From the NCBI RefSeq assembly GCF_018860825.1, contig NZ_JAHKPZ010000034.1, forward strand, positions 124,001 through 188,000: a DNA stretch of 64,000 nucleotides, in the 5' to 3' direction. The notes below the pieces were generated by a model. The model was not told the DNA's origin and ran no database searches. It saw nothing but the letters and a program-made list of their open reading frames with translations. Position 1 is the first letter of the stretch; each line of letters begins with the position of its first letter. The position numbers and the translations under genes were made by a program. Below are positions 1 to 64,000 of this stretch, piece after piece. This stretch comes from Lacinutrix sp. C3R15. GTDB taxonomy: Bacteria; Bacteroidota; Bacteroidia; Flavobacteriales; Flavobacteriaceae.

Positions 1-57
1 CTTTTACACCCATTACTTAATAGAGAAGTAAAACAATAATATTTTACTAATATAAGA

Positions 58-88
58 AATCAGCACTACAAAATAGTAATGCTGATTT
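58..88 (-). terminator. Stem-loop downstream of the symporter gene
   Basis: A 9-bp perfect inverted repeat (AAATCAGCA / TGCTGATTT) lies 54 bp past the stop codon of the symporter read on the minus strand. The U-tract after it is weak, so this is a candidate 3' end or stabilising hairpin rather than a clear intrinsic terminator. Nothing else is visible in the first 141 bases. Confidence 0.45.
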
Positions 89-141
89 GCTAACTAAGTA
101 AACTAAAATTAAGAGACTATAAAATGTTGACAAACAATTTT

Positions 142-1908
142 TTAATGCTCTGAAGCTTCACCTGCTCCTGAAGGTATTCTTATACTTTCTACCATATCTT
201 GCACATTTTGAGGTGGTGCTGGAGTCATTCTTGAAACAACAACCGAAATCACAATATTTACACACATTGCTACAGTACCAAATCCTTCTGGAGAAGTACC
301 AAACCACCAATCTGCACTTGTACCACCACCAAACATGTTGAGTTTAAATTTCATCATATAAAACAGCATTAATACGATACCTACTACCATTCCTGAGATA
401 GCACCTTGACTGTTCATACGCTTATCAAAAATTCCTAAAATAATAGCAGGAAAAAAAGATGCTGCTGCAAGACCAAAGGCCAATGCGACGACTGCTGCTA
501 CAAATCCTGGTGGATTAATACCAAAATAACCTGCAATTAAGATGGCAACAAAAATGGAAATTCTTGCTGCTGTTAACTCTCCTTTATCCGAAATATTTGG
601 TTTTAATTGTTTTTTAATTAAATCATGAGAAATAGAAGTTGAAATTACCAATAACAATCCAGCTGCTGTAGACAATGCTGCTGCTAAACCACCAGCTGCG
701 ACTAATGCAATCACCCAATTAGGAAGATTTGCAATTTCCGGATTTGCCAATACCATAATATCTCTATCTACATACAATTCATTTTCTGCAGCACTAGCAT
801 TAGTAATCATACGCTCTCCATGAGCTCCTCTTGCATCTGTATAATCTGGTTTTTTACTAGATAAAGCGGCTCCTGCTACGTATTGAATTTTACCGTCACC
901 ATTTTTATCTGCCCAAGCAATTAAACCTGTGTTTTCCCAGTTTTTAAACCATTCTGGAATTTCTGTATATTCTTTATTACTTACTGTTTCAATTAAGTTT
1001 GTTCTAGAAAATACTGCAATTGCTGGTGCTGTAGTATATAAAATAGCAATTAAAAATAATGCGTATCCAGCAGATTTACGTGCATCTTTTACTTTAGGCA
1101 CTGTAAAGAAACGCACAATTACGTGAGGTAATCCTGCTGTTCCTGTCATTAAAGCTAAAGTAATTGCAAAAACATCCCAAGTAGATTTTGTTCCGCTAGT
1201 ATATTCGTTAAAACCGAGTTCTGTATGTAGTTTATCTAATTTATCTAATAAAAACTCACCACCTTCAAGGGTACCTCCCATTCCTATTTGCGGTATAATA
1301 TTTCCTGTCATTTGCATAGAGATAAAAAACGCAGGAACCATAAAGGCAAAGATTAACACACAGTATTGTGCTACTTGCGTATATGTAATTCCTTTCATAC
1401 CACCTAATAATGCAAAAGTTAGCACTACAGTCATTCCTATAATTACCCCTAAATTAATATCTACTTGTAAGAATTGCGAAAACACAATACCTACACCACG
1501 CATTTGGCCTGCAACGTAGGTAAAGGATACAATTAAAGCACAAATTACGGCAACTGTTCTAGCAGTATTAGAGTAATATCTATCTCCAATAAAATCTGGT
1601 ACAGTAAATTTACCAAACTTACGCAAATAAGGTGCTAGTAGTAATGCCAGAAGCACGTATCCGCCTGTCCAACCCATCAAATACACAGAACCATCATAAC
1701 CTGCAAAGGATATAATTCCTGCCATACTAATAAAGGAGGCAGCACTCATCCAATCGGCTGCTGTTGCCATACCATTAGCTAAAGGAGAAACCCCTCCACC
1801 AGCAACATAAAATTCTTTAGTTGAGCCAGCTCTAGCCCAAATTGCGATTCCAAAATATAAGGCAAAAGTAATTCCTACTAATAACCAGGTCCAAGTTTGT
1901 ACACTCAT
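142..1908 (-). CDS. Sodium:solute symporter, acetate/monocarboxylate type (SSS family)
   Basis: A 588-residue inner-membrane protein with the many hydrophobic segments of the SSS family, related to the ActP-like members that work with a small DUF4212 subunit. It probably couples Na+ entry to uptake of a short organic acid; substrate cannot be read from sequence. Visible marks are the N-terminal AGSTKEFYVAGGGVSPLANGMA stretch (about residues 27-48) and the core around GLPHVIVRFFTV (about 259-270). Between hydrophobic segments at about 300 and 395 there is an extracytoplasmic insert with an EF-hand-like loop, DKNGDGKIQYVA (334-345), whose last position is Ala, not Glu. The DUF4212 gene lies 128 bp upstream and the porin before it, so the three probably form one uptake unit. 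Confidence 0.9.
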   Translation of the reverse strand: MSVQTWTWLLVGITFALYFGIAIWARAGSTKEFYVAGGGVSPLANGMATAADWMSAASFISMAGIISFAGYDGSVYLMGWTGGYVLLALLLAPYLRKFGKFTVPDFIGDRYYSNTARTVAVICALIVSFTYVAGQMRGVGIVFSQFLQVDINLGVIIGMTVVLTFALLGGMKGITYTQVAQYCVLIFAFMVPAFFISMQMTGNIIPQIGMGGTLEGGEFLLDKLDKLHTELGFNEYTSGTKSTWDVFAITLALMTGTAGLPHVIVRFFTVPKVKDARKSAGYALFLIAILYTTAPAIAVFSRTNLIETVSNKEYTEIPEWFKNWENTGLIAWADKNGDGKIQYVAGAALSSKKPDYTDARGAHGERMITNASAAENELYVDRDIMVLANPEIANLPNWVIALVAAGGLAAALSTAAGLLLVISTSISHDLIKKQLKPNISDKGELTAARISIFVAILIAGYFGINPPGFVAAVVALAFGLAAASFFPAIILGIFDKRMNSQGAISGMVVGIVLMLFYMMKFKLNMFGGGTSADWWFGTSPEGFGTVAMCVNIVISVVVSRMTPAPPQNVQDMVESIRIPSGAGEASEH

Positions 1909-2036
1909 AATATTTTTATTTTTTTAGGTTTGAATTAAATTTTAAAATGCTATTAAAACGATTGCTCTACCAAATAATAATTTTGGAATTCACGTTTAAA
2001 AAAATTTAAAACAAACAATTAAGTTATTAGTTAAGA

Positions 2037-2297
2037 CTACTCGTCAAAACCGTATTTTTTATCTAGTTTATTCATTAATCTTACGTAAACGAAAATGAGA
2101 ATTACGAATACATAAATAGACCCTTGCTGTGCAAACCAGAAACCTAGTTTAAAGCCTCCTAGTCTAATTTCATTTAAAGCCTCTCTAAATAATATGCCGC
2201 AACCAAAGGATACTACAAACCAAATGGTAAGTAAAATGATTAAATATTTAAGGTTTTCTTTCCAGTACGCAGATGCGTGTTCTTGTTTTTCACTCAT
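2037..2297 (-). CDS. DUF4212 small symporter subunit
   Basis: An 86-residue protein with two hydrophobic segments (about 14-35 and 48-68), the size and pattern of the DUF4212 family, commonly annotated as the small subunit of a sodium/substrate symporter. It ends in a charged tail (KLDKKYGFDE). It sits between the porin gene (12 bp upstream) and the large SSS symporter, the usual pairing for this family, which strongly supports the call. Its exact role in transport or assembly of the large subunit is not known from sequence. Confidence 0.88.
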   Translation of the reverse strand: MSEKQEHASAYWKENLKYLIILLTIWFVVSFGCGILFREALNEIRLGGFKLGFWFAQQGSIYVFVILIFVYVRLMNKLDKKYGFDE

Positions 2298-2309
2298 AGT
2301 TATACGTTT

Positions 2310-3557
2310 TTATAGATAAATCATTGCTTGCAGTGAAATAGTATTAGTATCTATAGCACCAAATTGTTGATTATTATACTCTAAAGTTAGTTTGGAATTG
2401 TGTCCATTCATAAAAGCATTTACACCAATACCTAATGTAGACCTATTGTCACTTACAGCATCATAACTATGCGTACCATAACTTACATAAGGTTGCAGTC
2501 TTGTTTTTGTGTTTTCACCATTAAAAACATAACCTACGTGACCATAAAGCATACTTCCTGTACCGTAAGCACTATACAAGTAATTTTTTCCGTAGTCACT
2601 ATTTTGATAAACAGCATAGGCTGTAATAGCGCTTCCTTTTTCACCTATTGGTGCATCATAAAATGCATCAACAGCAAAAATGGAAACATCTTCTCCTTTT
2701 AACTCTGGTGTTAAAGCAGTACCTGTATCTATAACAGCTCCTTTTGGGTGTAAGAAAAAACCAGCTCCTACATTAAATACTTTTTTAGTACCTAAATAAG
2801 TTCCTACTTTATAAGGTAAAAAGTTAGATTCTTGATCTAAAAAATGATAATCAAAATATCCTGCATATGTTTTTCCTGCATCTTTAGAACCTAAAGAAGC
2901 ACGACCATTATAGACAGCATCTTCTCCTGCAACAGCAGTACGCGAATCTAAAGAAGAACTAGAAGCATCATTTATTGCAACACGATATTGTAATTTGTTA
3001 AAACTACCTTTTGCAAAAATCCCTAAGTGGCGTGCAAATTGATCAGAAAGACCTATAGTAGCCCAGGATTGACGGTTGTTATCTAAAGTCATCATGTTTA
3101 GGGTACTTTGATTATTTAATCTTGAAATACCATTAAAATAATGCAAACCTCCACCAACAGTATGATTATCGGCTACATTATATTGTGCCCAAACATCGTG
3201 AAAAAAGAGTTGTGAGCCATCTCCTTTACCTGTAGGACTTAAGGTGGTACTTGTTAAACTATTTAATCCGAAATGCGTAACAATTAAGAAGTCTTTGTTA
3301 ATTTGAGCAAACATTAAAACACGAGCACGACGTAAATTAAAGTTTAATTTACTGTTTTCGTTTCCGTTAGCATCAAAAGTTTCGTCTGTATTATAATTGG
3401 CTTGAACTTGGGCCCAGGAAATTAGCCGAAGATACTTAGAGCCATCTTCATTAAATTTAAACTTAAGACCTCCTGTATAGTCAGGAGATCCTTGAGCTTT
3501 AATGAATTGAAAGGACAATAAAAAGAGTCCTAGCAACAAAAGGGTTTGTTTTTTCAT
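2310..3557 (-). CDS. Outer-membrane porin, predicted beta-barrel
   Basis: A 415-residue protein with a signal peptide (cleavage near QA-QGSPDY, about residue 22) and alternating hydrophobic/polar strands ending in an aromatic-rich segment and terminal YL, as expected of an outer-membrane beta-barrel. The N-terminal part (FNLRRARVLMFAQINKDF) resembles phosphate-selective porin O/P-like proteins of Bacteroidota. Just 12 bp before the DUF4212 gene, it likely supplies passage through the outer membrane for the substrate of the SSS symporter. The solute itself is unknown. Confidence 0.8.
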   Translation of the reverse strand: MKKQTLLLLGLFLLSFQFIKAQGSPDYTGGLKFKFNEDGSKYLRLISWAQVQANYNTDETFDANGNENSKLNFNLRRARVLMFAQINKDFLIVTHFGLNSLTSTTLSPTGKGDGSQLFFHDVWAQYNVADNHTVGGGLHYFNGISRLNNQSTLNMMTLDNNRQSWATIGLSDQFARHLGIFAKGSFNKLQYRVAINDASSSSLDSRTAVAGEDAVYNGRASLGSKDAGKTYAGYFDYHFLDQESNFLPYKVGTYLGTKKVFNVGAGFFLHPKGAVIDTGTALTPELKGEDVSIFAVDAFYDAPIGEKGSAITAYAVYQNSDYGKNYLYSAYGTGSMLYGHVGYVFNGENTKTRLQPYVSYGTHSYDAVSDNRSTLGIGVNAFMNGHNSKLTLEYNNQQFGAIDTNTISLQAMIYL

Positions 3558-3665
3558 TGTTAAAAAAAGGTTAGTTAGTAATTAATTGGTTTTGTGTGCA
3601 CTACTAATCTCTTAAAAACAATCTGTTAACAAAAAAATAATATATTTATTTGTTAATTTATTATA

Positions 3666-4085
3666 CTAATCTTTAAAACGTTCCCATTTAATAAGCATGA
3701 ATTTATCTCCTAGCTCTGTAACTACAACTCCTGCGCCTTTAATATTTTCTGCATTACTAAAATAAATTGCCAACTCTTTTGCATTTAAAATTTTATATGT
3801 TGGATGATAATTAGAATTCATTGGACGTTTAATATTATATTTTTTCACCCAATTCATGATACTAACATGCGAAATACCTAAGATGCGTTCAATTTCACGA
3901 TACGTTAAGCCTTCTAAATATAATTGTAAGGATTTATTAACGTAATAGTCATCTATCTTCTTACCTATCTTATTTACTGAAAAAAAATAGTTACATTTTT
4001 TACACTTATAACGTTGCCTGTCATTTACTATTCCGCTTTTAATGTAATGATCTGACCCACAGTTTGGACATAAATCTATTTTCAT
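3666..4085 (-). CDS. InsA-like zinc-ribbon/HTH DNA-binding protein, probably a domesticated regulator
   Basis: Start placed at the ATG at 4085; the frame is open 36 codons further but that extension has no family likeness. The protein (139 residues) has a zinc ribbon with two CxxC pairs (CPNC at 5-8 and CKKC near 27-30), then a helix-turn-helix (YREIERILGISHVSIMNWVKKY), as in the IS1 InsA protein. It lacks any InsB-like DDE catalytic part, and no IS ends or second ORF are present. The ~45-residue C-terminal domain (AKELAIYFSNAENIKGAGVVV...) is not transposase-like. It precedes the porin/symporter genes by 108 bp on the same strand, so a local regulatory role is plausible. Confidence is good for the fold, modest for the function. 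Confidence 0.7.
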   Translation of the reverse strand: MKIDLCPNCGSDHYIKSGIVNDRQRYKCKKCNYFFSVNKIGKKIDDYYVNKSLQLYLEGLTYREIERILGISHVSIMNWVKKYNIKRPMNSNYHPTYKILNAKELAIYFSNAENIKGAGVVVTELGDKFMLIKWERFKD

Positions 4086-4091
4086 ATATAT

Positions 4092-4120
4092 TAATTTAGC
4101 ATAAATATAGTAATTTAGCA
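4092..4120. repeat. Pair of 10-bp direct repeats upstream of the InsA-like gene
   Basis: TAATTTAGCA occurs at 4092-4101 and again at 4111-4120, 19 bp apart, immediately upstream of the InsA-like start codon (4085). The near two-turn spacing fits a pair of protein binding sites, for example autoregulation, but the region is very AT-rich and chance is not excluded. Confidence 0.3.
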
Positions 4121-4169
4121 ATATAATTAAATTGAATTTGTTAAAAATTTGATTATTAACAATAAAAAA

Positions 4170-4206
4170 AGCTCTAAAATCATTAATATGCATGATTTTT
4201 AGAGCT
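4170..4206 (-). terminator. Intrinsic terminator after the DUF779 gene
   Basis: AGCTCTAAAATCAT and its near-perfect complement flank an 8-nt loop, followed on the minus strand by a run of seven T. It ends the aldehyde dehydrogenase/DUF779 unit. Confidence 0.8.
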
Positions 4207-4249
4207 AAAATTATTAAAATAAAAATACCTTGTATTTTACTTAAGCGTA

Positions 4250-4603
4250 TTATGCATTAAAAAAAGCTTCCTCTTCTTTAGTTAATAATCGAGAATGAAT
4301 TAAAAAACGAAGTCCTAAAGGAATTTCTAAAGAAAAGCTAGCACCACGACCTTCAGTTACATCTACTGTTAAATGGGTATGTTTCCAATATTCAAATTGA
4401 TCTTGGTTCATATAAAAATTCACACCATTTAATGTACCTAAAAGCACATCGCTTTCATCCAGATACATTTCTTCTTTTTCTAAAAGCATAGGTGCAGAAC
4501 CATCACAACAACCACCACTTTGGTGAAAAATTAGTTCGCCATGTTTTTCTTTTAACTGTTCTAATATTTTTTTTGCTTCTTTTGTAATTGCTATTCTTTC
4601 CAT
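4250..4603 (-). CDS. DUF779 family protein linked to aldehyde dehydrogenase
   Basis: A 117-residue protein of the DUF779 family, which is almost always encoded next to an ExaC/AldB-type aldehyde dehydrogenase. The diagnostic Cys-rich motif FHQSGGCCDGSAPM (about residues 26-39) and the later FEYWKHTHLTVDV (about 70-82) are present; they suggest metal or thiol chemistry but the activity is not established. It lies 68 bp downstream of the dehydrogenase with a hairpin between them, so its transcript may be attenuated relative to the dehydrogenase. No signal peptide; cytoplasmic. Confidence 0.9.
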   Translation of the reverse strand: MERIAITKEAKKILEQLKEKHGELIFHQSGGCCDGSAPMLLEKEEMYLDESDVLLGTLNGVNFYMNQDQFEYWKHTHLTVDVTEGRGASFSLEIPLGLRFLIHSRLLTKEEEAFFNA

Positions 4604-4617
4604 AATTTAAAGGTATT

Positions 4618-4651
4618 AAAAAAGGCTGAATTACAATACAATTCAGCCTTT
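4618..4651 (-). terminator. Hairpin between aldehyde dehydrogenase and DUF779 genes
   Basis: A 12-bp perfect stem (AAAGGCTGAATT / AATTCAGCCTTT) with a 7-nt loop, followed on the minus strand by six T. It sits just after the dehydrogenase stop and before the DUF779 start, so it acts as a full or partial terminator within the unit. Confidence 0.75.
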
Positions 4652-4671
4652 CTCGCTATTAATCTACTCTA

Positions 4672-6171
4672 CTAAAAGAAACCTAATTTATTTTTATCAT
4701 AAGAGATTAACATGTTTTTAGTTTGACGATAGTAATTAAGCATCATCACGTGGTTTTCTCTACCAAAACCTGATTTTTTGTAACCACCAAATGGTGCATG
4801 AGCAGGATAAGCGTGGTAACAGTTTACCCAAACACGACCTGCTTTTATAGCTCTTGGTATTTGATATAACTGGTGTGCATCACGTGTCCAAACTCCTGCT
4901 CCTAATCCGTACAGCGTATCGTTTGCAATTTCAATAGCTTCTGCTTCATCTTTAAACTTGGTAACACAAGCTACTGGTCCGAAAATTTCTTCTTGAAAGA
5001 CTCTCATTTTATTGTGTCCTTCTAAAATTGTAGGTTTTATATAAAATCCGTTTGCTAAATCTCCAGGTAATTTATTAGCAGATCCTCCTGTTAATACTTT
5101 TGCTCCTTCGTCTTTACCAATTTTAAAATAGGATTGTATTTTTTCATATTGATCATTAGATGCTTGTGCACCAACCATAGTATTTACATCATACGGACTA
5201 TCTTGAATTATAGCATTTGTTCTTTCAATAACACGCTCCATAAACGCATCATAAATATCTTCTTGCACTAAAATTCTGGAAGGACAGGTACACACCTCTC
5301 CTTGATTAAAAGCAAATAAAACAGCTCCTTCAATAGCTTTATCTAAATACGCATCATCATGATCCATTACCGAATTAAAGAAAACGTTTGGCGATTTTCC
5401 ACCAAGTTCCATAGTAACAGGATTCAAGTTTTTAGAGGCATATTGCATAATTAATTGTCCTGTGGTAGTTTCACCTGTAAAGGCTACTTTATCTACTCTT
5501 GGACTGGAAGCTAAAGGTTTTCCTGCTTCAGGACCAAAACCATGTACAATATTTACCACTCCAGGAGGAAATACCTCTGCAATTTTTTCCATTAAAAAAG
5601 TAGCAGAAGAAGGTGTTTGCTCTGCTGGTTTTAAAACCACACAATTACCTGTTACTAAAGCTGGAGGCAATTTCCAAGACAACATTAATAATGGAAAGTT
5701 CCACGGAATAATTTGTCCTACCACACCTAATGGTTCTTTAATATTCATAGACAAAGTATTTTGGTCTAGTTCTGTTGCGCTTCCTTCTTCAGAGCGAATA
5801 CAAGCAGCAAAATAACGCCAATGATCTGCAGCCAAAGGAACATCTGCATTTAAAGTTTCACGAATAGGTTTTCCGTTATCACAGGTTTCAATAAGTGCAA
5901 ATTCTTCTAAATTAGCCTCTATTATATCTGCTACCTTATTAAGTAAAGTAGCTCTTTCTGTTGCTGAGGTATTTCCCCATGCTTCTTTTGCTGCATTTGC
6001 CGCATCTAATGCCAATTCAACATCTTCTTTTTGGGAACGCGGATATTTAGCAATAAAACTATTATCTATTGGAGAAGTATTATCAAAATACTGACCTCCT
6101 AAAGGTTCCACAAATTTTCCATTAATAAAATTGCCATATTTTTCTTTAAACTTAGGTTTTGAATAACTCAT
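4672..6171 (-). CDS. Aldehyde dehydrogenase (ExaC/AldB type)
   Basis: A 499-residue NAD(P)-dependent aldehyde dehydrogenase oxidising aldehydes to acids in the cytoplasm. Visible family motifs: [17 protein letters not shown] (about 155-171), the Glu motif [12 protein letters not shown], the catalytic Cys in GEVCTCPSR (Cys294 by alignment with the ALDH Cys302 position), and the C-terminal [12 protein letters not shown]. The CTCPSR signature and the DUF779 neighbour point to the ExaC/AldB branch, which acts on acetaldehyde and similar short aldehydes; the real substrate is not shown here. A divergent AraC-type gene begins 172 bp upstream and is the likely regulator. Confidence 0.92.
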
Positions 6172-6343
6172 AAAAATTTTTGTTAAATTAGTAATTATAC
6201 AATTTAATAATCCAAAAAATAGATTATCTTTATTTTTGATAAAGTTATTTTATCATATTCTAATTTTATTGAACATAATTATTATATTCTTGAACATATC
6301 TATTATTTCAACTAATACACATTAAAATTTTGTAATATTGAGT

Positions 6344-7264
6344 ATGAATTCCGTTTTAAACAAGCATAAAAGCACCAGAAAACTAACTAGTTTGGTAGAA
6401 AATAGAACTACCTATAATGCAGATTATGCTGAGCTTAATATATTTGAAACGCATGCAGTTGCTGAAAAAATATCACTAACTTTTAGCTTTCCTATTATAG
6501 CAAGTATGCTTACCGGAAAGAAAGTCATGCATTTGGAAGGCTTTGCTCCTTTTGACTTTTTTCCTGGAGAATCTGTAGTAATGCCAACCAATAAGGAAAT
6601 GGTTATTGATTTTCCTATAGCAACAAAAGAGAAACCAACACAATGTTTAGCTTTAGGAATAGATACTTCTAAAATTAATGAGGTGGTTGAAAAATTTAAC
6701 CAGCAGGTTGCTATTGAAAACGAAAACAATAAATGGAGTTTAAACGAAACTAGCTCTCATTTAATAAACAATGCAGATGTAAATCATTTAATTGAAAGAT
6801 TAACCTACACCTTTACCAATAATAACAAATCTAAAGATGTGTTATTAGATTTAATGATTCAAGAATTAATAGTAAGACTGCTGCAAACAAAGGCAAAATC
6901 TTTAATAATAAATGATCCGCTTCAAATTTTTAATGATACCAGAATAGGTACTGTTATAAAGTATATAAAAGACAATTTAACCAATAAAGATATTACTGTA
7001 GATTTGTTAGCAGAGAAAGCACACATGAGTACTTCTCATTTTCATAAGCAGTTTAAAAACACCTTAGGGATTTCACCAATTGATTACATTAATTCTGAAA
7101 AAATAAAGTTTTCTAAAAAACTTATTAAAGAATCTAAAGATTTTAGAATGTCTGAAATTGCTTTTAAATCTGGTTTTAATAATACGAGTTACTTTAACAG
7201 ACAATTTAAAAAGATGGAGTTAATGACGCCACAACAATTTAAGATGTCTATTAATAAAGCTTAA
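6344..7264 (+). CDS. AraC family transcriptional regulator
   Basis: Start set at the ATG at 6344 rather than an in-frame TTG two codons earlier. The 306-residue protein has an AraC_N-type cupin-like ligand domain (about 15-180) and a C-terminal AraC/XylS double helix-turn-helix (about 205-303: DLLAEKAHMSTSHFHKQFKN and MSEIAFKSGFNNTSYFNRQFKK). It is divergent from the aldehyde dehydrogenase gene, the usual arrangement for regulators of ExaC/AldB-like enzymes, so control of that unit is the best guess. Its stop codon is one base from the end of the convergent AGCS symporter gene. Confidence 0.88.
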   Translation: MNSVLNKHKSTRKLTSLVENRTTYNADYAELNIFETHAVAEKISLTFSFPIIASMLTGKKVMHLEGFAPFDFFPGESVVMPTNKEMVIDFPIATKEKPTQCLALGIDTSKINEVVEKFNQQVAIENENNKWSLNETSSHLINNADVNHLIERLTYTFTNNNKSKDVLLDLMIQELIVRLLQTKAKSLIINDPLQIFNDTRIGTVIKYIKDNLTNKDITVDLLAEKAHMSTSHFHKQFKNTLGISPIDYINSEKIKFSKKLIKESKDFRMSEIAFKSGFNNTSYFNRQFKKMELMTPQQFKMSINKA

Positions 7265-7265
7265 T

Positions 7266-8624
7266 TTATTCCATACGTTTAAAATACAGTTTTGCTTCTT
7301 TCACTACTTTTGGTGCTAAAATTAACGTTGCTGTCATGGTAGGAATTGCCATAAGGGCAAACACACCATCAATTAAGTTTATCATTAAAGCCAAAGAGGT
7401 TGTTGCACCTAGAATAATACTTAATATATAGAAATAGTTATAGTAATGTTTGTTTTTTTCTCCTATTAAAAACGATAAACATTTACCACCATAATAGGCA
7501 TAAGAAAACAAGGAAGACACGCTAAAAACCACAATACAAATTAGCAATAAATATTTACCATAAAGTGGCATTGCATTACCAAAAGCATTTGCTGTAAGAC
7601 TAACCCCATTAGCTTCTGTTGTTTGCCATACTCCTGTTACTAAAATAGCTAAAGCGGTAAGTGTACAAACTACCAAAGTATCTATTGCAGGACCTAACAT
7701 AGCCACAAGACCTTCACGTATTGGCTCATTGGTTTTTGCTGCTCCATGAGCTAAAGGAGCTGTACCAATTCCTGCTTCGTTTGAAAATGCACCACGACGA
7801 ACACCAAGAATAATTAATCCTCCTAAAAGACCTCCTAAAAAAGTATCTCCTTTATAGTTTTCTGCAGCAAAAGCATCTGTGAAAATAAGTTTCAAATAAG
7901 TTGGTACCACTTCTGCATTAGCAAATAATATAATAAGAATAAGTGCAAAATAAAGCAACACCATACTTGGCACCAATTTAGAAGCTACTTTGCTAATTCT
8001 ATTTAATCCTCCTAAAATAACTACTGAAGTAATACTTACCAAAATAAGTCCTATAATTAGATTAGAGGTAAAGTCTACTTCTACTCCGTTGGGTTTTAAA
8101 ACAATATCGTTAATAGCTTGTGTTAACTGGTTCACGTTAAAAACAGGCAATGCACCAATTAATCCACAAAGACTAAAAAATACTGCTAAAGGTTTCCATT
8201 TTTTACCCAAACCTTCTATTATAAAATACATGGGACCACCTTGCGTATTGCCTTCACTATCTTGCCCTCTGTACATAATTGCTAAACTAGAAGTAAAGAA
8301 TTTTGTAGCCATACCAATAACAGCGCTAATCCACATCCAGAATACTGCTCCTGGACCTCCAATAGAGATAGCAACAGCAACACCTGCTATATTTCCCATT
8401 CCTATAGTAGAAGATAACGCAGTTGTTAATGCTTGAAAATGTGATATTTCACCTTTATCTTCAGGATTATCATATTTACCACGAAGCACCTGAATAGCAT
8501 GCACCAAATAACGAAAGGGCAAAAATCGAGATAAAAAAAGAAGATATAAACCACCTCCTATTAATAAAATTAATAATGGAAGACCCCAAACAAAGGAAGC
8601 GAAATCTGCTATAAATTGATTCAT
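7266..8624 (-). CDS. Alanine/glycine:cation symporter (AGCS family)
   Basis: A 452-residue inner-membrane protein with about 11 hydrophobic segments and AGCS family motifs: QALTTALSSTIGMGNIAGVAVAI (about 65-87), GGPGAVFWMWISAVIGMATKF (about 90-110), and GVRRGAFSNEAGIGTAPLAHGAAKT (about 275-299). It imports alanine or glycine with Na+ or H+. It stands alone: convergent with the AraC gene on one side and divergent from the acyltransferase-like gene on the other. No regulatory site was recognised. Confidence 0.93.
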   Translation of the reverse strand: MNQFIADFASFVWGLPLLILLIGGGLYLLFLSRFLPFRYLVHAIQVLRGKYDNPEDKGEISHFQALTTALSSTIGMGNIAGVAVAISIGGPGAVFWMWISAVIGMATKFFTSSLAIMYRGQDSEGNTQGGPMYFIIEGLGKKWKPLAVFFSLCGLIGALPVFNVNQLTQAINDIVLKPNGVEVDFTSNLIIGLILVSITSVVILGGLNRISKVASKLVPSMVLLYFALILIILFANAEVVPTYLKLIFTDAFAAENYKGDTFLGGLLGGLIILGVRRGAFSNEAGIGTAPLAHGAAKTNEPIREGLVAMLGPAIDTLVVCTLTALAILVTGVWQTTEANGVSLTANAFGNAMPLYGKYLLLICIVVFSVSSLFSYAYYGGKCLSFLIGEKNKHYYNYFYILSIILGATTSLALMINLIDGVFALMAIPTMTATLILAPKVVKEAKLYFKRME

Positions 8625-8712
8625 GAGAAAATTAAGAATAACAACCTGATTAAAACACTAAATATATTACTTTAGCTTTAGTTACTTTATAATTATTCAA
8701 AGATATTTAATA

Positions 8713-9819
8713 TTGACCAACCCAAAAACCTTAAACGCAAATAGAATATATTTTCTAGATGCCGTACGTGCTTTTGCTATATTAATGATGCTTCAAGGGC
8801 ATTTTATAGACACTCTTTTAAACCCTATATACAAAGACACTAACAACATAATGTATAATATATGGGTGTATTTTAGAGGGATTACAGCTCCTATTTTTTT
8901 TACCATTTCTGGTTTAGTATTTATGTACTTACTTTTAAAAGCTAAAGAAAAAGGCAAAGACAAAATAAGAATTAAAAAAGGTGTAGAACGAGGGTTAATG
9001 CTTATTGGCTTGGGATATTTATTACGAATACCTTTTTTAGGTTGGCTTTACGGAGATTTTAATAGCTACTTTTTAGTAGTAGATGTATTACAATGTATTG
9101 GGTTATCTTTATTAATACTTATAGGTTTATATTTATTATTTAAAAAAAACACCCAAGTTTTATCATTAGTTTTTTTAAGTATTGGTTGTCTCTCTTTCTT
9201 ATACGAACCCATATACAAAGGTTATACTTTTGATTCTTTACCGCTACTATTAGCTAATTACGTTACAAAAACTAATGGTTCTATTTTCACTATTATTCCT
9301 TGGTTTGGTTTTGTGTCTTTTGGAAGTTTATTAGCTATTTTATTCTTTAAGCATATTCACAAAAAATATTTTAAACTAATTACTATCGGTTTATTATTTA
9401 GTTTTGGTTATATATTAATTGAATACTCTTCTTGGGTATTAATACAACTCTACAATTTAACAGACATACCTATTTTTAAAGCTTCAGCATATTACAATTA
9501 TTTGTTTACGCGTTTAGGAAATGTTTTTGCAATATTTGGTTTGTTTTTTTGTTTAGAAAACTATTTAAAACAAGCTATAATTACTAAAATTGGTGAAAAA
9601 ACCCTCTCTATTTACTGTATTCATTTTGTTATTATTTTTGGAAGCTTTAGTGGTATTGGCTTAAAACATTTTTATTACCATAGTTTAACACCAACACAAG
9701 CTATTGCTGGAGCGCTTATATTTATTGTTGTAGTTTGCTTGCTATCTTTTTATTATGTAAAATCTAATGCTTTTGTTTACCAGCAATTTCGCAGGCTTTA
9801 TTTTAAGATAAAAGGTTAA
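8713..9819 (+). CDS. DUF1624/HGSNAT-like integral membrane acyltransferase
   Basis: A 368-residue protein with about ten hydrophobic segments. The N-terminal NRIYFLDAVRAFAILMMLQGHFID carries the RxxAixxMxxxH pattern of the heparan-alpha-glucosaminide N-acetyltransferase-like (DUF1624) membrane proteins, where the conserved His is thought to take part in acyl transfer across the membrane. The acceptor is unknown. The only start that keeps the first conserved segment is a TTG at 8713; the next ATG is inside the catalytic motif. It is a single gene, ending at a shared terminator with purC. Confidence 0.7.
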   Translation: MTNPKTLNANRIYFLDAVRAFAILMMLQGHFIDTLLNPIYKDTNNIMYNIWVYFRGITAPIFFTISGLVFMYLLLKAKEKGKDKIRIKKGVERGLMLIGLGYLLRIPFLGWLYGDFNSYFLVVDVLQCIGLSLLILIGLYLLFKKNTQVLSLVFLSIGCLSFLYEPIYKGYTFDSLPLLLANYVTKTNGSIFTIIPWFGFVSFGSLLAILFFKHIHKKYFKLITIGLLFSFGYILIEYSSWVLIQLYNLTDIPIFKASAYYNYLFTRLGNVFAIFGLFFCLENYLKQAIITKIGEKTLSIYCIHFVIIFGSFSGIGLKHFYYHSLTPTQAIAGALIFIVVVCLLSFYYVKSNAFVYQQFRRLYFKIKG

Positions 9820-9909
9820 GCAGCATAAAAACCAGCTACCTAACCCCTAATTTTAGTAAAGAAAAGGAATACGCCAACAAATTTGCTAACGCAAAATAAA
9901 AGCAAATAA

Positions 9910-9940
9910 AAAAGCCAGTAATGTTTACTGGCTTTTTTTA
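9910..9940. terminator. Bidirectional terminator between the DUF1624-like gene and purC
   Basis: A 9-bp perfect stem (AGCCAGTAA / TTACTGGCT) with a 3-nt loop, A-run before and T-run after, between two convergent genes. Confidence 0.9.
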
Positions 9941-9954
9941 TTATGGAAATTATA

Positions 9955-10905
9955 TTATTGTTTTAAATATGCTAAAACATTTTTTTCTATACGCTCTTGA
10001 ATATTAGTCACGTCTGCTTTAACAAAGGTTTCTCCCATGATTTTTTCATAAAGCTCTATATAGCGTTCTGAAACGGTTTCAATGTACGCATCTGTCATCT
10101 CTGGAACGGTTTGCCCTTCTAACCCTTGAAAATTATTTTCTATTAACCATTGGCGCACAAACTCTTTAGAAAGTTGTTTTTGTGCTTCGCCTTTATCTTG
10201 ACGATCTTGATAGCCATCGGCATAAAAGTAACGCGAAGAATCTGGTGTATGTATTTCATCTATTAAAACAATTTTTCCGTCTTTAGTTTTACCAAATTCA
10301 TATTTAGTATCTACCAAAATTAAGCCACGAGAAGCTGCAATTTCTGTTCCTCTTTGAAATAATTTTCTAGTATAATCTTCTAAAACAATATAATCTTCTT
10401 CACTTACAATACCGCGTTTTAAAATATCTTCACGTGAAATATCTTCATCATGATCACCCATTTCTGCTTTGGTTGCAGGAGTAATTATAGGCTCTGGAAA
10501 CTTATCGTTTTCTTTTAAACCTTCTGGCATTGCAACACCACAAAGCATGCGTTTTCCTGCTTTATATTCTCTTGCAGCATGACCAGACATATAACCACGT
10601 ATTACCATTTCTACTTTAAATGGCTCACATAAATAACCAACTGCTACGTTAGGATCTGGTGTTGCTGTTAACCAATTTGGCACAATATCTTGAGTAGCTT
10701 TCATCATACTTGTTGCTATCTGGTTAAGTATTTGCCCTTTGTAAGGAATTCCTTTTGGCATTACTACATCAAAAGCAGATAGTCTATCTGTAGCAATCAT
10801 TACCAATTCTTGGTCATTAATATTATAAACAGCTCTTACTTTACCTTTGTATAGGCTTTTTTGGTTAGGAAAATTAAAGTTGGTATCTGTAATTGTGTTG
10901 TTCAT
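9955..10905 (-). CDS. purC: Phosphoribosylaminoimidazole-succinocarboxamide synthase
   Basis: A 316-residue SAICAR synthase, which joins CAIR and aspartate with ATP in purine biosynthesis. Visible motifs: [13 protein letters not shown] (17-29), [17 protein letters not shown] (about 41-57), [13 protein letters not shown] (about 98-110), and [27 protein letters not shown] (about 200-226). The length matches the longer bacterial/eukaryote-like form rather than the ~240-residue form. It is transcribed alone; phoH lies upstream on the same strand with a 219-bp gap that holds a repeat element. Confidence 0.96.
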
Positions 10906-11042
10906 TATTATTTTTTTGTTTGTTTGAAATGCTTAACAAGCGCAGCATAACATATAACTATTAATTGTGTTTGTTTTTTTATAAATTATGAATTCTGCAT
11001 TGTTATACAGAATGACAAAATTAACTTTTTAGTTTTTATTTC

Positions 11043-11118
11043 TAGCCCTGATTGCAGCGGCATCCTTTTTTTATTTTTTTAAAAAAAGATATAGCGAAAA
11101 GCAGGTTCCTGGCTACTA
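11043..11118 (+). repeat. Copy 1 of a structured flavobacterial intergenic element
   Basis: Core read on the plus strand: GATTGCAGCGGCATCC, a T-run, an A-run, then GATATAGCGAAAAGCAGG, closed by TAGCC (11043-11047) pairing with GGCTA (11111-11115). The same core with a different but self-complementary closing helix recurs at 30045-30195 on the other strand. From memory this type of element is frequent in Flavobacteriaceae intergenic DNA and may correspond to a described RNA motif (flavo-1 is one candidate); I could not check. It fills most of the phoH-purC gap. Strand is that of the recognised core. Confidence 0.6.
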
Positions 11119-11124
11119 AAAAAA

Positions 11125-12081
11125 TTATGCTTCAATATTTTCAATATTTCTATATGCTGCAATAACTTTCTTTACAAGTTTATGACGAATTACGTCTTTA
11201 TCATCTAAGTAAACCATGCCAATTCCTTCAATATCTTTTAGCACCAACAAAGCTTCTTTAAGTCCAGAAACCGTACGACGAGGCAAATCTATTTGCCCTG
11301 GATCACCTGTTAATAAAAACTTTGCGTTTTTACCCATTCTGGTTAAAAACATTTTCATTTGCGCGTGTGTAGTATTTTGTCCTTCGTCTAAAATTACAAA
11401 AGCATTATCTAAAGTACGTCCACGCATAAAAGCCAAAGGTGCAATTTGTATGGTTCCGTTTTCTATATATTGTGTTAGTTTTTCTGGCGCAATCATATCG
11501 CGTAATGCATCATAAAGTGGTTGCATGTACGGATCTAATTTTTCTTTTAAATCTCCAGGAAGAAACCCTAAATTTTCACCTGCTTCTACTGCTGGACGTG
11601 TTAAAATAATGCGTTTTACTTCTTTATTTTTTAATGCTTGTACTGCTAAAGCTACTCCTGTATATGTTTTTCCTGTTCCTGCAGGACCAATAGCAAAAAC
11701 CATATCATTTTTACGTACTAGTTCTACCAGTTTTCTTTGGTTAGCGGTTTGTGCTTTTACAAGCTTTCCGTTTACACCATGAACTATTACTTGTCCGCTC
11801 TCTTTACTAGTATCATAATCTTCCTTACTTTGGCTTGTTAAAATACGTTCAATTACGTTTTCGTCTAGCTTGTTATATTTCCCAAAATGCTCCATAAGCA
11901 TATAAAGCCTTCGGTCAAATTCTTCTAACAAATCTTCATCTCCATAGGCTTTAATTTTATTGCCTCTGGCTACAATTTTAAGTTTGGGAAAATACTTTTT
12001 TAGGAGTTCAATGTTTCGGTTCTGTGCTCCAAAAAATTCTTTTGGAGTTATTTCTTCAAGTTCAAGTATTAATTCGTTCAA
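11125..12081 (-). CDS. PhoH family ATPase
   Basis: A 318-residue PhoH-like protein: a KH-like N-terminal part (about 1-90), then a P-loop ATPase with Walker A GPAGTGKT (132-139), RPAVEAGENLGFLPGDLKEKLDPYMQPLYDAL, and Walker B-like AFVILDEGQN. These proteins are cytoplasmic ATPases linked to RNA processing and ribosome-associated functions; the precise role is uncertain. It is divergent from the SAM hydroxide adenosyltransferase gene (123 bp apart). Confidence 0.93.
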   Translation of the reverse strand: MNELILELEEITPKEFFGAQNRNIELLKKYFPKLKIVARGNKIKAYGDEDLLEEFDRRLYMLMEHFGKYNKLDENVIERILTSQSKEDYDTSKESGQVIVHGVNGKLVKAQTANQRKLVELVRKNDMVFAIGPAGTGKTYTGVALAVQALKNKEVKRIILTRPAVEAGENLGFLPGDLKEKLDPYMQPLYDALRDMIAPEKLTQYIENGTIQIAPLAFMRGRTLDNAFVILDEGQNTTHAQMKMFLTRMGKNAKFLLTGDPGQIDLPRRTVSGLKEALLVLKDIEGIGMVYLDDKDVIRHKLVKKVIAAYRNIENIEA

Positions 12082-12204
12082 AAGCGCATCGATTTAATTA
12101 TAGTAATCTGTTCAATTTTATTAGATTTGTTTTCCAATTAGAAAGCTAAACAAACTTAATCAATTTTAAGGTGTTTTAGGTTAAAAAAATATCAACAATA
12201 ATTC

Positions 12205-13041
12205 ATGGCAATAATAACTTTAACAACTGACTTTGGAGAGAAAGATCACTTTGCTGGCGCGATAAAAGGAGCTATCTACAGTGAAATTCCAGATGTTAAA
12301 ATTGTTGATATCTCACATTCTGTGTCGCCATTTAATATTCCTGAGGCTGCATATATTATTCAAAATGCGTATAGTAGTTTTCCTAAAGGGAGTATTCATT
12401 TAATTGGTGTAGACGCAGAAATAAACCCTGAAAACAAACATATTGCTGTAAAGTTAGATGGGCATTATTTTATTTGTGCTAATAATGGAATAATGAGTAT
12501 GATTTGCGCCGAAATTGCTCCAGAAAAAATTGTAGAAATTAATATACATGATAAAATAGTTACTAGTTTTCCTGTTTTAGATGTGTTTGTAAAGGTAGCC
12601 TCACATATGGCTCGTGGTGGTACGCTTGAAGTAATTGGTAAGCCCATAACAGAAATTAAACCTATTACCAACATGCATCCTTTTGTAAATGATGAGAAAA
12701 CACAAATTATAGGAAGCATTATTTATATTGACAATTACGGAAATGTAGTTACCAATATTAAAAAATCTTTTTTTGAAGAAATACAAAAAGGACGAGCTTT
12801 TGAAATTTCTGCTAGAAATTATAAATTTAAAACCATTAGCAAAAAATATAGTGACATTGTAAACTTTGATATTCCCGAAGAAAAAAGACATGATATAGGT
12901 CGAGAAGTTGTTGTTTTTAACTCCTCTAACTATTTAGAAATTGCATTGTATAAAAGCAATACAGAAACTGTTGGTAGTGCATCTACATTAATGGGATTAA
13001 AACTTAGAGACACAGTAACTATTAATATTAATAAAGTTTAA
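12205..13041 (+). CDS. SAM hydroxide adenosyltransferase (DUF62 family)
   Basis: A 278-residue member of the DUF62/fluorinase superfamily, which attacks S-adenosylmethionine with a water-derived hydroxide to give adenosine and methionine. The N-terminal ITLTTDFGEKDHFAGAIKG (4-22) holds the conserved Asp, followed by VDISHSVSPFNIPEAAYIIQNAY (about 35-57) and, in the C-terminal domain, IYIDNYGNVVTNI (about 173-185). Residues and length agree with hydroxide rather than halide use. Likely monocistronic; a hairpin follows the stop. Confidence 0.9.
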   Translation: MAIITLTTDFGEKDHFAGAIKGAIYSEIPDVKIVDISHSVSPFNIPEAAYIIQNAYSSFPKGSIHLIGVDAEINPENKHIAVKLDGHYFICANNGIMSMICAEIAPEKIVEINIHDKIVTSFPVLDVFVKVASHMARGGTLEVIGKPITEIKPITNMHPFVNDEKTQIIGSIIYIDNYGNVVTNIKKSFFEEIQKGRAFEISARNYKFKTISKKYSDIVNFDIPEEKRHDIGREVVVFNSSNYLEIALYKSNTETVGSASTLMGLKLRDTVTININKV

Positions 13042-13044
13042 TTA

Positions 13045-13068
13045 TTTTTCGCTTTCGCGGAAAAAAAA
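13045..13068 (+). terminator. Terminator-like hairpin after the DUF62 gene
   Basis: A T-run, a CGC-TTTC-GCG stem-loop and an A-run pair with one bulged base, only a few bases past the stop codon at 13041. It lies close to the next start (13081), so termination may be partial. Confidence 0.45.
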
Positions 13069-13080
13069 CAAAATACATTT

Positions 13081-13377
13081 ATGTTTGTACGTATTGTAAA
13101 AATGAGTTTTGAACCTTCAAAAACAGAAGTGTTTTTAGAAAACTTTAATGAAAAGAAAGAAAAAATACGAAACTTTAAAGGTTGTCGTTTTTTAGAATTG
13201 TATAGAGACAAACAGCAAGACAATATCTTTTTTACCTATAGTTATTGGGAAACCGAAGCCGATTTAGAAAACTATAGACACTCTAACTTATTTAAAGATG
13301 TGTGGTCAAAAACAAAACCTTTGTTTAATGCAAAACCAGAAGCATGGAGTGTAGATAAACTCACTTCTCTTATGTGA
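13081..13377 (+). CDS. Antibiotic biosynthesis monooxygenase (ABM)-fold protein
   Basis: A 98-residue dimeric alpha/beta-barrel (ABM) type protein: the N-terminal strand MFVRIVKMSF, GCRFLELYRDKQQDNIFFTYSYWETEADLENYRHSNLFKDVW, and a final KPEAWSVDKL are typical of small quinol monooxygenase-like proteins. Substrate unknown; many homologues are only known structurally. Its stop codon lies inside the first unit of a GTGAGCA tandem repeat. gldFG follows 81 bp downstream on the same strand. Confidence 0.75.
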   Translation: MFVRIVKMSFEPSKTEVFLENFNEKKEKIRNFKGCRFLELYRDKQQDNIFFTYSYWETEADLENYRHSNLFKDVWSKTKPLFNAKPEAWSVDKLTSLM

Positions 13378-13401
13378 GCAGTGAGCAGTGAGCAGTGAGC
13401 A
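13374..13401. repeat. Four tandem GTGAGCA heptamers
   Basis: Four perfect copies of GTGAGCA run from 13374 to 13401; the TGA stop of the ABM gene is within the first copy. A slippage-prone microsatellite placed between the ABM gene and gldFG; copy-number change would only alter the untranslated spacer, since the stop is in the first unit. Confidence 0.95.
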
Positions 13402-13458
13402 AAAAAAACACTGTAATACATAAACAGATAATACATAAAGAAAACACATAAACAAAGT

Positions 13459-15849
13459 ATGCTAGCAATACTCAAAAAAGAAATAAACTCCTTCTTCGCT
13501 TCACCAATTGGCTATTTGGTTATTGCCATTTTTCTATTATTAAACGGTTTATTCCTTTGGTTATTTAAAGGTGAATTTAATATTTTAGATAATGGTTTTG
13601 CAGATTTATCTTCGTTCTTTTTACTTGCTCCTTGGATACTTATTTTTCTTATTCCAGCAGTTACCATGCGTAGTTTTAGCGATGAGAAAAAGCAAGGCAC
13701 TCTAGAACTTTTACTTACCAAACCTATTAGCAATATAAACATTGTACTTGGTAAATATTTTGGCGCATTTGTATTAATTTTAATCGCGCTTTTACCAACA
13801 CTACTTTATGTATATACAGTATATCAACTGGGCAACCCTTTAGGTAATATAGATGTTGGTAGTACGCTTGGCTCGTATTTCGGATTACTCTTTTTAGTAG
13901 CTGCTTACATTGCAATAGGTGTATTTACCTCTAGTATAACAGACAATCAAATTGTAGCATTTATAACTTCGGTATTTTTGTGTTTTGTTTTTTATATAGG
14001 TTTTCAAGGTGTAGCAGACTTTATGTCTAGTAATTTTGTAGAGCAATTAGGTATGAGTGCACACTATAAAAGTATGAGTCGTGGAGTTTTAGACACTAGA
14101 GATATTGTATACTTTTTAAGCGTTACTGTACTTTTTATTTTTTTTACGGTTAGAAAAATTCAAACAAAAACTTTTATTAAAAGAAATTATATACTCTTTT
14201 TATTATTCCCTTTAGGGCTTTTTATTTTTAATGCACTTACTGCTAAAAGTGGTTTATACCAACGCTTAGATTTAACACAAGACAAACGCTATACTATTAG
14301 TGATGCAGCCTTGCAAATTGTAAATAAAGTAGAATCGCCAATTTTAGTAGATGTATTTTTAGAAGGCGAAGATTTCCCTACAGAATTTAGACGACTACAG
14401 TCTGAAACCAAACAATTATTAGAAGAATTTGAAGCAGAAAACGAAAACATAAAATTTAATTTTATAAATCCTATTGAAGACGAAGCTACTCGTGAGCGTA
14501 ACATGCAACAATTAAACGACAGAGGTTTAATACCAATGCAATTAACGGTTCAAGAAAGTGGTAAATCTAGCCAAGCAGTAATTTTTCCTTGGGCTTTAGC
14601 AAGTCATGATGGTGTAACGGTTAAAATTCCATTAGTAAAAAATAAAATAGGAGCTACACAACAAGAGCTTGTTACAAACTCTGTACAACATTTAGAATAT
14701 GCTTTTGCAGATGGTTTTAGTAAATTAATAAACCCTAAAAAAAGAAAAGTAGCCATACTTAAAGGAAACAATCAATTAGAAGACAAGTATATTTTCGACT
14801 TTGTAAAAACCATTGGTGATTACTACTTTATAGCTCCTTTTACCTTAGATAGTGTTGCTAGTAATGCACAAAAAACAGTAAAAGCTTTAAGTGAATTTGA
14901 TTTACTCATTTCTGTAAAACCAACAGAAGCGTTTTCTGAAAAAGAAAAATATGTGTTAGATCAATTTACCATGAAAGGCGGAAAAAGCCTTTGGTTAGTT
15001 GATGCTGTAGCTACAGAAAAAGACAGTTTATACAATCCTACAGGAAAAAGTGTTGCTATAGCCAGAGATTTAAACCTTACCGATTTCTTTTTTAAATATG
15101 GAGTACGTATCAATCCGTATTTAGTAAATGACCTCTACTCTGCTCCAATTACTTTAGCAATTGGAGAAGGTAGCCAATCACAGTTTCAACAACTACCTTG
15201 GTACTACTCACCATTAGTAAATGCAGAAAACAAACATGCTATTACTAATAATTTAAATTTAATAAAGTTTGATTTTGCCAACCAAATAGACACTTTAAAA
15301 AACAATGTTTCTAAAACCATACTTTTAAAAAGTTCTGTACTTACCAAATTAGATGGTACACCACGTGAGGTTAGCTTAGAAATGACACAAAAAGAACCAA
15401 ACCCTAATGAATATAACAAAGGCAATCAAAACCTAGCTGTATTATTAGAGGGGGAATTTACTTCTGTTTACAACAATAGAATTAAACCTTTTTCACTAGA
15501 AAAAGAATTAAACAAAAGTATACCAACTAAAATGATTGTTATTGCAGATGGTGATGTTATTAAAAATGATGTTGGCAGAAACGGACCTCAAGAACTTGGT
15601 TTTGATAAATGGTCTGGACAAACATACGGAAACAAAGAATTTCTTTTAAATGCTGTAAATTACTTATTAGATGACAACGGACTTATAAACATTCGTACAA
15701 AAGAAATTGCTGTTGCGTTTTTAGATCCTAATAAAGTAGCATTAGAAAAAACAAAATGGCAGTTAACTAACATTCTGCTACCATTAGTTTTATTAGGGGT
15801 TTTCGGGTTTATCTTTAATTTTTTACGAAGAAAAAAATACGCCAAATAA
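13459..15849 (+). CDS. Fused gliding-motility ABC transporter protein GldF-GldG
   Basis: A 796-residue protein equal to GldF (ABC-2 permease, about residues 1-235, with hydrophobic segments and RSFSDEKKQGTLELLLTKPI at about 71-90) joined in frame to GldG (about 240-796). The junction RKIQTKTFIKRNYILFLLFP runs straight into the GldG transmembrane segment and the diagnostic RLDLTQDKRYTIS (269-281). In Flavobacterium johnsoniae gldF and gldG are separate neighbouring genes whose products act with the ATPase GldA in gliding; here no stop or start separates them. The C-terminal end has the GldG anchor (ILLPLVLLGVFGFIFNFLRRKK). gldA is not in the window. Confidence 0.92.
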   Translation: MLAILKKEINSFFASPIGYLVIAIFLLLNGLFLWLFKGEFNILDNGFADLSSFFLLAPWILIFLIPAVTMRSFSDEKKQGTLELLLTKPISNINIVLGKYFGAFVLILIALLPTLLYVYTVYQLGNPLGNIDVGSTLGSYFGLLFLVAAYIAIGVFTSSITDNQIVAFITSVFLCFVFYIGFQGVADFMSSNFVEQLGMSAHYKSMSRGVLDTRDIVYFLSVTVLFIFFTVRKIQTKTFIKRNYILFLLFPLGLFIFNALTAKSGLYQRLDLTQDKRYTISDAALQIVNKVESPILVDVFLEGEDFPTEFRRLQSETKQLLEEFEAENENIKFNFINPIEDEATRERNMQQLNDRGLIPMQLTVQESGKSSQAVIFPWALASHDGVTVKIPLVKNKIGATQQELVTNSVQHLEYAFADGFSKLINPKKRKVAILKGNNQLEDKYIFDFVKTIGDYYFIAPFTLDSVASNAQKTVKALSEFDLLISVKPTEAFSEKEKYVLDQFTMKGGKSLWLVDAVATEKDSLYNPTGKSVAIARDLNLTDFFFKYGVRINPYLVNDLYSAPITLAIGEGSQSQFQQLPWYYSPLVNAENKHAITNNLNLIKFDFANQIDTLKNNVSKTILLKSSVLTKLDGTPREVSLEMTQKEPNPNEYNKGNQNLAVLLEGEFTSVYNNRIKPFSLEKELNKSIPTKMIVIADGDVIKNDVGRNGPQELGFDKWSGQTYGNKEFLLNAVNYLLDDNGLINIRTKEIAVAFLDPNKVALEKTKWQLTNILLPLVLLGVFGFIFNFLRRKKYAK

Positions 15850-15975
15850 CATTTTATTACTGCATTAAATTACTTCTTTAGTAAGAAAAAGTTGTTAATA
15901 AGTTTGTTTCCATTTTCTCTAGGTTTAAGATATATTTGTATCTATTCAATATTGAATCGAATTAACGTATTATAT

Positions 15976-17094
15976 ATGAAATTTATAGTATCAAGTACCT
16001 ATTTACTTAAACAACTACAAGTTCTTGGAGGTGTAATAAACAGCTCTAATACTTTACCAATTTTAGATAATTTTTTATTCGAATTACAGCAAAATCAACT
16101 TATAGTTTCTGCAAGTGACTTAGAAACTACCATGTCTTCTAAATTAGATGTAGAAAGTGATAACGAAGGAAGCATTGCTGTTCCTGCACGTTTACTTTTA
16201 GATACTTTAAAGACTTTTCCTGAGCAACCTTTAACTTTTGTTGTAGAAGAAAATAACACCATAGAAATTAGCTCTAACCATGGTAAATATGCCTTAGCAT
16301 ATGCAGATGGTGCTGAGTTTCCTAAAGCTGTAGCTTTAGAAAACCCTAGCGCTACAACTATTTCTGGTGATATTTTAGCAACAGCTGTAAGCAAAACTAT
16401 TTTTGCTGCTGGTAATGATGATTTACGACCTGTAATGAGTGGTGTATTTTTTCAGTTTTCTACCGAAGGTTTAACTTTTGTTGCAACAGATGCTCACAAA
16501 TTAGTTAAATATACTCGTGAAGATATAAAAGCTAGCCAAGTAGCAGAATTTATTATGCCTAAAAAACCTTTAAATCTTTTAAAAGGAATATTAGCTGCTA
16601 GTGATGAAGATGTAACTATTGAGTATAACGATTCTAACGCAAAATTTACTTTTGAAAACACAGAATTAGTATGTAGACTAATTGATGGAAAATATCCTAA
16701 CTATGAAGCTGTAATACCAAAAGAAAATCCGAATAAATTAAGCATAGACAGAACACAATTTTTAAACTCGGTTCGTCGTGTTAGTATTTTCTCTAATAAA
16801 ACGACTCACCAAATACGTTTAAAAATTGCAGGAGCTGAACTTAATATCTCTGCTGAAGATATTGACTACTCTAACAAAGCAGAAGAACGTTTAACTTGTG
16901 ATTATCAAGGGGACGATATGCAAATTGGTTTTAACTCGCGTTTTTTAACAGAGATGTTAAACAACTTAACTTCTGATGAGGTACAGTTAGAAATGAGCCT
17001 ACCAAACAGAGCAGGAATTTTAACTCCTGTTGACGGGTTAGATGAAGGAGAACAAGTTACCATGCTTGTTATGCCAGTGATGCTAAATAGCTAA
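15976..17094 (+). CDS. dnaN: DNA polymerase III subunit beta (sliding clamp)
   Basis: Start set at the ATG at 15976; an in-frame TTG 28 codons upstream has no clamp likeness. The 372-residue protein has three clamp domains: MKFIVSSTYLLKQLQVLGGVINSSNTLPILDNF at the N-terminus, RPVMSGVFFQF and ATDAHKLVKY in the second domain, and DGLDEGEQVTMLVMPVML at the C-terminus, where the hydrophobic peptide-binding pocket lies. It is the processivity clamp for chromosomal replication. No dnaA or recF is nearby, so this is not the classical origin arrangement. A strong terminator follows. Confidence 0.96.
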   Translation: MKFIVSSTYLLKQLQVLGGVINSSNTLPILDNFLFELQQNQLIVSASDLETTMSSKLDVESDNEGSIAVPARLLLDTLKTFPEQPLTFVVEENNTIEISSNHGKYALAYADGAEFPKAVALENPSATTISGDILATAVSKTIFAAGNDDLRPVMSGVFFQFSTEGLTFVATDAHKLVKYTREDIKASQVAEFIMPKKPLNLLKGILAASDEDVTIEYNDSNAKFTFENTELVCRLIDGKYPNYEAVIPKENPNKLSIDRTQFLNSVRRVSIFSNKTTHQIRLKIAGAELNISAEDIDYSNKAEERLTCDYQGDDMQIGFNSRFLTEMLNNLTSDEVQLEMSLPNRAGILTPVDGLDEGEQVTMLVMPVMLNS

Positions 17095-17115
17095 AATCAT
17101 TTTAATAAAATAAAT

Positions 17116-17148
17116 AAAAAAAGCAATTCAAAAAGAATTGCTTTTTTT
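17116..17148 (+). terminator. Intrinsic terminator of dnaN
   Basis: A perfect 14-bp A/T-extended stem around AGCAATTC / GAATTGCT with a 5-nt loop and a T7 tail, 22 bp after the dnaN stop. Confidence 0.92.
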
Positions 17149-17277
17149 ATGCAATTTATTTATTATTAGATTTTTAATTTAATTGTAAAATTATCTTATT
17201 ACTTTTACAATAAGCAATAACCTACAGATTCCCTTAAATCTGGTTATTATCTTTTAATTATTAATTAATCCTAAAAA

Positions 17278-17640
17278 ATGAATAGTAGAATTAAATTATT
17301 CTTACTTGTTATACTTTGTGCTGCGCAGTTTTCTTGTAAAAATGACGATAGTACATCTAGTATTGATAATGACTTTATTGGAGAATGGTTACGTAGCGAT
17401 TTTACATCTAATTTTGAATATAAATTATACTTTAATCAAAACCATACAGGATCTATAATAAATCAAGTAACAACCCAGGATGGCATTATTTCTAATATTA
17501 ACTCAATAGAATGGAATATTACCAATGACTTATTAACTATAACACAAGACGAAATAGTAACACTTACCACCTATGTGTTTACACCTAATGGCAATTTAGT
17601 TTTAGCTAATTTTTCGGATTTTGAATTTATTAAACAATAA
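17278..17640 (+). CDS. Small lipocalin-like lipoprotein
   Basis: A 120-residue lipoprotein: signal peptide with lipobox ending AAQFSC (Cys20), followed by KNDDS, an acidic patch near the lipidated Cys like the Bacteroidota lipoprotein export signal. The rest (IGEWLRSDF..., LYFNQNHTGSI, IEWNITNDLLTI, VFTPNGNLVL) reads as a short beta-barrel of the lipocalin-like kind common in this phylum. Function unknown. Monocistronic, with a terminator shared with the convergent lipoprotein gene. Confidence 0.72.
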   Translation: MNSRIKLFLLVILCAAQFSCKNDDSTSSIDNDFIGEWLRSDFTSNFEYKLYFNQNHTGSIINQVTTQDGIISNINSIEWNITNDLLTITQDEIVTLTTYVFTPNGNLVLANFSDFEFIKQ

Positions 17641-17652
17641 ACATTTTATATA

Positions 17653-17684
17653 CAAAAGCGCATATAAATTTATATGCGCTTTTG
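17653..17684. terminator. Bidirectional terminator between two lipoprotein genes
   Basis: A 14-bp inverted repeat (CAAAAGCGCATATA and complement) with a short AT loop, centred between two convergent stop codons. Confidence 0.9.
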
Positions 17685-17704
17685 ATATTTCACCTCATTC
17701 TTTC

Positions 17705-18253
17705 TTAATCTAAACCATTACTTAAATTAATAAAATGACCTTCATAGGTTCCTGAAATTTCAACGCCATCGTTTCTTGTAAAATTAAGAGTTAAGCCTAT
17801 AAAATCTTCTGTATAATTGGTTATAGTTATATTACCAGCTACAACTTCTAAATCTGGATTACTTCCACTTTTGTAAAACTGACTTATACCATTTTCAAAT
17901 TCAGAATTTATAACATCTCCATCAACAATAAACTCCAAACTTGAAATAGCATCCAAATCATACGTTTCACCTAATGTAAGATCTGAATAACTAATTCTAG
18001 CTGTAAAATAGCCTACATTATTAAGAGTAGTACCATTTAAAGATGCCTCAATTTCTGCTTCAGTACTGCTTGTTAAACTTAAAAATACCGAGTTATTTAA
18101 TGTAGGTTCTACAATTGCTGTTTTCATTTCATAAACCAATGTTTCTACCGTAATATTGTTTTCGTTACTAGAACCAGAATTATCATCATCTGATGAACAT
18201 GACACACTTAAGATAGTTACAACTGCAACTACAAAATATTTTAAATTTTTCAT
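17705..18253 (-). CDS. Putative surface lipoprotein
   Basis: A 182-residue lipoprotein with lipobox VSC (Cys19) followed at once by SSDDD, the form of the Bacteroidota lipoprotein export signal that sends lipoproteins to the cell surface. The mature part is Asn/Thr/Glu-rich and predicted beta; I recognise no named domain. It lies 76 bp after the T9SS-secreted protein gene with a terminator between them, so expression is probably separate. Confidence 0.65.
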   Translation of the reverse strand: MKNLKYFVVAVVTILSVSCSSDDDNSGSSNENNITVETLVYEMKTAIVEPTLNNSVFLSLTSSTEAEIEASLNGTTLNNVGYFTARISYSDLTLGETYDLDAISSLEFIVDGDVINSEFENGISQFYKSGSNPDLEVVAGNITITNYTEDFIGLTLNFTRNDGVEISGTYEGHFINLSNGLD

Positions 18254-18275
18254 TTTTTTACATTTTAAAGGTTAG

Positions 18276-18300
18276 AAAAAGCCCACTTTTTACAGTGGGC
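18276..18300 (-). terminator. Terminator of the T9SS cargo gene
   Basis: GCCCACT / AGTGGGC stem with a short loop, followed on the minus strand by a T5 tract, 30 bp past the stop of the secreted protein gene. Confidence 0.8.
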
Positions 18301-18329
18301 CATTTAATATAAATCTGTATGATATCAAC

Positions 18330-20867
18330 TTATTTTTTAATAAATTTTTGAGTTGTGGTATGCGCATTCGTTTGTATTTGCATCATATATAAACCGGTTG
18401 GTAATTGTGATACGTCTATACCATTTACTACAGTATTAGTTTGCTTTACCAATTGACCGTTTATGTTGTAAATAGCGATACGTTCTACCAGTGCTGTTGT
18501 GCTAACAAACAATTTGTCGCTTGCTGGATTTGGATATAGTTTCACTGTGTTTTCATTTAAAACAACATCATTTACTCCTAAGGTAGAATTATACTCATAA
18601 GCCCCTAAATCTATAGTGGTATTGAAAACCCTATCGTTTCCAGATAAGTCCAAATCACCAAATAAAGCCACATCAAAAAGTGAATTATCACCTTGGTCTA
18701 TAATATAACTTGAAGCTGATGTAGGTTTATAATCAGCATCTAAATTTAAGTTATCGGTAGCAGGATCTAAAGTTGTTAGATTAGTAGTAGAAAACGTTCC
18801 GTATGTTCCAGCATTTGAAGGTACTGCTGCAATAGTATTTTTAATAAATACATTGTAAGTAGAATCTAATCCGTCGGAAATATCTCTAGTAGCTGCTGAA
18901 CCATTAACAGTATTCTGCCAAAAGATAGAATTATTAACATTTAGGTTGACACTTCCATCTCCTGATGCCGTAATAGAATTACCATAAGTACCATTATAAT
19001 CATTATTAACAAATGTACTGTTATTTATTACTACATCTAAAGTATTACCATTATTCCAGCCTTCTCTATAAATATTTAAAGCTGAAAGATTAATATCATT
19101 ATCTGCCACCAAAACATTTGCCCATCGTGTAAAAATATAACCGTTTGTGCTGTCAGATTGTACGTAAACCAATCCCATATTAACAATGGTATTATTGGTA
19201 AACTTGGTGTTTTCAATAAGTAAACCTTGATTAAACTTTCTCATTTTAAGTAAATATCCATTGGAATAGTTATTTCTAAATACCGAATTTTTAATTTTTA
19301 AATTATTAGCATTTAAACTATTTGGAATAAAAATCACACCGTTTTCTTCAACACCACCCGATTGTGATGTGTCGTAAATATTTTCAAAAATAATACCATC
19401 AAAAGTAACGTTACTTGTTCTTAATTCAAATAAACGCTCTGCATTATCGGTTTTATTCGAAGAGAAATCACCATCAATATCATCACCATTAATATCACCA
19501 GTAAAAATGGTTGCATTTGTAGTATGAATAGCTGTTAAGTCTCTATCTGCTAAGGTTGTTTCGGTTCCTGCAAAACCTCCAATAATATCTACTTCGTCTG
19601 TATTAACGGCTATTGGTGTATTTTTATCTGCCAATGTATACGTTCCTCTTGCTACCCAAACAGCATCATTTAAATTGGTAAGTGCTAAAGCGTCTGTTAC
19701 GTTTGTAAAAGCATCTGTCCATGAGCTACCATCGTTGGCACCTGTTGCATTGGCATCTACATAATACACTGCTGGTATACAATTTTCGCTATAACTTGTT
19801 TGATTATCTATAGTCCAACCTACATTATACTGACCACTGTTTGCTGGTGGTGAAAAGCCTGCATCAACTTGAATACATGTTAAACTTGGATTACTATACG
19901 CTTTCATGTAGATGAAATTGCTATTGTTTCCGTTAGAGATTAACAACGTTTCTAATGCACTATTTTCATGACAAAACAATTCATTAATATTTGTATTTAA
20001 ACGTATGTCTAAACTTGTTAAGTTGTTGAAACCAGCATGCAAACGTGTTAATGATAAGTTGTTACTCACGTCAATAGTAGTTAAGCTATTATTAGGCACA
20101 TCTAAACGCGTTAAATTGATAAAAGCTTCAATACCTGTTAAGTCTGCAATACCAATACCGTCCATAATTAACTCGGTTGTAGCTTGTGCTTCTGCAAGCG
20201 TTATTTCAGAATCTCCATTTAAATTGATAATGTTATCGCTTACTAAAAAGTTTTTAAAATTGGTATCAGGAATGTTTACTACTTGACTAAGAGCAGCACA
20301 ATCGTCACCATAAACTGCTGAGTTACCTTTGGTCCAACCTTGACTGTATATTCCTGCATCTGCTGGTGGTGTAAAACCAGCGTCTATTTGAATACATGAT
20401 AAACTATTACCATAGGCTTTCATCCAATTTATATTGCTGTTATTTCCGTTTGCAATATTTAACTGATATAAAACACCATTGTTATGACATTGAATATCTG
20501 TAATTTGCGTATTTGCACTAATATCTAATGTTTCTATTTGATTATCAGAACAGTGTAAACGCGTTAATGCAAGGTTATTACTTACATCTAAAGACGTTAA
20601 ATTATTGTTATAGCAATCTAAACGTGTAATATTAACAAAAGCTTCAATACCTGTTAAATCTGAAATGGACAAACCATTAATTAATAATTCACCTGTAAAA
20701 GCTTGCGCTTCGGCAACAGAAATTTCAGAATCGTTATTGGTGTTAATTGCTAAATCTGCTGTCAGATAGCTTTTAAAATTAGCATCTGGAATGTTTACGT
20801 TTTGAGCAAAAGCCGAAAACAAACCAAAACATAAGCAGGTTGTAAATAGGAGTAATGTTTTTTTCAT
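18330..20867 (-). CDS. T9SS-secreted protein with duplicated leucine-rich repeat domain
   Basis: An 845-residue exported protein: signal peptide (1-21), two tandem ~170-residue domains that each begin VNIPDxNFKxxL and carry LTGIEAFxNxTRLDxxNNxLTxxDVSNN leucine-rich repeats, then VDANATGANDGSSWTDAFT opening a probable right-handed beta-helix (about 370-750), and a C-terminal type A sorting domain (about 775-845, KLYPNPASDKLFVS ... LPTGLYMMQIQT ... KFIKK). The sorting domain directs export by the type IX system and surface attachment or release. Likely an adhesin or surface-interaction protein; ligand unknown. The next genes upstream encode a sensor pair on the same strand. Confidence 0.9.
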   Translation of the reverse strand: MKKTLLLFTTCLCFGLFSAFAQNVNIPDANFKSYLTADLAINTNNDSEISVAEAQAFTGELLINGLSISDLTGIEAFVNITRLDCYNNNLTSLDVSNNLALTRLHCSDNQIETLDISANTQITDIQCHNNGVLYQLNIANGNNSNINWMKAYGNSLSCIQIDAGFTPPADAGIYSQGWTKGNSAVYGDDCAALSQVVNIPDTNFKNFLVSDNIINLNGDSEITLAEAQATTELIMDGIGIADLTGIEAFINLTRLDVPNNSLTTIDVSNNLSLTRLHAGFNNLTSLDIRLNTNINELFCHENSALETLLISNGNNSNFIYMKAYSNPSLTCIQVDAGFSPPANSGQYNVGWTIDNQTSYSENCIPAVYYVDANATGANDGSSWTDAFTNVTDALALTNLNDAVWVARGTYTLADKNTPIAVNTDEVDIIGGFAGTETTLADRDLTAIHTTNATIFTGDINGDDIDGDFSSNKTDNAERLFELRTSNVTFDGIIFENIYDTSQSGGVEENGVIFIPNSLNANNLKIKNSVFRNNYSNGYLLKMRKFNQGLLIENTKFTNNTIVNMGLVYVQSDSTNGYIFTRWANVLVADNDINLSALNIYREGWNNGNTLDVVINNSTFVNNDYNGTYGNSITASGDGSVNLNVNNSIFWQNTVNGSAATRDISDGLDSTYNVFIKNTIAAVPSNAGTYGTFSTTNLTTLDPATDNLNLDADYKPTSASSYIIDQGDNSLFDVALFGDLDLSGNDRVFNTTIDLGAYEYNSTLGVNDVVLNENTVKLYPNPASDKLFVSTTALVERIAIYNINGQLVKQTNTVVNGIDVSQLPTGLYMMQIQTNAHTTTQKFIKK

Positions 20868-20967
20868 TGTAGTTGAGATTTATTTATTCAACTACAAAAC
20901 AACAACCAACCTTAAGGTTTTTAAGGTGCTTTTTTCTGAATAGTGCTAATTTTTTTCTGAATAAAAT

Positions 20968-21720
20968 TTACATAAAAGTTTCCTTAATGACTTCTAGAAA
21001 CTGATCGCGTTTAGATTTTGAAATAGGAATGCGTTTTTTGTTATTCATCAGTAAATAATCACCATCGTCTTTTACCAATTCGTCTACGTATTTTAAGTTA
21101 ATTAAATACGAACGATGACATTTAAAAAACATGGCATTACGCTCTAACTGCTCTACAAAATGTTTTAAGGGCTTACAAATTGTTTTTTGTTTTCCATCTA
21201 TTAATTGTACGTTGGTATACATACCATCGGCTTCAAAATAGACGATGTCGCTATGCGAAGCAAACATAATGCCTTTAGGTATTTCTAATGCAATTTTATC
21301 TATAGACAATTGTTTTAACGAGTCGCGCAACTTGTTTAACTGGTCGTTTAAGTTGTTGGCTTTTATAGCTTCTTCGGCTTTTGCAACGGCTTCTTTTAAT
21401 TCGCTAGTATCTACGGGTTTTAACAGATAATCTACTGCAGATAACTTAAAGGCTTCAATAGCATATTGGTTATACGCAGTTACAAAAATGATTTTAAAAT
21501 CAATGTGATTTGGAAAGTATTCTAAAATATCTAAACCGGACTGATTAGGCATTTCAATATCTAAAAACACCACGTCTGGTTTTGACGTTTTAATCAAATC
21601 TACACCAGATGCTAAATCTTGGGCTTCGGCAATACTAGTAACACTTTTACAATGTTCGGTTATGAGCTTAGATAATAAATGTCTGGCGCGTTTTTCGTCG
21701 TCTATAATTATGGCTTTCAT
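20968..21720 (-). CDS. LytTR-type response regulator
   Basis: A 250-residue response regulator: receiver domain with phospho-acceptor Asp54 (VVFLDIEMPN), acidic pocket DDE at 7-9, and Lys in LLKPVD (about 107), followed by a LytTR DNA-binding domain (about 145-250, YFEADGMYTNVQLIDGK ... FKCHRSYLINLKYVDEL). It lies 7 bp downstream of the sensor kinase gene, forming a cytoplasmic two-component pair. The secreted-repeat-protein gene directly downstream (100 bp) is one possible target, by position only. Confidence 0.92.
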   Translation of the reverse strand: MKAIIIDDEKRARHLLSKLITEHCKSVTSIAEAQDLASGVDLIKTSKPDVVFLDIEMPNQSGLDILEYFPNHIDFKIIFVTAYNQYAIEAFKLSAVDYLLKPVDTSELKEAVAKAEEAIKANNLNDQLNKLRDSLKQLSIDKIALEIPKGIMFASHSDIVYFEADGMYTNVQLIDGKQKTICKPLKHFVEQLERNAMFFKCHRSYLINLKYVDELVKDDGDYLLMNNKKRIPISKSKRDQFLEVIKETFM

Positions 21721-21727
21721 AGTTGTA

Positions 21728-24628
21728 TTATATAGGCATTGTTATAACCACTTTGGTTCCTGAAGCGATTTGATTATCATTGTATAAATCTTCAATAGCG
21801 ATGGTTATATCGCGTTTTAATTTATTTTTATACAGATGCACACGTTCTTCATTGGCTTTTGTAGCAAAGGGTTTGTGTTGTTGGTTTGGTCGTTTTAATT
21901 TTTCAGATTGTGCGCGACCTATACCATTATCTTCAACTGTAATTTGTAATTTATGTTGCTGAATTATTTTAGCTTCAACCTTTAATTGTCTATTGGTTAA
22001 CTTATGTAATAATCCGTGTTTTAAAGCATTCTCTACATAGGGTTGAATGAACAATGAAGGGACTTTTATTTGTTTCGTATTTAACTGTTCATCAATGGTA
22101 ATATTATATTCTAATTCGTCTTCAAAACGCACTTTTTCTAATTCTAAATACAATTTTAATGCATTTAATTCTTCTTCTAAAGTGATTTCGTTTTGCTGAC
22201 TATAATCTAAATACATTCTTATTAATCTGCTAAACTTGACTAAATACGAGCTTGCTAATTCCTTTTCATTCGAAATAATATAATCTTGAATAGAATTTAA
22301 AGCATTGAAAATAAAATGCGGATTCATTTGCGAACGCAGATTTTCCAATCTTAAATTCGTGATTTTTTTATCGATTAAAATTTTATCAATTTCTGCAATA
22401 CGTTGGGTTTCTTTTTGTTGTAATCGCCATCTAAAATACAACCAAATCAACCCAAAAATAGTGAATAGAACCAAACTATAAAACCAATAGGTTTCCCAAA
22501 ATGGTTTTGCTATTTCAAACGTAATTGGTGTAGCTAAAACAGGTTTTTGGGCACTGATGTTTTTTGCTTTAAGCTCAAATGTATAAGTACCACTAGACAA
22601 ACTGTTAAAATTAACAAAGTGTGTATTTAATGGAATGTTATGCCAACTCGAATCCATCTGTTTTACACGATATTGATAGTTGACGTGGTGATTAGATTGA
22701 AATCCGTTTGAGTTGAATGTGATGCCAATTTTATTTAAATTGTAAGGTAATTTATAGTTGCTTGCAACCAAAGTATCGCGATCGTTTAAGGAAACTGTTT
22801 TTACCTTAACATTGGCTGTTTTAAAGGATTTAAATAATCCTTTTGTTTTAGGAAGGGTATAAAATGCTTTTGGTGAAGTTATTATAATTTGATCTTGAAG
22901 TATCAAAAAATTGTTTACTGCAGTATTTAAACCATCTTGCGCACTTAATAATTTAACCGTTTTGCTTTTTAATTGATACTGAAATAAGCCTTCATCTGTT
23001 GAAATCCACAATACGTCATCATTACAGCGAATATTATTAATTTGAAGCTGTTTTGGCAATTGAATTTCTAATTTTGATAATTTATCATTTTCAAATTTCA
23101 ATAAACCGTTATGCTGTGTTGCCAACCAAATGTCATCATCACCTTTTGTAATGGCATTCACCAATAAACTATTGTTATCATATTTTATTTCTTCTGAAGA
23201 AAACGTATTGGTATTGTATTTATAAAACCCATCAATATAAGACACAAACAATGTATTACCAATTACTACAGAAGCTTTTACACGACTTTCTTTTAGAATT
23301 TGTTTTTCAGGATGATTAAACGGATTTTTATATACAATACCTTGACGATAATTACCATAAAACAAAGTGTTATCATCAATTTTAGAAAATGTTTTAGCAA
23401 CTGAAAATCGGTTATTTACGTCTAAAATTTCATCATTCTTCAAATTAACTACAAACGATTCTGAAGCATTAATACTTACTATTAATTGTTTGCTTTGAAC
23501 ATCAAAAAAAAGTTTACCGATGATTTTTTTTCCTGGTAATTGCAGTGTTTTTATTAGCTCATTTTGATTGTAAAACAATAATTTACCATCATTTGTTCCT
23601 AAAACAAATTGATTATTTTGTAACGCTGCAGAAGCTGTGACTTTAGAGTCTATATTTGATAATTCTACACGACGAATATTTAAGTTTGGCGACACAAACA
23701 CGCCATTATCTAAAGTTGTAAACCAATAATTTTTATTAAAATCTATTTGAACATCGGTAATAGACTCTGTTGTAAAAAGTTGTTCTTTAAACGTAAACGT
23801 TTCATTTTCAAAACCATAAATAAACACACCAGAACTTGTTAAAAACCAATAGTTGCTTTCAATATTTAAAACATTATAAATAGTTTCATTTTTTAATCTA
23901 GCAGGTGTTATTACTTTTTTTGAGGTGTTTTTTGTTTTATCTATTCTATAAATTACATTTCCAGTAGAACTTTTGTGCGTAAAAAAAACAGTGTTTTTAA
24001 ATGCAAAAATTCTAGGTGATTGTATAAGATAACTGCTTGCAATTTCAAGTATTTTTGTATTTGTATTGTTATCAAATTTGTATAATCGATGTTGTTTTAA
24101 ATCGCCTTCAAAATTGATTACAAATGTGTAATTACTGCTGTTATCTTTAGCATTAGTAATACACATACCTTTAAAGACTTCGGTAACTTGCTTTGTTTTT
24201 TTATTAATATCAAAAATGCCAGTAACGGTAAATAATCTTATGCTGTTTTCTAATATTTCGTACTGAGCCAATTGTCCTTTTACCAATTTATTAGCATCAT
24301 AAAACAATTTTAATGTATTATTTTTTACATAAAAAATTTGTCCGTAAACATTATTACACCACAAAATACCATTGCTGTCTAGTTTTAACTGAAATAAGGA
24401 GTTTGCTTTTTGGTCTGGATGGCTAAAACGTTGATAAGACTTACCATTATAACGATACAAGCCTTTGTCTGCTGCTAACCATATATAGTTTTCTTTATCT
24501 TCAAGCACATCATAAAATTCAACATCTGGAAGATTTGAAACATTTGCCATATGCTCAAAAACAGGGTTTTGGGCATGTAAAGCCAATGAAAATAAGATAG
24601 TGAATATGTAATAAAAATAGCGAAACAT
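21728..24628 (-). CDS. Two-component sensor kinase with beta-propeller and Y_Y_Y domains
   Basis: A 966-residue membrane sensor: signal peptide, periplasmic two-component-regulator propeller repeats (DKENYIWLAADKGLYRYNG, DDIWLATQHNGLLKF, DVLWISTDEGLFQY), a Y_Y_Y domain (about 640-705), one transmembrane helix (about 715-735), and a His_kinase (LytS/YehU-type) domain with the phospho-accepting His in QMNPHFIFNALNSIQ (about residue 772) and an HATPase part (FIQPYVENALKHGLLH ... VEDNGIGR). It signals to the adjacent LytTR regulator. Such propeller kinases often sense extracellular polymers, but no ligand can be named. Confidence 0.92.
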   Translation of the reverse strand: MFRYFYYIFTILFSLALHAQNPVFEHMANVSNLPDVEFYDVLEDKENYIWLAADKGLYRYNGKSYQRFSHPDQKANSLFQLKLDSNGILWCNNVYGQIFYVKNNTLKLFYDANKLVKGQLAQYEILENSIRLFTVTGIFDINKKTKQVTEVFKGMCITNAKDNSSNYTFVINFEGDLKQHRLYKFDNNTNTKILEIASSYLIQSPRIFAFKNTVFFTHKSSTGNVIYRIDKTKNTSKKVITPARLKNETIYNVLNIESNYWFLTSSGVFIYGFENETFTFKEQLFTTESITDVQIDFNKNYWFTTLDNGVFVSPNLNIRRVELSNIDSKVTASAALQNNQFVLGTNDGKLLFYNQNELIKTLQLPGKKIIGKLFFDVQSKQLIVSINASESFVVNLKNDEILDVNNRFSVAKTFSKIDDNTLFYGNYRQGIVYKNPFNHPEKQILKESRVKASVVIGNTLFVSYIDGFYKYNTNTFSSEEIKYDNNSLLVNAITKGDDDIWLATQHNGLLKFENDKLSKLEIQLPKQLQINNIRCNDDVLWISTDEGLFQYQLKSKTVKLLSAQDGLNTAVNNFLILQDQIIITSPKAFYTLPKTKGLFKSFKTANVKVKTVSLNDRDTLVASNYKLPYNLNKIGITFNSNGFQSNHHVNYQYRVKQMDSSWHNIPLNTHFVNFNSLSSGTYTFELKAKNISAQKPVLATPITFEIAKPFWETYWFYSLVLFTIFGLIWLYFRWRLQQKETQRIAEIDKILIDKKITNLRLENLRSQMNPHFIFNALNSIQDYIISNEKELASSYLVKFSRLIRMYLDYSQQNEITLEEELNALKLYLELEKVRFEDELEYNITIDEQLNTKQIKVPSLFIQPYVENALKHGLLHKLTNRQLKVEAKIIQQHKLQITVEDNGIGRAQSEKLKRPNQQHKPFATKANEERVHLYKNKLKRDITIAIEDLYNDNQIASGTKVVITMPI

Positions 24629-24710
24629 AATAATAAGCTAACAAACTTAATATTAAATAACGAAACCTTATTTATTTTTTTCTGTATGCAAGTTATTTTT
24701 TTCTAAAACA

Positions 24711-24739
24711 AAAAACGCAACCTTTTAGGTTGCGTTTTT
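24711..24739 (-). terminator. Terminator after the DUF4870 gene
   Basis: A 12-bp perfect stem (AAAAACGCAACC / GGTTGCGTTTTT) with a 5-nt loop, 40 bp past the DUF4870 stop. Confidence 0.9.
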
Positions 24740-24777
24740 CTTTATCTCTTAAAGACTCCCTTCTTCAAGGGAATTAA

Positions 24778-25119
24778 CTAACTAATAAAATTAAAAGATA
24801 AAGGATATGTTGGCGTTTCTCCATTGCTAGCTTTAATAGCATTTACAATAGGAAATACTATTGCTATAATTCCTAATAGAACAAAGCCTAAAAGTCCTAA
24901 GCCAAATAATAAAATTAATGGTACACAAATTATACAGTACACAATTAAGCTTAATTGAAAGTTTATAATGTTTTTACCATGCGCGTCCATTTCTTGCACT
25001 TTTTCTTTTTGGGTAGCCCAAAGAATAAGAGGCACTATTAAACTACCAAAACCAATAACTAGAGTAACTAGTTGACTTAAGTGGGTAATAACTAAAAGCT
25101 GTTTGTCTTGTCTTTTCAT
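24778..25119 (-). CDS. DUF4870 membrane protein
   Basis: A 113-residue inner-membrane protein with three hydrophobic segments and DUF4870 features: LLVITHLSQLVTLVIGFGSLIVPLILW, the charged KEKVQEMDAHGKNIINFQLS, and a final IKASNGETPTYPLSFNFI. Function unknown for the family; often a Tic20-like small membrane protein. Single gene between a terminator and the YeeE/YedE pair. Confidence 0.82.
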   Translation of the reverse strand: MKRQDKQLLVITHLSQLVTLVIGFGSLIVPLILWATQKEKVQEMDAHGKNIINFQLSLIVYCIICVPLILLFGLGLLGFVLLGIIAIVFPIVNAIKASNGETPTYPLSFNFIS

Positions 25120-25191
25120 GATGATTGTATTATTGATTGATACTTATAAGACGTACAAGGCTAAAAATTGTTACATAAAACAAGAAAATTA

Positions 25192-25605
25192 TTAGTGTGG
25201 CAATTTATCTTTTAATAAACCATATAAAAACGTACCCAATATTGCTGCTAGTAAAACAATAATTATTGGTACATATCCTGCTCCTACAAGTACAAAAATG
25301 GGTCCAGGACAAGCTCCTGCCAAAGCCCAACCTAATCCAAAAATAATACCTCCAAGCATATATCTAGAAAATGATTTTTCTTTAGGAAGTATTACCACAG
25401 GATTACCATCAAATGATTTTAATTGGTAACGGTTTATTATTTGCACAAATAAAATACCAAAAGCTAAAGCTGTTCCTATTATACCATACATATGAAAAGA
25501 TTCAAACCGAAACATTTCATAAATACGAAACCATGAAGCTGCTTCCGATTTGTACATTATTACACCAAAGAAAAAACCAACAAGGATATATAAAATACTT
25601 TTCAT
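25192..25605 (-). CDS. YeeE/YedE-type transporter half (DUF6691-like)
   Basis: A 137-residue membrane protein with about four hydrophobic segments and the Cys motif GWALAGACPGPIF (about 94-106), matching one half of the YeeE/YedE thiosulfate-permease fold (TsuA-like proteins use conserved Cys residues to pass thiosulfate). It starts 2 bp after the partner gene at 25608, so the two are translationally linked and probably form a split transporter. It closes a group that begins with the RND pump. Confidence 0.85.
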   Translation of the reverse strand: MKSILYILVGFFFGVIMYKSEAASWFRIYEMFRFESFHMYGIIGTALAFGILFVQIINRYQLKSFDGNPVVILPKEKSFSRYMLGGIIFGLGWALAGACPGPIFVLVGAGYVPIIIVLLAAILGTFLYGLLKDKLPH

Positions 25606-25607
25606 CT

Positions 25608-26162
25608 TTAAAATATTAATGGGAATAATACATGAACCATTAGCAATCCTCCAATAAAAAAGCCTATTACAGCAATTAAAGAAGGCACTTGCAAATTACT
25701 TAAGCCAGAAATAGCGTGACCAGAAGTACAACCTCCTGCATAACGAGCGCCAAAACCAATAAGTATTCCTCCTACTACTAATATTAAAATGGTTTTTATA
25801 TCGCTTAAAGCGGAAATAGAAAATAATTCTTTTGGTAAGTATGTATTATCTGTAGAGATATTAATATTTGCTAACGAAACCTTAGTAGCTTCACTAATAG
25901 CTGGAATATCTCCATTAGACATAAAATTAGCAGCTACAAAGCCACCAAGCATTGCTCCTAGCACAACGAGTAAATTCCATCGATCTGCTTTCCAATCAAA
26001 TTGAAAAAAGGAACTTACCTTACCTGCTCCACAAGCAGAACAAAACGTCTTTAAATTAGAAGACATACCAAACTTTTTTCCCATAAGTAAGAGAATAAGC
26101 ATAGTACATGCTATTAAAAAACCTGATATATACCAAGGCCATGGCTGAAGTAAAAATTCCAT
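25608..26162 (-). CDS. YeeE/YedE family sulfur-compound transporter half
   Basis: A 184-residue inner-membrane protein with the diagnostic ARYAGGCTSGHAISG motif (about 138-152) and an N-terminal CSACGAGKV (about 41-49). The conserved Cys marks the YeeE/YedE family, which takes up thiosulfate or a related sulfur species. Paired with the smaller half 2 bp downstream. The spacer upstream (97 bp to the DUF2892 gene) has a TATTTTTG -7-like element near 26179-26186, so it may have its own promoter as well as readthrough from the pump operon. Confidence 0.88.
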   Translation of the reverse strand: MEFLLQPWPWYISGFLIACTMLILLLMGKKFGMSSNLKTFCSACGAGKVSSFFQFDWKADRWNLLVVLGAMLGGFVAANFMSNGDIPAISEATKVSLANINISTDNTYLPKELFSISALSDIKTILILVVGGILIGFGARYAGGCTSGHAISGLSNLQVPSLIAVIGFFIGGLLMVHVLFPLIF

Positions 26163-26259
26163 AAATTAAATTTTATTGCAAAAATACATGCTATAAACTA
26201 ATTTACAGAAATTTTATCCTATTAAATCCATAGGAATAAGCTTTCACTATCTTTCCTAT

Positions 26260-26469
26260 TTATTTTATACTACAGCCTGAAGCTTCTTTTTTTATGCCTA
26301 ATTTCACCAAAATAGTTTCTAACAAACACCATTTAGTAAAAGCAGACTGAATTAGGTTTACACCAATAAATACAGTAAACCACATCCAATTAGGGTTTAC
26401 ATAAACCGTAAGCACAACACTTAGTAATACCATGATGCCAACAATAACACGAAAATATGTATTTAACAT
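26260..26469 (-). CDS. DUF2892 small membrane protein
   Basis: A 69-residue protein with two hydrophobic segments and the DUF2892 pattern (NPNWMWFTVFIGVNLIQSAFTKWCLLETILVKLGIKK). In other bacteria this domain is found alone or fused to rhodanese (as in YgaP), which links it to sulfur transfer. Here it lies between the PII-like gene and the YeeE/YedE pair, supporting a sulfur-related role. Confidence 0.85.
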   Translation of the reverse strand: MLNTYFRVIVGIMVLLSVVLTVYVNPNWMWFTVFIGVNLIQSAFTKWCLLETILVKLGIKKEASGCSIK

Positions 26470-26486
26470 TTTATTATTTTTTTAAT

Positions 26487-26792
26487 TTATATAGATTTTT
26501 CTATAGGAACAACAACCGCTTTTAAAGGGTTATTAGTTTCTAAATTTGCATTAAATTCTTTTATCAAATGGAATAGCGTATCAATACTTTCAGTTTCCGC
26601 AAACGAAAAAAACAAACGCGATTCATTACCAAATTCATCACCTGGAAACCAACTAGAAGCCATAGTTATTGAAGATCCATTTTTATAACCATCAATATCA
26701 GAACTACTAAAATTGTGAATGTTTGCTTTTTTAAAAAGCTTTAAAACTTCTTCTTGAAATGCTTCAACTGCTGTAACTATGACTAATTTCAT
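26487..26792 (-). CDS. Small PII-like (ferredoxin-fold) protein of an RND operon
   Basis: A 101-residue protein with the beta-alpha-beta-beta-alpha-beta order of PII-like proteins: MKLVIVTAVEAFQEEVLKLFKKANI, a variable loop (SSWFPGDEFGNESRL), ESIDTLFHLIKEF and a final strand KAVVVPIEKSI. Small PII-like proteins such as DUF3240 are often encoded beside heavy-metal RND pumps; this one starts 8 bp after the RND permease gene. It may regulate or sense for the pump. Fold assignment is by eye. Confidence 0.6.
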   Translation of the reverse strand: MKLVIVTAVEAFQEEVLKLFKKANIHNFSSSDIDGYKNGSSITMASSWFPGDEFGNESRLFFSFAETESIDTLFHLIKEFNANLETNNPLKAVVVPIEKSI

Positions 26793-26800
26793 GATTTTTT

Positions 26801-29800
26801 TTATTTATAATTTTTCTTTTCTATCATATAATACACCAATGGAACAACCAATAAGGTCAAGACTGTAGATACAATAGTCCCTCCCATTAATGAGATTGCT
26901 AATCCTTGAAATATTGGGTCAAACAGTATCACAAAGGCTCCAATAACAACCGTTCCTGCTGTTAGCAAAATAGGTGTTGTACGTACTGCTCCTGCTTCAA
27001 TCGCTGCTTGTTTTAAAGGAATACCTTCTGCTATTCTTAAGTTTATAAAATCAATTAGTAAAACAGAGTTTCTAACCATAATTCCTGCTAAGGCAATCAT
27101 ACCTATAAATGAAGTTGCTGTAAAAAAGGCTCCCATAATCCAGTGACCTAGTATAATTCCAATTAGTGACAATGGTATAGCAACCATCATAACAATTGGT
27201 GCTTTAAAGTTTTGAAACCAGCCTACAATTAAGATGTAGATTAAGATAATGGCTCCTAAAAAGGCAATTCCTAAATCTCTAAATACTTCTAAAGTAATTT
27301 GCCATTCTCCATCCCATTTTACGGTATAATTATCCTCAAAATCTGGCTGCCCTAAATACATTTCGTTTATTTGATAGCCTTTAGGTAACGGAATTTCTTT
27401 TAACTTTTCTTCCATTCCTAAAATGGCATAGGCAGGACTTTCTAACTCACCAGCCATATCTGCCATGACATACACTACACGTTTTTGGTTTTTTCGATAA
27501 ATACTTTTTGCTGCAGTATTTTCTGTAATGGTTACCAAATCAGCAATAGGCACCATGTTTCCTTGTTTCGATTTTACTTTTAATTGCGATATATCTGTAA
27601 TAGTAGATTTCTCTTTTTCATCTAAAGACAATACCAAACCAACTTGGTTTACCGCATCTTCATCATACAAATTAGTAATAGCTCTATTAGACAATGCCAT
27701 ATGCATGGTATACGCTATTTGTTGTGGAGCAACACCATACAACATGGCTTTTTCTTTATTAATATCAAATTGATATTCTGTTTGATCTGCTTCCACCATC
27801 CAATCAATATCCACCACATCATCGGTATTTTTTAAGATATCTTGAACACTGTTTGCTATTTTTATTTGCTCTTTATAATCAGGACCATACACTTCAGCAA
27901 CAATAGTAGAAAGTACTGGTGGTCCTGGCGGAACCTCTACTAATTTTACATTGGCATTGTATTTTGCTGCTATTTTTTGAATATCTGGACGCAGTAATTT
28001 AGCAATATCATGACTCTGTGCAGAGCGTGATTCTTTATCTAATAAATTTACTTGAATATCTGCCATATTAGATCCTCCACGTAAATCATAATGACGTACC
28101 AATCCATTAAATGTTATTGGCGCAGAAGTACCAACATAGTTTTGGTAATTCACTACTTCTGGTCTGGTAGATAAATATTGTGAAATCTCTTGTGCTACTA
28201 CTCCTGTACGTTCTAAGGTAGTACCTTCTGGCATATCAATTACTACTTGAAATTCATTTTTATTATCAAATGGCAACATTTTTACTGCAACCGATTTGGT
28301 AAAAAACAACACCATAGTTCCCATCAATACAAGAAAAGTTACACCTAAAAACATCCAGCGTTTTCCTTTACTTTCTAATAACGGACGCTCAAATTTGTTA
28401 TATACTTTATAAATAAGAGTATCTTCTATTGCTTTTTCTGGTTTTTCTTCAACTCCTTTTTTGTCTTTTTCTCTTAAGAAAATATAGCCTAAATAAGGTG
28501 TAATAGTCAAAGCTACAAATAGCGATAAAATCATAGCTATAGACGCTCCTATTGGCATTGGTGCCATATATGGTCCCATCAGTCCAGAAACAAAAGCCAT
28601 TGGTAATACAGAGGCTATAACCGTAAATGTTGCCAAAATGGTTGGATTACCAACTTCATTAATAGCATATAACGCAGCTTGTTTAAAAGGCAAGCGTTTC
28701 ATTTTAAAATGCCTGTGCATGTTTTCGGCAATAATAATAGAATCATCCACCACAATACCTGTTACAAATACTAAGGCAAACAAAGTAATTCTGTTAAGCG
28801 TATAATCTAACATATAGTAGCTTAACAAGGTTAAAGCAAAAGTAATTGGCACAGATAAAAATACTACCAATCCTCCTCGCCAACCCATAGCAAGCATTAC
28901 AACAAGCGTAACAGCAACGATAGAACCAATAAGGTGCAACAACAATTCTGATACTTTATGCGATGCTGTTTGGCCATAGTTTCTGGTAATTTCTACATGT
29001 ACATCATCTGGAATTAAAGTGCTTCTTAAATGATCTACTTTATTAATTATTACTTCGGCAATTTTCATGGCATCTGCACCTTTTCTTTTAGCAACCGAAA
29101 TAGTAACTGCAGGATATTCAGACTTGTATTCTGCAGATTTTTCTGCGCCTTTACCAAATCCTAAACTCACATAATTTTGTGGTACTTCTGGACCATCAAT
29201 TATACGTGCTACTTGCTTTAAGTAAACAGGTTGATTTTGTTGCACACCAACCACTAAATTTTCTACATCTGTAACCGATTCTAAGAACTTGCCAGTATTT
29301 ACTAAAAACTCATTGTCGTTTTTATCAAAACTCCCAGAATTTAATTGGCTATTATTCGCCTTTATCATTTCAGAAACAGACAAGAAATCTAAGCCACTTG
29401 CAGCTAATTTATCCTTATCTAAAACCACACGTAATTGACGATCTCTACCTCCTATTTTGTGTGTAATTGCTACATCGTTTACCTTTTTAATTTCTGACTC
29501 TAACTCTTGCGCCATTTGGCTTAACTGATAATCGTTGTAGTTTTCACTCCATAAGGTTAAACCCAACATAGGTACATCATCAATCGCTCTGGTTTTTACC
29601 AACGGAAAAGTTACTCCTGCTGGCATTTGGTCCATATGCTTATTAATTTCGTTGTATAACTTTACAAAAGATCGCTCAATATCTTCACCTACATAAAACT
29701 GTACAATAACCATACCTTGCTCTTTCATAGAGGTAGAATACACATACTCCACGCCTTTAATATTAGAGATTAATTGCTCTAAAGGTTTAATTACACGCGA

Positions 29801-29995
29801 CTCTACTTCTGTTGGGCTAGCGCCAGGATAACCTACAAAAATATCTGCCATAGGCACATCAATTTGTGGTTCTTCTTCACGCGGAATTAAAAACGAACTG
29901 TACACACCAACCACCATAAAAACAATCATTAAAAGCACTGTAAGCTTAGACTGCATAAAGACTTTGGCAATTTTACCTGCGATTCCTTCTTTCAT
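26801..29995 (-). CDS. RND efflux transporter permease (AcrB/CusA superfamily)
   Basis: A 1064-residue inner-membrane pump with the RND layout: TM1 near 14-34, two large periplasmic loops (about 40-330 and 575-870), and TM4 carrying the proton-relay pair in GIVVDDSIIIAEN (about 412-424). It exports a substrate through the adaptor and TolC-like proteins encoded just upstream. Sequence does not identify the substrate; the PII-like protein and the YeeE/YedE genes downstream hint at metal or sulfur stress. A 207-bp gap to the adaptor gene contains copy 2 of the intergenic element. Confidence 0.92.
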   Translation of the reverse strand: MKEGIAGKIAKVFMQSKLTVLLMIVFMVVGVYSSFLIPREEEPQIDVPMADIFVGYPGASPTEVESRVIKPLEQLISNIKGVEYVYSTSMKEQGMVIVQFYVGEDIERSFVKLYNEINKHMDQMPAGVTFPLVKTRAIDDVPMLGLTLWSENYNDYQLSQMAQELESEIKKVNDVAITHKIGGRDRQLRVVLDKDKLAASGLDFLSVSEMIKANNSQLNSGSFDKNDNEFLVNTGKFLESVTDVENLVVGVQQNQPVYLKQVARIIDGPEVPQNYVSLGFGKGAEKSAEYKSEYPAVTISVAKRKGADAMKIAEVIINKVDHLRSTLIPDDVHVEITRNYGQTASHKVSELLLHLIGSIVAVTLVVMLAMGWRGGLVVFLSVPITFALTLLSYYMLDYTLNRITLFALVFVTGIVVDDSIIIAENMHRHFKMKRLPFKQAALYAINEVGNPTILATFTVIASVLPMAFVSGLMGPYMAPMPIGASIAMILSLFVALTITPYLGYIFLREKDKKGVEEKPEKAIEDTLIYKVYNKFERPLLESKGKRWMFLGVTFLVLMGTMVLFFTKSVAVKMLPFDNKNEFQVVIDMPEGTTLERTGVVAQEISQYLSTRPEVVNYQNYVGTSAPITFNGLVRHYDLRGGSNMADIQVNLLDKESRSAQSHDIAKLLRPDIQKIAAKYNANVKLVEVPPGPPVLSTIVAEVYGPDYKEQIKIANSVQDILKNTDDVVDIDWMVEADQTEYQFDINKEKAMLYGVAPQQIAYTMHMALSNRAITNLYDEDAVNQVGLVLSLDEKEKSTITDISQLKVKSKQGNMVPIADLVTITENTAAKSIYRKNQKRVVYVMADMAGELESPAYAILGMEEKLKEIPLPKGYQINEMYLGQPDFEDNYTVKWDGEWQITLEVFRDLGIAFLGAIILIYILIVGWFQNFKAPIVMMVAIPLSLIGIILGHWIMGAFFTATSFIGMIALAGIMVRNSVLLIDFINLRIAEGIPLKQAAIEAGAVRTTPILLTAGTVVIGAFVILFDPIFQGLAISLMGGTIVSTVLTLLVVPLVYYMIEKKNYK

Positions 29996-30013
29996 AATTA
30001 TTACTTTTTTTTC

Positions 30014-30033
30014 ATTCCCACGAAAGTGGAAAT
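30014..30033. repeat. REP-like CACGAAAGTG hairpin, copy 1
   Basis: TTCCCACGAAAGTGGAA forms a short stem-loop (CCAC-GAAA-GTGG) followed by ATCTTT. A second copy, CCACGAAAGTG plus AATCTTT, is at 39204-39227. These look like small dispersed palindromes rather than terminators. Confidence 0.5.
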
Positions 30034-30044
30034 CTTTATATTTT

Positions 30045-30195
30045 GGGCGTTTTAACAGGCTATCCGTTGCAATCTTTTTTCTAGTACTGATTTTATTTCA
30101 ACATCTTTCAATTTAAACTCCATGCTTTTTTGAAAGAGATACTAAAACTAGTTCAGTATAGAAAAAAGGATTTCCTCTTCTATCCTTAACGCAAC
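30045..30195 (-). repeat. Copy 2 of the structured intergenic element, with enlarged arm
   Basis: On the minus strand: GCGTT, then GGATAGAAGAGGAAATCC, T-run, a long internal hairpin of about 95 nt, A-run, then GATTGCAACGGATAGC and closing AACGC. The core aligns with copy 1 (11043-11118), while the closing helix differs yet still pairs, which suggests a conserved RNA structure. The inner arm pairs CTAGTACTGA with TCAGTATAG and ATCTTTCAA with TTGAAAGAGAT. It separates adaptor and permease genes within one operon. Confidence 0.6.
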
Positions 30196-30202
30196 TTATT
30201 AG

Positions 30203-31282
30203 TTATTGAATGGTAATTTTAGCGCCATTGTAAAGCTTTCCTTCAGCAGAAACAATGTAAGCTTCGTCTGCATTTAAACCAGATAACACTTCTACCTGCT
30301 CTCCAAATGTTCTTCCTAATCGCAACCAACGTAGCATTGCTGTATTACTTTGACTTACCGTATATACTCCAGATAATTGCCCATTGGTTATAATAGCATC
30401 ATTAGGAATTAAAACCATAGTCGATTTTGCTTTTCTTTCCACAGGAAATTGAACCGTTGTAAACATACCAGATAAAATATTGGCATCGGTTTTATTTAAA
30501 GCTATTTTTACTAAATATTGTCCTCCTGTATTTTTAGCCGAGGTACTTACTTCTACAACTTTTCCCTTTAAGGTTTGGTTAATTGATTTTACTAAAACGT
30601 CTACCGAAACTCCGTTTTTTATAGCAGAAATCTCTGTTTCTGGAATCCTTGCTATCACTTCAAAACTACCAGGAGTTTCCATACTAATTAATGGCATTCC
30701 TGGATTAGCCATATTTCCTGCTTCTACATTCTTGCTTGTAATAGTACCACTAAAAGGAGCCGTAATATTACTATAGGTAAATTGGGCATTGATTTCGTTT
30801 TTCATTTGTTTAGCTCCTTCTAAACGTGCTTTTGCCATATTAAAATTGGCAGTCATATCATCCATTTCTTTTTGCGATGCACTATTATCTGCAAATAAGC
30901 TTTTAAAACGATTGTAATCTTTTTGCGCATTATTAAAAGCTGCTGTAGCTTCAGTTATACTAGCGTTTACTTGTGCTCTTTTAGCTTGTAAATCACTATT
31001 ATTAATAGATACTAATATTTGTCCTTTGCGTACTTTATCTCCAACATTTACGTGTACTTTATTCACGTATCCCATCATTCTTGTACTTAAATCTGCACTA
31101 TTGGTAGCTTGTATTTTTCCGCTTACACTTAAAAACGGACTATTATCATTAGCAACCACCTGATTTGTTTTTACACTAATTGCTGGCGAATTGTCTACCA
31201 CTGGCTTTTTTTCTTCGTTACCACAACTTGCTAGTAACAAGGCAACAGAACATGCTAGGATTGTATATGTTTTTTTCATCAT
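30203..31282 (-). CDS. RND efflux periplasmic adaptor lipoprotein
   Basis: A 359-residue membrane-fusion protein with lipobox LLLASC (Cys20), a biotinyl-lipoyl-like hairpin (VNVGDKVRKGQILVSINNSDL, about 75-95), a coiled-coil region (about 96-170), a second lipoyl half (YSNITAPFSGTITSKNVEAGN) and beta-barrel/membrane-proximal domains. It bridges the RND permease and the TolC-like channel; the channel gene lies 5 bp upstream. Confidence 0.92.
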   Translation of the reverse strand: MMKKTYTILACSVALLLASCGNEEKKPVVDNSPAISVKTNQVVANDNSPFLSVSGKIQATNSADLSTRMMGYVNKVHVNVGDKVRKGQILVSINNSDLQAKRAQVNASITEATAAFNNAQKDYNRFKSLFADNSASQKEMDDMTANFNMAKARLEGAKQMKNEINAQFTYSNITAPFSGTITSKNVEAGNMANPGMPLISMETPGSFEVIARIPETEISAIKNGVSVDVLVKSINQTLKGKVVEVSTSAKNTGGQYLVKIALNKTDANILSGMFTTVQFPVERKAKSTMVLIPNDAIITNGQLSGVYTVSQSNTAMLRWLRLGRTFGEQVEVLSGLNADEAYIVSAEGKLYNGAKITIQ

Positions 31283-31287
31283 TAAAA

Positions 31288-32595
31288 TTATTCTTTAGTT
31301 AAAAATTGTAAGTATGCTTGTGCATAATTATATTCAAAAATGGTTTGATAATATTCTAATTGCTTCTGCGCATATTGTGTTTCAGCCATTAATAAATCGG
31401 ATGTTTTTTCTAGACCTTCTTTAAATCTATTGGTTCTTATTCGTAAAGATTCTTCCGATTGCTCTAAGGCTAAAGTTGTTAATTTCAACTTATTTTCAGC
31501 ATCTAAAAAAGCACGTCTTGCCTTATTTAATTCTAAATTACTTTGTGATACATATTGTGTGTATTCTAGTTTTGATTTTTCAAATTCGGCTTTACTTTTT
31601 TGCGCTTTTCCAAAACGTTTAGAACCTTGAAAAATATCCCAACTTAATTGTGCTCCAAATAAATACCCATTAGCATCGCCTTGAAAAACTTGATCGTCAT
31701 ACAGCTCATAACTACCAAAAGCATTTAGTCTTGGTAAAAAGGCCATTTTATCGGCTTTATTCATGGCTTCATAAGCATTAGATGCTAATTGCATGGCTTT
31801 AATATCTGAACGGTTTTCAGACACTTTTTTGTCTTGCATTGTAAATGAAGAAACTACTAATTCATCTGTAGGTGTATATATAACATAGGTATCATCATTC
31901 ATTAAAAAAGACAAATAATTAGAAGCGTTTTGCACATTACTTTTTGCTGTTTGCAACTGGTTTTGCACTTCGGTTACACGCACTTCTACATTTAATACAT
32001 CTGCACGTTGTAAATAGCCTTGTTTAAAACTATCATCGGCTAATTTTTTATTAGCATTGGCAGCATCTAATGCTTTTTCTAAAACAGCAACTGCTTTATA
32101 TGCCAGTTGTAATTGCATATATGCTTTTTCTACTTCAAAGGCTAAATAATCTTGGGTACGTTCTGTTTTTAAAGACATAGCTTCCATTTTAGATTTAGCA
32201 GCCTTACGTTGATACATACCATCTAAATTTATTAGTGGTTGCTGAAACTCAAACTTTGTTGCGTAATTTTCTATCTGAGAAGGGTCATTTAATAATGCAG
32301 GACTAAAATCATTTTGTGTTAAAATTTCCTGATTTAATTTAGATCCAAAAGCCATTAACGGATTGGTAGTGGCAATTCCTGTATGACTTGCTGTAATATT
32401 TGGTAAAAATACAGCGTTTGTTTGTCTGTAATCTGCTTTTGCTTGCTTAAACTCTTCTTCAGAGATCTTAATACTTGAATTGTTTTCAGACACTTTTGCC
32501 AAAACATCTGTTTTAGCAATAGGCACTAAATCTTGTGCTTGCACAGAAATTGTGCAAACCAAAAAGAACAATGGTATATAAATATATTTTTTCAT
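31288..32595 (-). CDS. TolC-like outer-membrane efflux protein of the RND pump
   Basis: A 435-residue protein with a signal peptide (cleavage near VQA-QDLVP, about residue 21) and two long coiled-coil OEP halves, as in TolC. It is the first gene of the unit tolC-adaptor-RND-PII-like-DUF2892-YeeE/YedE. A 44-bp Crp/Fnr-type promoter module ends 20 bp before its start codon, so the whole unit is likely driven from there. Confidence 0.92.
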   Translation of the reverse strand: MKKYIYIPLFFLVCTISVQAQDLVPIAKTDVLAKVSENNSSIKISEEEFKQAKADYRQTNAVFLPNITASHTGIATTNPLMAFGSKLNQEILTQNDFSPALLNDPSQIENYATKFEFQQPLINLDGMYQRKAAKSKMEAMSLKTERTQDYLAFEVEKAYMQLQLAYKAVAVLEKALDAANANKKLADDSFKQGYLQRADVLNVEVRVTEVQNQLQTAKSNVQNASNYLSFLMNDDTYVIYTPTDELVVSSFTMQDKKVSENRSDIKAMQLASNAYEAMNKADKMAFLPRLNAFGSYELYDDQVFQGDANGYLFGAQLSWDIFQGSKRFGKAQKSKAEFEKSKLEYTQYVSQSNLELNKARRAFLDAENKLKLTTLALEQSEESLRIRTNRFKEGLEKTSDLLMAETQYAQKQLEYYQTIFEYNYAQAYLQFLTKE

Positions 32596-32614
32596 TAATT
32601 ATTAATTTACTGTA

Positions 32615-32658
32615 CAAATGTACATTAGAAAAACACCGAAGTCAGTAACATAAGTTAC
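32615..32658 (-). promoter_or_regulatory. Crp/Fnr-type promoter module before the RND operon
   Basis: Perfect dyad GTAAC-ATAA-GTTAC at 32645-32658; -7 element TACATTTG at 32622-32615 on the minus strand, 22 bp from the dyad. Start codon of the TolC-like gene at 32595. Confidence 0.75.
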
Positions 32659-32726
32659 CAAGAGAAATGACATAAAAACAAAGTGGTATTGTAATTATAC
32701 TAGTATCACTTACTTTTGCATGCTAT

Positions 32727-33725
32727 ATGGATTCATTAACGCAAATAGTATTAGGAGCAGCTGTAGGAGAAGTTGTTTTAGGTAAAAAAATAGGAAACAA
32801 AGCCATGCTTTATGGTGCTGTTGCTGGAACCATTCCTGATTTTGATGTATTTGCTTCTTATTTTACAGATACGGTTTCTGCACTTTCTATACACAGAGGT
32901 TTTACACATTCTATTGTGTTTTCTGTACTTTTTGCTCCCATTTTAGCTTGGTTAGTTACTAGGTATGAAACCTATAAAAATTTTAAAGACTGGTCGTGGC
33001 TATTCTTTTGGGCATTTGTAACGCATCCTATTTTAGATGCACACACTACTTGGGGAACGCAATTGTTTTGGCCTTTAGATTTACGGTTAGCATTTAAAAC
33101 CATTTTTGTTATAGACCCTTTATACACTGTACCTTTTTTAGTCTTTTTAATTTTGGCTATGCTACAAAAACGCACGGCTAACAAACGTCATTTTTATAAC
33201 AAGTTAGGTTTAATAATAAGTACCTCTTATTTAGTATTAACGTTTCTTTTAAAAGGCATTGCTTACCGTAAATTTGAATCTGCTTTAGCCAATCAAAATA
33301 TTGCTTATTTAGATATGGACACCAGACCTTCTCCTTTAAACACCATACTTTGGAGCGCTAATGTAGAAACGGAAGAAGCATATTTATTAGGGAATTATTC
33401 TTTTTTTGATACACAAGCAATATCTTTTGAAACTTACCCAAAACAGCATGAGTTATTAGGTAATTTAATTACAAACGAAAAAGTACAACGTATGATTGCT
33501 ATTTCTGAAGGTTGGTATACTATTACTAAAAAAGAAGGTATTCTATATTTTAACGATTTACGTTTTGGGTTATTAAGTTTAACACCAAAATCTAACAACT
33601 TTGTTTTTAAATATAGAATAGATGTTGATGCTTCTGGTAAACTTACATTTACTGAAGAACAAAAAAACAATAGAGATGGTAAAAAATTGATAAACGAATT
33701 GTGGCAACGTGTAAAGGGAAATTAA
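32727..33725 (+). CDS. YdjM-like membrane-bound metal-dependent hydrolase
   Basis: A 332-residue membrane protein of the YdjM/LexA-binding, membrane-bound metal-dependent hydrolase family. It begins MDSLTQIVLGAAVGEVVLGKKIGNKAMLYGA and contains GTIPDFDVF (34-42), HRGFTHSIVFS (about 56-66) and HPILDAHTTWGTQLFWP, giving the His/Asp set expected to bind metal. True substrate unknown. A TACTTTTG -7 element at 32711-32718 fits its own promoter, divergent from the RND operon. Confidence 0.9.
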   Translation: MDSLTQIVLGAAVGEVVLGKKIGNKAMLYGAVAGTIPDFDVFASYFTDTVSALSIHRGFTHSIVFSVLFAPILAWLVTRYETYKNFKDWSWLFFWAFVTHPILDAHTTWGTQLFWPLDLRLAFKTIFVIDPLYTVPFLVFLILAMLQKRTANKRHFYNKLGLIISTSYLVLTFLLKGIAYRKFESALANQNIAYLDMDTRPSPLNTILWSANVETEEAYLLGNYSFFDTQAISFETYPKQHELLGNLITNEKVQRMIAISEGWYTITKKEGILYFNDLRFGLLSLTPKSNNFVFKYRIDVDASGKLTFTEEQKNNRDGKKLINELWQRVKGN

Positions 33726-33740
33726 AAAATAATTTTAACG

Positions 33741-33775
33741 AAAAAGCATCTATAAATAATTATAAATGCTTTTTA
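33741..33775. terminator. Bidirectional terminator after the YdjM-like gene
   Basis: AAAAAGCAT and ATGCTTTTT flank an AT-rich inner stem (TATAA/TTATA). It serves the YdjM-like gene on the plus strand and the degenerate small-protein transcript on the minus strand. The hairpin at 36281-36314 is a homologous copy. Confidence 0.8.
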
Positions 33776-33804
33776 CCAATCAACCAAAAAAACTGATAAC
33801 CACA

Positions 33805-33936
33805 TCAGTTAACCTTTAGAGAGCCTCCATATCTTACAACAAGCATTATTTTTATACTTAAATAAAGAAACTTGAAAAAAGAAAATATAGGATGCCTCTT
33901 TTTAAACCTTTAATATTTTATAATTCTTTGTGTCAT
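33805..33936 (-). pseudogene. Degenerate copy of a ~45-residue small protein gene
   Basis: Read from ATG at 33936: MTQRIIKY, an in-frame TAA at codon 9, then 34 further codons that align with the intact gene at 36344-36481, including a shared core FFKFLYLSIKIMLVV, and the same final Asn-TGA. A 6-nt gap relative to the intact copy keeps the frame. The ORF is broken in this copy, though a 44-bp Crp/Fnr-type promoter module lies just upstream (34008-34051). Of the 450 bp between the YdjM-like gene and pncB, this relic, the terminator and the promoter explain most. The transcript may survive as an RNA. Confidence 0.65.
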
Positions 33937-33951
33937 TACAAACGTTTGTAA
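33936..33951. promoter_or_regulatory. 16-bp perfect palindrome
   Basis: TTACAAACGTTTGTAA, CG-centred as many LacI-type operators are. It overlaps the start codon of the degenerate small gene and lies about 225 bp before pncB. Protein partner unknown. Confidence 0.4.
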
Positions 33952-34007
33952 ATATTACAAAACGCTTATATTTTTATTAAAGCCCAACAAAAAATTACTT
34001 TATATCA

Positions 34008-34051
34008 CAAAAATAAGGCAACATATAATAACCTTCAGTAACTAATGTTAC
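34008..34051 (-). promoter_or_regulatory. Crp/Fnr-type promoter module reading toward the degenerate small gene
   Basis: Perfect dyad GTAAC-TAAT-GTTAC at 34038-34051; on the minus strand the -7 element TATTTTTG is at 34015-34008, exactly 22 bp away. On the plus strand no -7 match exists at that spacing, so the module is assigned to the small-gene transcript rather than pncB. Confidence 0.65.
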
Positions 34052-34174
34052 GCAAGAAAAAAATTATAATGAAATCTAACTTATAAATAAACAAATACAA
34101 TATTTCTTACTACTTCGTTCTTGGTGAGGCAAAATATCCTTAAATTTATTCCCTTAATTTTTTTTAAAATTCTC

Positions 34175-35572
34175 ATGAATATTACAGCTGCATATACAGA
34201 CCTCTATCAAATTACAATGGCTCAAGTTTATTTTAAAACGAAACCCAAAGGAAGAGCGGTTTTCGATTATTATTTTAGACACAATCCTTTTAACAGTGGT
34301 TATTCCATTTTTGCTGGACTAGAAGATGTTTTAGATATACTTGAAACTTTAGAGTTTACAGCCTCAGATATTTCGTATTTAAAACAAAAGGGATTTGAAA
34401 GTGATTTTTTAGAGTATTTAGAGAATTTTCGTTTTAAAGGAAACATTTATTCTAACAAAGAAGGTGATGTCGTGTTCCCAAACCGACCTATATTACAAGT
34501 AGAAGCTAATATTATAGAAGCCCAGATTATTGAGACGGTTTTACTAAACATTCTTAATTTTCAAACCTTGATTGCTACAAAAGCCAGCAGAATAAAATTT
34601 AGCGCTAAAGACGGAATTCTATTAGACATGGGCTTACGTCGCGCACATGCCACAGGTGGATACTATGCGTCTAGAGCTGCTGCTATTGGTGGTTTTGACG
34701 GAACAAGTAATGTTAAAGCTGCCGAAGATTATAACATTCCTTCTTCTGGTACCATGGCTCACTCTTTTATACAAAGTTATGACGACGAATTACAGGCTTT
34801 TAGAGACTTTGCTAAAATGCGATCAGAAAATTGTGTTCTCTTAATTGATACTTACAATACTCTTAAAAGTGGACTACCAAATGCCATTGCTGTAGCTAAA
34901 GAAATGGAAAAGAGAGGCGAGCAATTATTAGGCGTACGTTTAGACAGTGGTGATTTAGCCTATTTATCTAAAAAAACACGAGAGATACTTGATAATGCCA
35001 ATTTAAATTATGTAAAAATTGTAGCCTCTAACCAATTAGATGAATATGTAATTAAAAGTCTAAAAGAACAAGGTGCACCAATTGATATATTTGGTGTTGG
35101 TACAAACCTGGTTACAGGAAAACCAGATGCTGCCTTAGATGGTGTGTATAAATTAGCAGAATATAATGATACTCCAAGAATCAAACTTTCTGAAAATATA
35201 ATTAAAATATCGCTTCCTTTTAAAAAACAAGTGTACCGAATGATAGACGACAAAGGAATGTTTTACGGAGCAGATGCAATAACACTTTCTACAGAAAATG
35301 AAGTAACTGTAATGGAGCATCCCTTTGATATTACTAAAAGTTTAGAACTAAATTCTTTTACAAAAGAGCCTTTGCTAGAACAGGTGATGAAAGACGGAAA
35401 AAAAATAGTTCCTTCTCGATCTGTTAGTGAAATTTCAAAATTTTCGCAATCGCGATTAAAGCAACTTCCTAATGAATATAAGCGTTTTCAGAATCCGCAT
35501 ATATACAAAATTGGACTAAGTACAGCGCTAAAAAAAGAACGAGATTCTTTAATTAAAAAACACAAGTTCTAA
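34175..35572 (+). CDS. pncB: Nicotinate phosphoribosyltransferase
   Basis: Start placed at the ATG at 34175 (465 residues); the frame runs back to a TTG at 34121 but the added residues are not family-like. MNITAAYTDLYQITMAQVYF at the N-terminus, FDYYFRHNPF, the phosphoribosyltransferase part RRAHATGGYYASRAAAIGGFDGTSNV (about 156-181), and LLGVRLDSGDLAYLS and FGVGTNLVTGKPDAALDGVYKL further on identify it. It makes nicotinate mononucleotide from nicotinate in NAD salvage. pncA follows 67 bp downstream, giving a two-step nicotinamide salvage route. Confidence 0.94.
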   Translation: MNITAAYTDLYQITMAQVYFKTKPKGRAVFDYYFRHNPFNSGYSIFAGLEDVLDILETLEFTASDISYLKQKGFESDFLEYLENFRFKGNIYSNKEGDVVFPNRPILQVEANIIEAQIIETVLLNILNFQTLIATKASRIKFSAKDGILLDMGLRRAHATGGYYASRAAAIGGFDGTSNVKAAEDYNIPSSGTMAHSFIQSYDDELQAFRDFAKMRSENCVLLIDTYNTLKSGLPNAIAVAKEMEKRGEQLLGVRLDSGDLAYLSKKTREILDNANLNYVKIVASNQLDEYVIKSLKEQGAPIDIFGVGTNLVTGKPDAALDGVYKLAEYNDTPRIKLSENIIKISLPFKKQVYRMIDDKGMFYGADAITLSTENEVTVMEHPFDITKSLELNSFTKEPLLEQVMKDGKKIVPSRSVSEISKFSQSRLKQLPNEYKRFQNPHIYKIGLSTALKKERDSLIKKHKF

Positions 35573-35639
35573 TATTGATAATTTCAAAAAAAATATACAA
35601 TTCACCAGCTTTATAAAGCAATTCAAAAAAAAATTACTT

Positions 35640-36245
35640 ATGAAAACGCTACTAATCATTGATGTACAGAACGATTTTATGCCAAGTGGATCACTTCCTG
35701 TTCCTTACGGAAATGAAATTGTACCTGTTATTAATGCGATACAAGATAAATTTGATTTGATAGTTGCTACACAAGATTGGCATCCTAGAAATCATGTGAG
35801 TTTTGCCAATAACCATGAAGGAAAATCTAACTTTGATGAAATAGAAATTTATGGTAAAACACAAACATTATGGCCAGACCACTGCATACAAGGCACAGAA
35901 GGTGCAGCATTTCATCGGGATTTAAATACTGAAAAAATGGAAGCCATTTTTAGAAAAGGAACAGATACAACCATAGATAGTTATAGTGCATTTTATGACA
36001 ATGGACATTTAAAATCTACAGGATTGACAGGTTATTTAAAAGAAAAAGGAACCACACAGCTTTTTCTATGTGGTTTAGCTTCAGACATCTGTGTTTATTT
36101 TTCTATTATTGATGCTTTTAAAGAAGGTTTTACCTGCTTTTTTATTGAAGATGCTTCTAAAGCATTGGATACTAAAGAATTTGAAAATCTTAAAAAAAGC
36201 ATGATTACTATGGGAATTAAGATGGTTACCTCAGCATCTATTTAG
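35640..36245 (+). CDS. pncA: Nicotinamidase
   Basis: A 201-residue isochorismatase-fold enzyme that deamidates nicotinamide to nicotinate. The metal/catalytic elements are visible: DVQNDFMPSGSLPV (8-21, catalytic Asp8), TQDWHPRNHVSFA (about 44-56, metal-binding His), and the nucleophile in LCGLASDICVYFS (second Cys, about 158). Same strand as pncB and 67 bp behind it; the product feeds the pncB reaction. Confidence 0.95.
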   Translation: MKTLLIIDVQNDFMPSGSLPVPYGNEIVPVINAIQDKFDLIVATQDWHPRNHVSFANNHEGKSNFDEIEIYGKTQTLWPDHCIQGTEGAAFHRDLNTEKMEAIFRKGTDTTIDSYSAFYDNGHLKSTGLTGYLKEKGTTQLFLCGLASDICVYFSIIDAFKEGFTCFFIEDASKALDTKEFENLKKSMITMGIKMVTSASI

Positions 36246-36280
36246 TTAACTTTAAAATACAGCTAATTCTATTTTAATAA

Positions 36281-36314
36281 AAAAAGCACTTATAATAACT
36301 TATAAATGCTTTTT
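36281..36314. terminator. Bidirectional terminator between pncA and a small gene
   Basis: AAAAAGCA and TGCTTTTT close a TATAA/TTATA inner stem; related in sequence to the hairpin at 33741-33775, as part of a duplicated block. Confidence 0.8.
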
Positions 36315-36343
36315 CACTAACCATGCAAAAACAACCTAATAAA

Positions 36344-36481
36344 TCAGTTTGTTTTTCTAGTACCTCCATGTCCTCCTGCTACTACAAGCATTATTTTTAT
36401 ACTTAAATAAATAAACTTGAAAAACTGAAGAATAGGATTCATCATTTTAAATCTTTTATATTTTGATATTCTTTGTGTCAT
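36344..36481 (-). CDS. Small basic protein of 45 residues, new family
   Basis: ATG at 36481, TGA at 36346-36344. A Lys/Arg-rich N-terminus (MTQRISKYKRFKMMNP), an amphipathic/hydrophobic core (FFKFIYLSIKIMLVV, about 20-34) and a Gly/His tail (AGGHGGTRKTN). The in-frame relic at 33805-33936 shares start, core, stop and a codon-multiple gap, which supports coding. It lies 70 bp downstream of the SQR-like gene on the same strand and so may be co-transcribed from that gene's Crp/Fnr-type promoter. Probably membrane-associated; function unknown. Together with the terminator it fills the 305-bp gap between pncA and the SQR-like gene. Confidence 0.6.
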   Translation of the reverse strand: MTQRISKYKRFKMMNPILQFFKFIYLSIKIMLVVAGGHGGTRKTN

Positions 36482-36550
36482 GATATTCTATTAAAAATTT
36501 TAAATCTCTATACGTATTTATTATGTCGTGGTACAATGAGTAAATAAATT

Positions 36551-38008
36551 TTACTCGGGAATCAGCCACCAAAAAGGTTTCATTTTTGCTTTATAAATAA
36601 AAGCATAATGCAGAGCTAATTTTAACCAATGACCTGCTAAACCAATATCACCAAAGGTTTTACCTAAATGTCTACCTTGAGTTTTTGGATATTTTTCATA
36701 ATCTGGAACAATGGGATACGTAGTAATACTTACACCACTTCCTGTAGTCATTCCAAAACCTGCAGACGCAATACAAGCTGCTCCCATATTACCTAAAGAA
36801 CCTTTATGGTTTAAGGATTCTTTTCCGCTTTTAATGCTATCTATTATATTATCTGCAACCAATTTTGCCGTAATACCAGAAGGCATTCCTGTACGTGGTG
36901 GCGCAGGAGAGATATCTGTACCATTTTTGCTTTTTCTTGGTTTAGAAATAGCATGAGGAGGCGCAAAGGCTATTCCTGGTGCAAATATGTTTTTATAACT
37001 TGGGTTTTGATAGGTTTCTGGCCAATCTTTAACAGACCATTCTTCATAAGGTTTTGGTGTGTAATCTGCATCTACTAGCATAAAACCTTTAAAAAGTTTT
37101 TCTGTAATATCTTTTTCATTTTTATCATAGGCTTTAAAACCGTGTCCTGAAAAAGAAGGTATTAACATGGCGAAATCAAAAGTTTCTGATTTGTGTTCAC
37201 CATCTAAGTTTTCATAATACGCTACACCATCTTCAATTTTATTTACTCCAGCACCAAGAATCCATTTAATGCCTCTATCTTCAAAAATCATTTCAATCAT
37301 TTCATGAGATTTCATAGATAAACTTCCGTAGCTTAAAAGCATACCATCCATACCAAAATCACCTAATTGGTATTCGTTAGAAATCCAAATAACTTCTGCC
37401 ATATCACGCACATTATGGTTGCGTAATTCTTGTTCTACATTTAAAATATACTCAAAAGCAGCACCTTGACAGGTAGATTTTGCGTGTCCTGTACCAATTA
37501 AAATTTTAGCTTTTTTTCCCGCTTTCATTTGCTTAATTAAAGCACTCAACCCTTGCCATGCATGATCTGCATGTGTATACGTACAAACAGAATATGTTTT
37601 ATTTTCACCAGGAATTAAGCCTTCAGTTGCTTCAAAATTTAATTTTGGACCTGTAGCATTAATTAAATAATCATAGGTTACTTTTTCTTGTTTTCCTTTA
37701 TGTTCTCCTGTTACATATTCTGACAAAACATATGGTTTTTCTTCTGTTTTATCTCCTTCAGGAAAAAAGGAAATTGCTTTGGCTTGTTTAAACTCTATTC
37801 CTTTCTTTTTATACAAAGGAGCTAATGGAAATAAGATTTTTTTGGATTTCATTCTACCAATTCCTACCCAAATATTTGAAGGAATCCATTGATAATTACT
37901 ATTAGGAGATACCACAACAACTTCGTGTTTTTTTTGCAGTTTTCTACGTAAATGAGTTGCCGCAACGTGACCAGAAATTCCTGCTCCTAGAATGACTATT
38001 TTAGACAT
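36551..38008 (-). CDS. Sulfide:quinone oxidoreductase-like flavoprotein
   Basis: A 485-residue FAD-dependent oxidoreductase. N-terminal dinucleotide fold KIVILGAGISGHVAATHLRR (3-22), ATG motif at YLINATGPKLNF, and C-terminal FAPGIAFAPP. Three Cys sit where SQR enzymes carry theirs: Cys142 (YSVCTYTH), Cys180 (STCQGAAFEY) and Cys412 (GAACIASAG). It would oxidise sulfide to sulfane sulfur and pass electrons to the quinone pool at the inner membrane, where cytochrome bd encoded nearby could finish the chain. A near-perfect Crp/Fnr-type site lies 46 bp before the start. SQR is the best call; other NDH-2-like flavoproteins remain possible. Confidence 0.8.
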   Translation of the reverse strand: MSKIVILGAGISGHVAATHLRRKLQKKHEVVVVSPNSNYQWIPSNIWVGIGRMKSKKILFPLAPLYKKKGIEFKQAKAISFFPEGDKTEEKPYVLSEYVTGEHKGKQEKVTYDYLINATGPKLNFEATEGLIPGENKTYSVCTYTHADHAWQGLSALIKQMKAGKKAKILIGTGHAKSTCQGAAFEYILNVEQELRNHNVRDMAEVIWISNEYQLGDFGMDGMLLSYGSLSMKSHEMIEMIFEDRGIKWILGAGVNKIEDGVAYYENLDGEHKSETFDFAMLIPSFSGHGFKAYDKNEKDITEKLFKGFMLVDADYTPKPYEEWSVKDWPETYQNPSYKNIFAPGIAFAPPHAISKPRKSKNGTDISPAPPRTGMPSGITAKLVADNIIDSIKSGKESLNHKGSLGNMGAACIASAGFGMTTGSGVSITTYPIVPDYEKYPKTQGRHLGKTFGDIGLAGHWLKLALHYAFIYKAKMKPFWWLIPE

Positions 38009-38024
38009 GATTGTTATTTTTATG

Positions 38025-38067
38025 TAAAGATAAATTCAACTAAAACACTATACAGTGACTTTTGTTA
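38025..38067 (-). promoter_or_regulatory. Crp/Fnr-type promoter module before the SQR-like gene
   Basis: Dyad GTGAC-TTTT-GTTAC (one mismatch) at 38054-38067; -7 element TATCTTTA at 38032-38025 on the minus strand, 21 bp from the dyad (one base shorter than the other modules). Confidence 0.55.
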
Positions 38068-38077
38068 CACAAGTATT

Positions 38078-39199
38078 TTAATTTGTTTTCTTATAACTCC
38101 AAACAGCCAAGCCGTTCATTATAAAAGCATAAAGAGCTGTTTTAAATAATTGTGGTAGAATATCTGTAAAGCCAGAACCTTTTAACATTACCATACGCAT
38201 GACTTCAACAAAATATCGTATTGGGTTAAATTTGGTAAGGGTTTGTGCCCATTTTGGCATGCTTTCTATAGGAGTGAATAACCCACTCATTAAAATAAAA
38301 ATAACAGTAAAAAACCAAGCAATAAACATAGCTTGTTGTTGCGTATCTGTAAAATTTGAAATGAATAAACCAATACCTAAAATCACTAAAATATAAATAG
38401 AAGTATACAAATACATGAGTGCTAAACTACCAAGCATTGGTACATTAAATATGAGTCTAGCTAAAATTAAACCAACGGTTAATAAGCCCATTCCTATTAC
38501 CCAAAAAGGAAAAAGTTTACCAATAATAAACTGACTTTTTTTAATTGGTGTAACGTTAATTTGCTCTAAAGTTCCTATTTCTTTTTCTCTTACAATATTC
38601 ATTCCTGAAAGAAATAAAGTAATCATAGTTACTAATAAAACCAATATACCAGGAACCATAAAGGTTTTGTAATTTAAAGTTTTGTTATACCAAAATAAAG
38701 GAATCGTTTCTATTACAATTGGTTGTATTTGTTTATCTGATACTTGTAACACATCCATTTTTATATTTTGATTAAAACCTTGTACAATTTGTGTTACATA
38801 TACATTTTCAATTCCTGCAGCTGCACCATCAATAGCATTAATAGTAATACCTAAATTATTGCGTTTTTCATTTTGTAAATCGCGTTCAAAATAATTCGGA
38901 ATTTCCAAAAGCACATCTACTTCTCCTTTTAACATTGCTGCACTTGCTATTGCTTCTGAAGGAAAAACAGTTAATACATTAAAATAGGTTGACGCATTAA
39001 ATTTTTCAACTAATGCTCTAGAAGTTGAGGAGTGATCATTATCAATATAACCAAATTTGATGTTTTTTACTTCAAAAGTGGCTGCATTTGATAATATAAC
39101 CAATTGCAATATTGGCAACACAAAAATAATAGGAAGCATGCCTTTATTTCTAAAGATTTGCTTAAACTCTTTTTGTATGATGTATAGAATTGTTTTCAT
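38078..39199 (-). CDS. ABC-2 type permease (YbhR-like)
   Basis: Start set at the ATG at 39199; an in-frame GTG four codons earlier is less likely. A 373-residue inner-membrane permease: N-terminal TM after KTILYIIQKEFKQIFRNKGMLP, a ~150-residue periplasmic domain, then five TM segments with the ABC-2 motif EKEIGTLEQINVTPIKKSQFIIGKLFPF. With the paralogous permease upstream and two ATPases it forms a YbhFSR-like exporter. Last gene of the nine-gene operon. Confidence 0.9.
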   Translation of the reverse strand: MKTILYIIQKEFKQIFRNKGMLPIIFVLPILQLVILSNAATFEVKNIKFGYIDNDHSSTSRALVEKFNASTYFNVLTVFPSEAIASAAMLKGEVDVLLEIPNYFERDLQNEKRNNLGITINAIDGAAAGIENVYVTQIVQGFNQNIKMDVLQVSDKQIQPIVIETIPLFWYNKTLNYKTFMVPGILVLLVTMITLFLSGMNIVREKEIGTLEQINVTPIKKSQFIIGKLFPFWVIGMGLLTVGLILARLIFNVPMLGSLALMYLYTSIYILVILGIGLFISNFTDTQQQAMFIAWFFTVIFILMSGLFTPIESMPKWAQTLTKFNPIRYFVEVMRMVMLKGSGFTDILPQLFKTALYAFIMNGLAVWSYKKTN

Positions 39200-39203
39200 A
39201 ACT

Positions 39204-39227
39204 TTTTCCACGAAAGTGAAAATCTTT
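39204..39227. repeat. REP-like CACGAAAGTG hairpin, copy 2
   Basis: TTTTCCACGAAAGTGAAAATC forms a short hairpin and is followed by TTT, like the copy at 30014. It lies in the gap between the two ABC-2 permease genes. Confidence 0.45.
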
Positions 39228-39284
39228 TTATTTTTTTAATAATGCCAACAAGGTTATTAAAATCCTGAAGGATGACTTGCTTCG

Positions 39285-40391
39285 CTACTCCAATCTAATT
39301 TTATATTTTTTTACGCTTAATACTATAAAAAACACAGTCATAGCTAACAAAATCAAAGTTTCCTTCCAAATAAATTGCAACCCTACTCCTTTTAGCATAA
39401 TACCTTTTATGATGATGATAAACCATTTTGCTGGAATAATATTACTAATGATTTGCAATGGTAAAGGCATGCTTGATATTGGAAAAATAAATCCTGAGAG
39501 TAATATTACGGGAAGCATGAGCCCCATTAAGGAAATCATCATAGCTGTTTGTTGGGTTGTTGAAATGGTTGAAATTAAAATACCTAAGGCTAATGCTGAT
39601 ATGATAAATAAAACACTTTCTATTGCAAGTAAAAACAAGCTTCCTTGCACTGGCATCTTAAAAATAAAAATACTTAATAAAACGATGACAATGGCATTAA
39701 TGACAGATAGAAAAATATACGGAAACACCTTACCAACAATAACCTGAATTGGTTTTAAAGGCGATACTAAAAGAATTTCCATGGTACCTAATTCTTTTTC
39801 TCTTGTAATAGAAATAGAAGTCATCATTGCAGAAACCAACATTAAAATAATAGTCATTACACCTGGAACAAACATGTACACACTTTTTAGTTCTGGATTA
39901 TAAACCATGCGTGTTTGTGGCACTATTTGATATTCAATAGTAATGTCTTTGTTTAATTCTTGTTGATACTGTATAAGAATAGCGTTTACATAATTACTGA
40001 TAGTATTTGCAGTATTTGGATCTGTAGCATCTGTAATAATTTGTATGGTTGCTTTGTGCTCTTTAACTAAGTTTTTACTGAACTCTTTTTCAAAATTTAA
40101 AACTGCTTTTATTTTTCCTTTTTTAAAAACAGCTTCAATAGCTCTTTCTTTTTCAATAAATTGATGGATACTAAAATATTTTGAAGCAGAAATTTTATTG
40201 ATAATTTCTTCGGTTATGGCATCTTTAGAATGATCTAAAACAGCAATATCTACATTATTGATTTCATTTGTTATAGCAAAGCCAAATAACATAATTTGAG
40301 CAATAGGCATCCCGAAGAGGATAAACAAGGAACGTCTATCTCTAAATATATGGTAGAATTCTTTTTTTATAAAGCCTATGAATCTTTTCAT
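39285..40391 (-). CDS. ABC-2 type permease (YbhS-like)
   Basis: A 368-residue permease with the same layout as its downstream paralogue: RFIGFIKKEFYHIFRDRRSLFILFGMPIAQIMLFGFAI at the N-terminus, a periplasmic domain, and TREKELGTMEILLVSPLKPIQVIVGKVFPY before the TM bundle. Its start overlaps the stop of the preceding ATPase gene by 4 bp, so translation is coupled. Partner of the YbhR-like permease in an exporter of unknown substrate. Confidence 0.92.
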   Translation of the reverse strand: MKRFIGFIKKEFYHIFRDRRSLFILFGMPIAQIMLFGFAITNEINNVDIAVLDHSKDAITEEIINKISASKYFSIHQFIEKERAIEAVFKKGKIKAVLNFEKEFSKNLVKEHKATIQIITDATDPNTANTISNYVNAILIQYQQELNKDITIEYQIVPQTRMVYNPELKSVYMFVPGVMTIILMLVSAMMTSISITREKELGTMEILLVSPLKPIQVIVGKVFPYIFLSVINAIVIVLLSIFIFKMPVQGSLFLLAIESVLFIISALALGILISTISTTQQTAMMISLMGLMLPVILLSGFIFPISSMPLPLQIISNIIPAKWFIIIIKGIMLKGVGLQFIWKETLILLAMTVFFIVLSVKKYKIRLE

Positions 40392-41116
40392 CCTCTTGCT
40401 AGTTTTAAAAACACATCATTCATATTATCTGCTTTAAACTGTTCTTTCAATTTTTTGGGAGTGCCTAAAGCTTCTATTTTTCCATTAACCATAATAGAAA
40501 CTCGGTCACAATATTCTGCTTCATCCATATAATGTGTAGTAACAAAAACCGTTGTTCCTTGGTTAGCAGCTTTATAAATCATTTCCCAAAATTGACGTCT
40601 AGTAATTGGGTCTACTCCTCCTGTTGGTTCATCTAAAAAAACAATTTTAGGGTCGTGAAGTAAGGATACCGAAAAGGATAATTTTTGTTTCCAGCCTAAT
40701 GGTAAAGCGCCAACTAAAGTATTTGCTACCTTTTCTAAACCTAATTCTTCTATTAAAACTGTAGCTTTTTCTTTTATTTGTTTTCGTGATAAACCATAAA
40801 TACCTCCAAAGAATGTAATATTTTCTTTAACCGTTAAATCATCATATAAAGCAAATCTCTGACTCATATACCCTATATTTTTTTTAATATCCTCTGCTTG
40901 GGTAAACACATCAAAACCTGCTACCTTAGCTTTTCCTGAGGTAGGAATAGAAATTCCTATTAGCATTTTCATAGCTGTTGTTTTTCCTGCTCCATTTGCG
41001 CCTAAAAAACCAAATATTTCTCCTTTTTTAACGTTAAAAGAAATGGCGTTTACTGCTGCGAAATCGCCAAACATTTTGGTTAATTCTTGAGCTTCTATGA
41101 CATTATTGTTTTTCAT
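40388..41116 (-). CDS. ABC transporter ATP-binding protein (second YbhF half)
   Basis: A 242-residue ATPase with Walker A GANGAGKTT, Walker B KIVFLDEPTGGVDP and switch His in TTHYMDEAEYCDR. The usual LSGG signature reads ALPLGWKQKLSFSVSLLHDP, i.e. a degenerate signature, as in the C-terminal half of YbhF-type double ATPases. In E. coli YbhF both ATPase domains are one protein; here they are two genes overlapping by one base. Confidence 0.9.
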   Translation of the reverse strand: MKNNNVIEAQELTKMFGDFAAVNAISFNVKKGEIFGFLGANGAGKTTAMKMLIGISIPTSGKAKVAGFDVFTQAEDIKKNIGYMSQRFALYDDLTVKENITFFGGIYGLSRKQIKEKATVLIEELGLEKVANTLVGALPLGWKQKLSFSVSLLHDPKIVFLDEPTGGVDPITRRQFWEMIYKAANQGTTVFVTTHYMDEAEYCDRVSIMVNGKIEALGTPKKLKEQFKADNMNDVFLKLARG

Positions 41117-42018
41117 TATTTAGCTAATTCCATAAAGGTATCTTCAATGGTTGGTTCTGTTTTGTATATTTCTATATTTGATAGTTTTTTTGATTCTAAA
41201 TAAGCTATTAAATCTTTAGGATTAAAATTGGCTCTGCTATCTGTGTAATGCACAAACTCACCAAAAGGATACACACTATGGTTATATGAATAAGCGTTTA
41301 AGCTTTTTAGTAACTGATAAGTATCATTAGCACTTACATTGTAAATTTGCTTTGGATAATGTTTTACTATAGCTTGAGGAGTGTCTATTTGTAAAATTTT
41401 TCCGTCTTGAATTAATGCAATTCTATCACATAAAGCTGCTTCATCCATATAAGGTGTAGACACCAAAATGGTAATATCTTTTTGTTGTAAACGCTTTAGC
41501 ATCTCCCAAAATTCTTTTCTCGAAACTGGGTCAACTCCTGTAGTTGGCTCATCTAAAAATAAGACTTTAGGTTTGTGAATTAATGCACAACATAAAGCTA
41601 GTTTTTGCTTCATTCCGCCAGATAATTTTCCTGCTCTACGATCTTTAAAGGGTTCTATTTGCACGTAAATGTCTCTTATTAAATCGTAGTTTTCTTCAAT
41701 AGTTGTACCGAAGATTGTAGCAAAAAACTCAAGGTTTTCTTCAACAGTTAAATCTTGATAGAGTGAAAATTTTCCAGGCATGTAACCAACATTATTTCTA
41801 ATCTTTTTATACTCGGAAACCACATCAAAACCAGCAACTGTAGCTATGCCTTTATTAGCAATTAACAGTGTAGTTAAAATCCTGAATAAGGTGGTTTTTC
41901 CTGCGCCATCAGGTCCAATTAAACCAAAAAGTTCTCCAGCCTTGACATTAAAAGAAATATCCTGTAAGGCTGTTACGTTTTTGTAAGATTTTGATATGTT
42001 AGAAACACTGATACTCAT
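41116..42018 (-). CDS. ABC transporter ATP-binding protein (first YbhF half)
   Basis: A 300-residue ATPase: Walker A GPDGAGKTT (about 35-43), intact signature KLSGGMKQKLALCCAL, Walker B VLFLDEPTTGVDP, followed by a DUF4162-like C-terminal extension (about 225-300). It pairs with the degenerate-signature ATPase immediately downstream; both starts and stops overlap by one base with neighbours, showing tight coupling. The cupin gene upstream also overlaps it by one base. Confidence 0.92.
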   Translation of the reverse strand: MSISVSNISKSYKNVTALQDISFNVKAGELFGLIGPDGAGKTTLFRILTTLLIANKGIATVAGFDVVSEYKKIRNNVGYMPGKFSLYQDLTVEENLEFFATIFGTTIEENYDLIRDIYVQIEPFKDRRAGKLSGGMKQKLALCCALIHKPKVLFLDEPTTGVDPVSRKEFWEMLKRLQQKDITILVSTPYMDEAALCDRIALIQDGKILQIDTPQAIVKHYPKQIYNVSANDTYQLLKSLNAYSYNHSVYPFGEFVHYTDSRANFNPKDLIAYLESKKLSNIEIYKTEPTIEDTFMELAK

Positions 42019-42305
42019 TATTTAATCAATAAAAAATTACTTTCTTCAATAGCTTTGACTTCATGTTTAACATTCACTTCAATCTTGACATAACTACCAG
42101 ATGATAGATTGATGATTTGACCTATTTCATTAGAAAAAACAGCCTTTCCAGAAACACAAACCAATAATGCTGGTGTTTTTGAAACATGCTCTTTAAGTAT
42201 TTGGCCGTTTTCAATTTGCATGGATAAAACGCTTGATTCTTTAGGTTCAAACAACAAGTGCGTTTGAACTGGTTTATTTTCGGTATGAAGATCTTTTAAA
42301 TTCAT
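42018..42305 (-). CDS. Small cupin-like protein within the exporter operon
   Basis: A 95-residue single-domain cupin-like protein: ALLVCVSGKAVFSNEIGQIINLSSGSYVKIEVNVKHEVKAIEESNFLLIK has the shape of a cupin barrel, with few of the usual metal ligands. Overlaps the first ATPase gene by one base and follows the OsmC gene by 18 bp, so it is co-expressed. Function unknown. Confidence 0.65.
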   Translation of the reverse strand: MNLKDLHTENKPVQTHLLFEPKESSVLSMQIENGQILKEHVSKTPALLVCVSGKAVFSNEIGQIINLSSGSYVKIEVNVKHEVKAIEESNFLLIK

Positions 42306-42323
42306 AGTATTTTGTTTTTAATT

Positions 42324-42779
42324 CTATTTGATAATGATATTAGTTTTCATCGTTATTTTAGAAGTAATAGAGTTTGAAATCAAACAGGCTTTTTCTGCTT
42401 TTTCTACAATACGTGCTGCACGTTCACGTTTAGATTCGTCAGTAATAACAACTTCTGGAAACAAGAGCACCTCGCTCATTATAAATTTGCCGTCTACTTT
42501 CTCTAAAATTCCTTTTGAGTCACATTTAAAACTCAGGTATTCTAATTTTGAAAATTCTGCAATCGCCAAAAAAGTAGTCATTAAACAACTACTAACAGCA
42601 GCTGTGAACAAATGTTCTGGTGACCAAATATTAGGCATTCCTCCAGGAAATCCTGGAGGTGTTGCTACTTCTATACAATTTGTTTCATTGGTTATGTTAT
42701 TATTTAATTCTGGGGAACACATGGTACCTTTTCTGTCTTGTAACCAGTTTATTGTAACGCTGTAAGAATGCTTATCCAT
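42324..42779 (-). CDS. OsmC/Ohr family protein
   Basis: A 151-residue OsmC-like protein: GMPNIWSPEHLFTAAVSSCLMTTFLAIAEF (about 47-76) includes the first redox Cys (SSCLMT) and EKAEKACLISNSI (about 128-140) the second. OsmC/Ohr proteins reduce organic hydroperoxides with paired Cys; other members may handle sulfur species. Lies between HlyD-type and cupin genes, so it is an accessory to the exporter operon. Confidence 0.9.
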   Translation of the reverse strand: MDKHSYSVTINWLQDRKGTMCSPELNNNITNETNCIEVATPPGFPGGMPNIWSPEHLFTAAVSSCLMTTFLAIAEFSKLEYLSFKCDSKGILEKVDGKFIMSEVLLFPEVVITDESKRERAARIVEKAEKACLISNSITSKITMKTNIIIK

Positions 42780-42798
42780 ATTCTTATATTTTTAATTA

Positions 42799-43704
42799 TT
42801 AATTATTTTCTGTTGTATTGTTTAACCATAGTTCTGCAGGCATACCTATTTTTAGACTACCATCATTTTTAACATCTACTTTTGTAGCATACACCAAAGC
42901 CACGCGTTCTTCTTTGGTTTGAATAATTTTTGGTGTAAATTCTGCTTCTGAAGCTATCCAACTTACTTTTCCTTTATACGTTTTCATAGCATCTGCATTA
43001 TCAATTTTTACAGTTACCTCTTGCCCTATTTTTATATTCGCTAATTGGGTTTCGCTAATATAAACTCGCAATTGCATAGTGTTTAAATCGGCAATTTTAT
43101 ATAGTGGTTTTCCAAAAGCTGTAATTTCATTAGGCTCTGCATATTTGGTTAAAACGGTACCTTTAATAGGGTTTTTAATTTTACTTTTTTCAATTTGATC
43201 ATCAATTTGTTTTAGTTGCACATCTATAGATTTTAATTCGTTTACAACAGGTGCATTTTTAATTTCTACGCTTCTTATTTCATTTTTTATCACATCAATT
43301 TCTCCAGAAACATCATCTAATTGCTTTTGCGTTGCTGCATTATCTTTTATTAAATTTTTAACTCTATTTTTATTGGTCTTTGCTGTTTTTAATTTCGCAT
43401 TTAAAACAGCTATTTGAGAAAGTACTCCTTTAGATTTAGAACTAATTACTGCTTTATTAACTATTAACTGTTCTTTTTTTAATGCTAACGGAATGGTATC
43501 TATATAACCTATAAATTGTTCTTTTTCAAGGTGGTCTCCTTCATTAATAGCAAACTGTATAAGTTTTCCGTTATTTTCAGCAGAAACAGTAATTTCAGTA
43601 GCTTCAAAGTTACCGTAACCATCTGCTTTACCTTTGTCGTTTTTACAAGAAAACAAGCTAATTACTAGTATGCTTACTCCTAATATATATTTGTATTTTT
43701 TCAT
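42799..43704 (-). CDS. HlyD-family periplasmic adaptor lipoprotein (YbhG-like)
   Basis: A 301-residue adaptor with lipobox LISLFSC (Cys20), short lipoyl half (ISAENNGKLIQFAINEGDHLEKEQFIGYID), a coiled-coil (about 78-165), second half (SKIKNPIKGTVLTKYAEPNEI) and beta-barrel (about 195-300). It corresponds to YbhG in the YbhGFSR systems and links the ABC permeases to the TolC-like protein encoded 10 bp upstream. Confidence 0.9.
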   Translation of the reverse strand: MKKYKYILGVSILVISLFSCKNDKGKADGYGNFEATEITVSAENNGKLIQFAINEGDHLEKEQFIGYIDTIPLALKKEQLIVNKAVISSKSKGVLSQIAVLNAKLKTAKTNKNRVKNLIKDNAATQKQLDDVSGEIDVIKNEIRSVEIKNAPVVNELKSIDVQLKQIDDQIEKSKIKNPIKGTVLTKYAEPNEITAFGKPLYKIADLNTMQLRVYISETQLANIKIGQEVTVKIDNADAMKTYKGKVSWIASEAEFTPKIIQTKEERVALVYATKVDVKNDGSLKIGMPAELWLNNTTENN

Positions 43705-43714
43705 CTGTTTCTTT

Positions 43715-44965
43715 TTATTGTCCTTTGATAATATTATAATTTGCTTTTGCGAGTTGTAACTCCATTTTATGTTTTACTAAAGTATTTTCGTCTTCATATA
43801 AATTGGTTAATTCTGTTATATATGCTGAAGAAGTAATCACACCATTTTTAAGTTGTGAATCTGCAGATTTTAGCACCTCTTTTCTTAGGTTGATTATTTC
43901 TACATCGGAAGCTATAAAAGTTTCAATTTTAGCAATTTCTTTTATTTGTTTATTCAGTTCTATATTGGTATTTAGTTTAAAAATTTCGGTTTCTATATCA
44001 ATAATATCTTTATTAATAATAAGTGATTCACGTTGCTTTTTATTAGAATTCCAATCAAAAACATTCCATTGCAATGAAACACCAACAGTATAAAATGTTT
44101 GAAATGAATTATCTAACATATTCAATCCTGGATTACCATAACCACCTGTTGCAAAACCAATAAATTTTGGCGCATTTTGTTTAGATAATAAACTTTCTGA
44201 ATTTTCAATTTCCTCTTTTTTAAGCTCAAAAAGTGCTAATTCAGGTCTTTTTAAATCCTGTTCTAATGTTGTTTCTACTAATGGATTTTGAAATTGTGTT
44301 GCAACTGGTAATGGTTGATTAATTAAACTAGATAACGTTTCTATAAGTGTTCTTTTATTACTTATTAACTCTTGATATTGTTGTTTAATTTTTAATAGTT
44401 CTGCTTGTAAGATTTTATCAGAAGTAGGTAAAATAACACCATATGTAATACCAGATTGCACTTCTTTTAATTTTGCTTGTAATTGCGCTTGTTTAGCGTT
44501 TAATAACAAGGCAGCTTCTTGAGTTAATAAAACCGAAAAATAGAGTTGGTTAATTTGTTGTTTTAGTTGATACAAACTAACCTCTACCTGTTTTTGTTTT
44601 GTTTTTAATTGTGTAGTTTTTAAATGTAATGAAGCATCTGTTGCTCCTCCATTAAAAATTAATTGATTTACAGAAAGTGTTGCTCGATATTGATCTTTAT
44701 TTAAAGGCTCTATACTTGTATTTGCAATAGGTATTTCTATCACATCAGATTGATAGGTAGCTTTAGCATCTAAACTAATTTGAGGTAATTTAGATGTAGA
44801 TAAAACTTGATAATCTAATTTATTTTGCTCCTCTAAAAGTTTATTTTGTTTTACTAACGGATAATTTTGATCAACTAACTGGTAACATTCTTGTAAAGTA
44901 ATACTTTGTTGTGCTGTACTTGATAATGTAATTAAGATTATAAAAAGGACTATTACATGTTTCAT
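43715..44965 (-). CDS. TolC-like outer-membrane protein of the ABC exporter
   Basis: A 416-residue outer-membrane efflux protein with a signal peptide ending near TLSSTAQ, two OEP halves and long coiled coils. Starts 1 bp after the TetR gene stop. E. coli ybhGFSR has no own TolC, so this operon is self-sufficient by comparison. Confidence 0.9.
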   Translation of the reverse strand: MKHVIVLFIILITLSSTAQQSITLQECYQLVDQNYPLVKQNKLLEEQNKLDYQVLSTSKLPQISLDAKATYQSDVIEIPIANTSIEPLNKDQYRATLSVNQLIFNGGATDASLHLKTTQLKTKQKQVEVSLYQLKQQINQLYFSVLLTQEAALLLNAKQAQLQAKLKEVQSGITYGVILPTSDKILQAELLKIKQQYQELISNKRTLIETLSSLINQPLPVATQFQNPLVETTLEQDLKRPELALFELKKEEIENSESLLSKQNAPKFIGFATGGYGNPGLNMLDNSFQTFYTVGVSLQWNVFDWNSNKKQRESLIINKDIIDIETEIFKLNTNIELNKQIKEIAKIETFIASDVEIINLRKEVLKSADSQLKNGVITSSAYITELTNLYEDENTLVKHKMELQLAKANYNIIKGQ

Positions 44966-44966
44966 T

Positions 44967-45581
44967 TTAAATATTCTTTATGGAGTTGATAATAAAATTA
45001 GCAACTTCCGTTTTACGGTCTTCTATTAATTGTTTGTATGCTTTTTCATCTACATTTGTAAAAGCCATGATTAATGGTTTTGCTACAAAAGGAAAAATAT
45101 TTAGGGCTAGAATATGGATAAACAATTGTTCAGCAGAAATTGGTTTTATAGTACCTTTTTTCACTTCTTTATCTACTTGTTTTTTAAATATATCTAGATT
45201 TGGAAAACCTTCGTTATTTTTCATTTGCAAAATAAAATCTGGATTTCTATTCAGTTCTTGAATGATAAAATTTGGTAAATACGGATGCTTAACAATGAAT
45301 GTTATATAGTTTAAAGTAAATTTTTTTACTTTTTCTTCAATGGAAGAATCTTCATTTAAAACAGCATTTAATTGAGGTGCTAATAAGGAAAATGCATTTT
45401 TAAAAACTGCTTCAAACAACAACTGTTTATTTCTGTAATAATAGTGAAGCATTGCCTTATTAATTCCTGCTTTATCTGCAATTTCTTGCATGCGTGCTCC
45501 ATTCATTCCTTTAGATTGAAAAATATTTTTTGCCGCTTCTAAAATTCTCTCTTCGGTATTTTCGTCTTTTGCTCTTTTCAT
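44967..45581 (-). CDS. TetR/AcrR family repressor (CecR-like position)
   Basis: Start set at the ATG at 45581 (TTG-ATA precede in frame). A 204-residue repressor with N-terminal TetR HTH (EERILEAAKNIFQSKGMNGARMQEIADKAGINKAMLHYYYRNKQLLFEAVF) and a ligand domain. First gene of the exporter operon, as CecR is beside ybhGFSR in enterobacteria. A 16-bp palindrome 16 bp before the start is the likely operator, so autoregulation and control of the operon are expected. Confidence 0.9.
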   Translation of the reverse strand: MKRAKDENTEERILEAAKNIFQSKGMNGARMQEIADKAGINKAMLHYYYRNKQLLFEAVFKNAFSLLAPQLNAVLNEDSSIEEKVKKFTLNYITFIVKHPYLPNFIIQELNRNPDFILQMKNNEGFPNLDIFKKQVDKEVKKGTIKPISAEQLFIHILALNIFPFVAKPLIMAFTNVDEKAYKQLIEDRKTEVANFIINSIKNI

Positions 45582-45596
45582 TATCAACTATATAGT

Positions 45597-45612
45597 TTAA
45601 CCATTTGGTTAA
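45597..45612. promoter_or_regulatory. Likely TetR operator
   Basis: Perfect palindrome TTAACCA-TT-TGGTTAA directly upstream of the tetR start, a size and place typical for TetR-family sites. Confidence 0.65.
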
Positions 45613-45621
45613 TAAATTTAC

Positions 45622-45659
45622 AAAAAATAATCAAACATAATACGGTTTGATTATTTTTA
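45622..45659 (-). terminator. Terminator after the cydAB operon
   Basis: AATAATCAAAC / GTTTGATTATT perfect 11-bp stem with A-run and T-run on either side, 19 bp past the stop of the 100-residue membrane protein gene. Confidence 0.88.
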
Positions 45660-45677
45660 TTTACTTTATATAATATT

Positions 45678-45980
45678 TTAGGTAGAGTACTTTAATTTGC
45701 GTGTTATAAATTTAACAGCAATAAGCCCTAAAATAGCTCCTAAAACAGAAACCAAACAGTTAATAATAAATAATGAACTGTGAAATGTTCCGTTTTGCAT
45801 AATAGACCAAGGATCAAAACCTAACCTACCAAAAGATTTGATTAAAAAAATGCTACCAAAAACACCTACTAATGTGTTTCCTGTAAAGCCAAAAGAATAT
45901 TGTTTTTTAATGTAAGCAAATACATTTGCGGTTAAGATTCCTATGAAAATACTAATTAAAGAAATTAATGTTCCTGTCAT
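45678..45980 (-). CDS. Small membrane protein of the cydAB operon
   Basis: A 100-residue protein with three hydrophobic segments (about 3-23, 34-50 and 68-92) and GFTGNTLVGVFGSIFLIKSFGRLGF in the middle, reminiscent of GlsB/YeaQ transglycosylase-associated-type small membrane proteins. It starts 15 bp after cydB and is followed by a terminator, so it is the last gene of the bd oxidase unit. Unlike CydX it is longer and has three segments. Role unknown. Confidence 0.6.
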   Translation of the reverse strand: MTGTLISLISIFIGILTANVFAYIKKQYSFGFTGNTLVGVFGSIFLIKSFGRLGFDPWSIMQNGTFHSSLFIINCLVSVLGAILGLIAVKFITRKLKYST

Positions 45981-45995
45981 AATTTTAAATTTTAA

Positions 45996-47072
45996 TTAAT
46001 GCTCACCATAACCAACATCATCCATTTTTCCTTTAAAAACACGATATTGAATTACCATATAAGCAGCAACTAAAACCACTGCTATTGCAAACCAATATAC
46101 ACCAACCGATAGGCCATATTCATGAGCTGCTACATTGTATAAGGTTAAATCTGGATTGACATTATTTGTAGAGGGCAATACTTTTGGAAAAATAGAAGCT
46201 ACGGTTGATGTTAAACCACCAAATAAAAACAAAGAGGAAAACAAAAACCCCATTCCGTGTTTTTGAAATGATTTTACTTTAAATAACCCAAATAATCCTG
46301 TAAATGTAATTATAGGAAAAATCCATAACCAAGGTGTATCTAAAAAGTTATGAAACGGTTTTGGCTCAATAATATGCCAAACCAGCAATGAAATAATTAC
46401 TAAAGCTAAAAGCACAAAATTAAGATTAAAAACGACACGTTTTAATTTTTCATTTAAGTCCGAATTGGTTTTAAATATAATCCAATTGGCACCATGAATG
46501 GTTAAAGCGACTACTCCAACAATTCCTAATAAAACCGTAAACCAATCTAGAATTCCTAATTGTTCTGCTTGCGGACTAAAAGTTGGATTCCAAAGCGGTA
46601 AGAAAAAATAATGCGCCTCATGTGTAGACACACCATTAACCACACTTCCTAAATTAACTCCTCTTACAACATTACCTAAAGCCACACCAAAAAAGAGTGC
46701 TAAAAGTAAACTTGAAATACCAAAAGCTTTATCCCAAATAGATTGCCATATAGTATTGTGAATTTGCCCTCTTAACTCTAAGCCTATAGCTCTAAAAATA
46801 AGCAGCCAAAGAATCATTATTAAGGGTAAGTAAAAGCCGCTAAAAGAAGAAGCATATAAAGTAGGAAAAGCAAAAAACAAAACACCTCCTGCTGCAATTA
46901 GCCAAACTTCATTAGCATCCCAAAAAGGACCAATGGCATTGGTGATTGCTTTTTTATCTTTTTCTTTTTTAGCAAAGAATAAATGAATAATTCCTGCTCC
47001 AAAATCATAACCATCTAAAATTACATAAACAGCTAACATTGTCATTAAAACGATATACCAAAATAATTCCAT
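45996..47072 (-). CDS. cydB: Cytochrome bd ubiquinol oxidase subunit II
   Basis: A 358-residue integral membrane protein with about nine TM segments; diagnostic stretches are LDGYDFGAGIIHLFFAKK (about 19-36), IGPFWDANEVWLIAAGGVLFFAFP (about 47-70) and, near the end, LSVGVYWFAIAVVLVAAYMVIQY. It partners CydA (2 bp upstream) in a terminal oxidase that reduces O2 with quinol and is comparatively resistant to sulfide and NO. Confidence 0.95.
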   Translation of the reverse strand: MELFWYIVLMTMLAVYVILDGYDFGAGIIHLFFAKKEKDKKAITNAIGPFWDANEVWLIAAGGVLFFAFPTLYASSFSGFYLPLIMILWLLIFRAIGLELRGQIHNTIWQSIWDKAFGISSLLLALFFGVALGNVVRGVNLGSVVNGVSTHEAHYFFLPLWNPTFSPQAEQLGILDWFTVLLGIVGVVALTIHGANWIIFKTNSDLNEKLKRVVFNLNFVLLALVIISLLVWHIIEPKPFHNFLDTPWLWIFPIITFTGLFGLFKVKSFQKHGMGFLFSSLFLFGGLTSTVASIFPKVLPSTNNVNPDLTLYNVAAHEYGLSVGVYWFAIAVVLVAAYMVIQYRVFKGKMDDVGYGEH

Positions 47073-47074
47073 AA

Positions 47075-48406
47075 TTAGTGTTGATTTAGTTGTGGGCCTT
47101 TATTAATAATTTTTCCTGCTAACATTAAAAATAGTAAGCCAAGAAGTAAGTATAAACCTATAAAACCTAATAAGGTAAATAAAGTATTACCAGAAGATAC
47201 TGTTGGCGATGCGCCATCTGCAGTACGCAATAGGTTATAAACAAGCCAAGGCTGTCTTCCTAATTCTGCAGTGTACCAACCTGTTGTATTAGCAATATAA
47301 GGAAATGGTAACATAAACATGAGCGACCATAAAATCCATTTTGTTTTAAATAGTTTTTTTCTAAACAACTGTACTGCAGCAATTAACATTAACCCAATAA
47401 AAATGGTTCCTAAACCAACCATAATATGGTAAGAGTAATACAAACCAGGAACATTTGTTGGGTGTACACTTTCATCAAATTCATTTAAACCTTTTATTTG
47501 CGCATCCCATTCTTGATAGGTTAAAAAACTTAAAATATTAGGAACAGCTATTTTATTATCTAGTTTTTTCTCTAACATATTAGGCTGCCCAATCAATACA
47601 ATTTCTGATCCACCCTCTTCGGTTTCAAAAATCCCTTCCATAGCTGCAAATGTTGCAGGCTGGTGTTTTACTACGTTTTTAGCTGTCCAGTCTCCTGTAG
47701 GAAAAGCTACTAACAAACTAGAAATTAAACCAAAAACAACACCTGTTTTTACAAATAGTTTACCAAATTCATTATGCTTATTATTTAGTAAATAAAAGGC
47801 TCCAATAGCAGCAACCACAAAGGAAGAAGTAACAATAGAAGCAGCTTGATTGTGCAAATAAGAAGGTAACAACCAAGGGTTAGAAAATAAAGCGCCAAAG
47901 TTATTTAATACAAATCTCCCGTTCTCTATAATCTCATAACCTACAGGATGTTGCATCCAAGAATGGGTTGCTATAATTAAATAACCACTTGCCCAGGAAC
48001 CTAAAAAAACAAGGAAACCAGTGAGAAAATGCAGTTTATGACCCATTAGTTTTTCGCCAAATAAAAAGAGTCCTAAAAAGGACGATTCTAAAAAGAAGGA
48101 AAACATACCTTCCATGGCTAAAGTCTGGCCAATAATACCTCCTGTAAGCTCTGAAAACTTAGCCCAATTGGTACCAAACTGAAACTCCATTGGTATTCCT
48201 GTAACCACACCCATAGCAAAGTTAAGCGCAAAAATCTTCATCCAAAATTTTGCAGCATCGTTATATTTTTCCAATTTAGAAAATAGAAACTTACCTTTAA
48301 AATAGACTATCATTAATGATAATCCCATGGTTAATTGCGGAAATAAATAGTGAAATGTAATAGTAAATGCAAACTGCATTCTATCGTAAAAGAGCATATC
48401 CTCCAT
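47075..48406 (-). CDS. cydA: Cytochrome bd ubiquinol oxidase subunit I
   Basis: A 443-residue CydA: His19 (FAFTITFHYLFPQL) is the high-spin haem b ligand, GIPMEFQFGTNW and AMEGMFSFFLESSFLGLFLFGE carry conserved acidic residues, and AELGRQPWLVYNLLRT is the GRQPW signature. The Q-loop is short, so this is the short-loop class. A Crp/Fnr-type promoter module lies 37 bp upstream of its start, tying the oxidase to the shared regulon. Confidence 0.95.
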   Translation of the reverse strand: MEDMLFYDRMQFAFTITFHYLFPQLTMGLSLMIVYFKGKFLFSKLEKYNDAAKFWMKIFALNFAMGVVTGIPMEFQFGTNWAKFSELTGGIIGQTLAMEGMFSFFLESSFLGLFLFGEKLMGHKLHFLTGFLVFLGSWASGYLIIATHSWMQHPVGYEIIENGRFVLNNFGALFSNPWLLPSYLHNQAASIVTSSFVVAAIGAFYLLNNKHNEFGKLFVKTGVVFGLISSLLVAFPTGDWTAKNVVKHQPATFAAMEGIFETEEGGSEIVLIGQPNMLEKKLDNKIAVPNILSFLTYQEWDAQIKGLNEFDESVHPTNVPGLYYSYHIMVGLGTIFIGLMLIAAVQLFRKKLFKTKWILWSLMFMLPFPYIANTTGWYTAELGRQPWLVYNLLRTADGASPTVSSGNTLFTLLGFIGLYLLLGLLFLMLAGKIINKGPQLNQH

Positions 48407-48442
48407 ATTGAAAAGACTTTTTTAAACAATAAATTTATTTTG

Positions 48443-48486
48443 TAAAGATATTTTAAATCCTTTTTATACTATGTAACATAAGTAAC
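48443..48486 (-). promoter_or_regulatory. Crp/Fnr-type promoter module of cydAB
   Basis: Dyad GTAAC-ATAA-GTAAC (one mismatch) at 48473-48486 and -7 element TATCTTTA at 48450-48443, 22 bp apart, reading toward cydA. Confidence 0.7.
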
Positions 48487-48560
48487 TAAAATGTGTTAAA
48501 ACTCGAATACCCTTAGTAAAATTTAAAAAAATGTGTTTAACAGCGTATTAACGTTTTTAA

Positions 48561-48604
48561 GTAACATTAGTTACACTTAAAACCTATATTTTATTATATA
48601 ATTG
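48561..48604 (+). promoter_or_regulatory. Crp/Fnr-type promoter module of the SoxB-like operon
   Basis: Perfect dyad GTAAC-ATTA-GTTAC at 48561-48574 and TATAATTG at 48597-48604 (one mismatch to TAnnTTTG), 22 bp apart, reading toward the small secreted protein gene. Confidence 0.65.
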
Positions 48605-48612
48605 TATTTATT

Positions 48613-48975
48613 TTGAAAACAAAAGCATACATATCAATAATTTTAATGCTCCTCTTTTTGGTGAAATTAGGTGCAATAGATGCTAATGGATTAAATTTTC
48701 TTTTTAGTGGTAATGAAATCACTTTTGTAAAACCAAATTGCAAAAAGAAGAATTCTCCAAAACTAGCAAAAGATAATATAAATGTATTACAAACTAATTC
48801 TTTATCTACACAAATGATTAGTTTAGACAGTTATTGTACATCTCAATTTCAATTTCAGTTATTTTCATGGGATATACTATATAACGAACCCTTTACCGTT
48901 TTTAATGAACATTTTTCTTCAAAATTAAGCTTTAGATATTTAGAGCATATTGCTCCTCCTCCTCGTTTGGTATAA
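48613..48975 (+). CDS. Small secreted protein with C-terminal HIAPPPRLV tail
   Basis: Up to 120 residues from a TTG at 48613 (MKTKAYISII...), or 109 from ATG at 48646. The -7 element predicts a transcript start near 48610, which would make the TTG nearly leaderless, so the start is open. The TTG form gives a normal signal peptide. It carries few Cys (one in PNCKKKN, one in SYCTSQ) and a proline tail, like the small protein at 55603 that ends FHPPQV. First gene of the DoxX/DsrE/SoxB-like operon. Unknown function. Confidence 0.6.
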   Translation: MKTKAYISIILMLLFLVKLGAIDANGLNFLFSGNEITFVKPNCKKKNSPKLAKDNINVLQTNSLSTQMISLDSYCTSQFQFQLFSWDILYNEPFTVFNEHFSSKLSFRYLEHIAPPPRLV

Positions 48976-49079
48976 TTTAATGTTTTAATTCATGCTATCG
49001 TTTGTGATAGCAGCAACCTGAAAAACATCTCACAAAGATAGTTTTCACATATTTAATACTCATTTTATACTATTTAATA

Positions 49080-49484
49080 ATGGCGACAAAAATTTTAATA
49101 AGCCGTCGTTCCATACAATTGTTACGCATATTGGTGAGTGGCATATTTCTAATAGCTGGTTTTAACCACTTGCTTCATATAGAAAAAACTACGCAACGAA
49201 TAGAACAAGCCAGTTTTAAAGGTATCGCTTACTTTTTTGGCGAACCAAAATGGCTAATTATACTTTCTGGTATTGTAATGCTTATCGCTGGATTTCTATT
49301 CCTTATTGGTTACAAAACCAAATGGGCAGCAATTGTATTGGTGGCAGTTTTAGTACCTATTACCTTAACCATTCAAGTTGGTCAAATTACCACACTTGGG
49401 CCTTTATTTAAAAACATAGCAATTTTAGGTGGACTTCTATTTTTTATACTGAACGACACCAACAACCTCTTAAAACAAAATTAA
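49080..49484 (+). CDS. DoxX-like membrane protein
   Basis: A 134-residue inner-membrane protein with four hydrophobic segments and DoxX features: RILVSGIFLIAGFNHLLH (about 16-33), FGEPKWLIILSGIVMLIAGFLFLIGYKTKWAAIVL. DoxX-type proteins occur in thiosulfate:quinone oxidoreductases and other redox complexes. Followed after 2 bp by the DsrE-like gene, so it belongs to a sulfur-linked unit. Confidence 0.82.
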   Translation: MATKILISRRSIQLLRILVSGIFLIAGFNHLLHIEKTTQRIEQASFKGIAYFFGEPKWLIILSGIVMLIAGFLFLIGYKTKWAAIVLVAVLVPITLTIQVGQITTLGPLFKNIAILGGLLFFILNDTNNLLKQN

Positions 49485-49486
49485 AA

Positions 49487-49912
49487 ATGAAAAACATATT
49501 TTATACTTCAATACTTTTAGTACTTACATTATTTGTTAGTACTACCATTCAAGCACAAAACTCACAAAATCATACAAAAAATGATTACGTAGTAGTAACA
49601 AAAAAAGTAGCACAATTACAACCTATTATCTTAACTGCTGAAGCGCTAAAAGCCGAAGAAGGAAAAGATTTTGGTGATTTTGAAGTTATTATTTGCGGTC
49701 AAAATATTGGAGATATAACAGATCCTGAGAAAATTAATAAATTCATTGAAAAAGCAGAAAAAGCTGGAGTAACTATAGTTGCTTGCGGATTTTCACTTGA
49801 TAAATTTAAAATAGAAAGAGCATCTGTTCCTAAAGCAATTAAAATTGTTGAAAACGGAATTTTATACAACTTCCAACTTCAAAAACAAGATTATAAAAAC
49901 TTAAGCCTTTAA
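49487..49912 (+). CDS. Exported DsrE-like protein
   Basis: A 141-residue protein with a signal peptide (cleavage near TIQAQN, about residue 23) and a DsrE/DsrF-like fold. Two Cys lie where sulfur-carrier members have theirs: FEVIICGQNIGD (about 70) and TIVACGFSLDKF (about 105). It may bind persulfide in the periplasm and hand it to the neighbouring SoxB-like enzyme. Overlap-free but tight (2 bp) spacing on both sides. Confidence 0.82.
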   Translation: MKNIFYTSILLVLTLFVSTTIQAQNSQNHTKNDYVVVTKKVAQLQPIILTAEALKAEEGKDFGDFEVIICGQNIGDITDPEKINKFIEKAEKAGVTIVACGFSLDKFKIERASVPKAIKIVENGILYNFQLQKQDYKNLSL

Positions 49913-49914
49913 TT

Positions 49915-51576
49915 ATGACAACCAATAAAAAATTAATTTTTAAAACTGTTTTTGTTTTAGGAATTTTAGCTTCAATCTTTTCTTGTAATTCGGAAAAGAA
50001 AAATCAAAAAGCAGATATTAGTACAACCAAAAAAGACACTTTAAGTATAAGCATTTTACAAACTGCAGATATTCACGGACAGTTAGACACACATCCCGAA
50101 TTATTTTGGGAAGACGAAAAAATTGTCTTTAAAAATCGTGGTGGTCTTGCCAATATTAAAACCCTTTTTGATAAAGAACGTGAAGCAAACCCAAACAAAA
50201 CCATTATTGTAGATGGAGGCGATTTAATACAAGGAAGTGGTTATGCTGCTTTATCTGAAGGTAAAGTAATGCAAGATGTTGTTAAAAACATGGGCTACGA
50301 TGTTATTATTCCTGGTAACTGGGAAGTGGTTTATGGCAAGGACATGATGCTAGAAATTATGAAAGGTTACGAAACCAACGTTATAGTTCAAAATATGTTT
50401 AATGATGATGATGAAAAACCATTATTTCCTGCATATGCTGTAAAAGAAATCGATGGCATCCGTTTAGGTTTTGTGGGCATTAATGATCCAGACGTTCCTG
50501 TTAGACAAAACCCTATTTTTAGTAAAGGTATTGGTTTTAGTGGTTTGGATGAAAAACTTAAAAAAATGGTAGATGATATCAAGATTAAAGAAAAAATAGA
50601 TGTCCTTTTCTTGGTAACACATATTGGTATTTTTAAACAAGTAGAATTGGCTAATAATCCTATTGCAGAACATGTCGATTATATATTAGGTAACGATACG
50701 CATGAACGTGTACGTGAAATGATTCAAGGAAAATATGCTAAAGTTACAGAACCAGGTGCCTTTGGTTCTTTTGTTGGTAAGCTAACCTTGCATTTTGTAG
50801 ATGGCAAATTAGTAGGAGATGATTATAAACTTATTGATGTAGATCCTGAAGTATATCCTGCAGACAAAACGATTCAGGATCTTATAGATACCGAAAAAGC
50901 ACCTTACAAAGAAAATTTAGAAACCATTATTGGATATACCAACACACCAATTTACAGATACTTAACGGTTGAAAACCCAATGGATAATATGATTACAGAT
51001 GCTGCACGTTGGAAAACTGGTGTAGATATTTCTATATCTAATGGTTTTCGTTTTGGAAACCCAATAGTTCCTGCAGATGGTAAACCAGCTCCAATTACAA
51101 GAGCTAATTTATGGAATTTACTTCCTGTAAATGAGCCTGTAAAAACAGGAAAAGCAACTGGTAAACAAATTAAAGAGTGGTTAGAAAAAGAAATGCATAA
51201 TGCCTTTTCGCAAGACCCAACCGAACGTTTTGGAGGTTGGTTGGTACGTTTTTCTGGTATGAAAGTAGATTTTAATAGTCAGAAGGAAAGAGGAAAAAGA
51301 ATTAAATCTATAATTGTGAAAGGAAAAGAAATGCAAGACGATGCATATTATACCATTTCTGCATGTGTGCGTCCTGGTGATCCAATTGACAATTTATGTA
51401 GAATGGCAAATGTTAAGGATGTTGAAGTAAAAGATTACACCATACATGAAGCTGTTGAAGAATACTTAAAAAAGAATTCGCCTGTATCGCCAACTTTAGA
51501 AGGAAGAGCATACTGTGATTATCTTGGTGAGTATTCTTTTTCAACAGTACCTCAAACGGATTATGAATTTCATTAA
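49915..51576 (+). CDS. SoxB/5'-nucleotidase-like metallophosphoesterase lipoprotein
   Basis: A 553-residue lipoprotein (Cys24 in SIFSC) with a calcineurin-like domain (about 44-270) and a 5'-nucleotidase C-terminal domain (about 310-530). Metal motifs: ADIHG (Asp52, His54), GGDLIQG (Asp103), VTHIG and GNDTHE. The usual GNHE motif reads GNWE (134-137), with Trp in place of the catalytic His; SoxB thiosulfohydrolases likewise have Trp there (GHWE). The NGFRFG and LHNVF-like (MHNAF) stretches also recall SoxB. In a unit with DsrE and DoxX, a thiosulfonate/sulfur ester hydrolase is more likely than a nucleotidase. A terminator follows. Confidence 0.75.
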   Translation: MTTNKKLIFKTVFVLGILASIFSCNSEKKNQKADISTTKKDTLSISILQTADIHGQLDTHPELFWEDEKIVFKNRGGLANIKTLFDKEREANPNKTIIVDGGDLIQGSGYAALSEGKVMQDVVKNMGYDVIIPGNWEVVYGKDMMLEIMKGYETNVIVQNMFNDDDEKPLFPAYAVKEIDGIRLGFVGINDPDVPVRQNPIFSKGIGFSGLDEKLKKMVDDIKIKEKIDVLFLVTHIGIFKQVELANNPIAEHVDYILGNDTHERVREMIQGKYAKVTEPGAFGSFVGKLTLHFVDGKLVGDDYKLIDVDPEVYPADKTIQDLIDTEKAPYKENLETIIGYTNTPIYRYLTVENPMDNMITDAARWKTGVDISISNGFRFGNPIVPADGKPAPITRANLWNLLPVNEPVKTGKATGKQIKEWLEKEMHNAFSQDPTERFGGWLVRFSGMKVDFNSQKERGKRIKSIIVKGKEMQDDAYYTISACVRPGDPIDNLCRMANVKDVEVKDYTIHEAVEEYLKKNSPVSPTLEGRAYCDYLGEYSFSTVPQTDYEFH

Positions 51577-51615
51577 AACGGTAAACCTAGATGGATAAAG
51601 CATAACTGTTTTAAT

Positions 51616-51645
51616 AAAAAAAAGCCTCTTAGGAGGCTTTTTTTT
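51616..51645. terminator. Bidirectional terminator
   Basis: AAAGCCTC-TTAG-GAGGCTTT hairpin with A8 and T8 flanks between the SoxB-like gene and the convergent methyltransferase gene. Confidence 0.92.
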
Positions 51646-51665
51646 ATTATTCTAATTATATTTTT

Positions 51666-52259
51666 TTAAGGCTTTACACCCAAAAACCGTATCACTTCTG
51701 CTTTTCCTTTGTGATAATTACCTTCAGAAAGTTCGATAGTATTCTCTTGTAACAATTTAACCTCTAATGCCGAAAAATCTTCTTTTATTTCTTCTATAGA
51801 AAACAACATACTTTCCTTTTTAGGTCCACCAGAAGCATTACCTAATTGCGCTTTTGCAAAACCTTCTAAAACAACTTCTCCTCCAACTTTTAAAAATGGA
51901 AGTAAATTTTGATGTGCCTTTTTACGAATTTCTACTGGAAAATGCACAAAACTTAAACCTATAGCATCAAACTTCTCATCGGTTTTAAATTCTTCTACAC
52001 CTACAACTTCATAAGTAATAGCAACGCCTTTCAATTTTGCTAATTGTAAGGCTTTTTCTTTACCTTTTACACTCATATCAAAAGCAGTTACTTCCCAACC
52101 TTGAGCGGCTGCATATACTGCATTTCGACCTTCACCTTCAGCCGGAAGCAATAGTTTTCCTGGTTTTAGTTTATCTAATTGTTGCTTAAAAAACACGTTA
52201 GGTTCGGTACCATAAGCAAATTCTTCATTTGCATACCGTTCATTCCAAAAGTCTTTCAT
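51666..52259 (-). CDS. Class I SAM-dependent methyltransferase (TehB/thiol type)
   Basis: A 197-residue cytoplasmic methyltransferase: WNERYANEEFAYGTEPN (4-20), SAM-binding LLLPAEGEGRNAVYAAAQGWEVTAFDMS (about 36-63), with AEGEGRN in place of a classical GxGxG. Similar proteins are linked to tellurite or thiol methylation. Its start is 2 bp from the upstream lipoprotein methyltransferase gene, so they form a pair. Confidence 0.85.
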   Translation of the reverse strand: MKDFWNERYANEEFAYGTEPNVFFKQQLDKLKPGKLLLPAEGEGRNAVYAAAQGWEVTAFDMSVKGKEKALQLAKLKGVAITYEVVGVEEFKTDEKFDAIGLSFVHFPVEIRKKAHQNLLPFLKVGGEVVLEGFAKAQLGNASGGPKKESMLFSIEEIKEDFSALEVKLLQENTIELSEGNYHKGKAEVIRFLGVKP

Positions 52260-52261
52260 AA

Positions 52262-53002
52262 TTACTTTGCTCTAATGATAAATTGGTAAGGCAGTAAATC
52301 TACATTGACATCTAATTGTGTGTAACCTGCTTTTGTTAATTCTTGTTTTACAGTTTCCAAATCAATTTTATGGTTTGTTGGTGGGCCAACCGGAAGTTCT
52401 TTTTTAAAATAATCGATGATAACCAATTCACCTTCTTGTTTGATTCCTTTTTTAACTTTTAAAAAATAATCGATTCGGTTTTCAATATGATGATAGGTAT
52501 TTACAATTAACACCATGTCAACTTCATTATCTGCTAAATTTGGACTGTCGTATGGAATTTTTCGAAGCTCTATATTTTCTAGTTTATTATCTTCTATGCG
52601 TTTTTGTATGACCTCTTGAAATTCATCACTAACATCAGCTGCAATAACTTGTGCTCCTTTTTCTGCTAGTTTTACTGAGAAATAGCCTGAACCTGCACCA
52701 ATATCCATTATTTTTTTATTCTTTAAATCTCCAAGGTATTCAAGCACTATTTCTGGCTTTTGGTAGTCATCACGCTCTTTTGATTCAAAACGTTCTATTA
52801 AATCTTCAGTATTTGATTGGTGCATATAGTCATTTGCCGTTTTTGAACTGTCCGATTTATGATGATGTCCATGATGGCCTTCCTCTTTTTTCGAGTCTTG
52901 TTTGGTGTGATGATTTGCATTAGGATGGTCCTTTTTTTCTTTACAACCTATAAAAGTCAAAACCATAGTTAGCACTAAGAATAGATATTTTGATTTGTTC
53001 AT
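52262..53002 (-). CDS. Lipoprotein-type SAM methyltransferase with His-rich linker
   Basis: Start set at ATG 53002; a longer frame exists upstream but the signal peptide begins here. 246 residues: MNKSKYLFLVLTMVLTFIGC is a lipoprotein signal (Cys20), followed by a His-rich stretch (about 27-50, HHTKQ ... GHHGHHH) and a class I methyltransferase fold (DIGAGSG at 100-106, VDMVLIVNTYHHI, VIIDYFKKELPVGPP). A SAM enzyme outside the cytoplasm is unexpected because SAM is cytoplasmic; the His tract suggests metal binding. Confidence 0.78.
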   Translation of the reverse strand: MNKSKYLFLVLTMVLTFIGCKEKKDHPNANHHTKQDSKKEEGHHGHHHKSDSSKTANDYMHQSNTEDLIERFESKERDDYQKPEIVLEYLGDLKNKKIMDIGAGSGYFSVKLAEKGAQVIAADVSDEFQEVIQKRIEDNKLENIELRKIPYDSPNLADNEVDMVLIVNTYHHIENRIDYFLKVKKGIKQEGELVIIDYFKKELPVGPPTNHKIDLETVKQELTKAGYTQLDVNVDLLPYQFIIRAK

Positions 53003-53150
53003 TGTTAATTCTGTTTTTATGTATTTGTTAATATTTGATAGCGTAATCAATCTGAAAAAATTACTGTAGGTTTTAACCGAAGATAATAGACTACAAAAAG
53101 CACTGATTGAATAGCAAGACACCTATAATCATTTTTAGACTTCAATACCT

Positions 53151-54497
53151 CTACTCTTTAAATTGTTCTACATCATCACTTAAATCATAAACCGTTTTGT
53201 TTTCTAATATATTAGAAATCACACTGCTTCCTGCAGCACTTCTGTAACCTCCAGCACAATGAACAACGATTGGCTTATTGGTTGGGATTTTATCTTTTGA
53301 ATTTCTTAATTCATGTAAAGGAATGGAAATAGCTTTTTCAAAAATTTTGCTTTCCGCTACTTCACTTTTATTTCTAATATCAATAATTGTGAATTTTTCT
53401 GGATTATTTTTGAAATCTTTAAGATCTAAGTCTTTAAAAGTTTCAAAACGCTTTGTTCCTAAAGTAATTATAGATTGTATTTGTTTTTCGTACCCAATTT
53501 TAGCTATTCGGCTAAGTATAGTATTTAAATCGTTTACAGAATTTATAACCAAATGAAAACCTTCATTAGGTGCTATAATAGATCCTAACCAAGTTTCCAG
53601 CTTATCATCTTCGGTTTCCGCTATTATATTGATACTTCCTTTTAAATGGTTTTCTTTAAAATCTGAAGCTTTTCTAACATCTACAATTACATTACTATCT
53701 GGTATAAATGTTGTAATTCTGAATTGAAATGGAATACGACAAAAATCAGAATTAAAATTATTTGCACCAGTTTTATTAATATCCACATTAAACCCAAAAT
53801 ACGAAGGAATAAATGACTGATCTTTTAAAATGTGGTTTACAAATTGTTCTTCGGCCATATTTTTAAACGCCCAATTTTCTTTGCGTTCCCTTCCTAAGGT
53901 ACTTTGAGAATCTAAACTCATATTTTTACCACACAAAGAACCTGCTCCATGAGCAGGATATACAATTGTAGTATCTGGTAAATGATTAAATTTAGTTTGC
54001 ATGGTATGATACATGCTTTTTGCTAATTCTTCTCTTTTAGCTTTCATATTACCTGCTTTTTCTCTTAAATCTGGACGACCTACATCACCAATAAAGAGAG
54101 TGTCACCAGAGAACATAGCATGATTATTTTTAGCATCTACAGCTAGTATAGTTATACTATCTGGAGAGTGACCAGGAGAATTGATTGCAGAAAAGACAAC
54201 TTTACCTAAAGTGATTGTTTTACCATCATCAAAAGTTTCATGTTTATAATTAGCACCTACTAATTTACTAACATAAATTTTTGCTCCTGTTTCATGATGA
54301 ATTTGCAAATGACTACTCACAAAATCTGCATGAGGATGTGTTTCAAAAACAGCTTTAATTGTAGCATGATGCTTTTCTGCCAATTGATAATAGGGTTTTG
54401 GATCTCTTGCTGGATCTACTAAAGCCATTTCATTACCACTAATAATAGCGTATGAATAATGCGCTAATGGTTTGTCTTCAAATTGTATAACCTTCAT
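53151..54497 (-). CDS. CstB-like persulfide dioxygenase/rhodanese fusion, paralogue 1
   Basis: A 448-residue protein: N-terminal metallo-beta-lactamase domain (1-~250) with iron ligands in ETHPHADFVSSH (His54, His56, Asp58), HSPDSI, and FSGDTLFIGDVGRPDL; a middle rhodanese-like domain (~260-355) without a Cys; and a C-terminal rhodanese with active Cys414 (VVHCAGGYRS). This domain order is that of CstB, which oxidises persulfides and yields thiosulfate. It is a paralogue of the gene at 61060. No clear Crp/Fnr-type site precedes it (only a half-site at 54540). Confidence 0.88.
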   Translation of the reverse strand: MKVIQFEDKPLAHYSYAIISGNEMALVDPARDPKPYYQLAEKHHATIKAVFETHPHADFVSSHLQIHHETGAKIYVSKLVGANYKHETFDDGKTITLGKVVFSAINSPGHSPDSITILAVDAKNNHAMFSGDTLFIGDVGRPDLREKAGNMKAKREELAKSMYHTMQTKFNHLPDTTIVYPAHGAGSLCGKNMSLDSQSTLGRERKENWAFKNMAEEQFVNHILKDQSFIPSYFGFNVDINKTGANNFNSDFCRIPFQFRITTFIPDSNVIVDVRKASDFKENHLKGSINIIAETEDDKLETWLGSIIAPNEGFHLVINSVNDLNTILSRIAKIGYEKQIQSIITLGTKRFETFKDLDLKDFKNNPEKFTIIDIRNKSEVAESKIFEKAISIPLHELRNSKDKIPTNKPIVVHCAGGYRSAAGSSVISNILENKTVYDLSDDVEQFKE

Positions 54498-54632
54498 AAT
54501 AATTTTCTTTTTAATGGTTTATAATTGCTACTATATATAGTAACATTAAACAATGATTATTTTATGTATTAATCAAAAAATCGCTTTATAGAAATATAAC
54601 TAAAAGCAAGTGCAAATCCTAAAGCCTTTTAT

Positions 54633-54659
54633 AAAAAAAAGCCTCAAAATGAGGCTTTT
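54633..54659 (-). terminator. Terminator of the peroxiredoxin gene
   Basis: AAAAGCCTC / GAGGCTTTT stem, 5-nt loop, T-run on the minus strand, 20 bp past the stop. Confidence 0.9.
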
Positions 54660-54679
54660 ATCTACACCTAATCTATCTT

Positions 54680-55402
54680 TTACTTTTTAAGAATTGCGTC
54701 TAAAACTTCCTCTTTACCTAGTTTTTTGGTACAGAAGAACCAATCTTTACAATCTAATTCTTCAGTAGATGTCATACGTTCTTCAGCCACACCACAAGAT
54801 CCTGCTGGAGATACAATAACATCATCACCAGGATTCCAATCTGCAGGAGTTGCAACGTTAAACTTATCAGAAGTTTGCATTGCTATTAAGGCTCTGTATA
54901 ACTCATCAAAATTACGACCTAAACTTAATGGGTAATAAATAATAGCTCTAACAGTTTCATTTGGATCTACAAAAAAGACAGCTCTAACCGCTTGAGTTTT
55001 ACTTTCTCCTGGCTGAATCATTCCGTATTTTTTAGCCACTTCCATAGAAATATCTTCAATTAAAGGAAATTTAACCTCTATGTTTTTCATGCCGTTAAAC
55101 TCCATTTTATCTTTAATAGTTCTAAGCCAAGCAATATGACTATATAAACCATCAATAGATAAACCTATAAGGCTACAGTTAGCTTTTTCAAATTTTTCTT
55201 CTAAATGTGCAAAGGTCATAAACTCTGATGTACACACTGGTGTAAAATCTGCAGGATGACTAAATAGTATAGACCATTTTCCTTTATAATCTGAAGGGTA
55301 ATTAATTTCTCCTTGTGTTGTTACTGCTTTAAATTGAGGTGCTTTATCTCCAATTCTTGGCATTGCTGATGTTTCTTCTTGTGTTGTTTCTAATGTATTC
55401 AT
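54680..55402 (-). CDS. Peroxiredoxin of the Prx6/archaeal type
   Basis: Start set at ATG 55402 (240 residues). Peroxidatic Cys57 lies in HPADFTPVCTSEF. The C-terminal CKDWFFC motif (Cys218, Cys224) matches the extra Cys pair of archaeal thioredoxin peroxidases, so it may act as a 2-Cys enzyme despite the Prx6 fold. Reduces hydrogen peroxide or organic and possibly persulfide-related peroxides in the cytoplasm. A weak Crp/Fnr-type module precedes it with correct 44-bp spacing. Divergent from the copper-receptor unit. Confidence 0.92.
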   Translation of the reverse strand: MNTLETTQEETSAMPRIGDKAPQFKAVTTQGEINYPSDYKGKWSILFSHPADFTPVCTSEFMTFAHLEEKFEKANCSLIGLSIDGLYSHIAWLRTIKDKMEFNGMKNIEVKFPLIEDISMEVAKKYGMIQPGESKTQAVRAVFFVDPNETVRAIIYYPLSLGRNFDELYRALIAMQTSDKFNVATPADWNPGDDVIVSPAGSCGVAEERMTSTEELDCKDWFFCTKKLGKEEVLDAILKK

Positions 55403-55434
55403 AATATGTCGTGTTTTATTAATTATCAATAATG

Positions 55435-55478
55435 TAAAATTACCTTATAAGTACCTGATAATGTGTAACAAATATCAC
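55435..55478 (-). promoter_or_regulatory. Weak Crp/Fnr-type promoter module before the peroxiredoxin gene
   Basis: GTAAC-AAAT-ATCAC (two mismatches in one arm) at 55465-55478 and -7 element TAATTTTA at 55442-55435, with the same 22-bp gap as other modules. Confidence 0.45.
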
Positions 55479-55602
55479 TTAAACCATATCAAATACCTAT
55501 AGTATTATAAGCATTAACAATATTGGATAAAAAGGTCTTTATTAAAGCTAAACATGATAAAAATCATCTTTGATACTAACACTATATCTTATTTTTGCTA
55601 TT

Positions 55603-55980
55603 ATGAAAATAAGCACGTACATATTTGCAATTATTTTAACACTACTCCTATTAGTAAATAGTACAAGAGTATCTTTAACTTATGCTTATTATAATATAGA
55701 TACTATTGGTTTTATAGAGTCCTTTTGTATAAACCAAGATAAACCAGAATTAAAATGTAATGGTAAATGTCATTTAAAAAAAGTTGCACAAACACAAGAT
55801 AAAGAGCAAAAAACACCAGAAAACATTATTGATTTTAAAGTATTAATCTTTTATACAAACCCATTAGAAACATTTGTATTTACTAAAACAACATATCTTA
55901 AAAAACAAAACGCAATAGCATATCAAAACCTATATTCGTTTAATAAAACAAACGATTGTTTTCATCCTCCTCAAGTATAG
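55603..55980 (+). CDS. Small exported Cys-motif protein before a copper receptor
   Basis: Start set at ATG 55603 (125 residues); an upstream in-frame extension lacks a signal-like start. N-terminal hydrophobic segment (MKISTYIFAIILTLLLLVNSTRVS), then ESFCINQDKPELKCNGKCHLKK with three Cys and His, a likely metal site, and a FHPPQV end. It is 66 bp before the OprC-like receptor gene, on the same strand. A role in copper delivery or sensing is plausible; family unnamed. Confidence 0.65.
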   Translation: MKISTYIFAIILTLLLLVNSTRVSLTYAYYNIDTIGFIESFCINQDKPELKCNGKCHLKKVAQTQDKEQKTPENIIDFKVLIFYTNPLETFVFTKTTYLKKQNAIAYQNLYSFNKTNDCFHPPQV

Positions 55981-56046
55981 ATTTTATAACGTAGACAGCA
56001 GTAATCTATACTGCAAACACAGAAATAAAACATAAAAATACTATAC

Positions 56047-58149
56047 ATGAAAACATTATATGGTGTGTTATTATGCACACTAATTACAGCTATGTCTTTT
56101 GGTCAAGAACAGAAAGAAACTAAAAAAGACAGTACAGAAAAAAAATTAACCACCTTAGATGAAGTTATTGTTACCGGAGATTTAAAAAAAGATCCAGTGC
56201 TAACAATTGTATCTAATAAATATGACGAAAAAATTGTACAACCTAAAAACGTTGCCGACTTATTTAATAATATCAACGGTTTTTCGGTTATTAAAAGAGG
56301 TAACTATGCTATAGATCCTTCCTTTAGAGCTTCGCAGTATGAACAATTAAATATTCAATATGATGGTGGTACAAAGGCAATGCATGCATGCCCAAACAGA
56401 ATGGATCCTATAACAACACATATTATTCCTGAAGAAATATCGAAAATTGAAATTATAAAAGGCCCTTATACTGTAAGATATGGAGCTACTTTTGGAGGTA
56501 TTGTTAATTTAGTAACGCAAAAACCAGATTATGAAGATTATGGCTTACACGGAAAAATTTCTGCTGGCTATGAAAGCAACGGAAACTCTTTAGTTAACCT
56601 TGCGCAATTACAATACATTCAAGAAAAATATGATATTGTTGCTAACGCTGGTTACAGAGATTTTGGCAATTACGAAGATGGTGATGGAACCGAAATCCCT
56701 TCGTCTTTTAGAAGTACAGATTACGGAATTAAATTAGGTTATAATTTCACAGATAACCAACGTTTGCAAGCCCATTGGAGACAATCTTTTGGTCGTGATG
56801 TACAACATGCTGCATTAGCAATGGACACAGAGTATGATGATAGTAGTATTTTATCTTTAGATTATAAATTAGATAATATGGGTAAAATAGCTACATCATT
56901 AACAGCAAAAGCCTATTACAGTTATGTAGATCATTTAATGACTAATGCCAATAGACCTTCATTTATGATGACCGAAGCCTCATCTGCTGTAGATGCTACA
57001 ACCATTGGTGGAAAATTAGAACTAAACTGGAAACCATTAAAAAAACTAAACCTATTTTCTGGTTTAGATGCTATGCATATTGCTAGAGATGGCGGAAGAA
57101 CTAGATTAGTTAAAATAATGAATGGAAATATGTTAACAACACCTATGACATTTAATGATAAAGTTTGGCAAGACGCTTACATTACAGATTTAGGGATATT
57201 TACAGAAGCAAAATACACTATAAATACTAAAACCATATTTACCGCAGGAATACGTTATGACAATGTAACATCAGACATACAAGATCCTGAAGCAGATTTT
57301 GCTGCTATGTATGATTTAGAAAAGCAAACAGAACACAATGTAAGCGGAACCTTCTCTATTAAAAACAAAGTATCAAATAATTTTACATTAGAAGCTGCTT
57401 ATGGTCGTGGTGTACGTTCTGCAAATATGATTGAACGTTTTATTAATCACTTTACTGTTGGTCAAGATCCTTATGAGTATGTTGGTAACCCAAATTTAAA
57501 AGCAGAAGTAAATAATCAATTTGAAATTGGTTTTAAAGGAAAAGAAACTTTAAAAAACGGCTTTAATAGATTTACTTATGAAACTTCTTTTTATTATTCC
57601 TTTTTTGAAAATTATATTGTTGGTGTAATAGACCCAACCATTACAAAAAAGTTTAATGCCACAGCAGAGCCTACAAGCGTAAAAGTATTTAAAAACATAG
57701 ACGAAGCTTATAAAACTGGTTTTGAAGCAATGGCGCAATTAGACTTTTTAAAAGACTATTATTTTAAAACAGCGTTTGCCTATGTGTATGCAAAAAACAA
57801 AGACTTAAAAGAGTCACTACCTTTAACTCCTCCATTTAATACTACATTAAGTTTAGGATTTCAAAAAGAAAAATTATGGGGAAACATACAATACAACGTA
57901 GTATCTAAACAAGAAAATATATCTGAAAGTTTTGGAGAAACAGAAACTGATGGTTACCAAACTTTAGATGTACGTTTTGGTGTAAAACCTATTAATAATA
58001 TTACTTTAGGTGTAGCAGTAATTAATGTTTTAGACGAAGCATATAACAACCATTTAAACTTTTCGTTTACAAACCAAGCAGACTTTGGAAGAACACCAAT
58101 TACAGAACCAGGTCGTAATTTTTCAGCCTTTTTACAATATAAATTTTAA
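56047..58149 (+). CDS. TonB-dependent copper receptor (OprC/NosA type)
   Basis: A 700-residue outer-membrane receptor: signal peptide (1-19), TonB box region LTTLDEVIVTGDL (34-46), plug domain to about 170, and a 22-strand barrel ending FSAFLQYKF. In the plug, HACPNRMDP has Cys115 and Met119, the CxxxM pattern by which OprC binds copper, followed by IEIIKGPYTVRYGA. It would import copper using TonB energy. The paired small Cys-motif protein supports this. A strong terminator follows. Confidence 0.85.
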   Translation: MKTLYGVLLCTLITAMSFGQEQKETKKDSTEKKLTTLDEVIVTGDLKKDPVLTIVSNKYDEKIVQPKNVADLFNNINGFSVIKRGNYAIDPSFRASQYEQLNIQYDGGTKAMHACPNRMDPITTHIIPEEISKIEIIKGPYTVRYGATFGGIVNLVTQKPDYEDYGLHGKISAGYESNGNSLVNLAQLQYIQEKYDIVANAGYRDFGNYEDGDGTEIPSSFRSTDYGIKLGYNFTDNQRLQAHWRQSFGRDVQHAALAMDTEYDDSSILSLDYKLDNMGKIATSLTAKAYYSYVDHLMTNANRPSFMMTEASSAVDATTIGGKLELNWKPLKKLNLFSGLDAMHIARDGGRTRLVKIMNGNMLTTPMTFNDKVWQDAYITDLGIFTEAKYTINTKTIFTAGIRYDNVTSDIQDPEADFAAMYDLEKQTEHNVSGTFSIKNKVSNNFTLEAAYGRGVRSANMIERFINHFTVGQDPYEYVGNPNLKAEVNNQFEIGFKGKETLKNGFNRFTYETSFYYSFFENYIVGVIDPTITKKFNATAEPTSVKVFKNIDEAYKTGFEAMAQLDFLKDYYFKTAFAYVYAKNKDLKESLPLTPPFNTTLSLGFQKEKLWGNIQYNVVSKQENISESFGETETDGYQTLDVRFGVKPINNITLGVAVINVLDEAYNNHLNFSFTNQADFGRTPITEPGRNFSAFLQYKF

Positions 58150-58166
58150 TACAACACAGCTTGCAT

Positions 58167-58203
58167 AAAAAAAGTAGCGCATGTATATATGCGCTACTTT
58201 TTT
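58167..58203 (+). terminator. Terminator of the copper-receptor unit
   Basis: A 15-bp stem around GTAGCGCAT / ATGCGCTAC with A and T runs, 18 bp after the receptor stop. Confidence 0.92.
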
Positions 58204-58260
58204 ATTTTAGTATTTAAATATAAATTATTCTTTATACGTACTCTTTATCTTTAATAAAAG

Positions 58261-58413
58261 TTATCTTTCTTTAGGCTCATCTTTTTTATTTCTGTCACTT
58301 GTAGCCATAAACTTTATTAAAAAACCAACAAGTGCTAGACAAACCAATCCAAAAATAGCAATTATTATAACTCCGTTATTCCAATTAGATAATGCAATGC
58401 TTTGAGATATCAT
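58261..58413 (-). CDS. 50-residue single-span membrane protein
   Basis: ATG at 58413, TAA at 58263-58261. MISQSIALSNWNNG, one transmembrane helix (VIIIAIFGLVCLALVGFLIKF, about 15-35) and a charged tail (MATSDRNKKDEPKER). Clean hydrophobic/charged division and a plausible start support coding, but no family was recognised. It lies downstream of the candidate small RNA and its terminator, so it is made from readthrough or from a weak promoter near 58430. Confidence 0.55.
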   Translation of the reverse strand: MISQSIALSNWNNGVIIIAIFGLVCLALVGFLIKFMATSDRNKKDEPKER

Positions 58414-58490
58414 AAAATTATTTTTTAGTATTTAACAATGTAAAAATACTATTAATCATTAATTATAAATATGACATTTGTCAGGAAATA

Positions 58491-58523
58491 AAAAGCATCT
58501 TAAGGGGTTAAGATGCTTTTTTT
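58491..58523 (-). terminator. Strong intrinsic terminator
   Basis: AAAAGCATCTTAA-GGGG-TTAAGATGCTTTT with T-tract on the minus strand; 109 bp past the TPMT-like gene stop and about 40 nt after the predicted small RNA start. Confidence 0.9.
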
Positions 58524-58562
58524 GCTATTAATCAATCATTAAGTTGCAAGAACAACTTCTAT
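58491..58562 (-). ncRNA. Candidate ~70-nt small RNA of the Crp/Fnr-type regulon
   Basis: A perfect promoter module (58567-58610) predicts a start near 58562. The following ~70 nt hold a 5' hairpin (AAGTTG-6 nt-CAACTT, 58541-58558), a short linker and an intrinsic terminator (AAGCATCTTAA / TTAAGATGCTT, T7), and no ORF. That is the usual layout of a bacterial trans-acting small RNA. The same terminator may also end the upstream methyltransferase transcript. Confidence 0.5.
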
Positions 58563-58566
58563 TTTT

Positions 58567-58610
58567 CAAATGTAAGACATTAGTTAAAGGAGGTAAGTAA
58601 CATAAGTTAC
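58567..58610 (-). promoter_or_regulatory. Crp/Fnr-type promoter module of the candidate small RNA
   Basis: Perfect dyad GTAAC-ATAA-GTTAC at 58597-58610 and -7 element TACATTTG at 58574-58567; both elements are identical to those of the RND operon module. Confidence 0.7.
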
Positions 58611-58631
58611 ATATAGTATAACTAATAAATT

Positions 58632-59225
58632 TTAGTGGTTTAATTTTTTTTTCTGCATAATAAAAAACAACTCTTTTCCTTGTCTTGCTACCACGGAGTT
58701 TTTAGCTTCTTCCATTATTTTAATATCAAAATAAGGATTAAAATGTTGTAAATATTCTTTTTTACATCCTCCAAAAGGTGGTTTTGTATCCTTTAAAGGA
58801 ACATTAAAAAGTAAACCTACAACTTTGCCTTTTGCATGCAAGATTTCAAAAAGTTTGGCAGCGTAAGAAAGTCTTAAACTAGGATGTATTGCACAAAAAA
58901 AAGTTTGTTCTATAATTACATCGAAACGCATATCTACATCAAAAAAATTATTTTGAATAAGATGTGATGAAGGAAATGATGGTACTCTAGTTTTAATATT
59001 TTTAAGTGCTGTTTTAGATAAATCTACTACATACACATTATTAAACCCTTTATGATGAAGGTACTCTGCCTCATAACTATTACCACCTCCTGGAATTAAT
59101 ATTCTTAGATTTTTATTGGTTAATTGATCAAAATAGTTTTTTAAAGGAGGAGATATTTTTCCTAAGTCCCAACCAATATCCAATGTTTTATATCTATTAT
59201 CCCAAAAACCTTCGGTCAAATCCAT
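58632..59225 (-). CDS. TPMT-family SAM methyltransferase
   Basis: Start chosen at ATG 59225, which shares its A with the thioredoxin stop codon (TAATG), rather than the longer open frame. 197 residues with thiopurine methyltransferase family features: EGFWDNRYKTLDIGWDLGKISPPLKNYF (5-32), RILIPGGGNSYEAEYLHHKGF (about 41-61), VYVVDLSKTAL and the later FCAIHPSLR. TPMT-like enzymes methylate thiols, selenium or tellurium compounds. Last gene of the HMA/cytochrome/thioredoxin operon, so thiol or H2S methylation is plausible. Confidence 0.88.
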   Translation of the reverse strand: MDLTEGFWDNRYKTLDIGWDLGKISPPLKNYFDQLTNKNLRILIPGGGNSYEAEYLHHKGFNNVYVVDLSKTALKNIKTRVPSFPSSHLIQNNFFDVDMRFDVIIEQTFFCAIHPSLRLSYAAKLFEILHAKGKVVGLLFNVPLKDTKPPFGGCKKEYLQHFNPYFDIKIMEEAKNSVVARQGKELFFIMQKKKLNH

Positions 59226-59521
59226 TAATAAGGCGCTGTAATTACGTTCATTAATTCTTCTTTTTGAAGCATACCAGATTGTCTCCATACCTGCTTTCCA
59301 TTTTTAAACAAAAGCATTGTAGGCACACCTCTTACTTGATATTTTGCTGCAAGAGCCTGATTTTTATCTACATCAATTTTAATAATAGATACTCTATCTT
59401 TTAAAGTATCTTTAAGATCCTTTAAAATAGGACTCATCATTTTACATGGTCCACACCACTCTGCATAAAAATCTACTAATACAGGAGTGTCTTTATTTAT
59501 TAATTCTGAAAATTTGCTCAT
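59225..59521 (-). CDS. Thioredoxin
   Basis: A 98-residue thioredoxin with the active-site WCGPC (Cys23, Cys26), cis-Pro in VRGVPTMLLF, and no signal peptide, so cytoplasmic. It starts 12 bp after the cytochrome gene and its stop overlaps the methyltransferase start. Its place in a sulfur-related operon suggests reduction of persulfides or disulfides formed under sulfide stress. Confidence 0.95.
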   Translation of the reverse strand: MSKFSELINKDTPVLVDFYAEWCGPCKMMSPILKDLKDTLKDRVSIIKIDVDKNQALAAKYQVRGVPTMLLFKNGKQVWRQSGMLQKEELMNVITAPY

Positions 59522-59533
59522 ACCTGATACTAT

Positions 59534-60526
59534 TTATTTATCAAAAGTTATACTCCAAATACCTCTAACCTCATTTATAGTATAACCTGTAGCTTTGTCT
59601 TGAGGATATAAACTAGTAAGTTTACTTAATGTAGGTTTCGTTATATCTTGTTCTGGTTTGCCATGACATTGTAAACACATGGCATTTGTTGTAATAGGGT
59701 AATATACATGTACTTTATTGTCTAGCTGATCTACAATAGGTTTTGGCTCCATATTGTTTTTTATATCTTTTTTAAAAGAATTAATATATGCTAATTCTTT
59801 ATTATTTGCTTTATTATTTTGGTTTCTAGGTTTATCTGAAACACGTTTAATAGTAGCTTGATGTACTACAGACATACTATCTGTTAAAGGATATGCTTTT
59901 TCGTTACAAAATGCTAAAGCTTCTAAAGTTCCTTTTTTTTGAATGGTTCCCATTAAGTTTTTACCTAAAACAGCTTTAGTAGATAATGCATATTTTAAAC
60001 CACGTTCTCCATAAGGTAAAGTATCAAAATTTGTTTGTGCTTGCTGCATGTTCATACCTTTACCTTTTCCTTGTCCCTTACCTTTTCCTCTTTCTTGATT
60101 AAAATGGTTTTCAAACCATTCTGGTTGCTCTATATCAAAATCAAACATATAATCTGAAATTTGAAAAATGGTCTCCTCAGGAAATGCTTGTTTTGGCATA
60201 ACCCCAAAACGTTTTACTGCGCCAAACATTTTTGCATCTTCTGCATTTGGGTTTTTAATCCAAGATTGCATTGCAGCTATAAATTCTTCTTTTGAGGTGT
60301 TTTCGTTAATATAATGTTTTTTTATAGCAACCATTGGCGGACCAATTCTATCTTCCTGGCTAGCAGTTGGACTATGACAAGTATAGCAATTGGTTTCCAT
60401 TAATTTTTTTCCAGGGTGCTTTTTGGCCTCCATTTTTTTTTCAAAAGCTGTATATTCTTTGCTTTTAGAATTATTACAGCTAAAAATTAAAATAGATAAA
60501 AAAGTGAGTACTATTGATTTTTTCAT
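59534..60526 (-). CDS. Di-haem cytochrome c lipoprotein with DUF3365 domain
   Basis: A 330-residue lipoprotein (lipobox FSC, Cys17). The N-terminal cytochrome c domain binds haem at CYTCH (47-51, Met axial ligand plausibly in GVMPKQAF); a Gly/Lys-rich linker (GKGKGQGKGKGM, about 146-157) leads to a DUF3365 (Tll0287-like) haem-sensor-type domain with CLQCH (284-288). Periplasmic redox or gas sensing is likely, probably in electron transfer rather than signalling as no output domain exists. Between HMA and thioredoxin genes, 11-12 bp spacing. Confidence 0.88.
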   Translation of the reverse strand: MKKSIVLTFLSILIFSCNNSKSKEYTAFEKKMEAKKHPGKKLMETNCYTCHSPTASQEDRIGPPMVAIKKHYINENTSKEEFIAAMQSWIKNPNAEDAKMFGAVKRFGVMPKQAFPEETIFQISDYMFDFDIEQPEWFENHFNQERGKGKGQGKGKGMNMQQAQTNFDTLPYGERGLKYALSTKAVLGKNLMGTIQKKGTLEALAFCNEKAYPLTDSMSVVHQATIKRVSDKPRNQNNKANNKELAYINSFKKDIKNNMEPKPIVDQLDNKVHVYYPITTNAMCLQCHGKPEQDITKPTLSKLTSLYPQDKATGYTINEVRGIWSITFDK

Positions 60527-60537
60527 TTTATGATATT

Positions 60538-60807
60538 TTATGTTGAAAGCTTACCTGTTGCACAACTTACAAAAGATTTGGCTTTTGAGGTTAATGAATT
60601 AGCATCATCAATAGAAGGATAACCTAAAGTTTTAAGCTTATCTTTTACAGCTAAAGCATCTGCCTCATTAATATAATTAAAAAATACTTTACTATCATTT
60701 ACATCTATAGTAATGTTTGATATGTTTTCAATTTCTGAAAGTTTAGTAGTAATAGTATGTGCACAACCACCACATTTTAAATTTTGTACTATTATTGAAG
60801 TTTTCAT
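60538..60807 (-). CDS. Heavy-metal-associated (HMA) domain protein
   Basis: An 89-residue small metallochaperone-like protein: SIIVQNLKCGGCAHTITTKLSEI with CGGC at 12-15 for Cu(I)-type binding, then the ferredoxin-like fold, and an extra CATGKLST tail. First gene of the operon HMA-cytochrome-thioredoxin-TPMT. Its long leader carries a conserved hairpin (60830-60846) and a Crp/Fnr-type module is at 60945-60988. Confidence 0.9.
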   Translation of the reverse strand: MKTSIIVQNLKCGGCAHTITTKLSEIENISNITIDVNDSKVFFNYINEADALAVKDKLKTLGYPSIDDANSLTSKAKSFVSCATGKLST

Positions 60808-60829
60808 TTTTGTTATAATTTTATATTAT

Positions 60830-60846
60830 GGTAAAATGGGTTCACC
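60830..60846 (-). promoter_or_regulatory. Leader hairpin GGTGAA/TTTACC, 23 bp before the HMA start
   Basis: On the plus strand GGTAAAATGGGTTCACC. On the RNA, GGUGAA pairs with UUUACC around a 5-nt loop. A matching element lies 23 bp before the CstB-like start (62498-62515). It may control translation. Confidence 0.45.
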
Positions 60847-60944
60847 CTTAAGACTAAGATTTATTTTTGCTAATTTTATGCCTTAGCAAAAAAACAACAT
60901 AAATCACTGTAAATCTACTCTTTATAACGTGTTTTATATTTCTA

Positions 60945-60988
60945 TAAAGTTAATAAATTATAAAACCATAGCAGGTAACTTTTGTTAC
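60945..60988 (-). promoter_or_regulatory. Crp/Fnr-type promoter module of the HMA operon
   Basis: Perfect dyad GTAAC-TTTT-GTTAC at 60975-60988; -7 element TAACTTTA at 60952-60945, 22 bp apart, leaving a ~130-nt leader. Confidence 0.65.
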
Positions 60989-61000
60989 ATATTATATACA

Positions 61001-61037
61001 AAAAAGCGCATACTACAAGAGTGTAATATGCGCTTTT
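61001..61037 (-). terminator. Terminator after the CstB-like gene (paralogue 2)
   Basis: AAAAGCGCATA / TATGCGCTTTT stem with a 14-nt loop and T-run, 23 bp after the stop. Confidence 0.85.
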
Positions 61038-61059
61038 AACGAACTAAAAAAACTAAGAA

Positions 61060-62475
61060 TTATTTTAATGTGGTAGGACAAACAAAATCTGTTCTTGGTA
61101 AGGATGTTTTTTTAATGGCATCATAACCACCAGCAACATCTATTAAGTTGTGTATACCTCTACTTTTTAAAATAGAAGCTGCAATTACAGATCTATAACC
61201 ACCTGCACAATGTACATAAAAAGGTTTATCTTCTGGAAATTCACTTAAATGGTTATTAATATTATCTAAGGCAGTGTGTTTTGCTCCATCTACATGCTCT
61301 GCTGTGAACTCTCCATCTTTTCTAACATCAAAAACAACATCTTTGTTATCTTCATAACGCTTTTCAAATTCTTCTGCAGAAATAGATGTTAAGGTATCAT
61401 ATTCCATTCCTGCTTTTTTCCAAGCTTCAAAACTACCTTCTAAGTAACCAATAACATTATCAAAACCAACACGAGATAAACGTGTAATTACTTCTTCTTC
61501 TCTACCTTTTGGAGCTACTAATAAAATAGGCTGACTTACATCTGCAATTAAAGCACCAACCCATGGAGCAAAACCACCATCTATTCCTATAAAAATAGAA
61601 CGCGGAATATGTCCTTTTACAAATTCGGTTTGATGACGCACATCTAACACTATAGCTTCTGTGTCATTAGCTACAGCTTCAAAAGCTTTTGGTGCTAATG
61701 GTTTTTGAGATTTTGTCATTACTTTATCAAAGCTTTCATAACCTTGAATATTCATCATTACATTTTGCGGAAAATATGCTGGAGGCTCTGACAAACCATC
61801 TAATAGTTCGGCTATAAATTCGGCTTTAGTCATATCTGCACGTAATGCATAATTTACTTCTTTTTGATGCCCTAAAGTATCTGTAGTTTCTTTACTCATG
61901 TTTTTACCACAAGCAGAACCTGCACCATGATTAGGGTACACAATTAAATCATCACTTAAAGGCATAATTTTATTACGAAGAGAATCATATAAATAGCCTG
62001 CTAATTTTTCTTGTGTTAAATCTGAAACAATTTTTTGTGCTAAATCAGGACGACCAACATCACCAATAAACAATGTATCTCCTGTAACAATACCATGCTC
62101 TTTTTCGTTTTCATCTATCAACAAATAGGTAGTACTTTCCATAGTATGCCCTGGAGTATGGATGACTTTTATTTTGTAATCACCAACTTCAAATACTTGT
62201 CCGTCTTCAGCAATTATAGCATCATAAGAAGGTTTTGCTGTTGGGCCAAACACTATTTGTGCTCCCGATTTTTCTTTTAAATCTAAATGACCTGAAACAA
62301 AATCTGCATGAAAATGTGTTTCAAATATGTATTTTATTTTAGCATCATCTAATTTTGCTCTATTAATATAAGGCTGTACTTCTCTTAATGGGTCAATAAT
62401 TGCTGCTTCACCATTACTTTCAATATAATAAGCCGCATGTGCTAAACAACCTGTATAAATTTGCTCTATTTTCAT
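61060..62475 (-). CDS. CstB-like persulfide dioxygenase/rhodanese fusion, paralogue 2
   Basis: A 471-residue protein with the same three-domain order as the gene at 53151: metallo-beta-lactamase domain with ETHFHADFVSGH (His54, His56, Asp58) and VTGDTLFIGDVGRPDL; a middle rhodanese-like domain without active Cys (about 265-360); and a C-terminal rhodanese with Cys423 (YVHCAGGYRS). Extra tail with CPTTLK. Predicted to oxidise persulfides to sulfite/thiosulfate. tauE lies upstream, as in cst-like operons. Crp/Fnr-type module at 62550-62593, leader hairpin at 62498. Confidence 0.9.
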   Translation of the reverse strand: MKIEQIYTGCLAHAAYYIESNGEAAIIDPLREVQPYINRAKLDDAKIKYIFETHFHADFVSGHLDLKEKSGAQIVFGPTAKPSYDAIIAEDGQVFEVGDYKIKVIHTPGHTMESTTYLLIDENEKEHGIVTGDTLFIGDVGRPDLAQKIVSDLTQEKLAGYLYDSLRNKIMPLSDDLIVYPNHGAGSACGKNMSKETTDTLGHQKEVNYALRADMTKAEFIAELLDGLSEPPAYFPQNVMMNIQGYESFDKVMTKSQKPLAPKAFEAVANDTEAIVLDVRHQTEFVKGHIPRSIFIGIDGGFAPWVGALIADVSQPILLVAPKGREEEVITRLSRVGFDNVIGYLEGSFEAWKKAGMEYDTLTSISAEEFEKRYEDNKDVVFDVRKDGEFTAEHVDGAKHTALDNINNHLSEFPEDKPFYVHCAGGYRSVIAASILKSRGIHNLIDVAGGYDAIKKTSLPRTDFVCPTTLK

Positions 62476-62497
62476 TTTCTAATTCTTTTTAAAATTT

Positions 62498-62515
62498 GGT
62501 AAAATTGTGTTCACC
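62498..62515 (-). promoter_or_regulatory. Leader hairpin GGTGAA/TTTACC, 23 bp before the CstB-like start
   Basis: On the plus strand GGTAAAATTGTGTTCACC, the counterpart of the HMA leader hairpin (60830-60846), with the same distance to the start codon and a loop one base longer. Confidence 0.45.
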
Positions 62516-62549
62516 TTTCGGTTTAGGACATTTTATCTATTTTATTCTT

Positions 62550-62593
62550 CAAATTTACTAATGTTTTTAAGTTTTTACAGCAACATTAGTTAC
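62550..62593 (-). promoter_or_regulatory. Crp/Fnr-type promoter module of the CstB-like gene
   Basis: GCAAC-ATTA-GTTAC (one mismatch) at 62580-62593 and -7 element TAAATTTG at 62557-62550, gap 22 bp. Confidence 0.65.
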
Positions 62594-62597
62594 ATAA

Positions 62598-63392
62598 TTA
62601 AAAAACTAACTCTTTTAATACAATGTAAACAGACATGGCTAATACAAACCAGCCAAAACTCTTTTTTAATTTTTTATTGGATATAAACTTAGAAAAGTAA
62701 CCACCTACTAAAATGCCTATAATTGTTAAAAAAGAAAAGGTCAGTAAAAAATGCCATTCAATATCTAATATTTGTACATCACCTAAAAAACCTATTAAGG
62801 AATTTAATGCTATAATTATTAATGAAGTACCTACAGCTTTTTTCATATCTAAACCTGCCCAAAGGACTAATGCTGGCACATATAAAAAACCTCCTCCTGC
62901 ACCAATTAACCCTGTAATAACACCTATAACCACACCTTGACTAAAAGTTTTGTAATAGGGTTGTGCACCTTTACTTGTTTGATTTTTAGATTTAGATTTA
63001 ATCATGGAAATAGCTGCTAGCAACATGATTATGGCAAAAAATATCATGATTGCCATTTCTTTAGTTAAAGAAAAGCCTCCAATAGAAAAAAGTGTTTCAG
63101 GAATTGCAGGAACAAGAAATCTTCTTGAAACATAAACTGCAATAAAAGATGGAAATGAAAATGCTAATCCAGTTTTAAAGTCAACTAATCCTTTTTGATG
63201 TTTTTGAATAACACCAACCAATGAGGATGAGCCAACAACAAATAAGGAATAAGCAGTAGCTATAACGGGGTTATAACTTAAAAAATATACTAATAAGGGT
63301 ACGGTTAAAATAGAGCCTCCTCCTCCTATTAATCCTAATATGGCTCCAATTAAAAAAGCACCTAAATAAGTTATTATTTGTTGTAAGTCCAT
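62598..63392 (-). CDS. TauE/SafE-family sulfite/sulfonate exporter
   Basis: A 264-residue membrane protein with about eight hydrophobic segments: FLIGAILGLIGGGGSILTVPLLVYFL (about 13-38), the second half-repeat GVVIGVITGLIGAGGGFLYVPALVLWAG (about 153-180). TauE/SafE exporters expel sulfite, sulfoacetate or thiosulfate; within the cst-type gene group it would remove the products of persulfide oxidation. Crp/Fnr-type promoter module 19 bp before its start; the regulator gene ends 66 bp upstream of its start. Confidence 0.92.
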   Translation of the reverse strand: MDLQQIITYLGAFLIGAILGLIGGGGSILTVPLLVYFLSYNPVIATAYSLFVVGSSSLVGVIQKHQKGLVDFKTGLAFSFPSFIAVYVSRRFLVPAIPETLFSIGGFSLTKEMAIMIFFAIIMLLAAISMIKSKSKNQTSKGAQPYYKTFSQGVVIGVITGLIGAGGGFLYVPALVLWAGLDMKKAVGTSLIIIALNSLIGFLGDVQILDIEWHFLLTFSFLTIIGILVGGYFSKFISNKKLKKSFGWFVLAMSVYIVLKELVF

Positions 63393-63410
63393 TTAAATAA
63401 TATTAAAAGC

Positions 63411-63454
63411 CAAATTTAGTTAGCATATTTAGCTTTTATAGTAACAAAGGTTAC
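63411..63454 (-). promoter_or_regulatory. Crp/Fnr-type promoter module of tauE
   Basis: Perfect dyad GTAAC-AAAG-GTTAC at 63441-63454 and perfect -7 element TAAATTTG at 63418-63411, gap 22 bp. Confidence 0.75.
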
Positions 63455-63458
63455 ATAT

Positions 63459-64000
63459 TTACAAATCAATAACTTTTATATTATTTCTATGCAATTCAAT
63501 TTTTTTGTTAATTTCTAAAGTTTTTAACAACCTAGAGATCACCACTCTAGACGTATGCAAATCTCTTGCTATTTCTTGATGTGTAACATGAATTACTTCA
63601 CTATGGTTAACCATTGCTTTATCTTTTAGGTATTTAAATAAACGCTCGTCCATTTTTAAAAACGCAATAGTATCTATGGCTTCCAGTAACTCAGACATGC
63701 GATTATGGTAACTTTGTAATACAAATTGTTGCCATGTTTTATATTTACCTAACCACTCTTCCATTTTTGAAACTGGTACCATAATTAACTTGGTGTCTGT
63801 TTCTGCTATGGCTCTAATTTCACTTTTAGAATTTCCTAAACAACAAGATAATGTCATAGCACAAGTATCCCCTTGTTCTATAAAATAAAGAATAAGTTCA
63901 TCTCCATCATCGTCTTCTCTTAAAATTTTAATGGCACCACTAACCAAAAGAGGCATAGACTTTATATAATCGCCTATTTCAATTAACTTGAAACCCTCAG
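63459..64000 (-). CDS. Crp/Fnr family regulator, truncated by the window edge
   Basis: The frame stays open to base 64000, so the N-terminus is missing; about 180 residues are visible. It has the end of the cyclic-nucleotide-fold domain (EGFKLIEIGDYIKSMPLLVSGAIKIL ...), a Cys cluster TCAMTLSCCLGNSKSE, a dimer helix (HNRMSELLEAIDTIAFLKMDERLFKYL) and a winged HTH with recognition helix THQEIARDLHTSRVVISRLLKTLE. It is next to tauE and CstB-like genes and is the natural candidate for binding GTAAC-N4-GTTAC. The C-x5-CC cluster could sense persulfide or redox state. Whether it carries FNR-type iron-sulfur Cys at the N-terminus cannot be seen. Confidence 0.92.
   Translation of the reverse strand, partial: EGFKLIEIGDYIKSMPLLVSGAIKILREDDDGDELILYFIEQGDTCAMTLSCCLGNSKSEIRAIAETDTKLIMVPVSKMEEWLGKYKTWQQFVLQSYHNRMSELLEAIDTIAFLKMDERLFKYLKDKAMVNHSEVIHVTHQEIARDLHTSRVVISRLLKTLEINKKIELHRNNIKVIDL

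Follow-up and report, generated by a model that had tools for sequence, protein, structure and literature searches.

A class II-type promoter module and a neighbouring Crp/Fnr protein that probably control reactive-sulfur genes in Lacinutrix sp. C3R15

Sulfidic marine habitats often harbour Bacteroidota, and one stretch of the Lacinutrix sp. C3R15 genome raises the question of whether its sulfide and persulfide genes are run from a single kind of promoter and, if so, by which protein and in response to which signal. The window analysed here (64,000 nucleotides, contig NZ_JAHKPZ010000034.1, positions 124,001 to 188,000) carries ten copies, between 32.6 and 63.5 kb, of the dyad GTAAC-N4-GTTAC (0-2 mismatches) followed after exactly 22 bp by the box TAnnTTTG (0-1 mismatch). 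All ten sites were read, which confirms the repeated arrangement described in an initial annotation. Nine of the spacers given there stand at 22 bp; the 21 bp claimed for the site at 38025 was dropped, as the site itself reads 22 bp. Dyad, spacer and box make up a module of 44 bp (Table 1), and nine of the ten modules lie on the minus strand.

Table 1. Modules, candidate small RNA and regulator gene in the window (mismatches given as dyad/box)
Feature	Coordinates	Strand	Mismatches	Downstream genes or basis
Module	32615..32658	-	0/0 (exact)	OEP (31288-32595), HlyD (30203-31282), RND (26801-29995), 101 aa, two Sulf_transp (YeeE-type) genes (25192-26162)
Module	34008..34051	-	0/0 (exact)	Faces degenerate copy (33732-33936) of small ORF found after SQR-like gene
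Module	38025..38068	-	1/1	SQR-like flavoprotein (36551-38008)
Module	48443..48486	-	1/1	Cytochrome bd cydA (47075-48406), cydB (45996-47072)
Module	48561..48604	+	0/1	48613-51576: 120 aa, DoxX, 141 aa weakly DsrE-like, SoxB/5'-nucleotidase-like
Module	55435..55478	-	2/1 (weakest)	Peroxiredoxin (54680-55429)
Module	58567..58610	-	0/0 (exact)	No coding gene before strong terminator
Module	60945..60988	-	0/1	HMA (60538-60807), cytochrome c (59534-60526), thioredoxin (59225-59521), TPMT-like (58632-59288)
Module	62550..62593	-	1/0	MBL-rhodanese persulfide dioxygenase-like gene (61060-62475)
Module	63411..63454	-	0/0 (exact)	TauE (62598-63392); same arrangement in relatives
Candidate module-driven small RNA, ~75 nt	58488..58562	-		5' hairpin, conserved linker, intrinsic terminator
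Crp/Fnr regulator gene, 210 aa	63459..64000, runs past window end to 64091 (L014:3459-4091)	-		Pfam, orthologs

The downstream genes form the coherent set that had been proposed for them, apart from the modules at 34008 and 58567, which precede no gene of the earlier list. The 553-aa SoxB/5'-nucleotidase-like protein does not qualify as SoxB (260 bits, cut-off 550); its operon also encodes the 120-aa and 141-aa proteins, and related genes of both stand after remote modules as well. Spacers and targets across the family were sampled in 80 named loci, the best 80 of 584 confirmed; since these were chosen by their regulator, they cannot tell which protein binds. The 195 modules near the regulator are assigned to PDO (67), TauE (48), YeeE (10), the regulator itself (9), TolC-like (8) and cytochrome c (6) genes, with fewer to others; 25 have no assigned target and 7 no ORF. 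SQR-like, rhodanese and thioredoxin genes, too, often stand downstream of modules. The target families recur far from the regulator gene, including rhodanese, DsrE-like and thioredoxin genes, and in a hand-picked set of remote modules 17 of 20 precede window-type families or genes with rhodanese, thioredoxin or YgaP-TM domains. The module precedes sulfide and persulfide genes, as the regulon of a reactive-sulfur sensor should.

The protein encoded beside the last module is a member of the Crp/Fnr superfamily. Its ORF, cut at 63956 by the window end, matches PF13545 (HTH_Crp_2) with 31 bits (cut-off 27) and PF00027 (cNMP_binding) with 30 bits (cut-off 27.5), and the PDB profile matches agree. 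It scores 59 bits with the NCBIfam CRP model (cut-off 266) and 19.7 bits with the Fnr model (cut-off 228), and is assigned to neither. In an ungapped hand alignment with CRP, the cAMP ligands E72, R82 and S83 of CRP presumably correspond to M79, K89 and S90; two of the three are replaced, so that the protein does not class as a cAMP receptor. The FNR-type N-terminal cysteine cluster is absent: only three of 81 regulators have any cysteine before C77, no two at the same position, and among the 30 proteins of set A1 only L059 and L063 have one. C77, C83 and C84 are invariant in all 81 regulators and would sit where CRP has its cAMP-binding segment. L160, L166 and the paralog L174 lack C83, C84 or both, and similar sites lie near all three.

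The explanation that we favour, and regard as likely when taken whole, is a class II activator promoter run by the neighbouring Crp/Fnr protein in response to reactive sulfur. A dimer of this protein would bind TGTAAC-N4-GTTAC centred at -41.5, would contact the sigma-A RNA polymerase at TAnnTTTG (-12..-5), and would activate genes that oxidise, trap or move sulfide, persulfide and polysulfide or repair the damage they cause. We infer direct binding by the regulator, activation and not repression, the sulfur signal and the thiol mechanism; the regulator is probably a thiol-based reactive-sulfur activator. The signal would most likely be reactive sulfur, perhaps read by C77 with C83/C84, and for cysteine sensing, for example through a di- to tetrasulfide bridge, we see the balance as roughly even. 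Some modules precede genes unrelated to sulfur (cytochrome bd, fatty-acid hydroxylase, aldehyde dehydrogenase, SCO1), so the signal could also be redox state or a gas. The same regulator and class II module might then answer to nitric oxide, oxygen or general redox state in the manner of DNR or FNR, with the sulfur genes forming one part of a response to low oxygen or nitrosative stress. Modules at the genes for cytochrome bd, SCO1-SenC, cytochrome c and an FNR-like protein would suit such a signal, and DNR (3dkw) is a weak relative of the regulator (E = 5e-6). However, where a target could be assigned, it is most often PDO, TauE or YeeE across genera, joined at remote sites by rhodanese, DsrE-like and thioredoxin genes, the regulators carry no conserved N-terminal cysteine cluster, and no hcp, nor or nir-type genes came to notice as the targets were classified. 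We consider a gas or redox signal unlikely.

At class II CRP/FNR-dependent promoters the palindrome is centred at -41.5, the classic position of a class II activator; half-sites are TTGAT or TGTGA, and those of FNR lie 4 bp apart. The module has the same predicted centre, a Crp/Fnr protein and 4 bp between its half-sites, whereas its half-site is GTAAC, its -7 box is the TAnnTTTG of Bacteroidota and its gene set concerns sulfur. The centre is predicted from the identity of the 8-mer: TAnnTTTG is the flavobacterial sigma-A -7 box, reported at -12..-5 for another flavobacterium in PMC9723704, and a dyad 22 bp upstream of a box so placed is centred at -41.5. The earlier suggestion of a dyad near -41.5, as in class II activation, thus gains support from the fixed spacing and the position of the -7 box, with the correction that the 8-mer is a housekeeping promoter element and not part of the regulator's site. 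Of the best 80 of the 584 loci, 78 contain the exact dyad, with 390 oriented occurrences in total, whereas the reversed control occurs 8 times, in 4 loci. The exact box follows the exact dyad 100 times at 22 bp; no other spacer between 8 and 39 bp reaches more than 3. Flanking bases outside the selection pattern are also conserved, with T at -49 in 85% and G at -33 in 55%. The constancy of the 22 bp would reflect the distance demanded by class II contact with RNA polymerase.

The dyad might alternatively be a repressor operator, with a protein that covers -48..-35, blocks sigma-A and leaves on sulfur modification; CstR and SqrR, which sense persulfide with two cysteines, are described as repressors in PMC9774590. 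The dyad does overlap the -33 region, yet an exact spacer is needless for repression and 22 bp is nearly invariant in the best 80 of the 584 loci. The -41.5 centre, too, speaks for an activator, and we judge repression quite unlikely.

Control by the neighbouring regulator is in keeping with the distribution of the module, which occurs in exact form in 80 of 120 family genomes (reversed control, 0/120). It is found in 78 of the 95 genomes with a close regulator ortholog and in 2 of the 25 without (Fisher p = 7e-12, phylogeny not corrected). This co-occurrence and the regulator gene at the locus bear out the initial annotation's reading of a Crp/Fnr regulon. Near the regulator in the 17 ortholog-bearing genomes without an exact module, 11 have near-modules (in 7 the spacer is 22 bp, in the other 4 it is only ever 21 bp), and 6 have none under the limits used. 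The dyad could instead be bound by the FNR-like Crp protein (C35:491183-491857), the neighbouring regulator binding something else: apart from the regulator, it is the only HTH_Crp_2 match in the genome, and its own promoter carries a module with 2 mismatches. Module presence does not, however, track this protein (50/71 genomes with it, 30/49 without; p = 0.33), and the module is present in 29 of 33 genomes that have the regulator and no FNR-like protein as against 1 of 9 with the reverse. We therefore reject it as the main binder, a role that is very improbable.

The regulon and its promoter architecture have good computational support. At the mismatch limits given above, the region from 32 to 64 kb holds exactly the ten sites listed. 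In 300 dinucleotide shuffles the average is 0.38 sites and no shuffle exceeds 2, and 39 other spacers from 6 to 45 bp yield at most 3 sites each (mean 0.59); the constant phasing is as improbable by chance as had been claimed. The first 32 kb contain two further sites at these limits, 8672 and 24344, the latter inside an ORF. The whole genome has 13 exact dyads, as against 5 matches to the reversed control, and 6 of the 13 fall in this 31-kb stretch. Two of the 13 lie inside long ORFs and were taken as chance. A genome scan for the module, suggested at the outset, shows an excess at ≤1 mismatch (10 versus 1 for the reversed control) and none at ≤3 (43+43 versus 50+37). A chance alignment of AT-rich promoter pieces, which would fit this last result and the marginal enrichment of the dyad alone (≤2 mismatches, 43 versus 30 in the window, reached by 3 of 100 shuffles), is next to inconceivable given the shuffles, the spacer profile, the reversed-pattern controls across genomes and in the own genome, and the conservation, and was rejected.

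Genes of the SQR, persulfide dioxygenase, rhodanese and TauE type are controlled elsewhere by CstR (CsoR family) and SqrR/BigR (ArsR family). The target types are similar, but the regulator here belongs to another protein family and looks like an activator, whereas those are described as repressors. With the gas sensors FNR and DNR it shares the superfamily and the helix-turn-helix, without their conserved N-terminal cysteines, and its recognition segment reads TSRVV(I/V)SR, with V at what we take to be E209 of FNR. The best PDB profile match, the Crp/Fnr protein 3dv8 (E = 7e-21), has the C-x5-C pair in common and lacks the third cysteine. A search of the open-access literature found no paper on Bacteroidota reactive-sulfur defence controlled by a Crp/Fnr protein, and a sulfur-stress control system of this kind seems undescribed. 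If correct, a Crp/Fnr activator in the role held elsewhere by CsoR- and ArsR-family repressors would be a new solution, and the promoter grammar of dyad, 22 bp and -7 box would predict targets and give functions to unknown genes in many genera. More tentatively, and leaning slightly against it, we consider that a Crp/Fnr-family activator, widespread in Flavobacteriaceae and extending to other families of the class, may sense persulfide or polysulfide through a C-x5-C-C thiol switch in the former cAMP pocket, with a class II regulon that includes a small RNA from the 3' region of one of its own operons.

Two exact modules have no evident coding target. That at 34008 was dropped as a small-RNA promoter because what is conserved downstream of it proved to be a decayed copy of a 45-aa ORF, which is intact after the SQR-like gene in L178, L179 and L181 and at 36271-36481; judged from these copies, the module is probably a relic of duplication that fires into the decayed duplicate. 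As a target of 58567, the 50-aa ORF 58261-58413 was discarded on account of the terminator in between, and this module probably makes a short RNA. At gathering scores Rfam returned no match for 32-64 kb, the candidate included. The strong matches of the small-RNA model R1 (80-103 bits) are only the four copies from which it was built, and the next reaches just 43 bits; the model thus revealed no further copy. G124 has a disrupted terminator stem, and the 5' hairpin folds differently in G121. The candidate small RNA lies at the same place in four of the seven genomes of the genus.

At each of the ten module places, the sequence holds a GTAAC-N4-GTTAC dyad with 0–2 mismatches, a spacer of 22 bp and a TAnnTTTG box with 0–1 mismatch; this includes 38025, for which the initial annotation had given a 21-bp spacer. 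The constant phasing, which had been considered unlikely by chance, is well beyond it. With up to two mismatches in the dyad and one in the box, the 32–64 kb part holds these ten sites and no others; 300 dinucleotide shuffles averaged 0.38 and never exceeded 2. Under the same limits, 39 alternative spacers (6 to 45 bp) yielded at most 3 sites (mean 0.59). Restricting the total to two mismatches again returned 10 sites against 0.057 expected, a set without 55435 and with a reverse reading of the dyad at 63441. The whole-genome scan (3.61 Mb) gave 10 occurrences with up to one mismatch and 1 for the reversed control, an excess that vanishes at three mismatches.

The module is not confined to this genome. 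We took the best 80 of at least 584 confirmed stretches from one genome-collection scan, mostly from Flavobacteriaceae such as Olleya, Psychroserpens, Polaribacter, Zobellia and Aquimarina. Among these best 80 loci, the exact dyad has 390 oriented occurrences in 78, and its reversed control 8 in four; the exact box follows the exact dyad after 22 bp 100 times, and after any other spacer of 8–39 bp at most three times. Allowing one mismatch in dyad plus box gave 195 modules in 76 of the 80 loci. Each target was taken to be the longest ATG-initiated ORF with a start no more than 300 bp downstream, and was named by its best match among the window proteins. Most common were the MBL-rhodanese persulfide dioxygenase-like (PDO) gene (67) and TauE (48), followed by YeeE (10), the regulator itself (9), TolC-like (8), cytochrome c (6), HMA and SQR-like (4 each), peroxiredoxin and a second MBL-rhodanese (2 each), and cydA, thioredoxin and a 120-aa protein (1 each). 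PDO modules are present in 52 of the 60 loci having a PDO relative, though this count does not tell PDO from its paralog; for TauE the figure is 48 of 58 loci. Seven modules have no ORF and 25 targets were unassigned, several of them short and possibly not genes; Pfam identified four of five scanned as a sulfate permease, an NrfD/4Fe-4S protein, a Pyr_redox_2 flavoprotein and a YgaP-type membrane protein, and the fifth (141 aa) had no Pfam match.

In Flavobacterium psychrophilum, transcription start mapping has identified TAnnTTTG as the -7 box of sigma-A promoters, occupying -12 to -5 (PMC9723704). With the box in this position the dyad covers -48 to -35 and is centred at -41.5, as had been proposed. 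Flanking bases that played no role in selecting the 195 modules are also favoured, with T at -49 in 85% and G at -33 in 55%. A centre of -41.5 is where activators such as CRP and FNR bind at class II promoters.

The downstream genes had been described as a coherent set, and this holds away from the regulator. Twenty modules were hand-picked among those listed, on a different contig from the regulator (in draft genomes not necessarily distant from it) or more than 100 kb away. Seventeen lead to window families or to rhodanese, thioredoxin or YgaP domains: TolC-like (4, 72–86% identical to the window protein), MBL-rhodanese (3), Thioredoxin_9 (3), rhodanese (2), relatives of the 120-aa window protein (2), TauE (1), YgaP-TM (1) and a relative of the 141-aa DsrE-like window protein (1). 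The others precede a fatty-acid hydroxylase, an aldehyde dehydrogenase and no ORF. Elsewhere in the own genome, an exact module precedes a SCO1-SenC gene; modules with one mismatch precede a rhodanese and an unknown 129-aa protein, and those with two an ArsR-type HTH gene, a fatty-acid hydroxylase and the FNR-like gene, the last a possible sign that sulfur and oxygen control interact. The hydroxylase site is weak alone but is seen again, as an exact module, in another genome stretch (L235). Exact dyads also stand before a thioredoxin-like gene (poor box) and a DUF983 gene (box at 21 bp); among those inspected of five further two-mismatch sites (L025, L029, L033, L036, L037), no clear target was seen. 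As for target identity, PDO best matches MBL-rhodanese type chains (3tp9, 3r2u), and the SQR-like protein matches sulfide-quinone reductases across its first 290 residues (E 1e-33); the SoxB-like protein scores under the SoxB cut-off.

HTH_Crp_2 matches two proteins of the own genome, the 210-aa regulator and the FNR-like protein; judged by eye, the gene next to the latter resembles a ccoI-type ATPase. A close ortholog of the regulator (E 1e-59 or better) is encoded in 95 of 120 family genomes; eight others have distant relatives alone, and 17 give nothing at E 1e-20. The exact module is present in 78 of the 95 genomes with a close ortholog and in 2 of the 25 without, comparisons that, like those following, ignore phylogeny and genome size; among 13 ortholog-free genomes of at least 2.5 Mb, it is found in two. 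It does not follow the FNR-like protein (50/71 with, 30/49 without): the regulator without the FNR-like protein is accompanied by the module in 29 of 33 genomes, the converse in one of nine. Across 296 phylum genomes, the exact module occurs in 26, all labelled as the same family, order or class, and its reversed control in none; regulator-alignment matches (E 1e-40) occur in 102, other classes among them. One 3-kb contig titled Candidatus Rokubacteria (OMJU01000023.1) encodes a 69% identical regulator and is probably a wrongly binned flavobacterium contig.

The regulator surroundings were also searched in all 17 genomes with an ortholog but without an exact module, and in three with distant paralogs. 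Near-modules were found in 11 of the 17, with a 22-bp spacer in L156, L159, L163, L164, L166, L168 and L170 (for example GTAACAATTATTAC) and only a 21-bp spacer in L155, L160, L162 and L167; under the limits used, none was seen around the regulator in L157, L158, L161, L165, L169 and L171. Among the paralog loci only L174 has a near-module close to the gene. There, GTAACATTTGTCAC + 22 bp + TACATTTG (L174:4416) directly follows the paralog gene, whose product reads TSREVISR where the regulator has TSRVVISR. Sites of this kind may thus predate the C-x5-CC clade.

In 81 of 81 regulator sequences, C77, C83 and C84 are invariant, and so are five residues of the recognition segment (T180, S181, R182, S186 and R187); a cysteine before C77 appears in three, each time at a different position. 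In an ungapped comparison with CRP, two of the three cAMP ligands are replaced (M79, K89) and S90 is kept. The best PDB profile match, 3dv8, has a C-x5-C pair in common. The gene set would fit a thiol switch that responds to persulfide or polysulfide; such a switch is kept as putative because cysteines are missing in L160 (C83 and C84), L166 (C84) and the three paralogs (both).

Taken with these results, the original observation is upheld and proves wider in extent: a Crp/Fnr regulon for reactive sulfur that spans the family and keeps a fixed phasing, with direct binding, activation and signal putative. In the open-access literature searched, we found neither a Crp/Fnr reactive-sulfur regulator nor the GTAAC-N4-GTTAC motif in Bacteroidota, and passages of a review (PMC9774590) mention neither; such control in this phylum is provisionally undescribed.

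Coordinates of the modules, genes and small elements discussed
Feature	Position	Strand	Remark
Module places	32615, 34008, 38025, 48443, 48561, 55435, 58567, 60945, 62550, 63411
Degenerate copy of small ORF	33732-33936		downstream of module 34008
45-aa ORF (MTQRISKY...GGHGGTRKTN)	36271-36481	minus	unannotated; behind SQR-like gene
50-aa membrane-type ORF	58261-58413	minus
Candidate 75-nt small RNA	58488-58562	minus	own module; 3' region of HMA-cytochrome-thioredoxin-TPMT operon
PDO	61060-62475
Regulator, 210 aa, Crp/Fnr	63459-64091	minus	runs beyond window end; directly upstream of TauE
Module before FNR-like gene (L035)	G000:C35:491900-491943		two mismatches

Two modules lie before small elements. 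At 58567, a strong terminator follows about 75 nt into the predicted transcript, and the candidate small RNA lies in the same place in four of seven genus genomes, the own included. Its module is exact in the own genome and G120, with one dyad mismatch in G121, where the 5' hairpin is lost, and two in G124, where the terminator stem is lost. Because of the terminator, the 50-aa ORF is not under this module; it is present in six of the seven genus genomes and weakly in nine other genera. Downstream of 34008 lies a decayed copy of the 45-aa ORF that follows the SQR-like gene; the ORF itself is nearly identical in three same-genus genomes.
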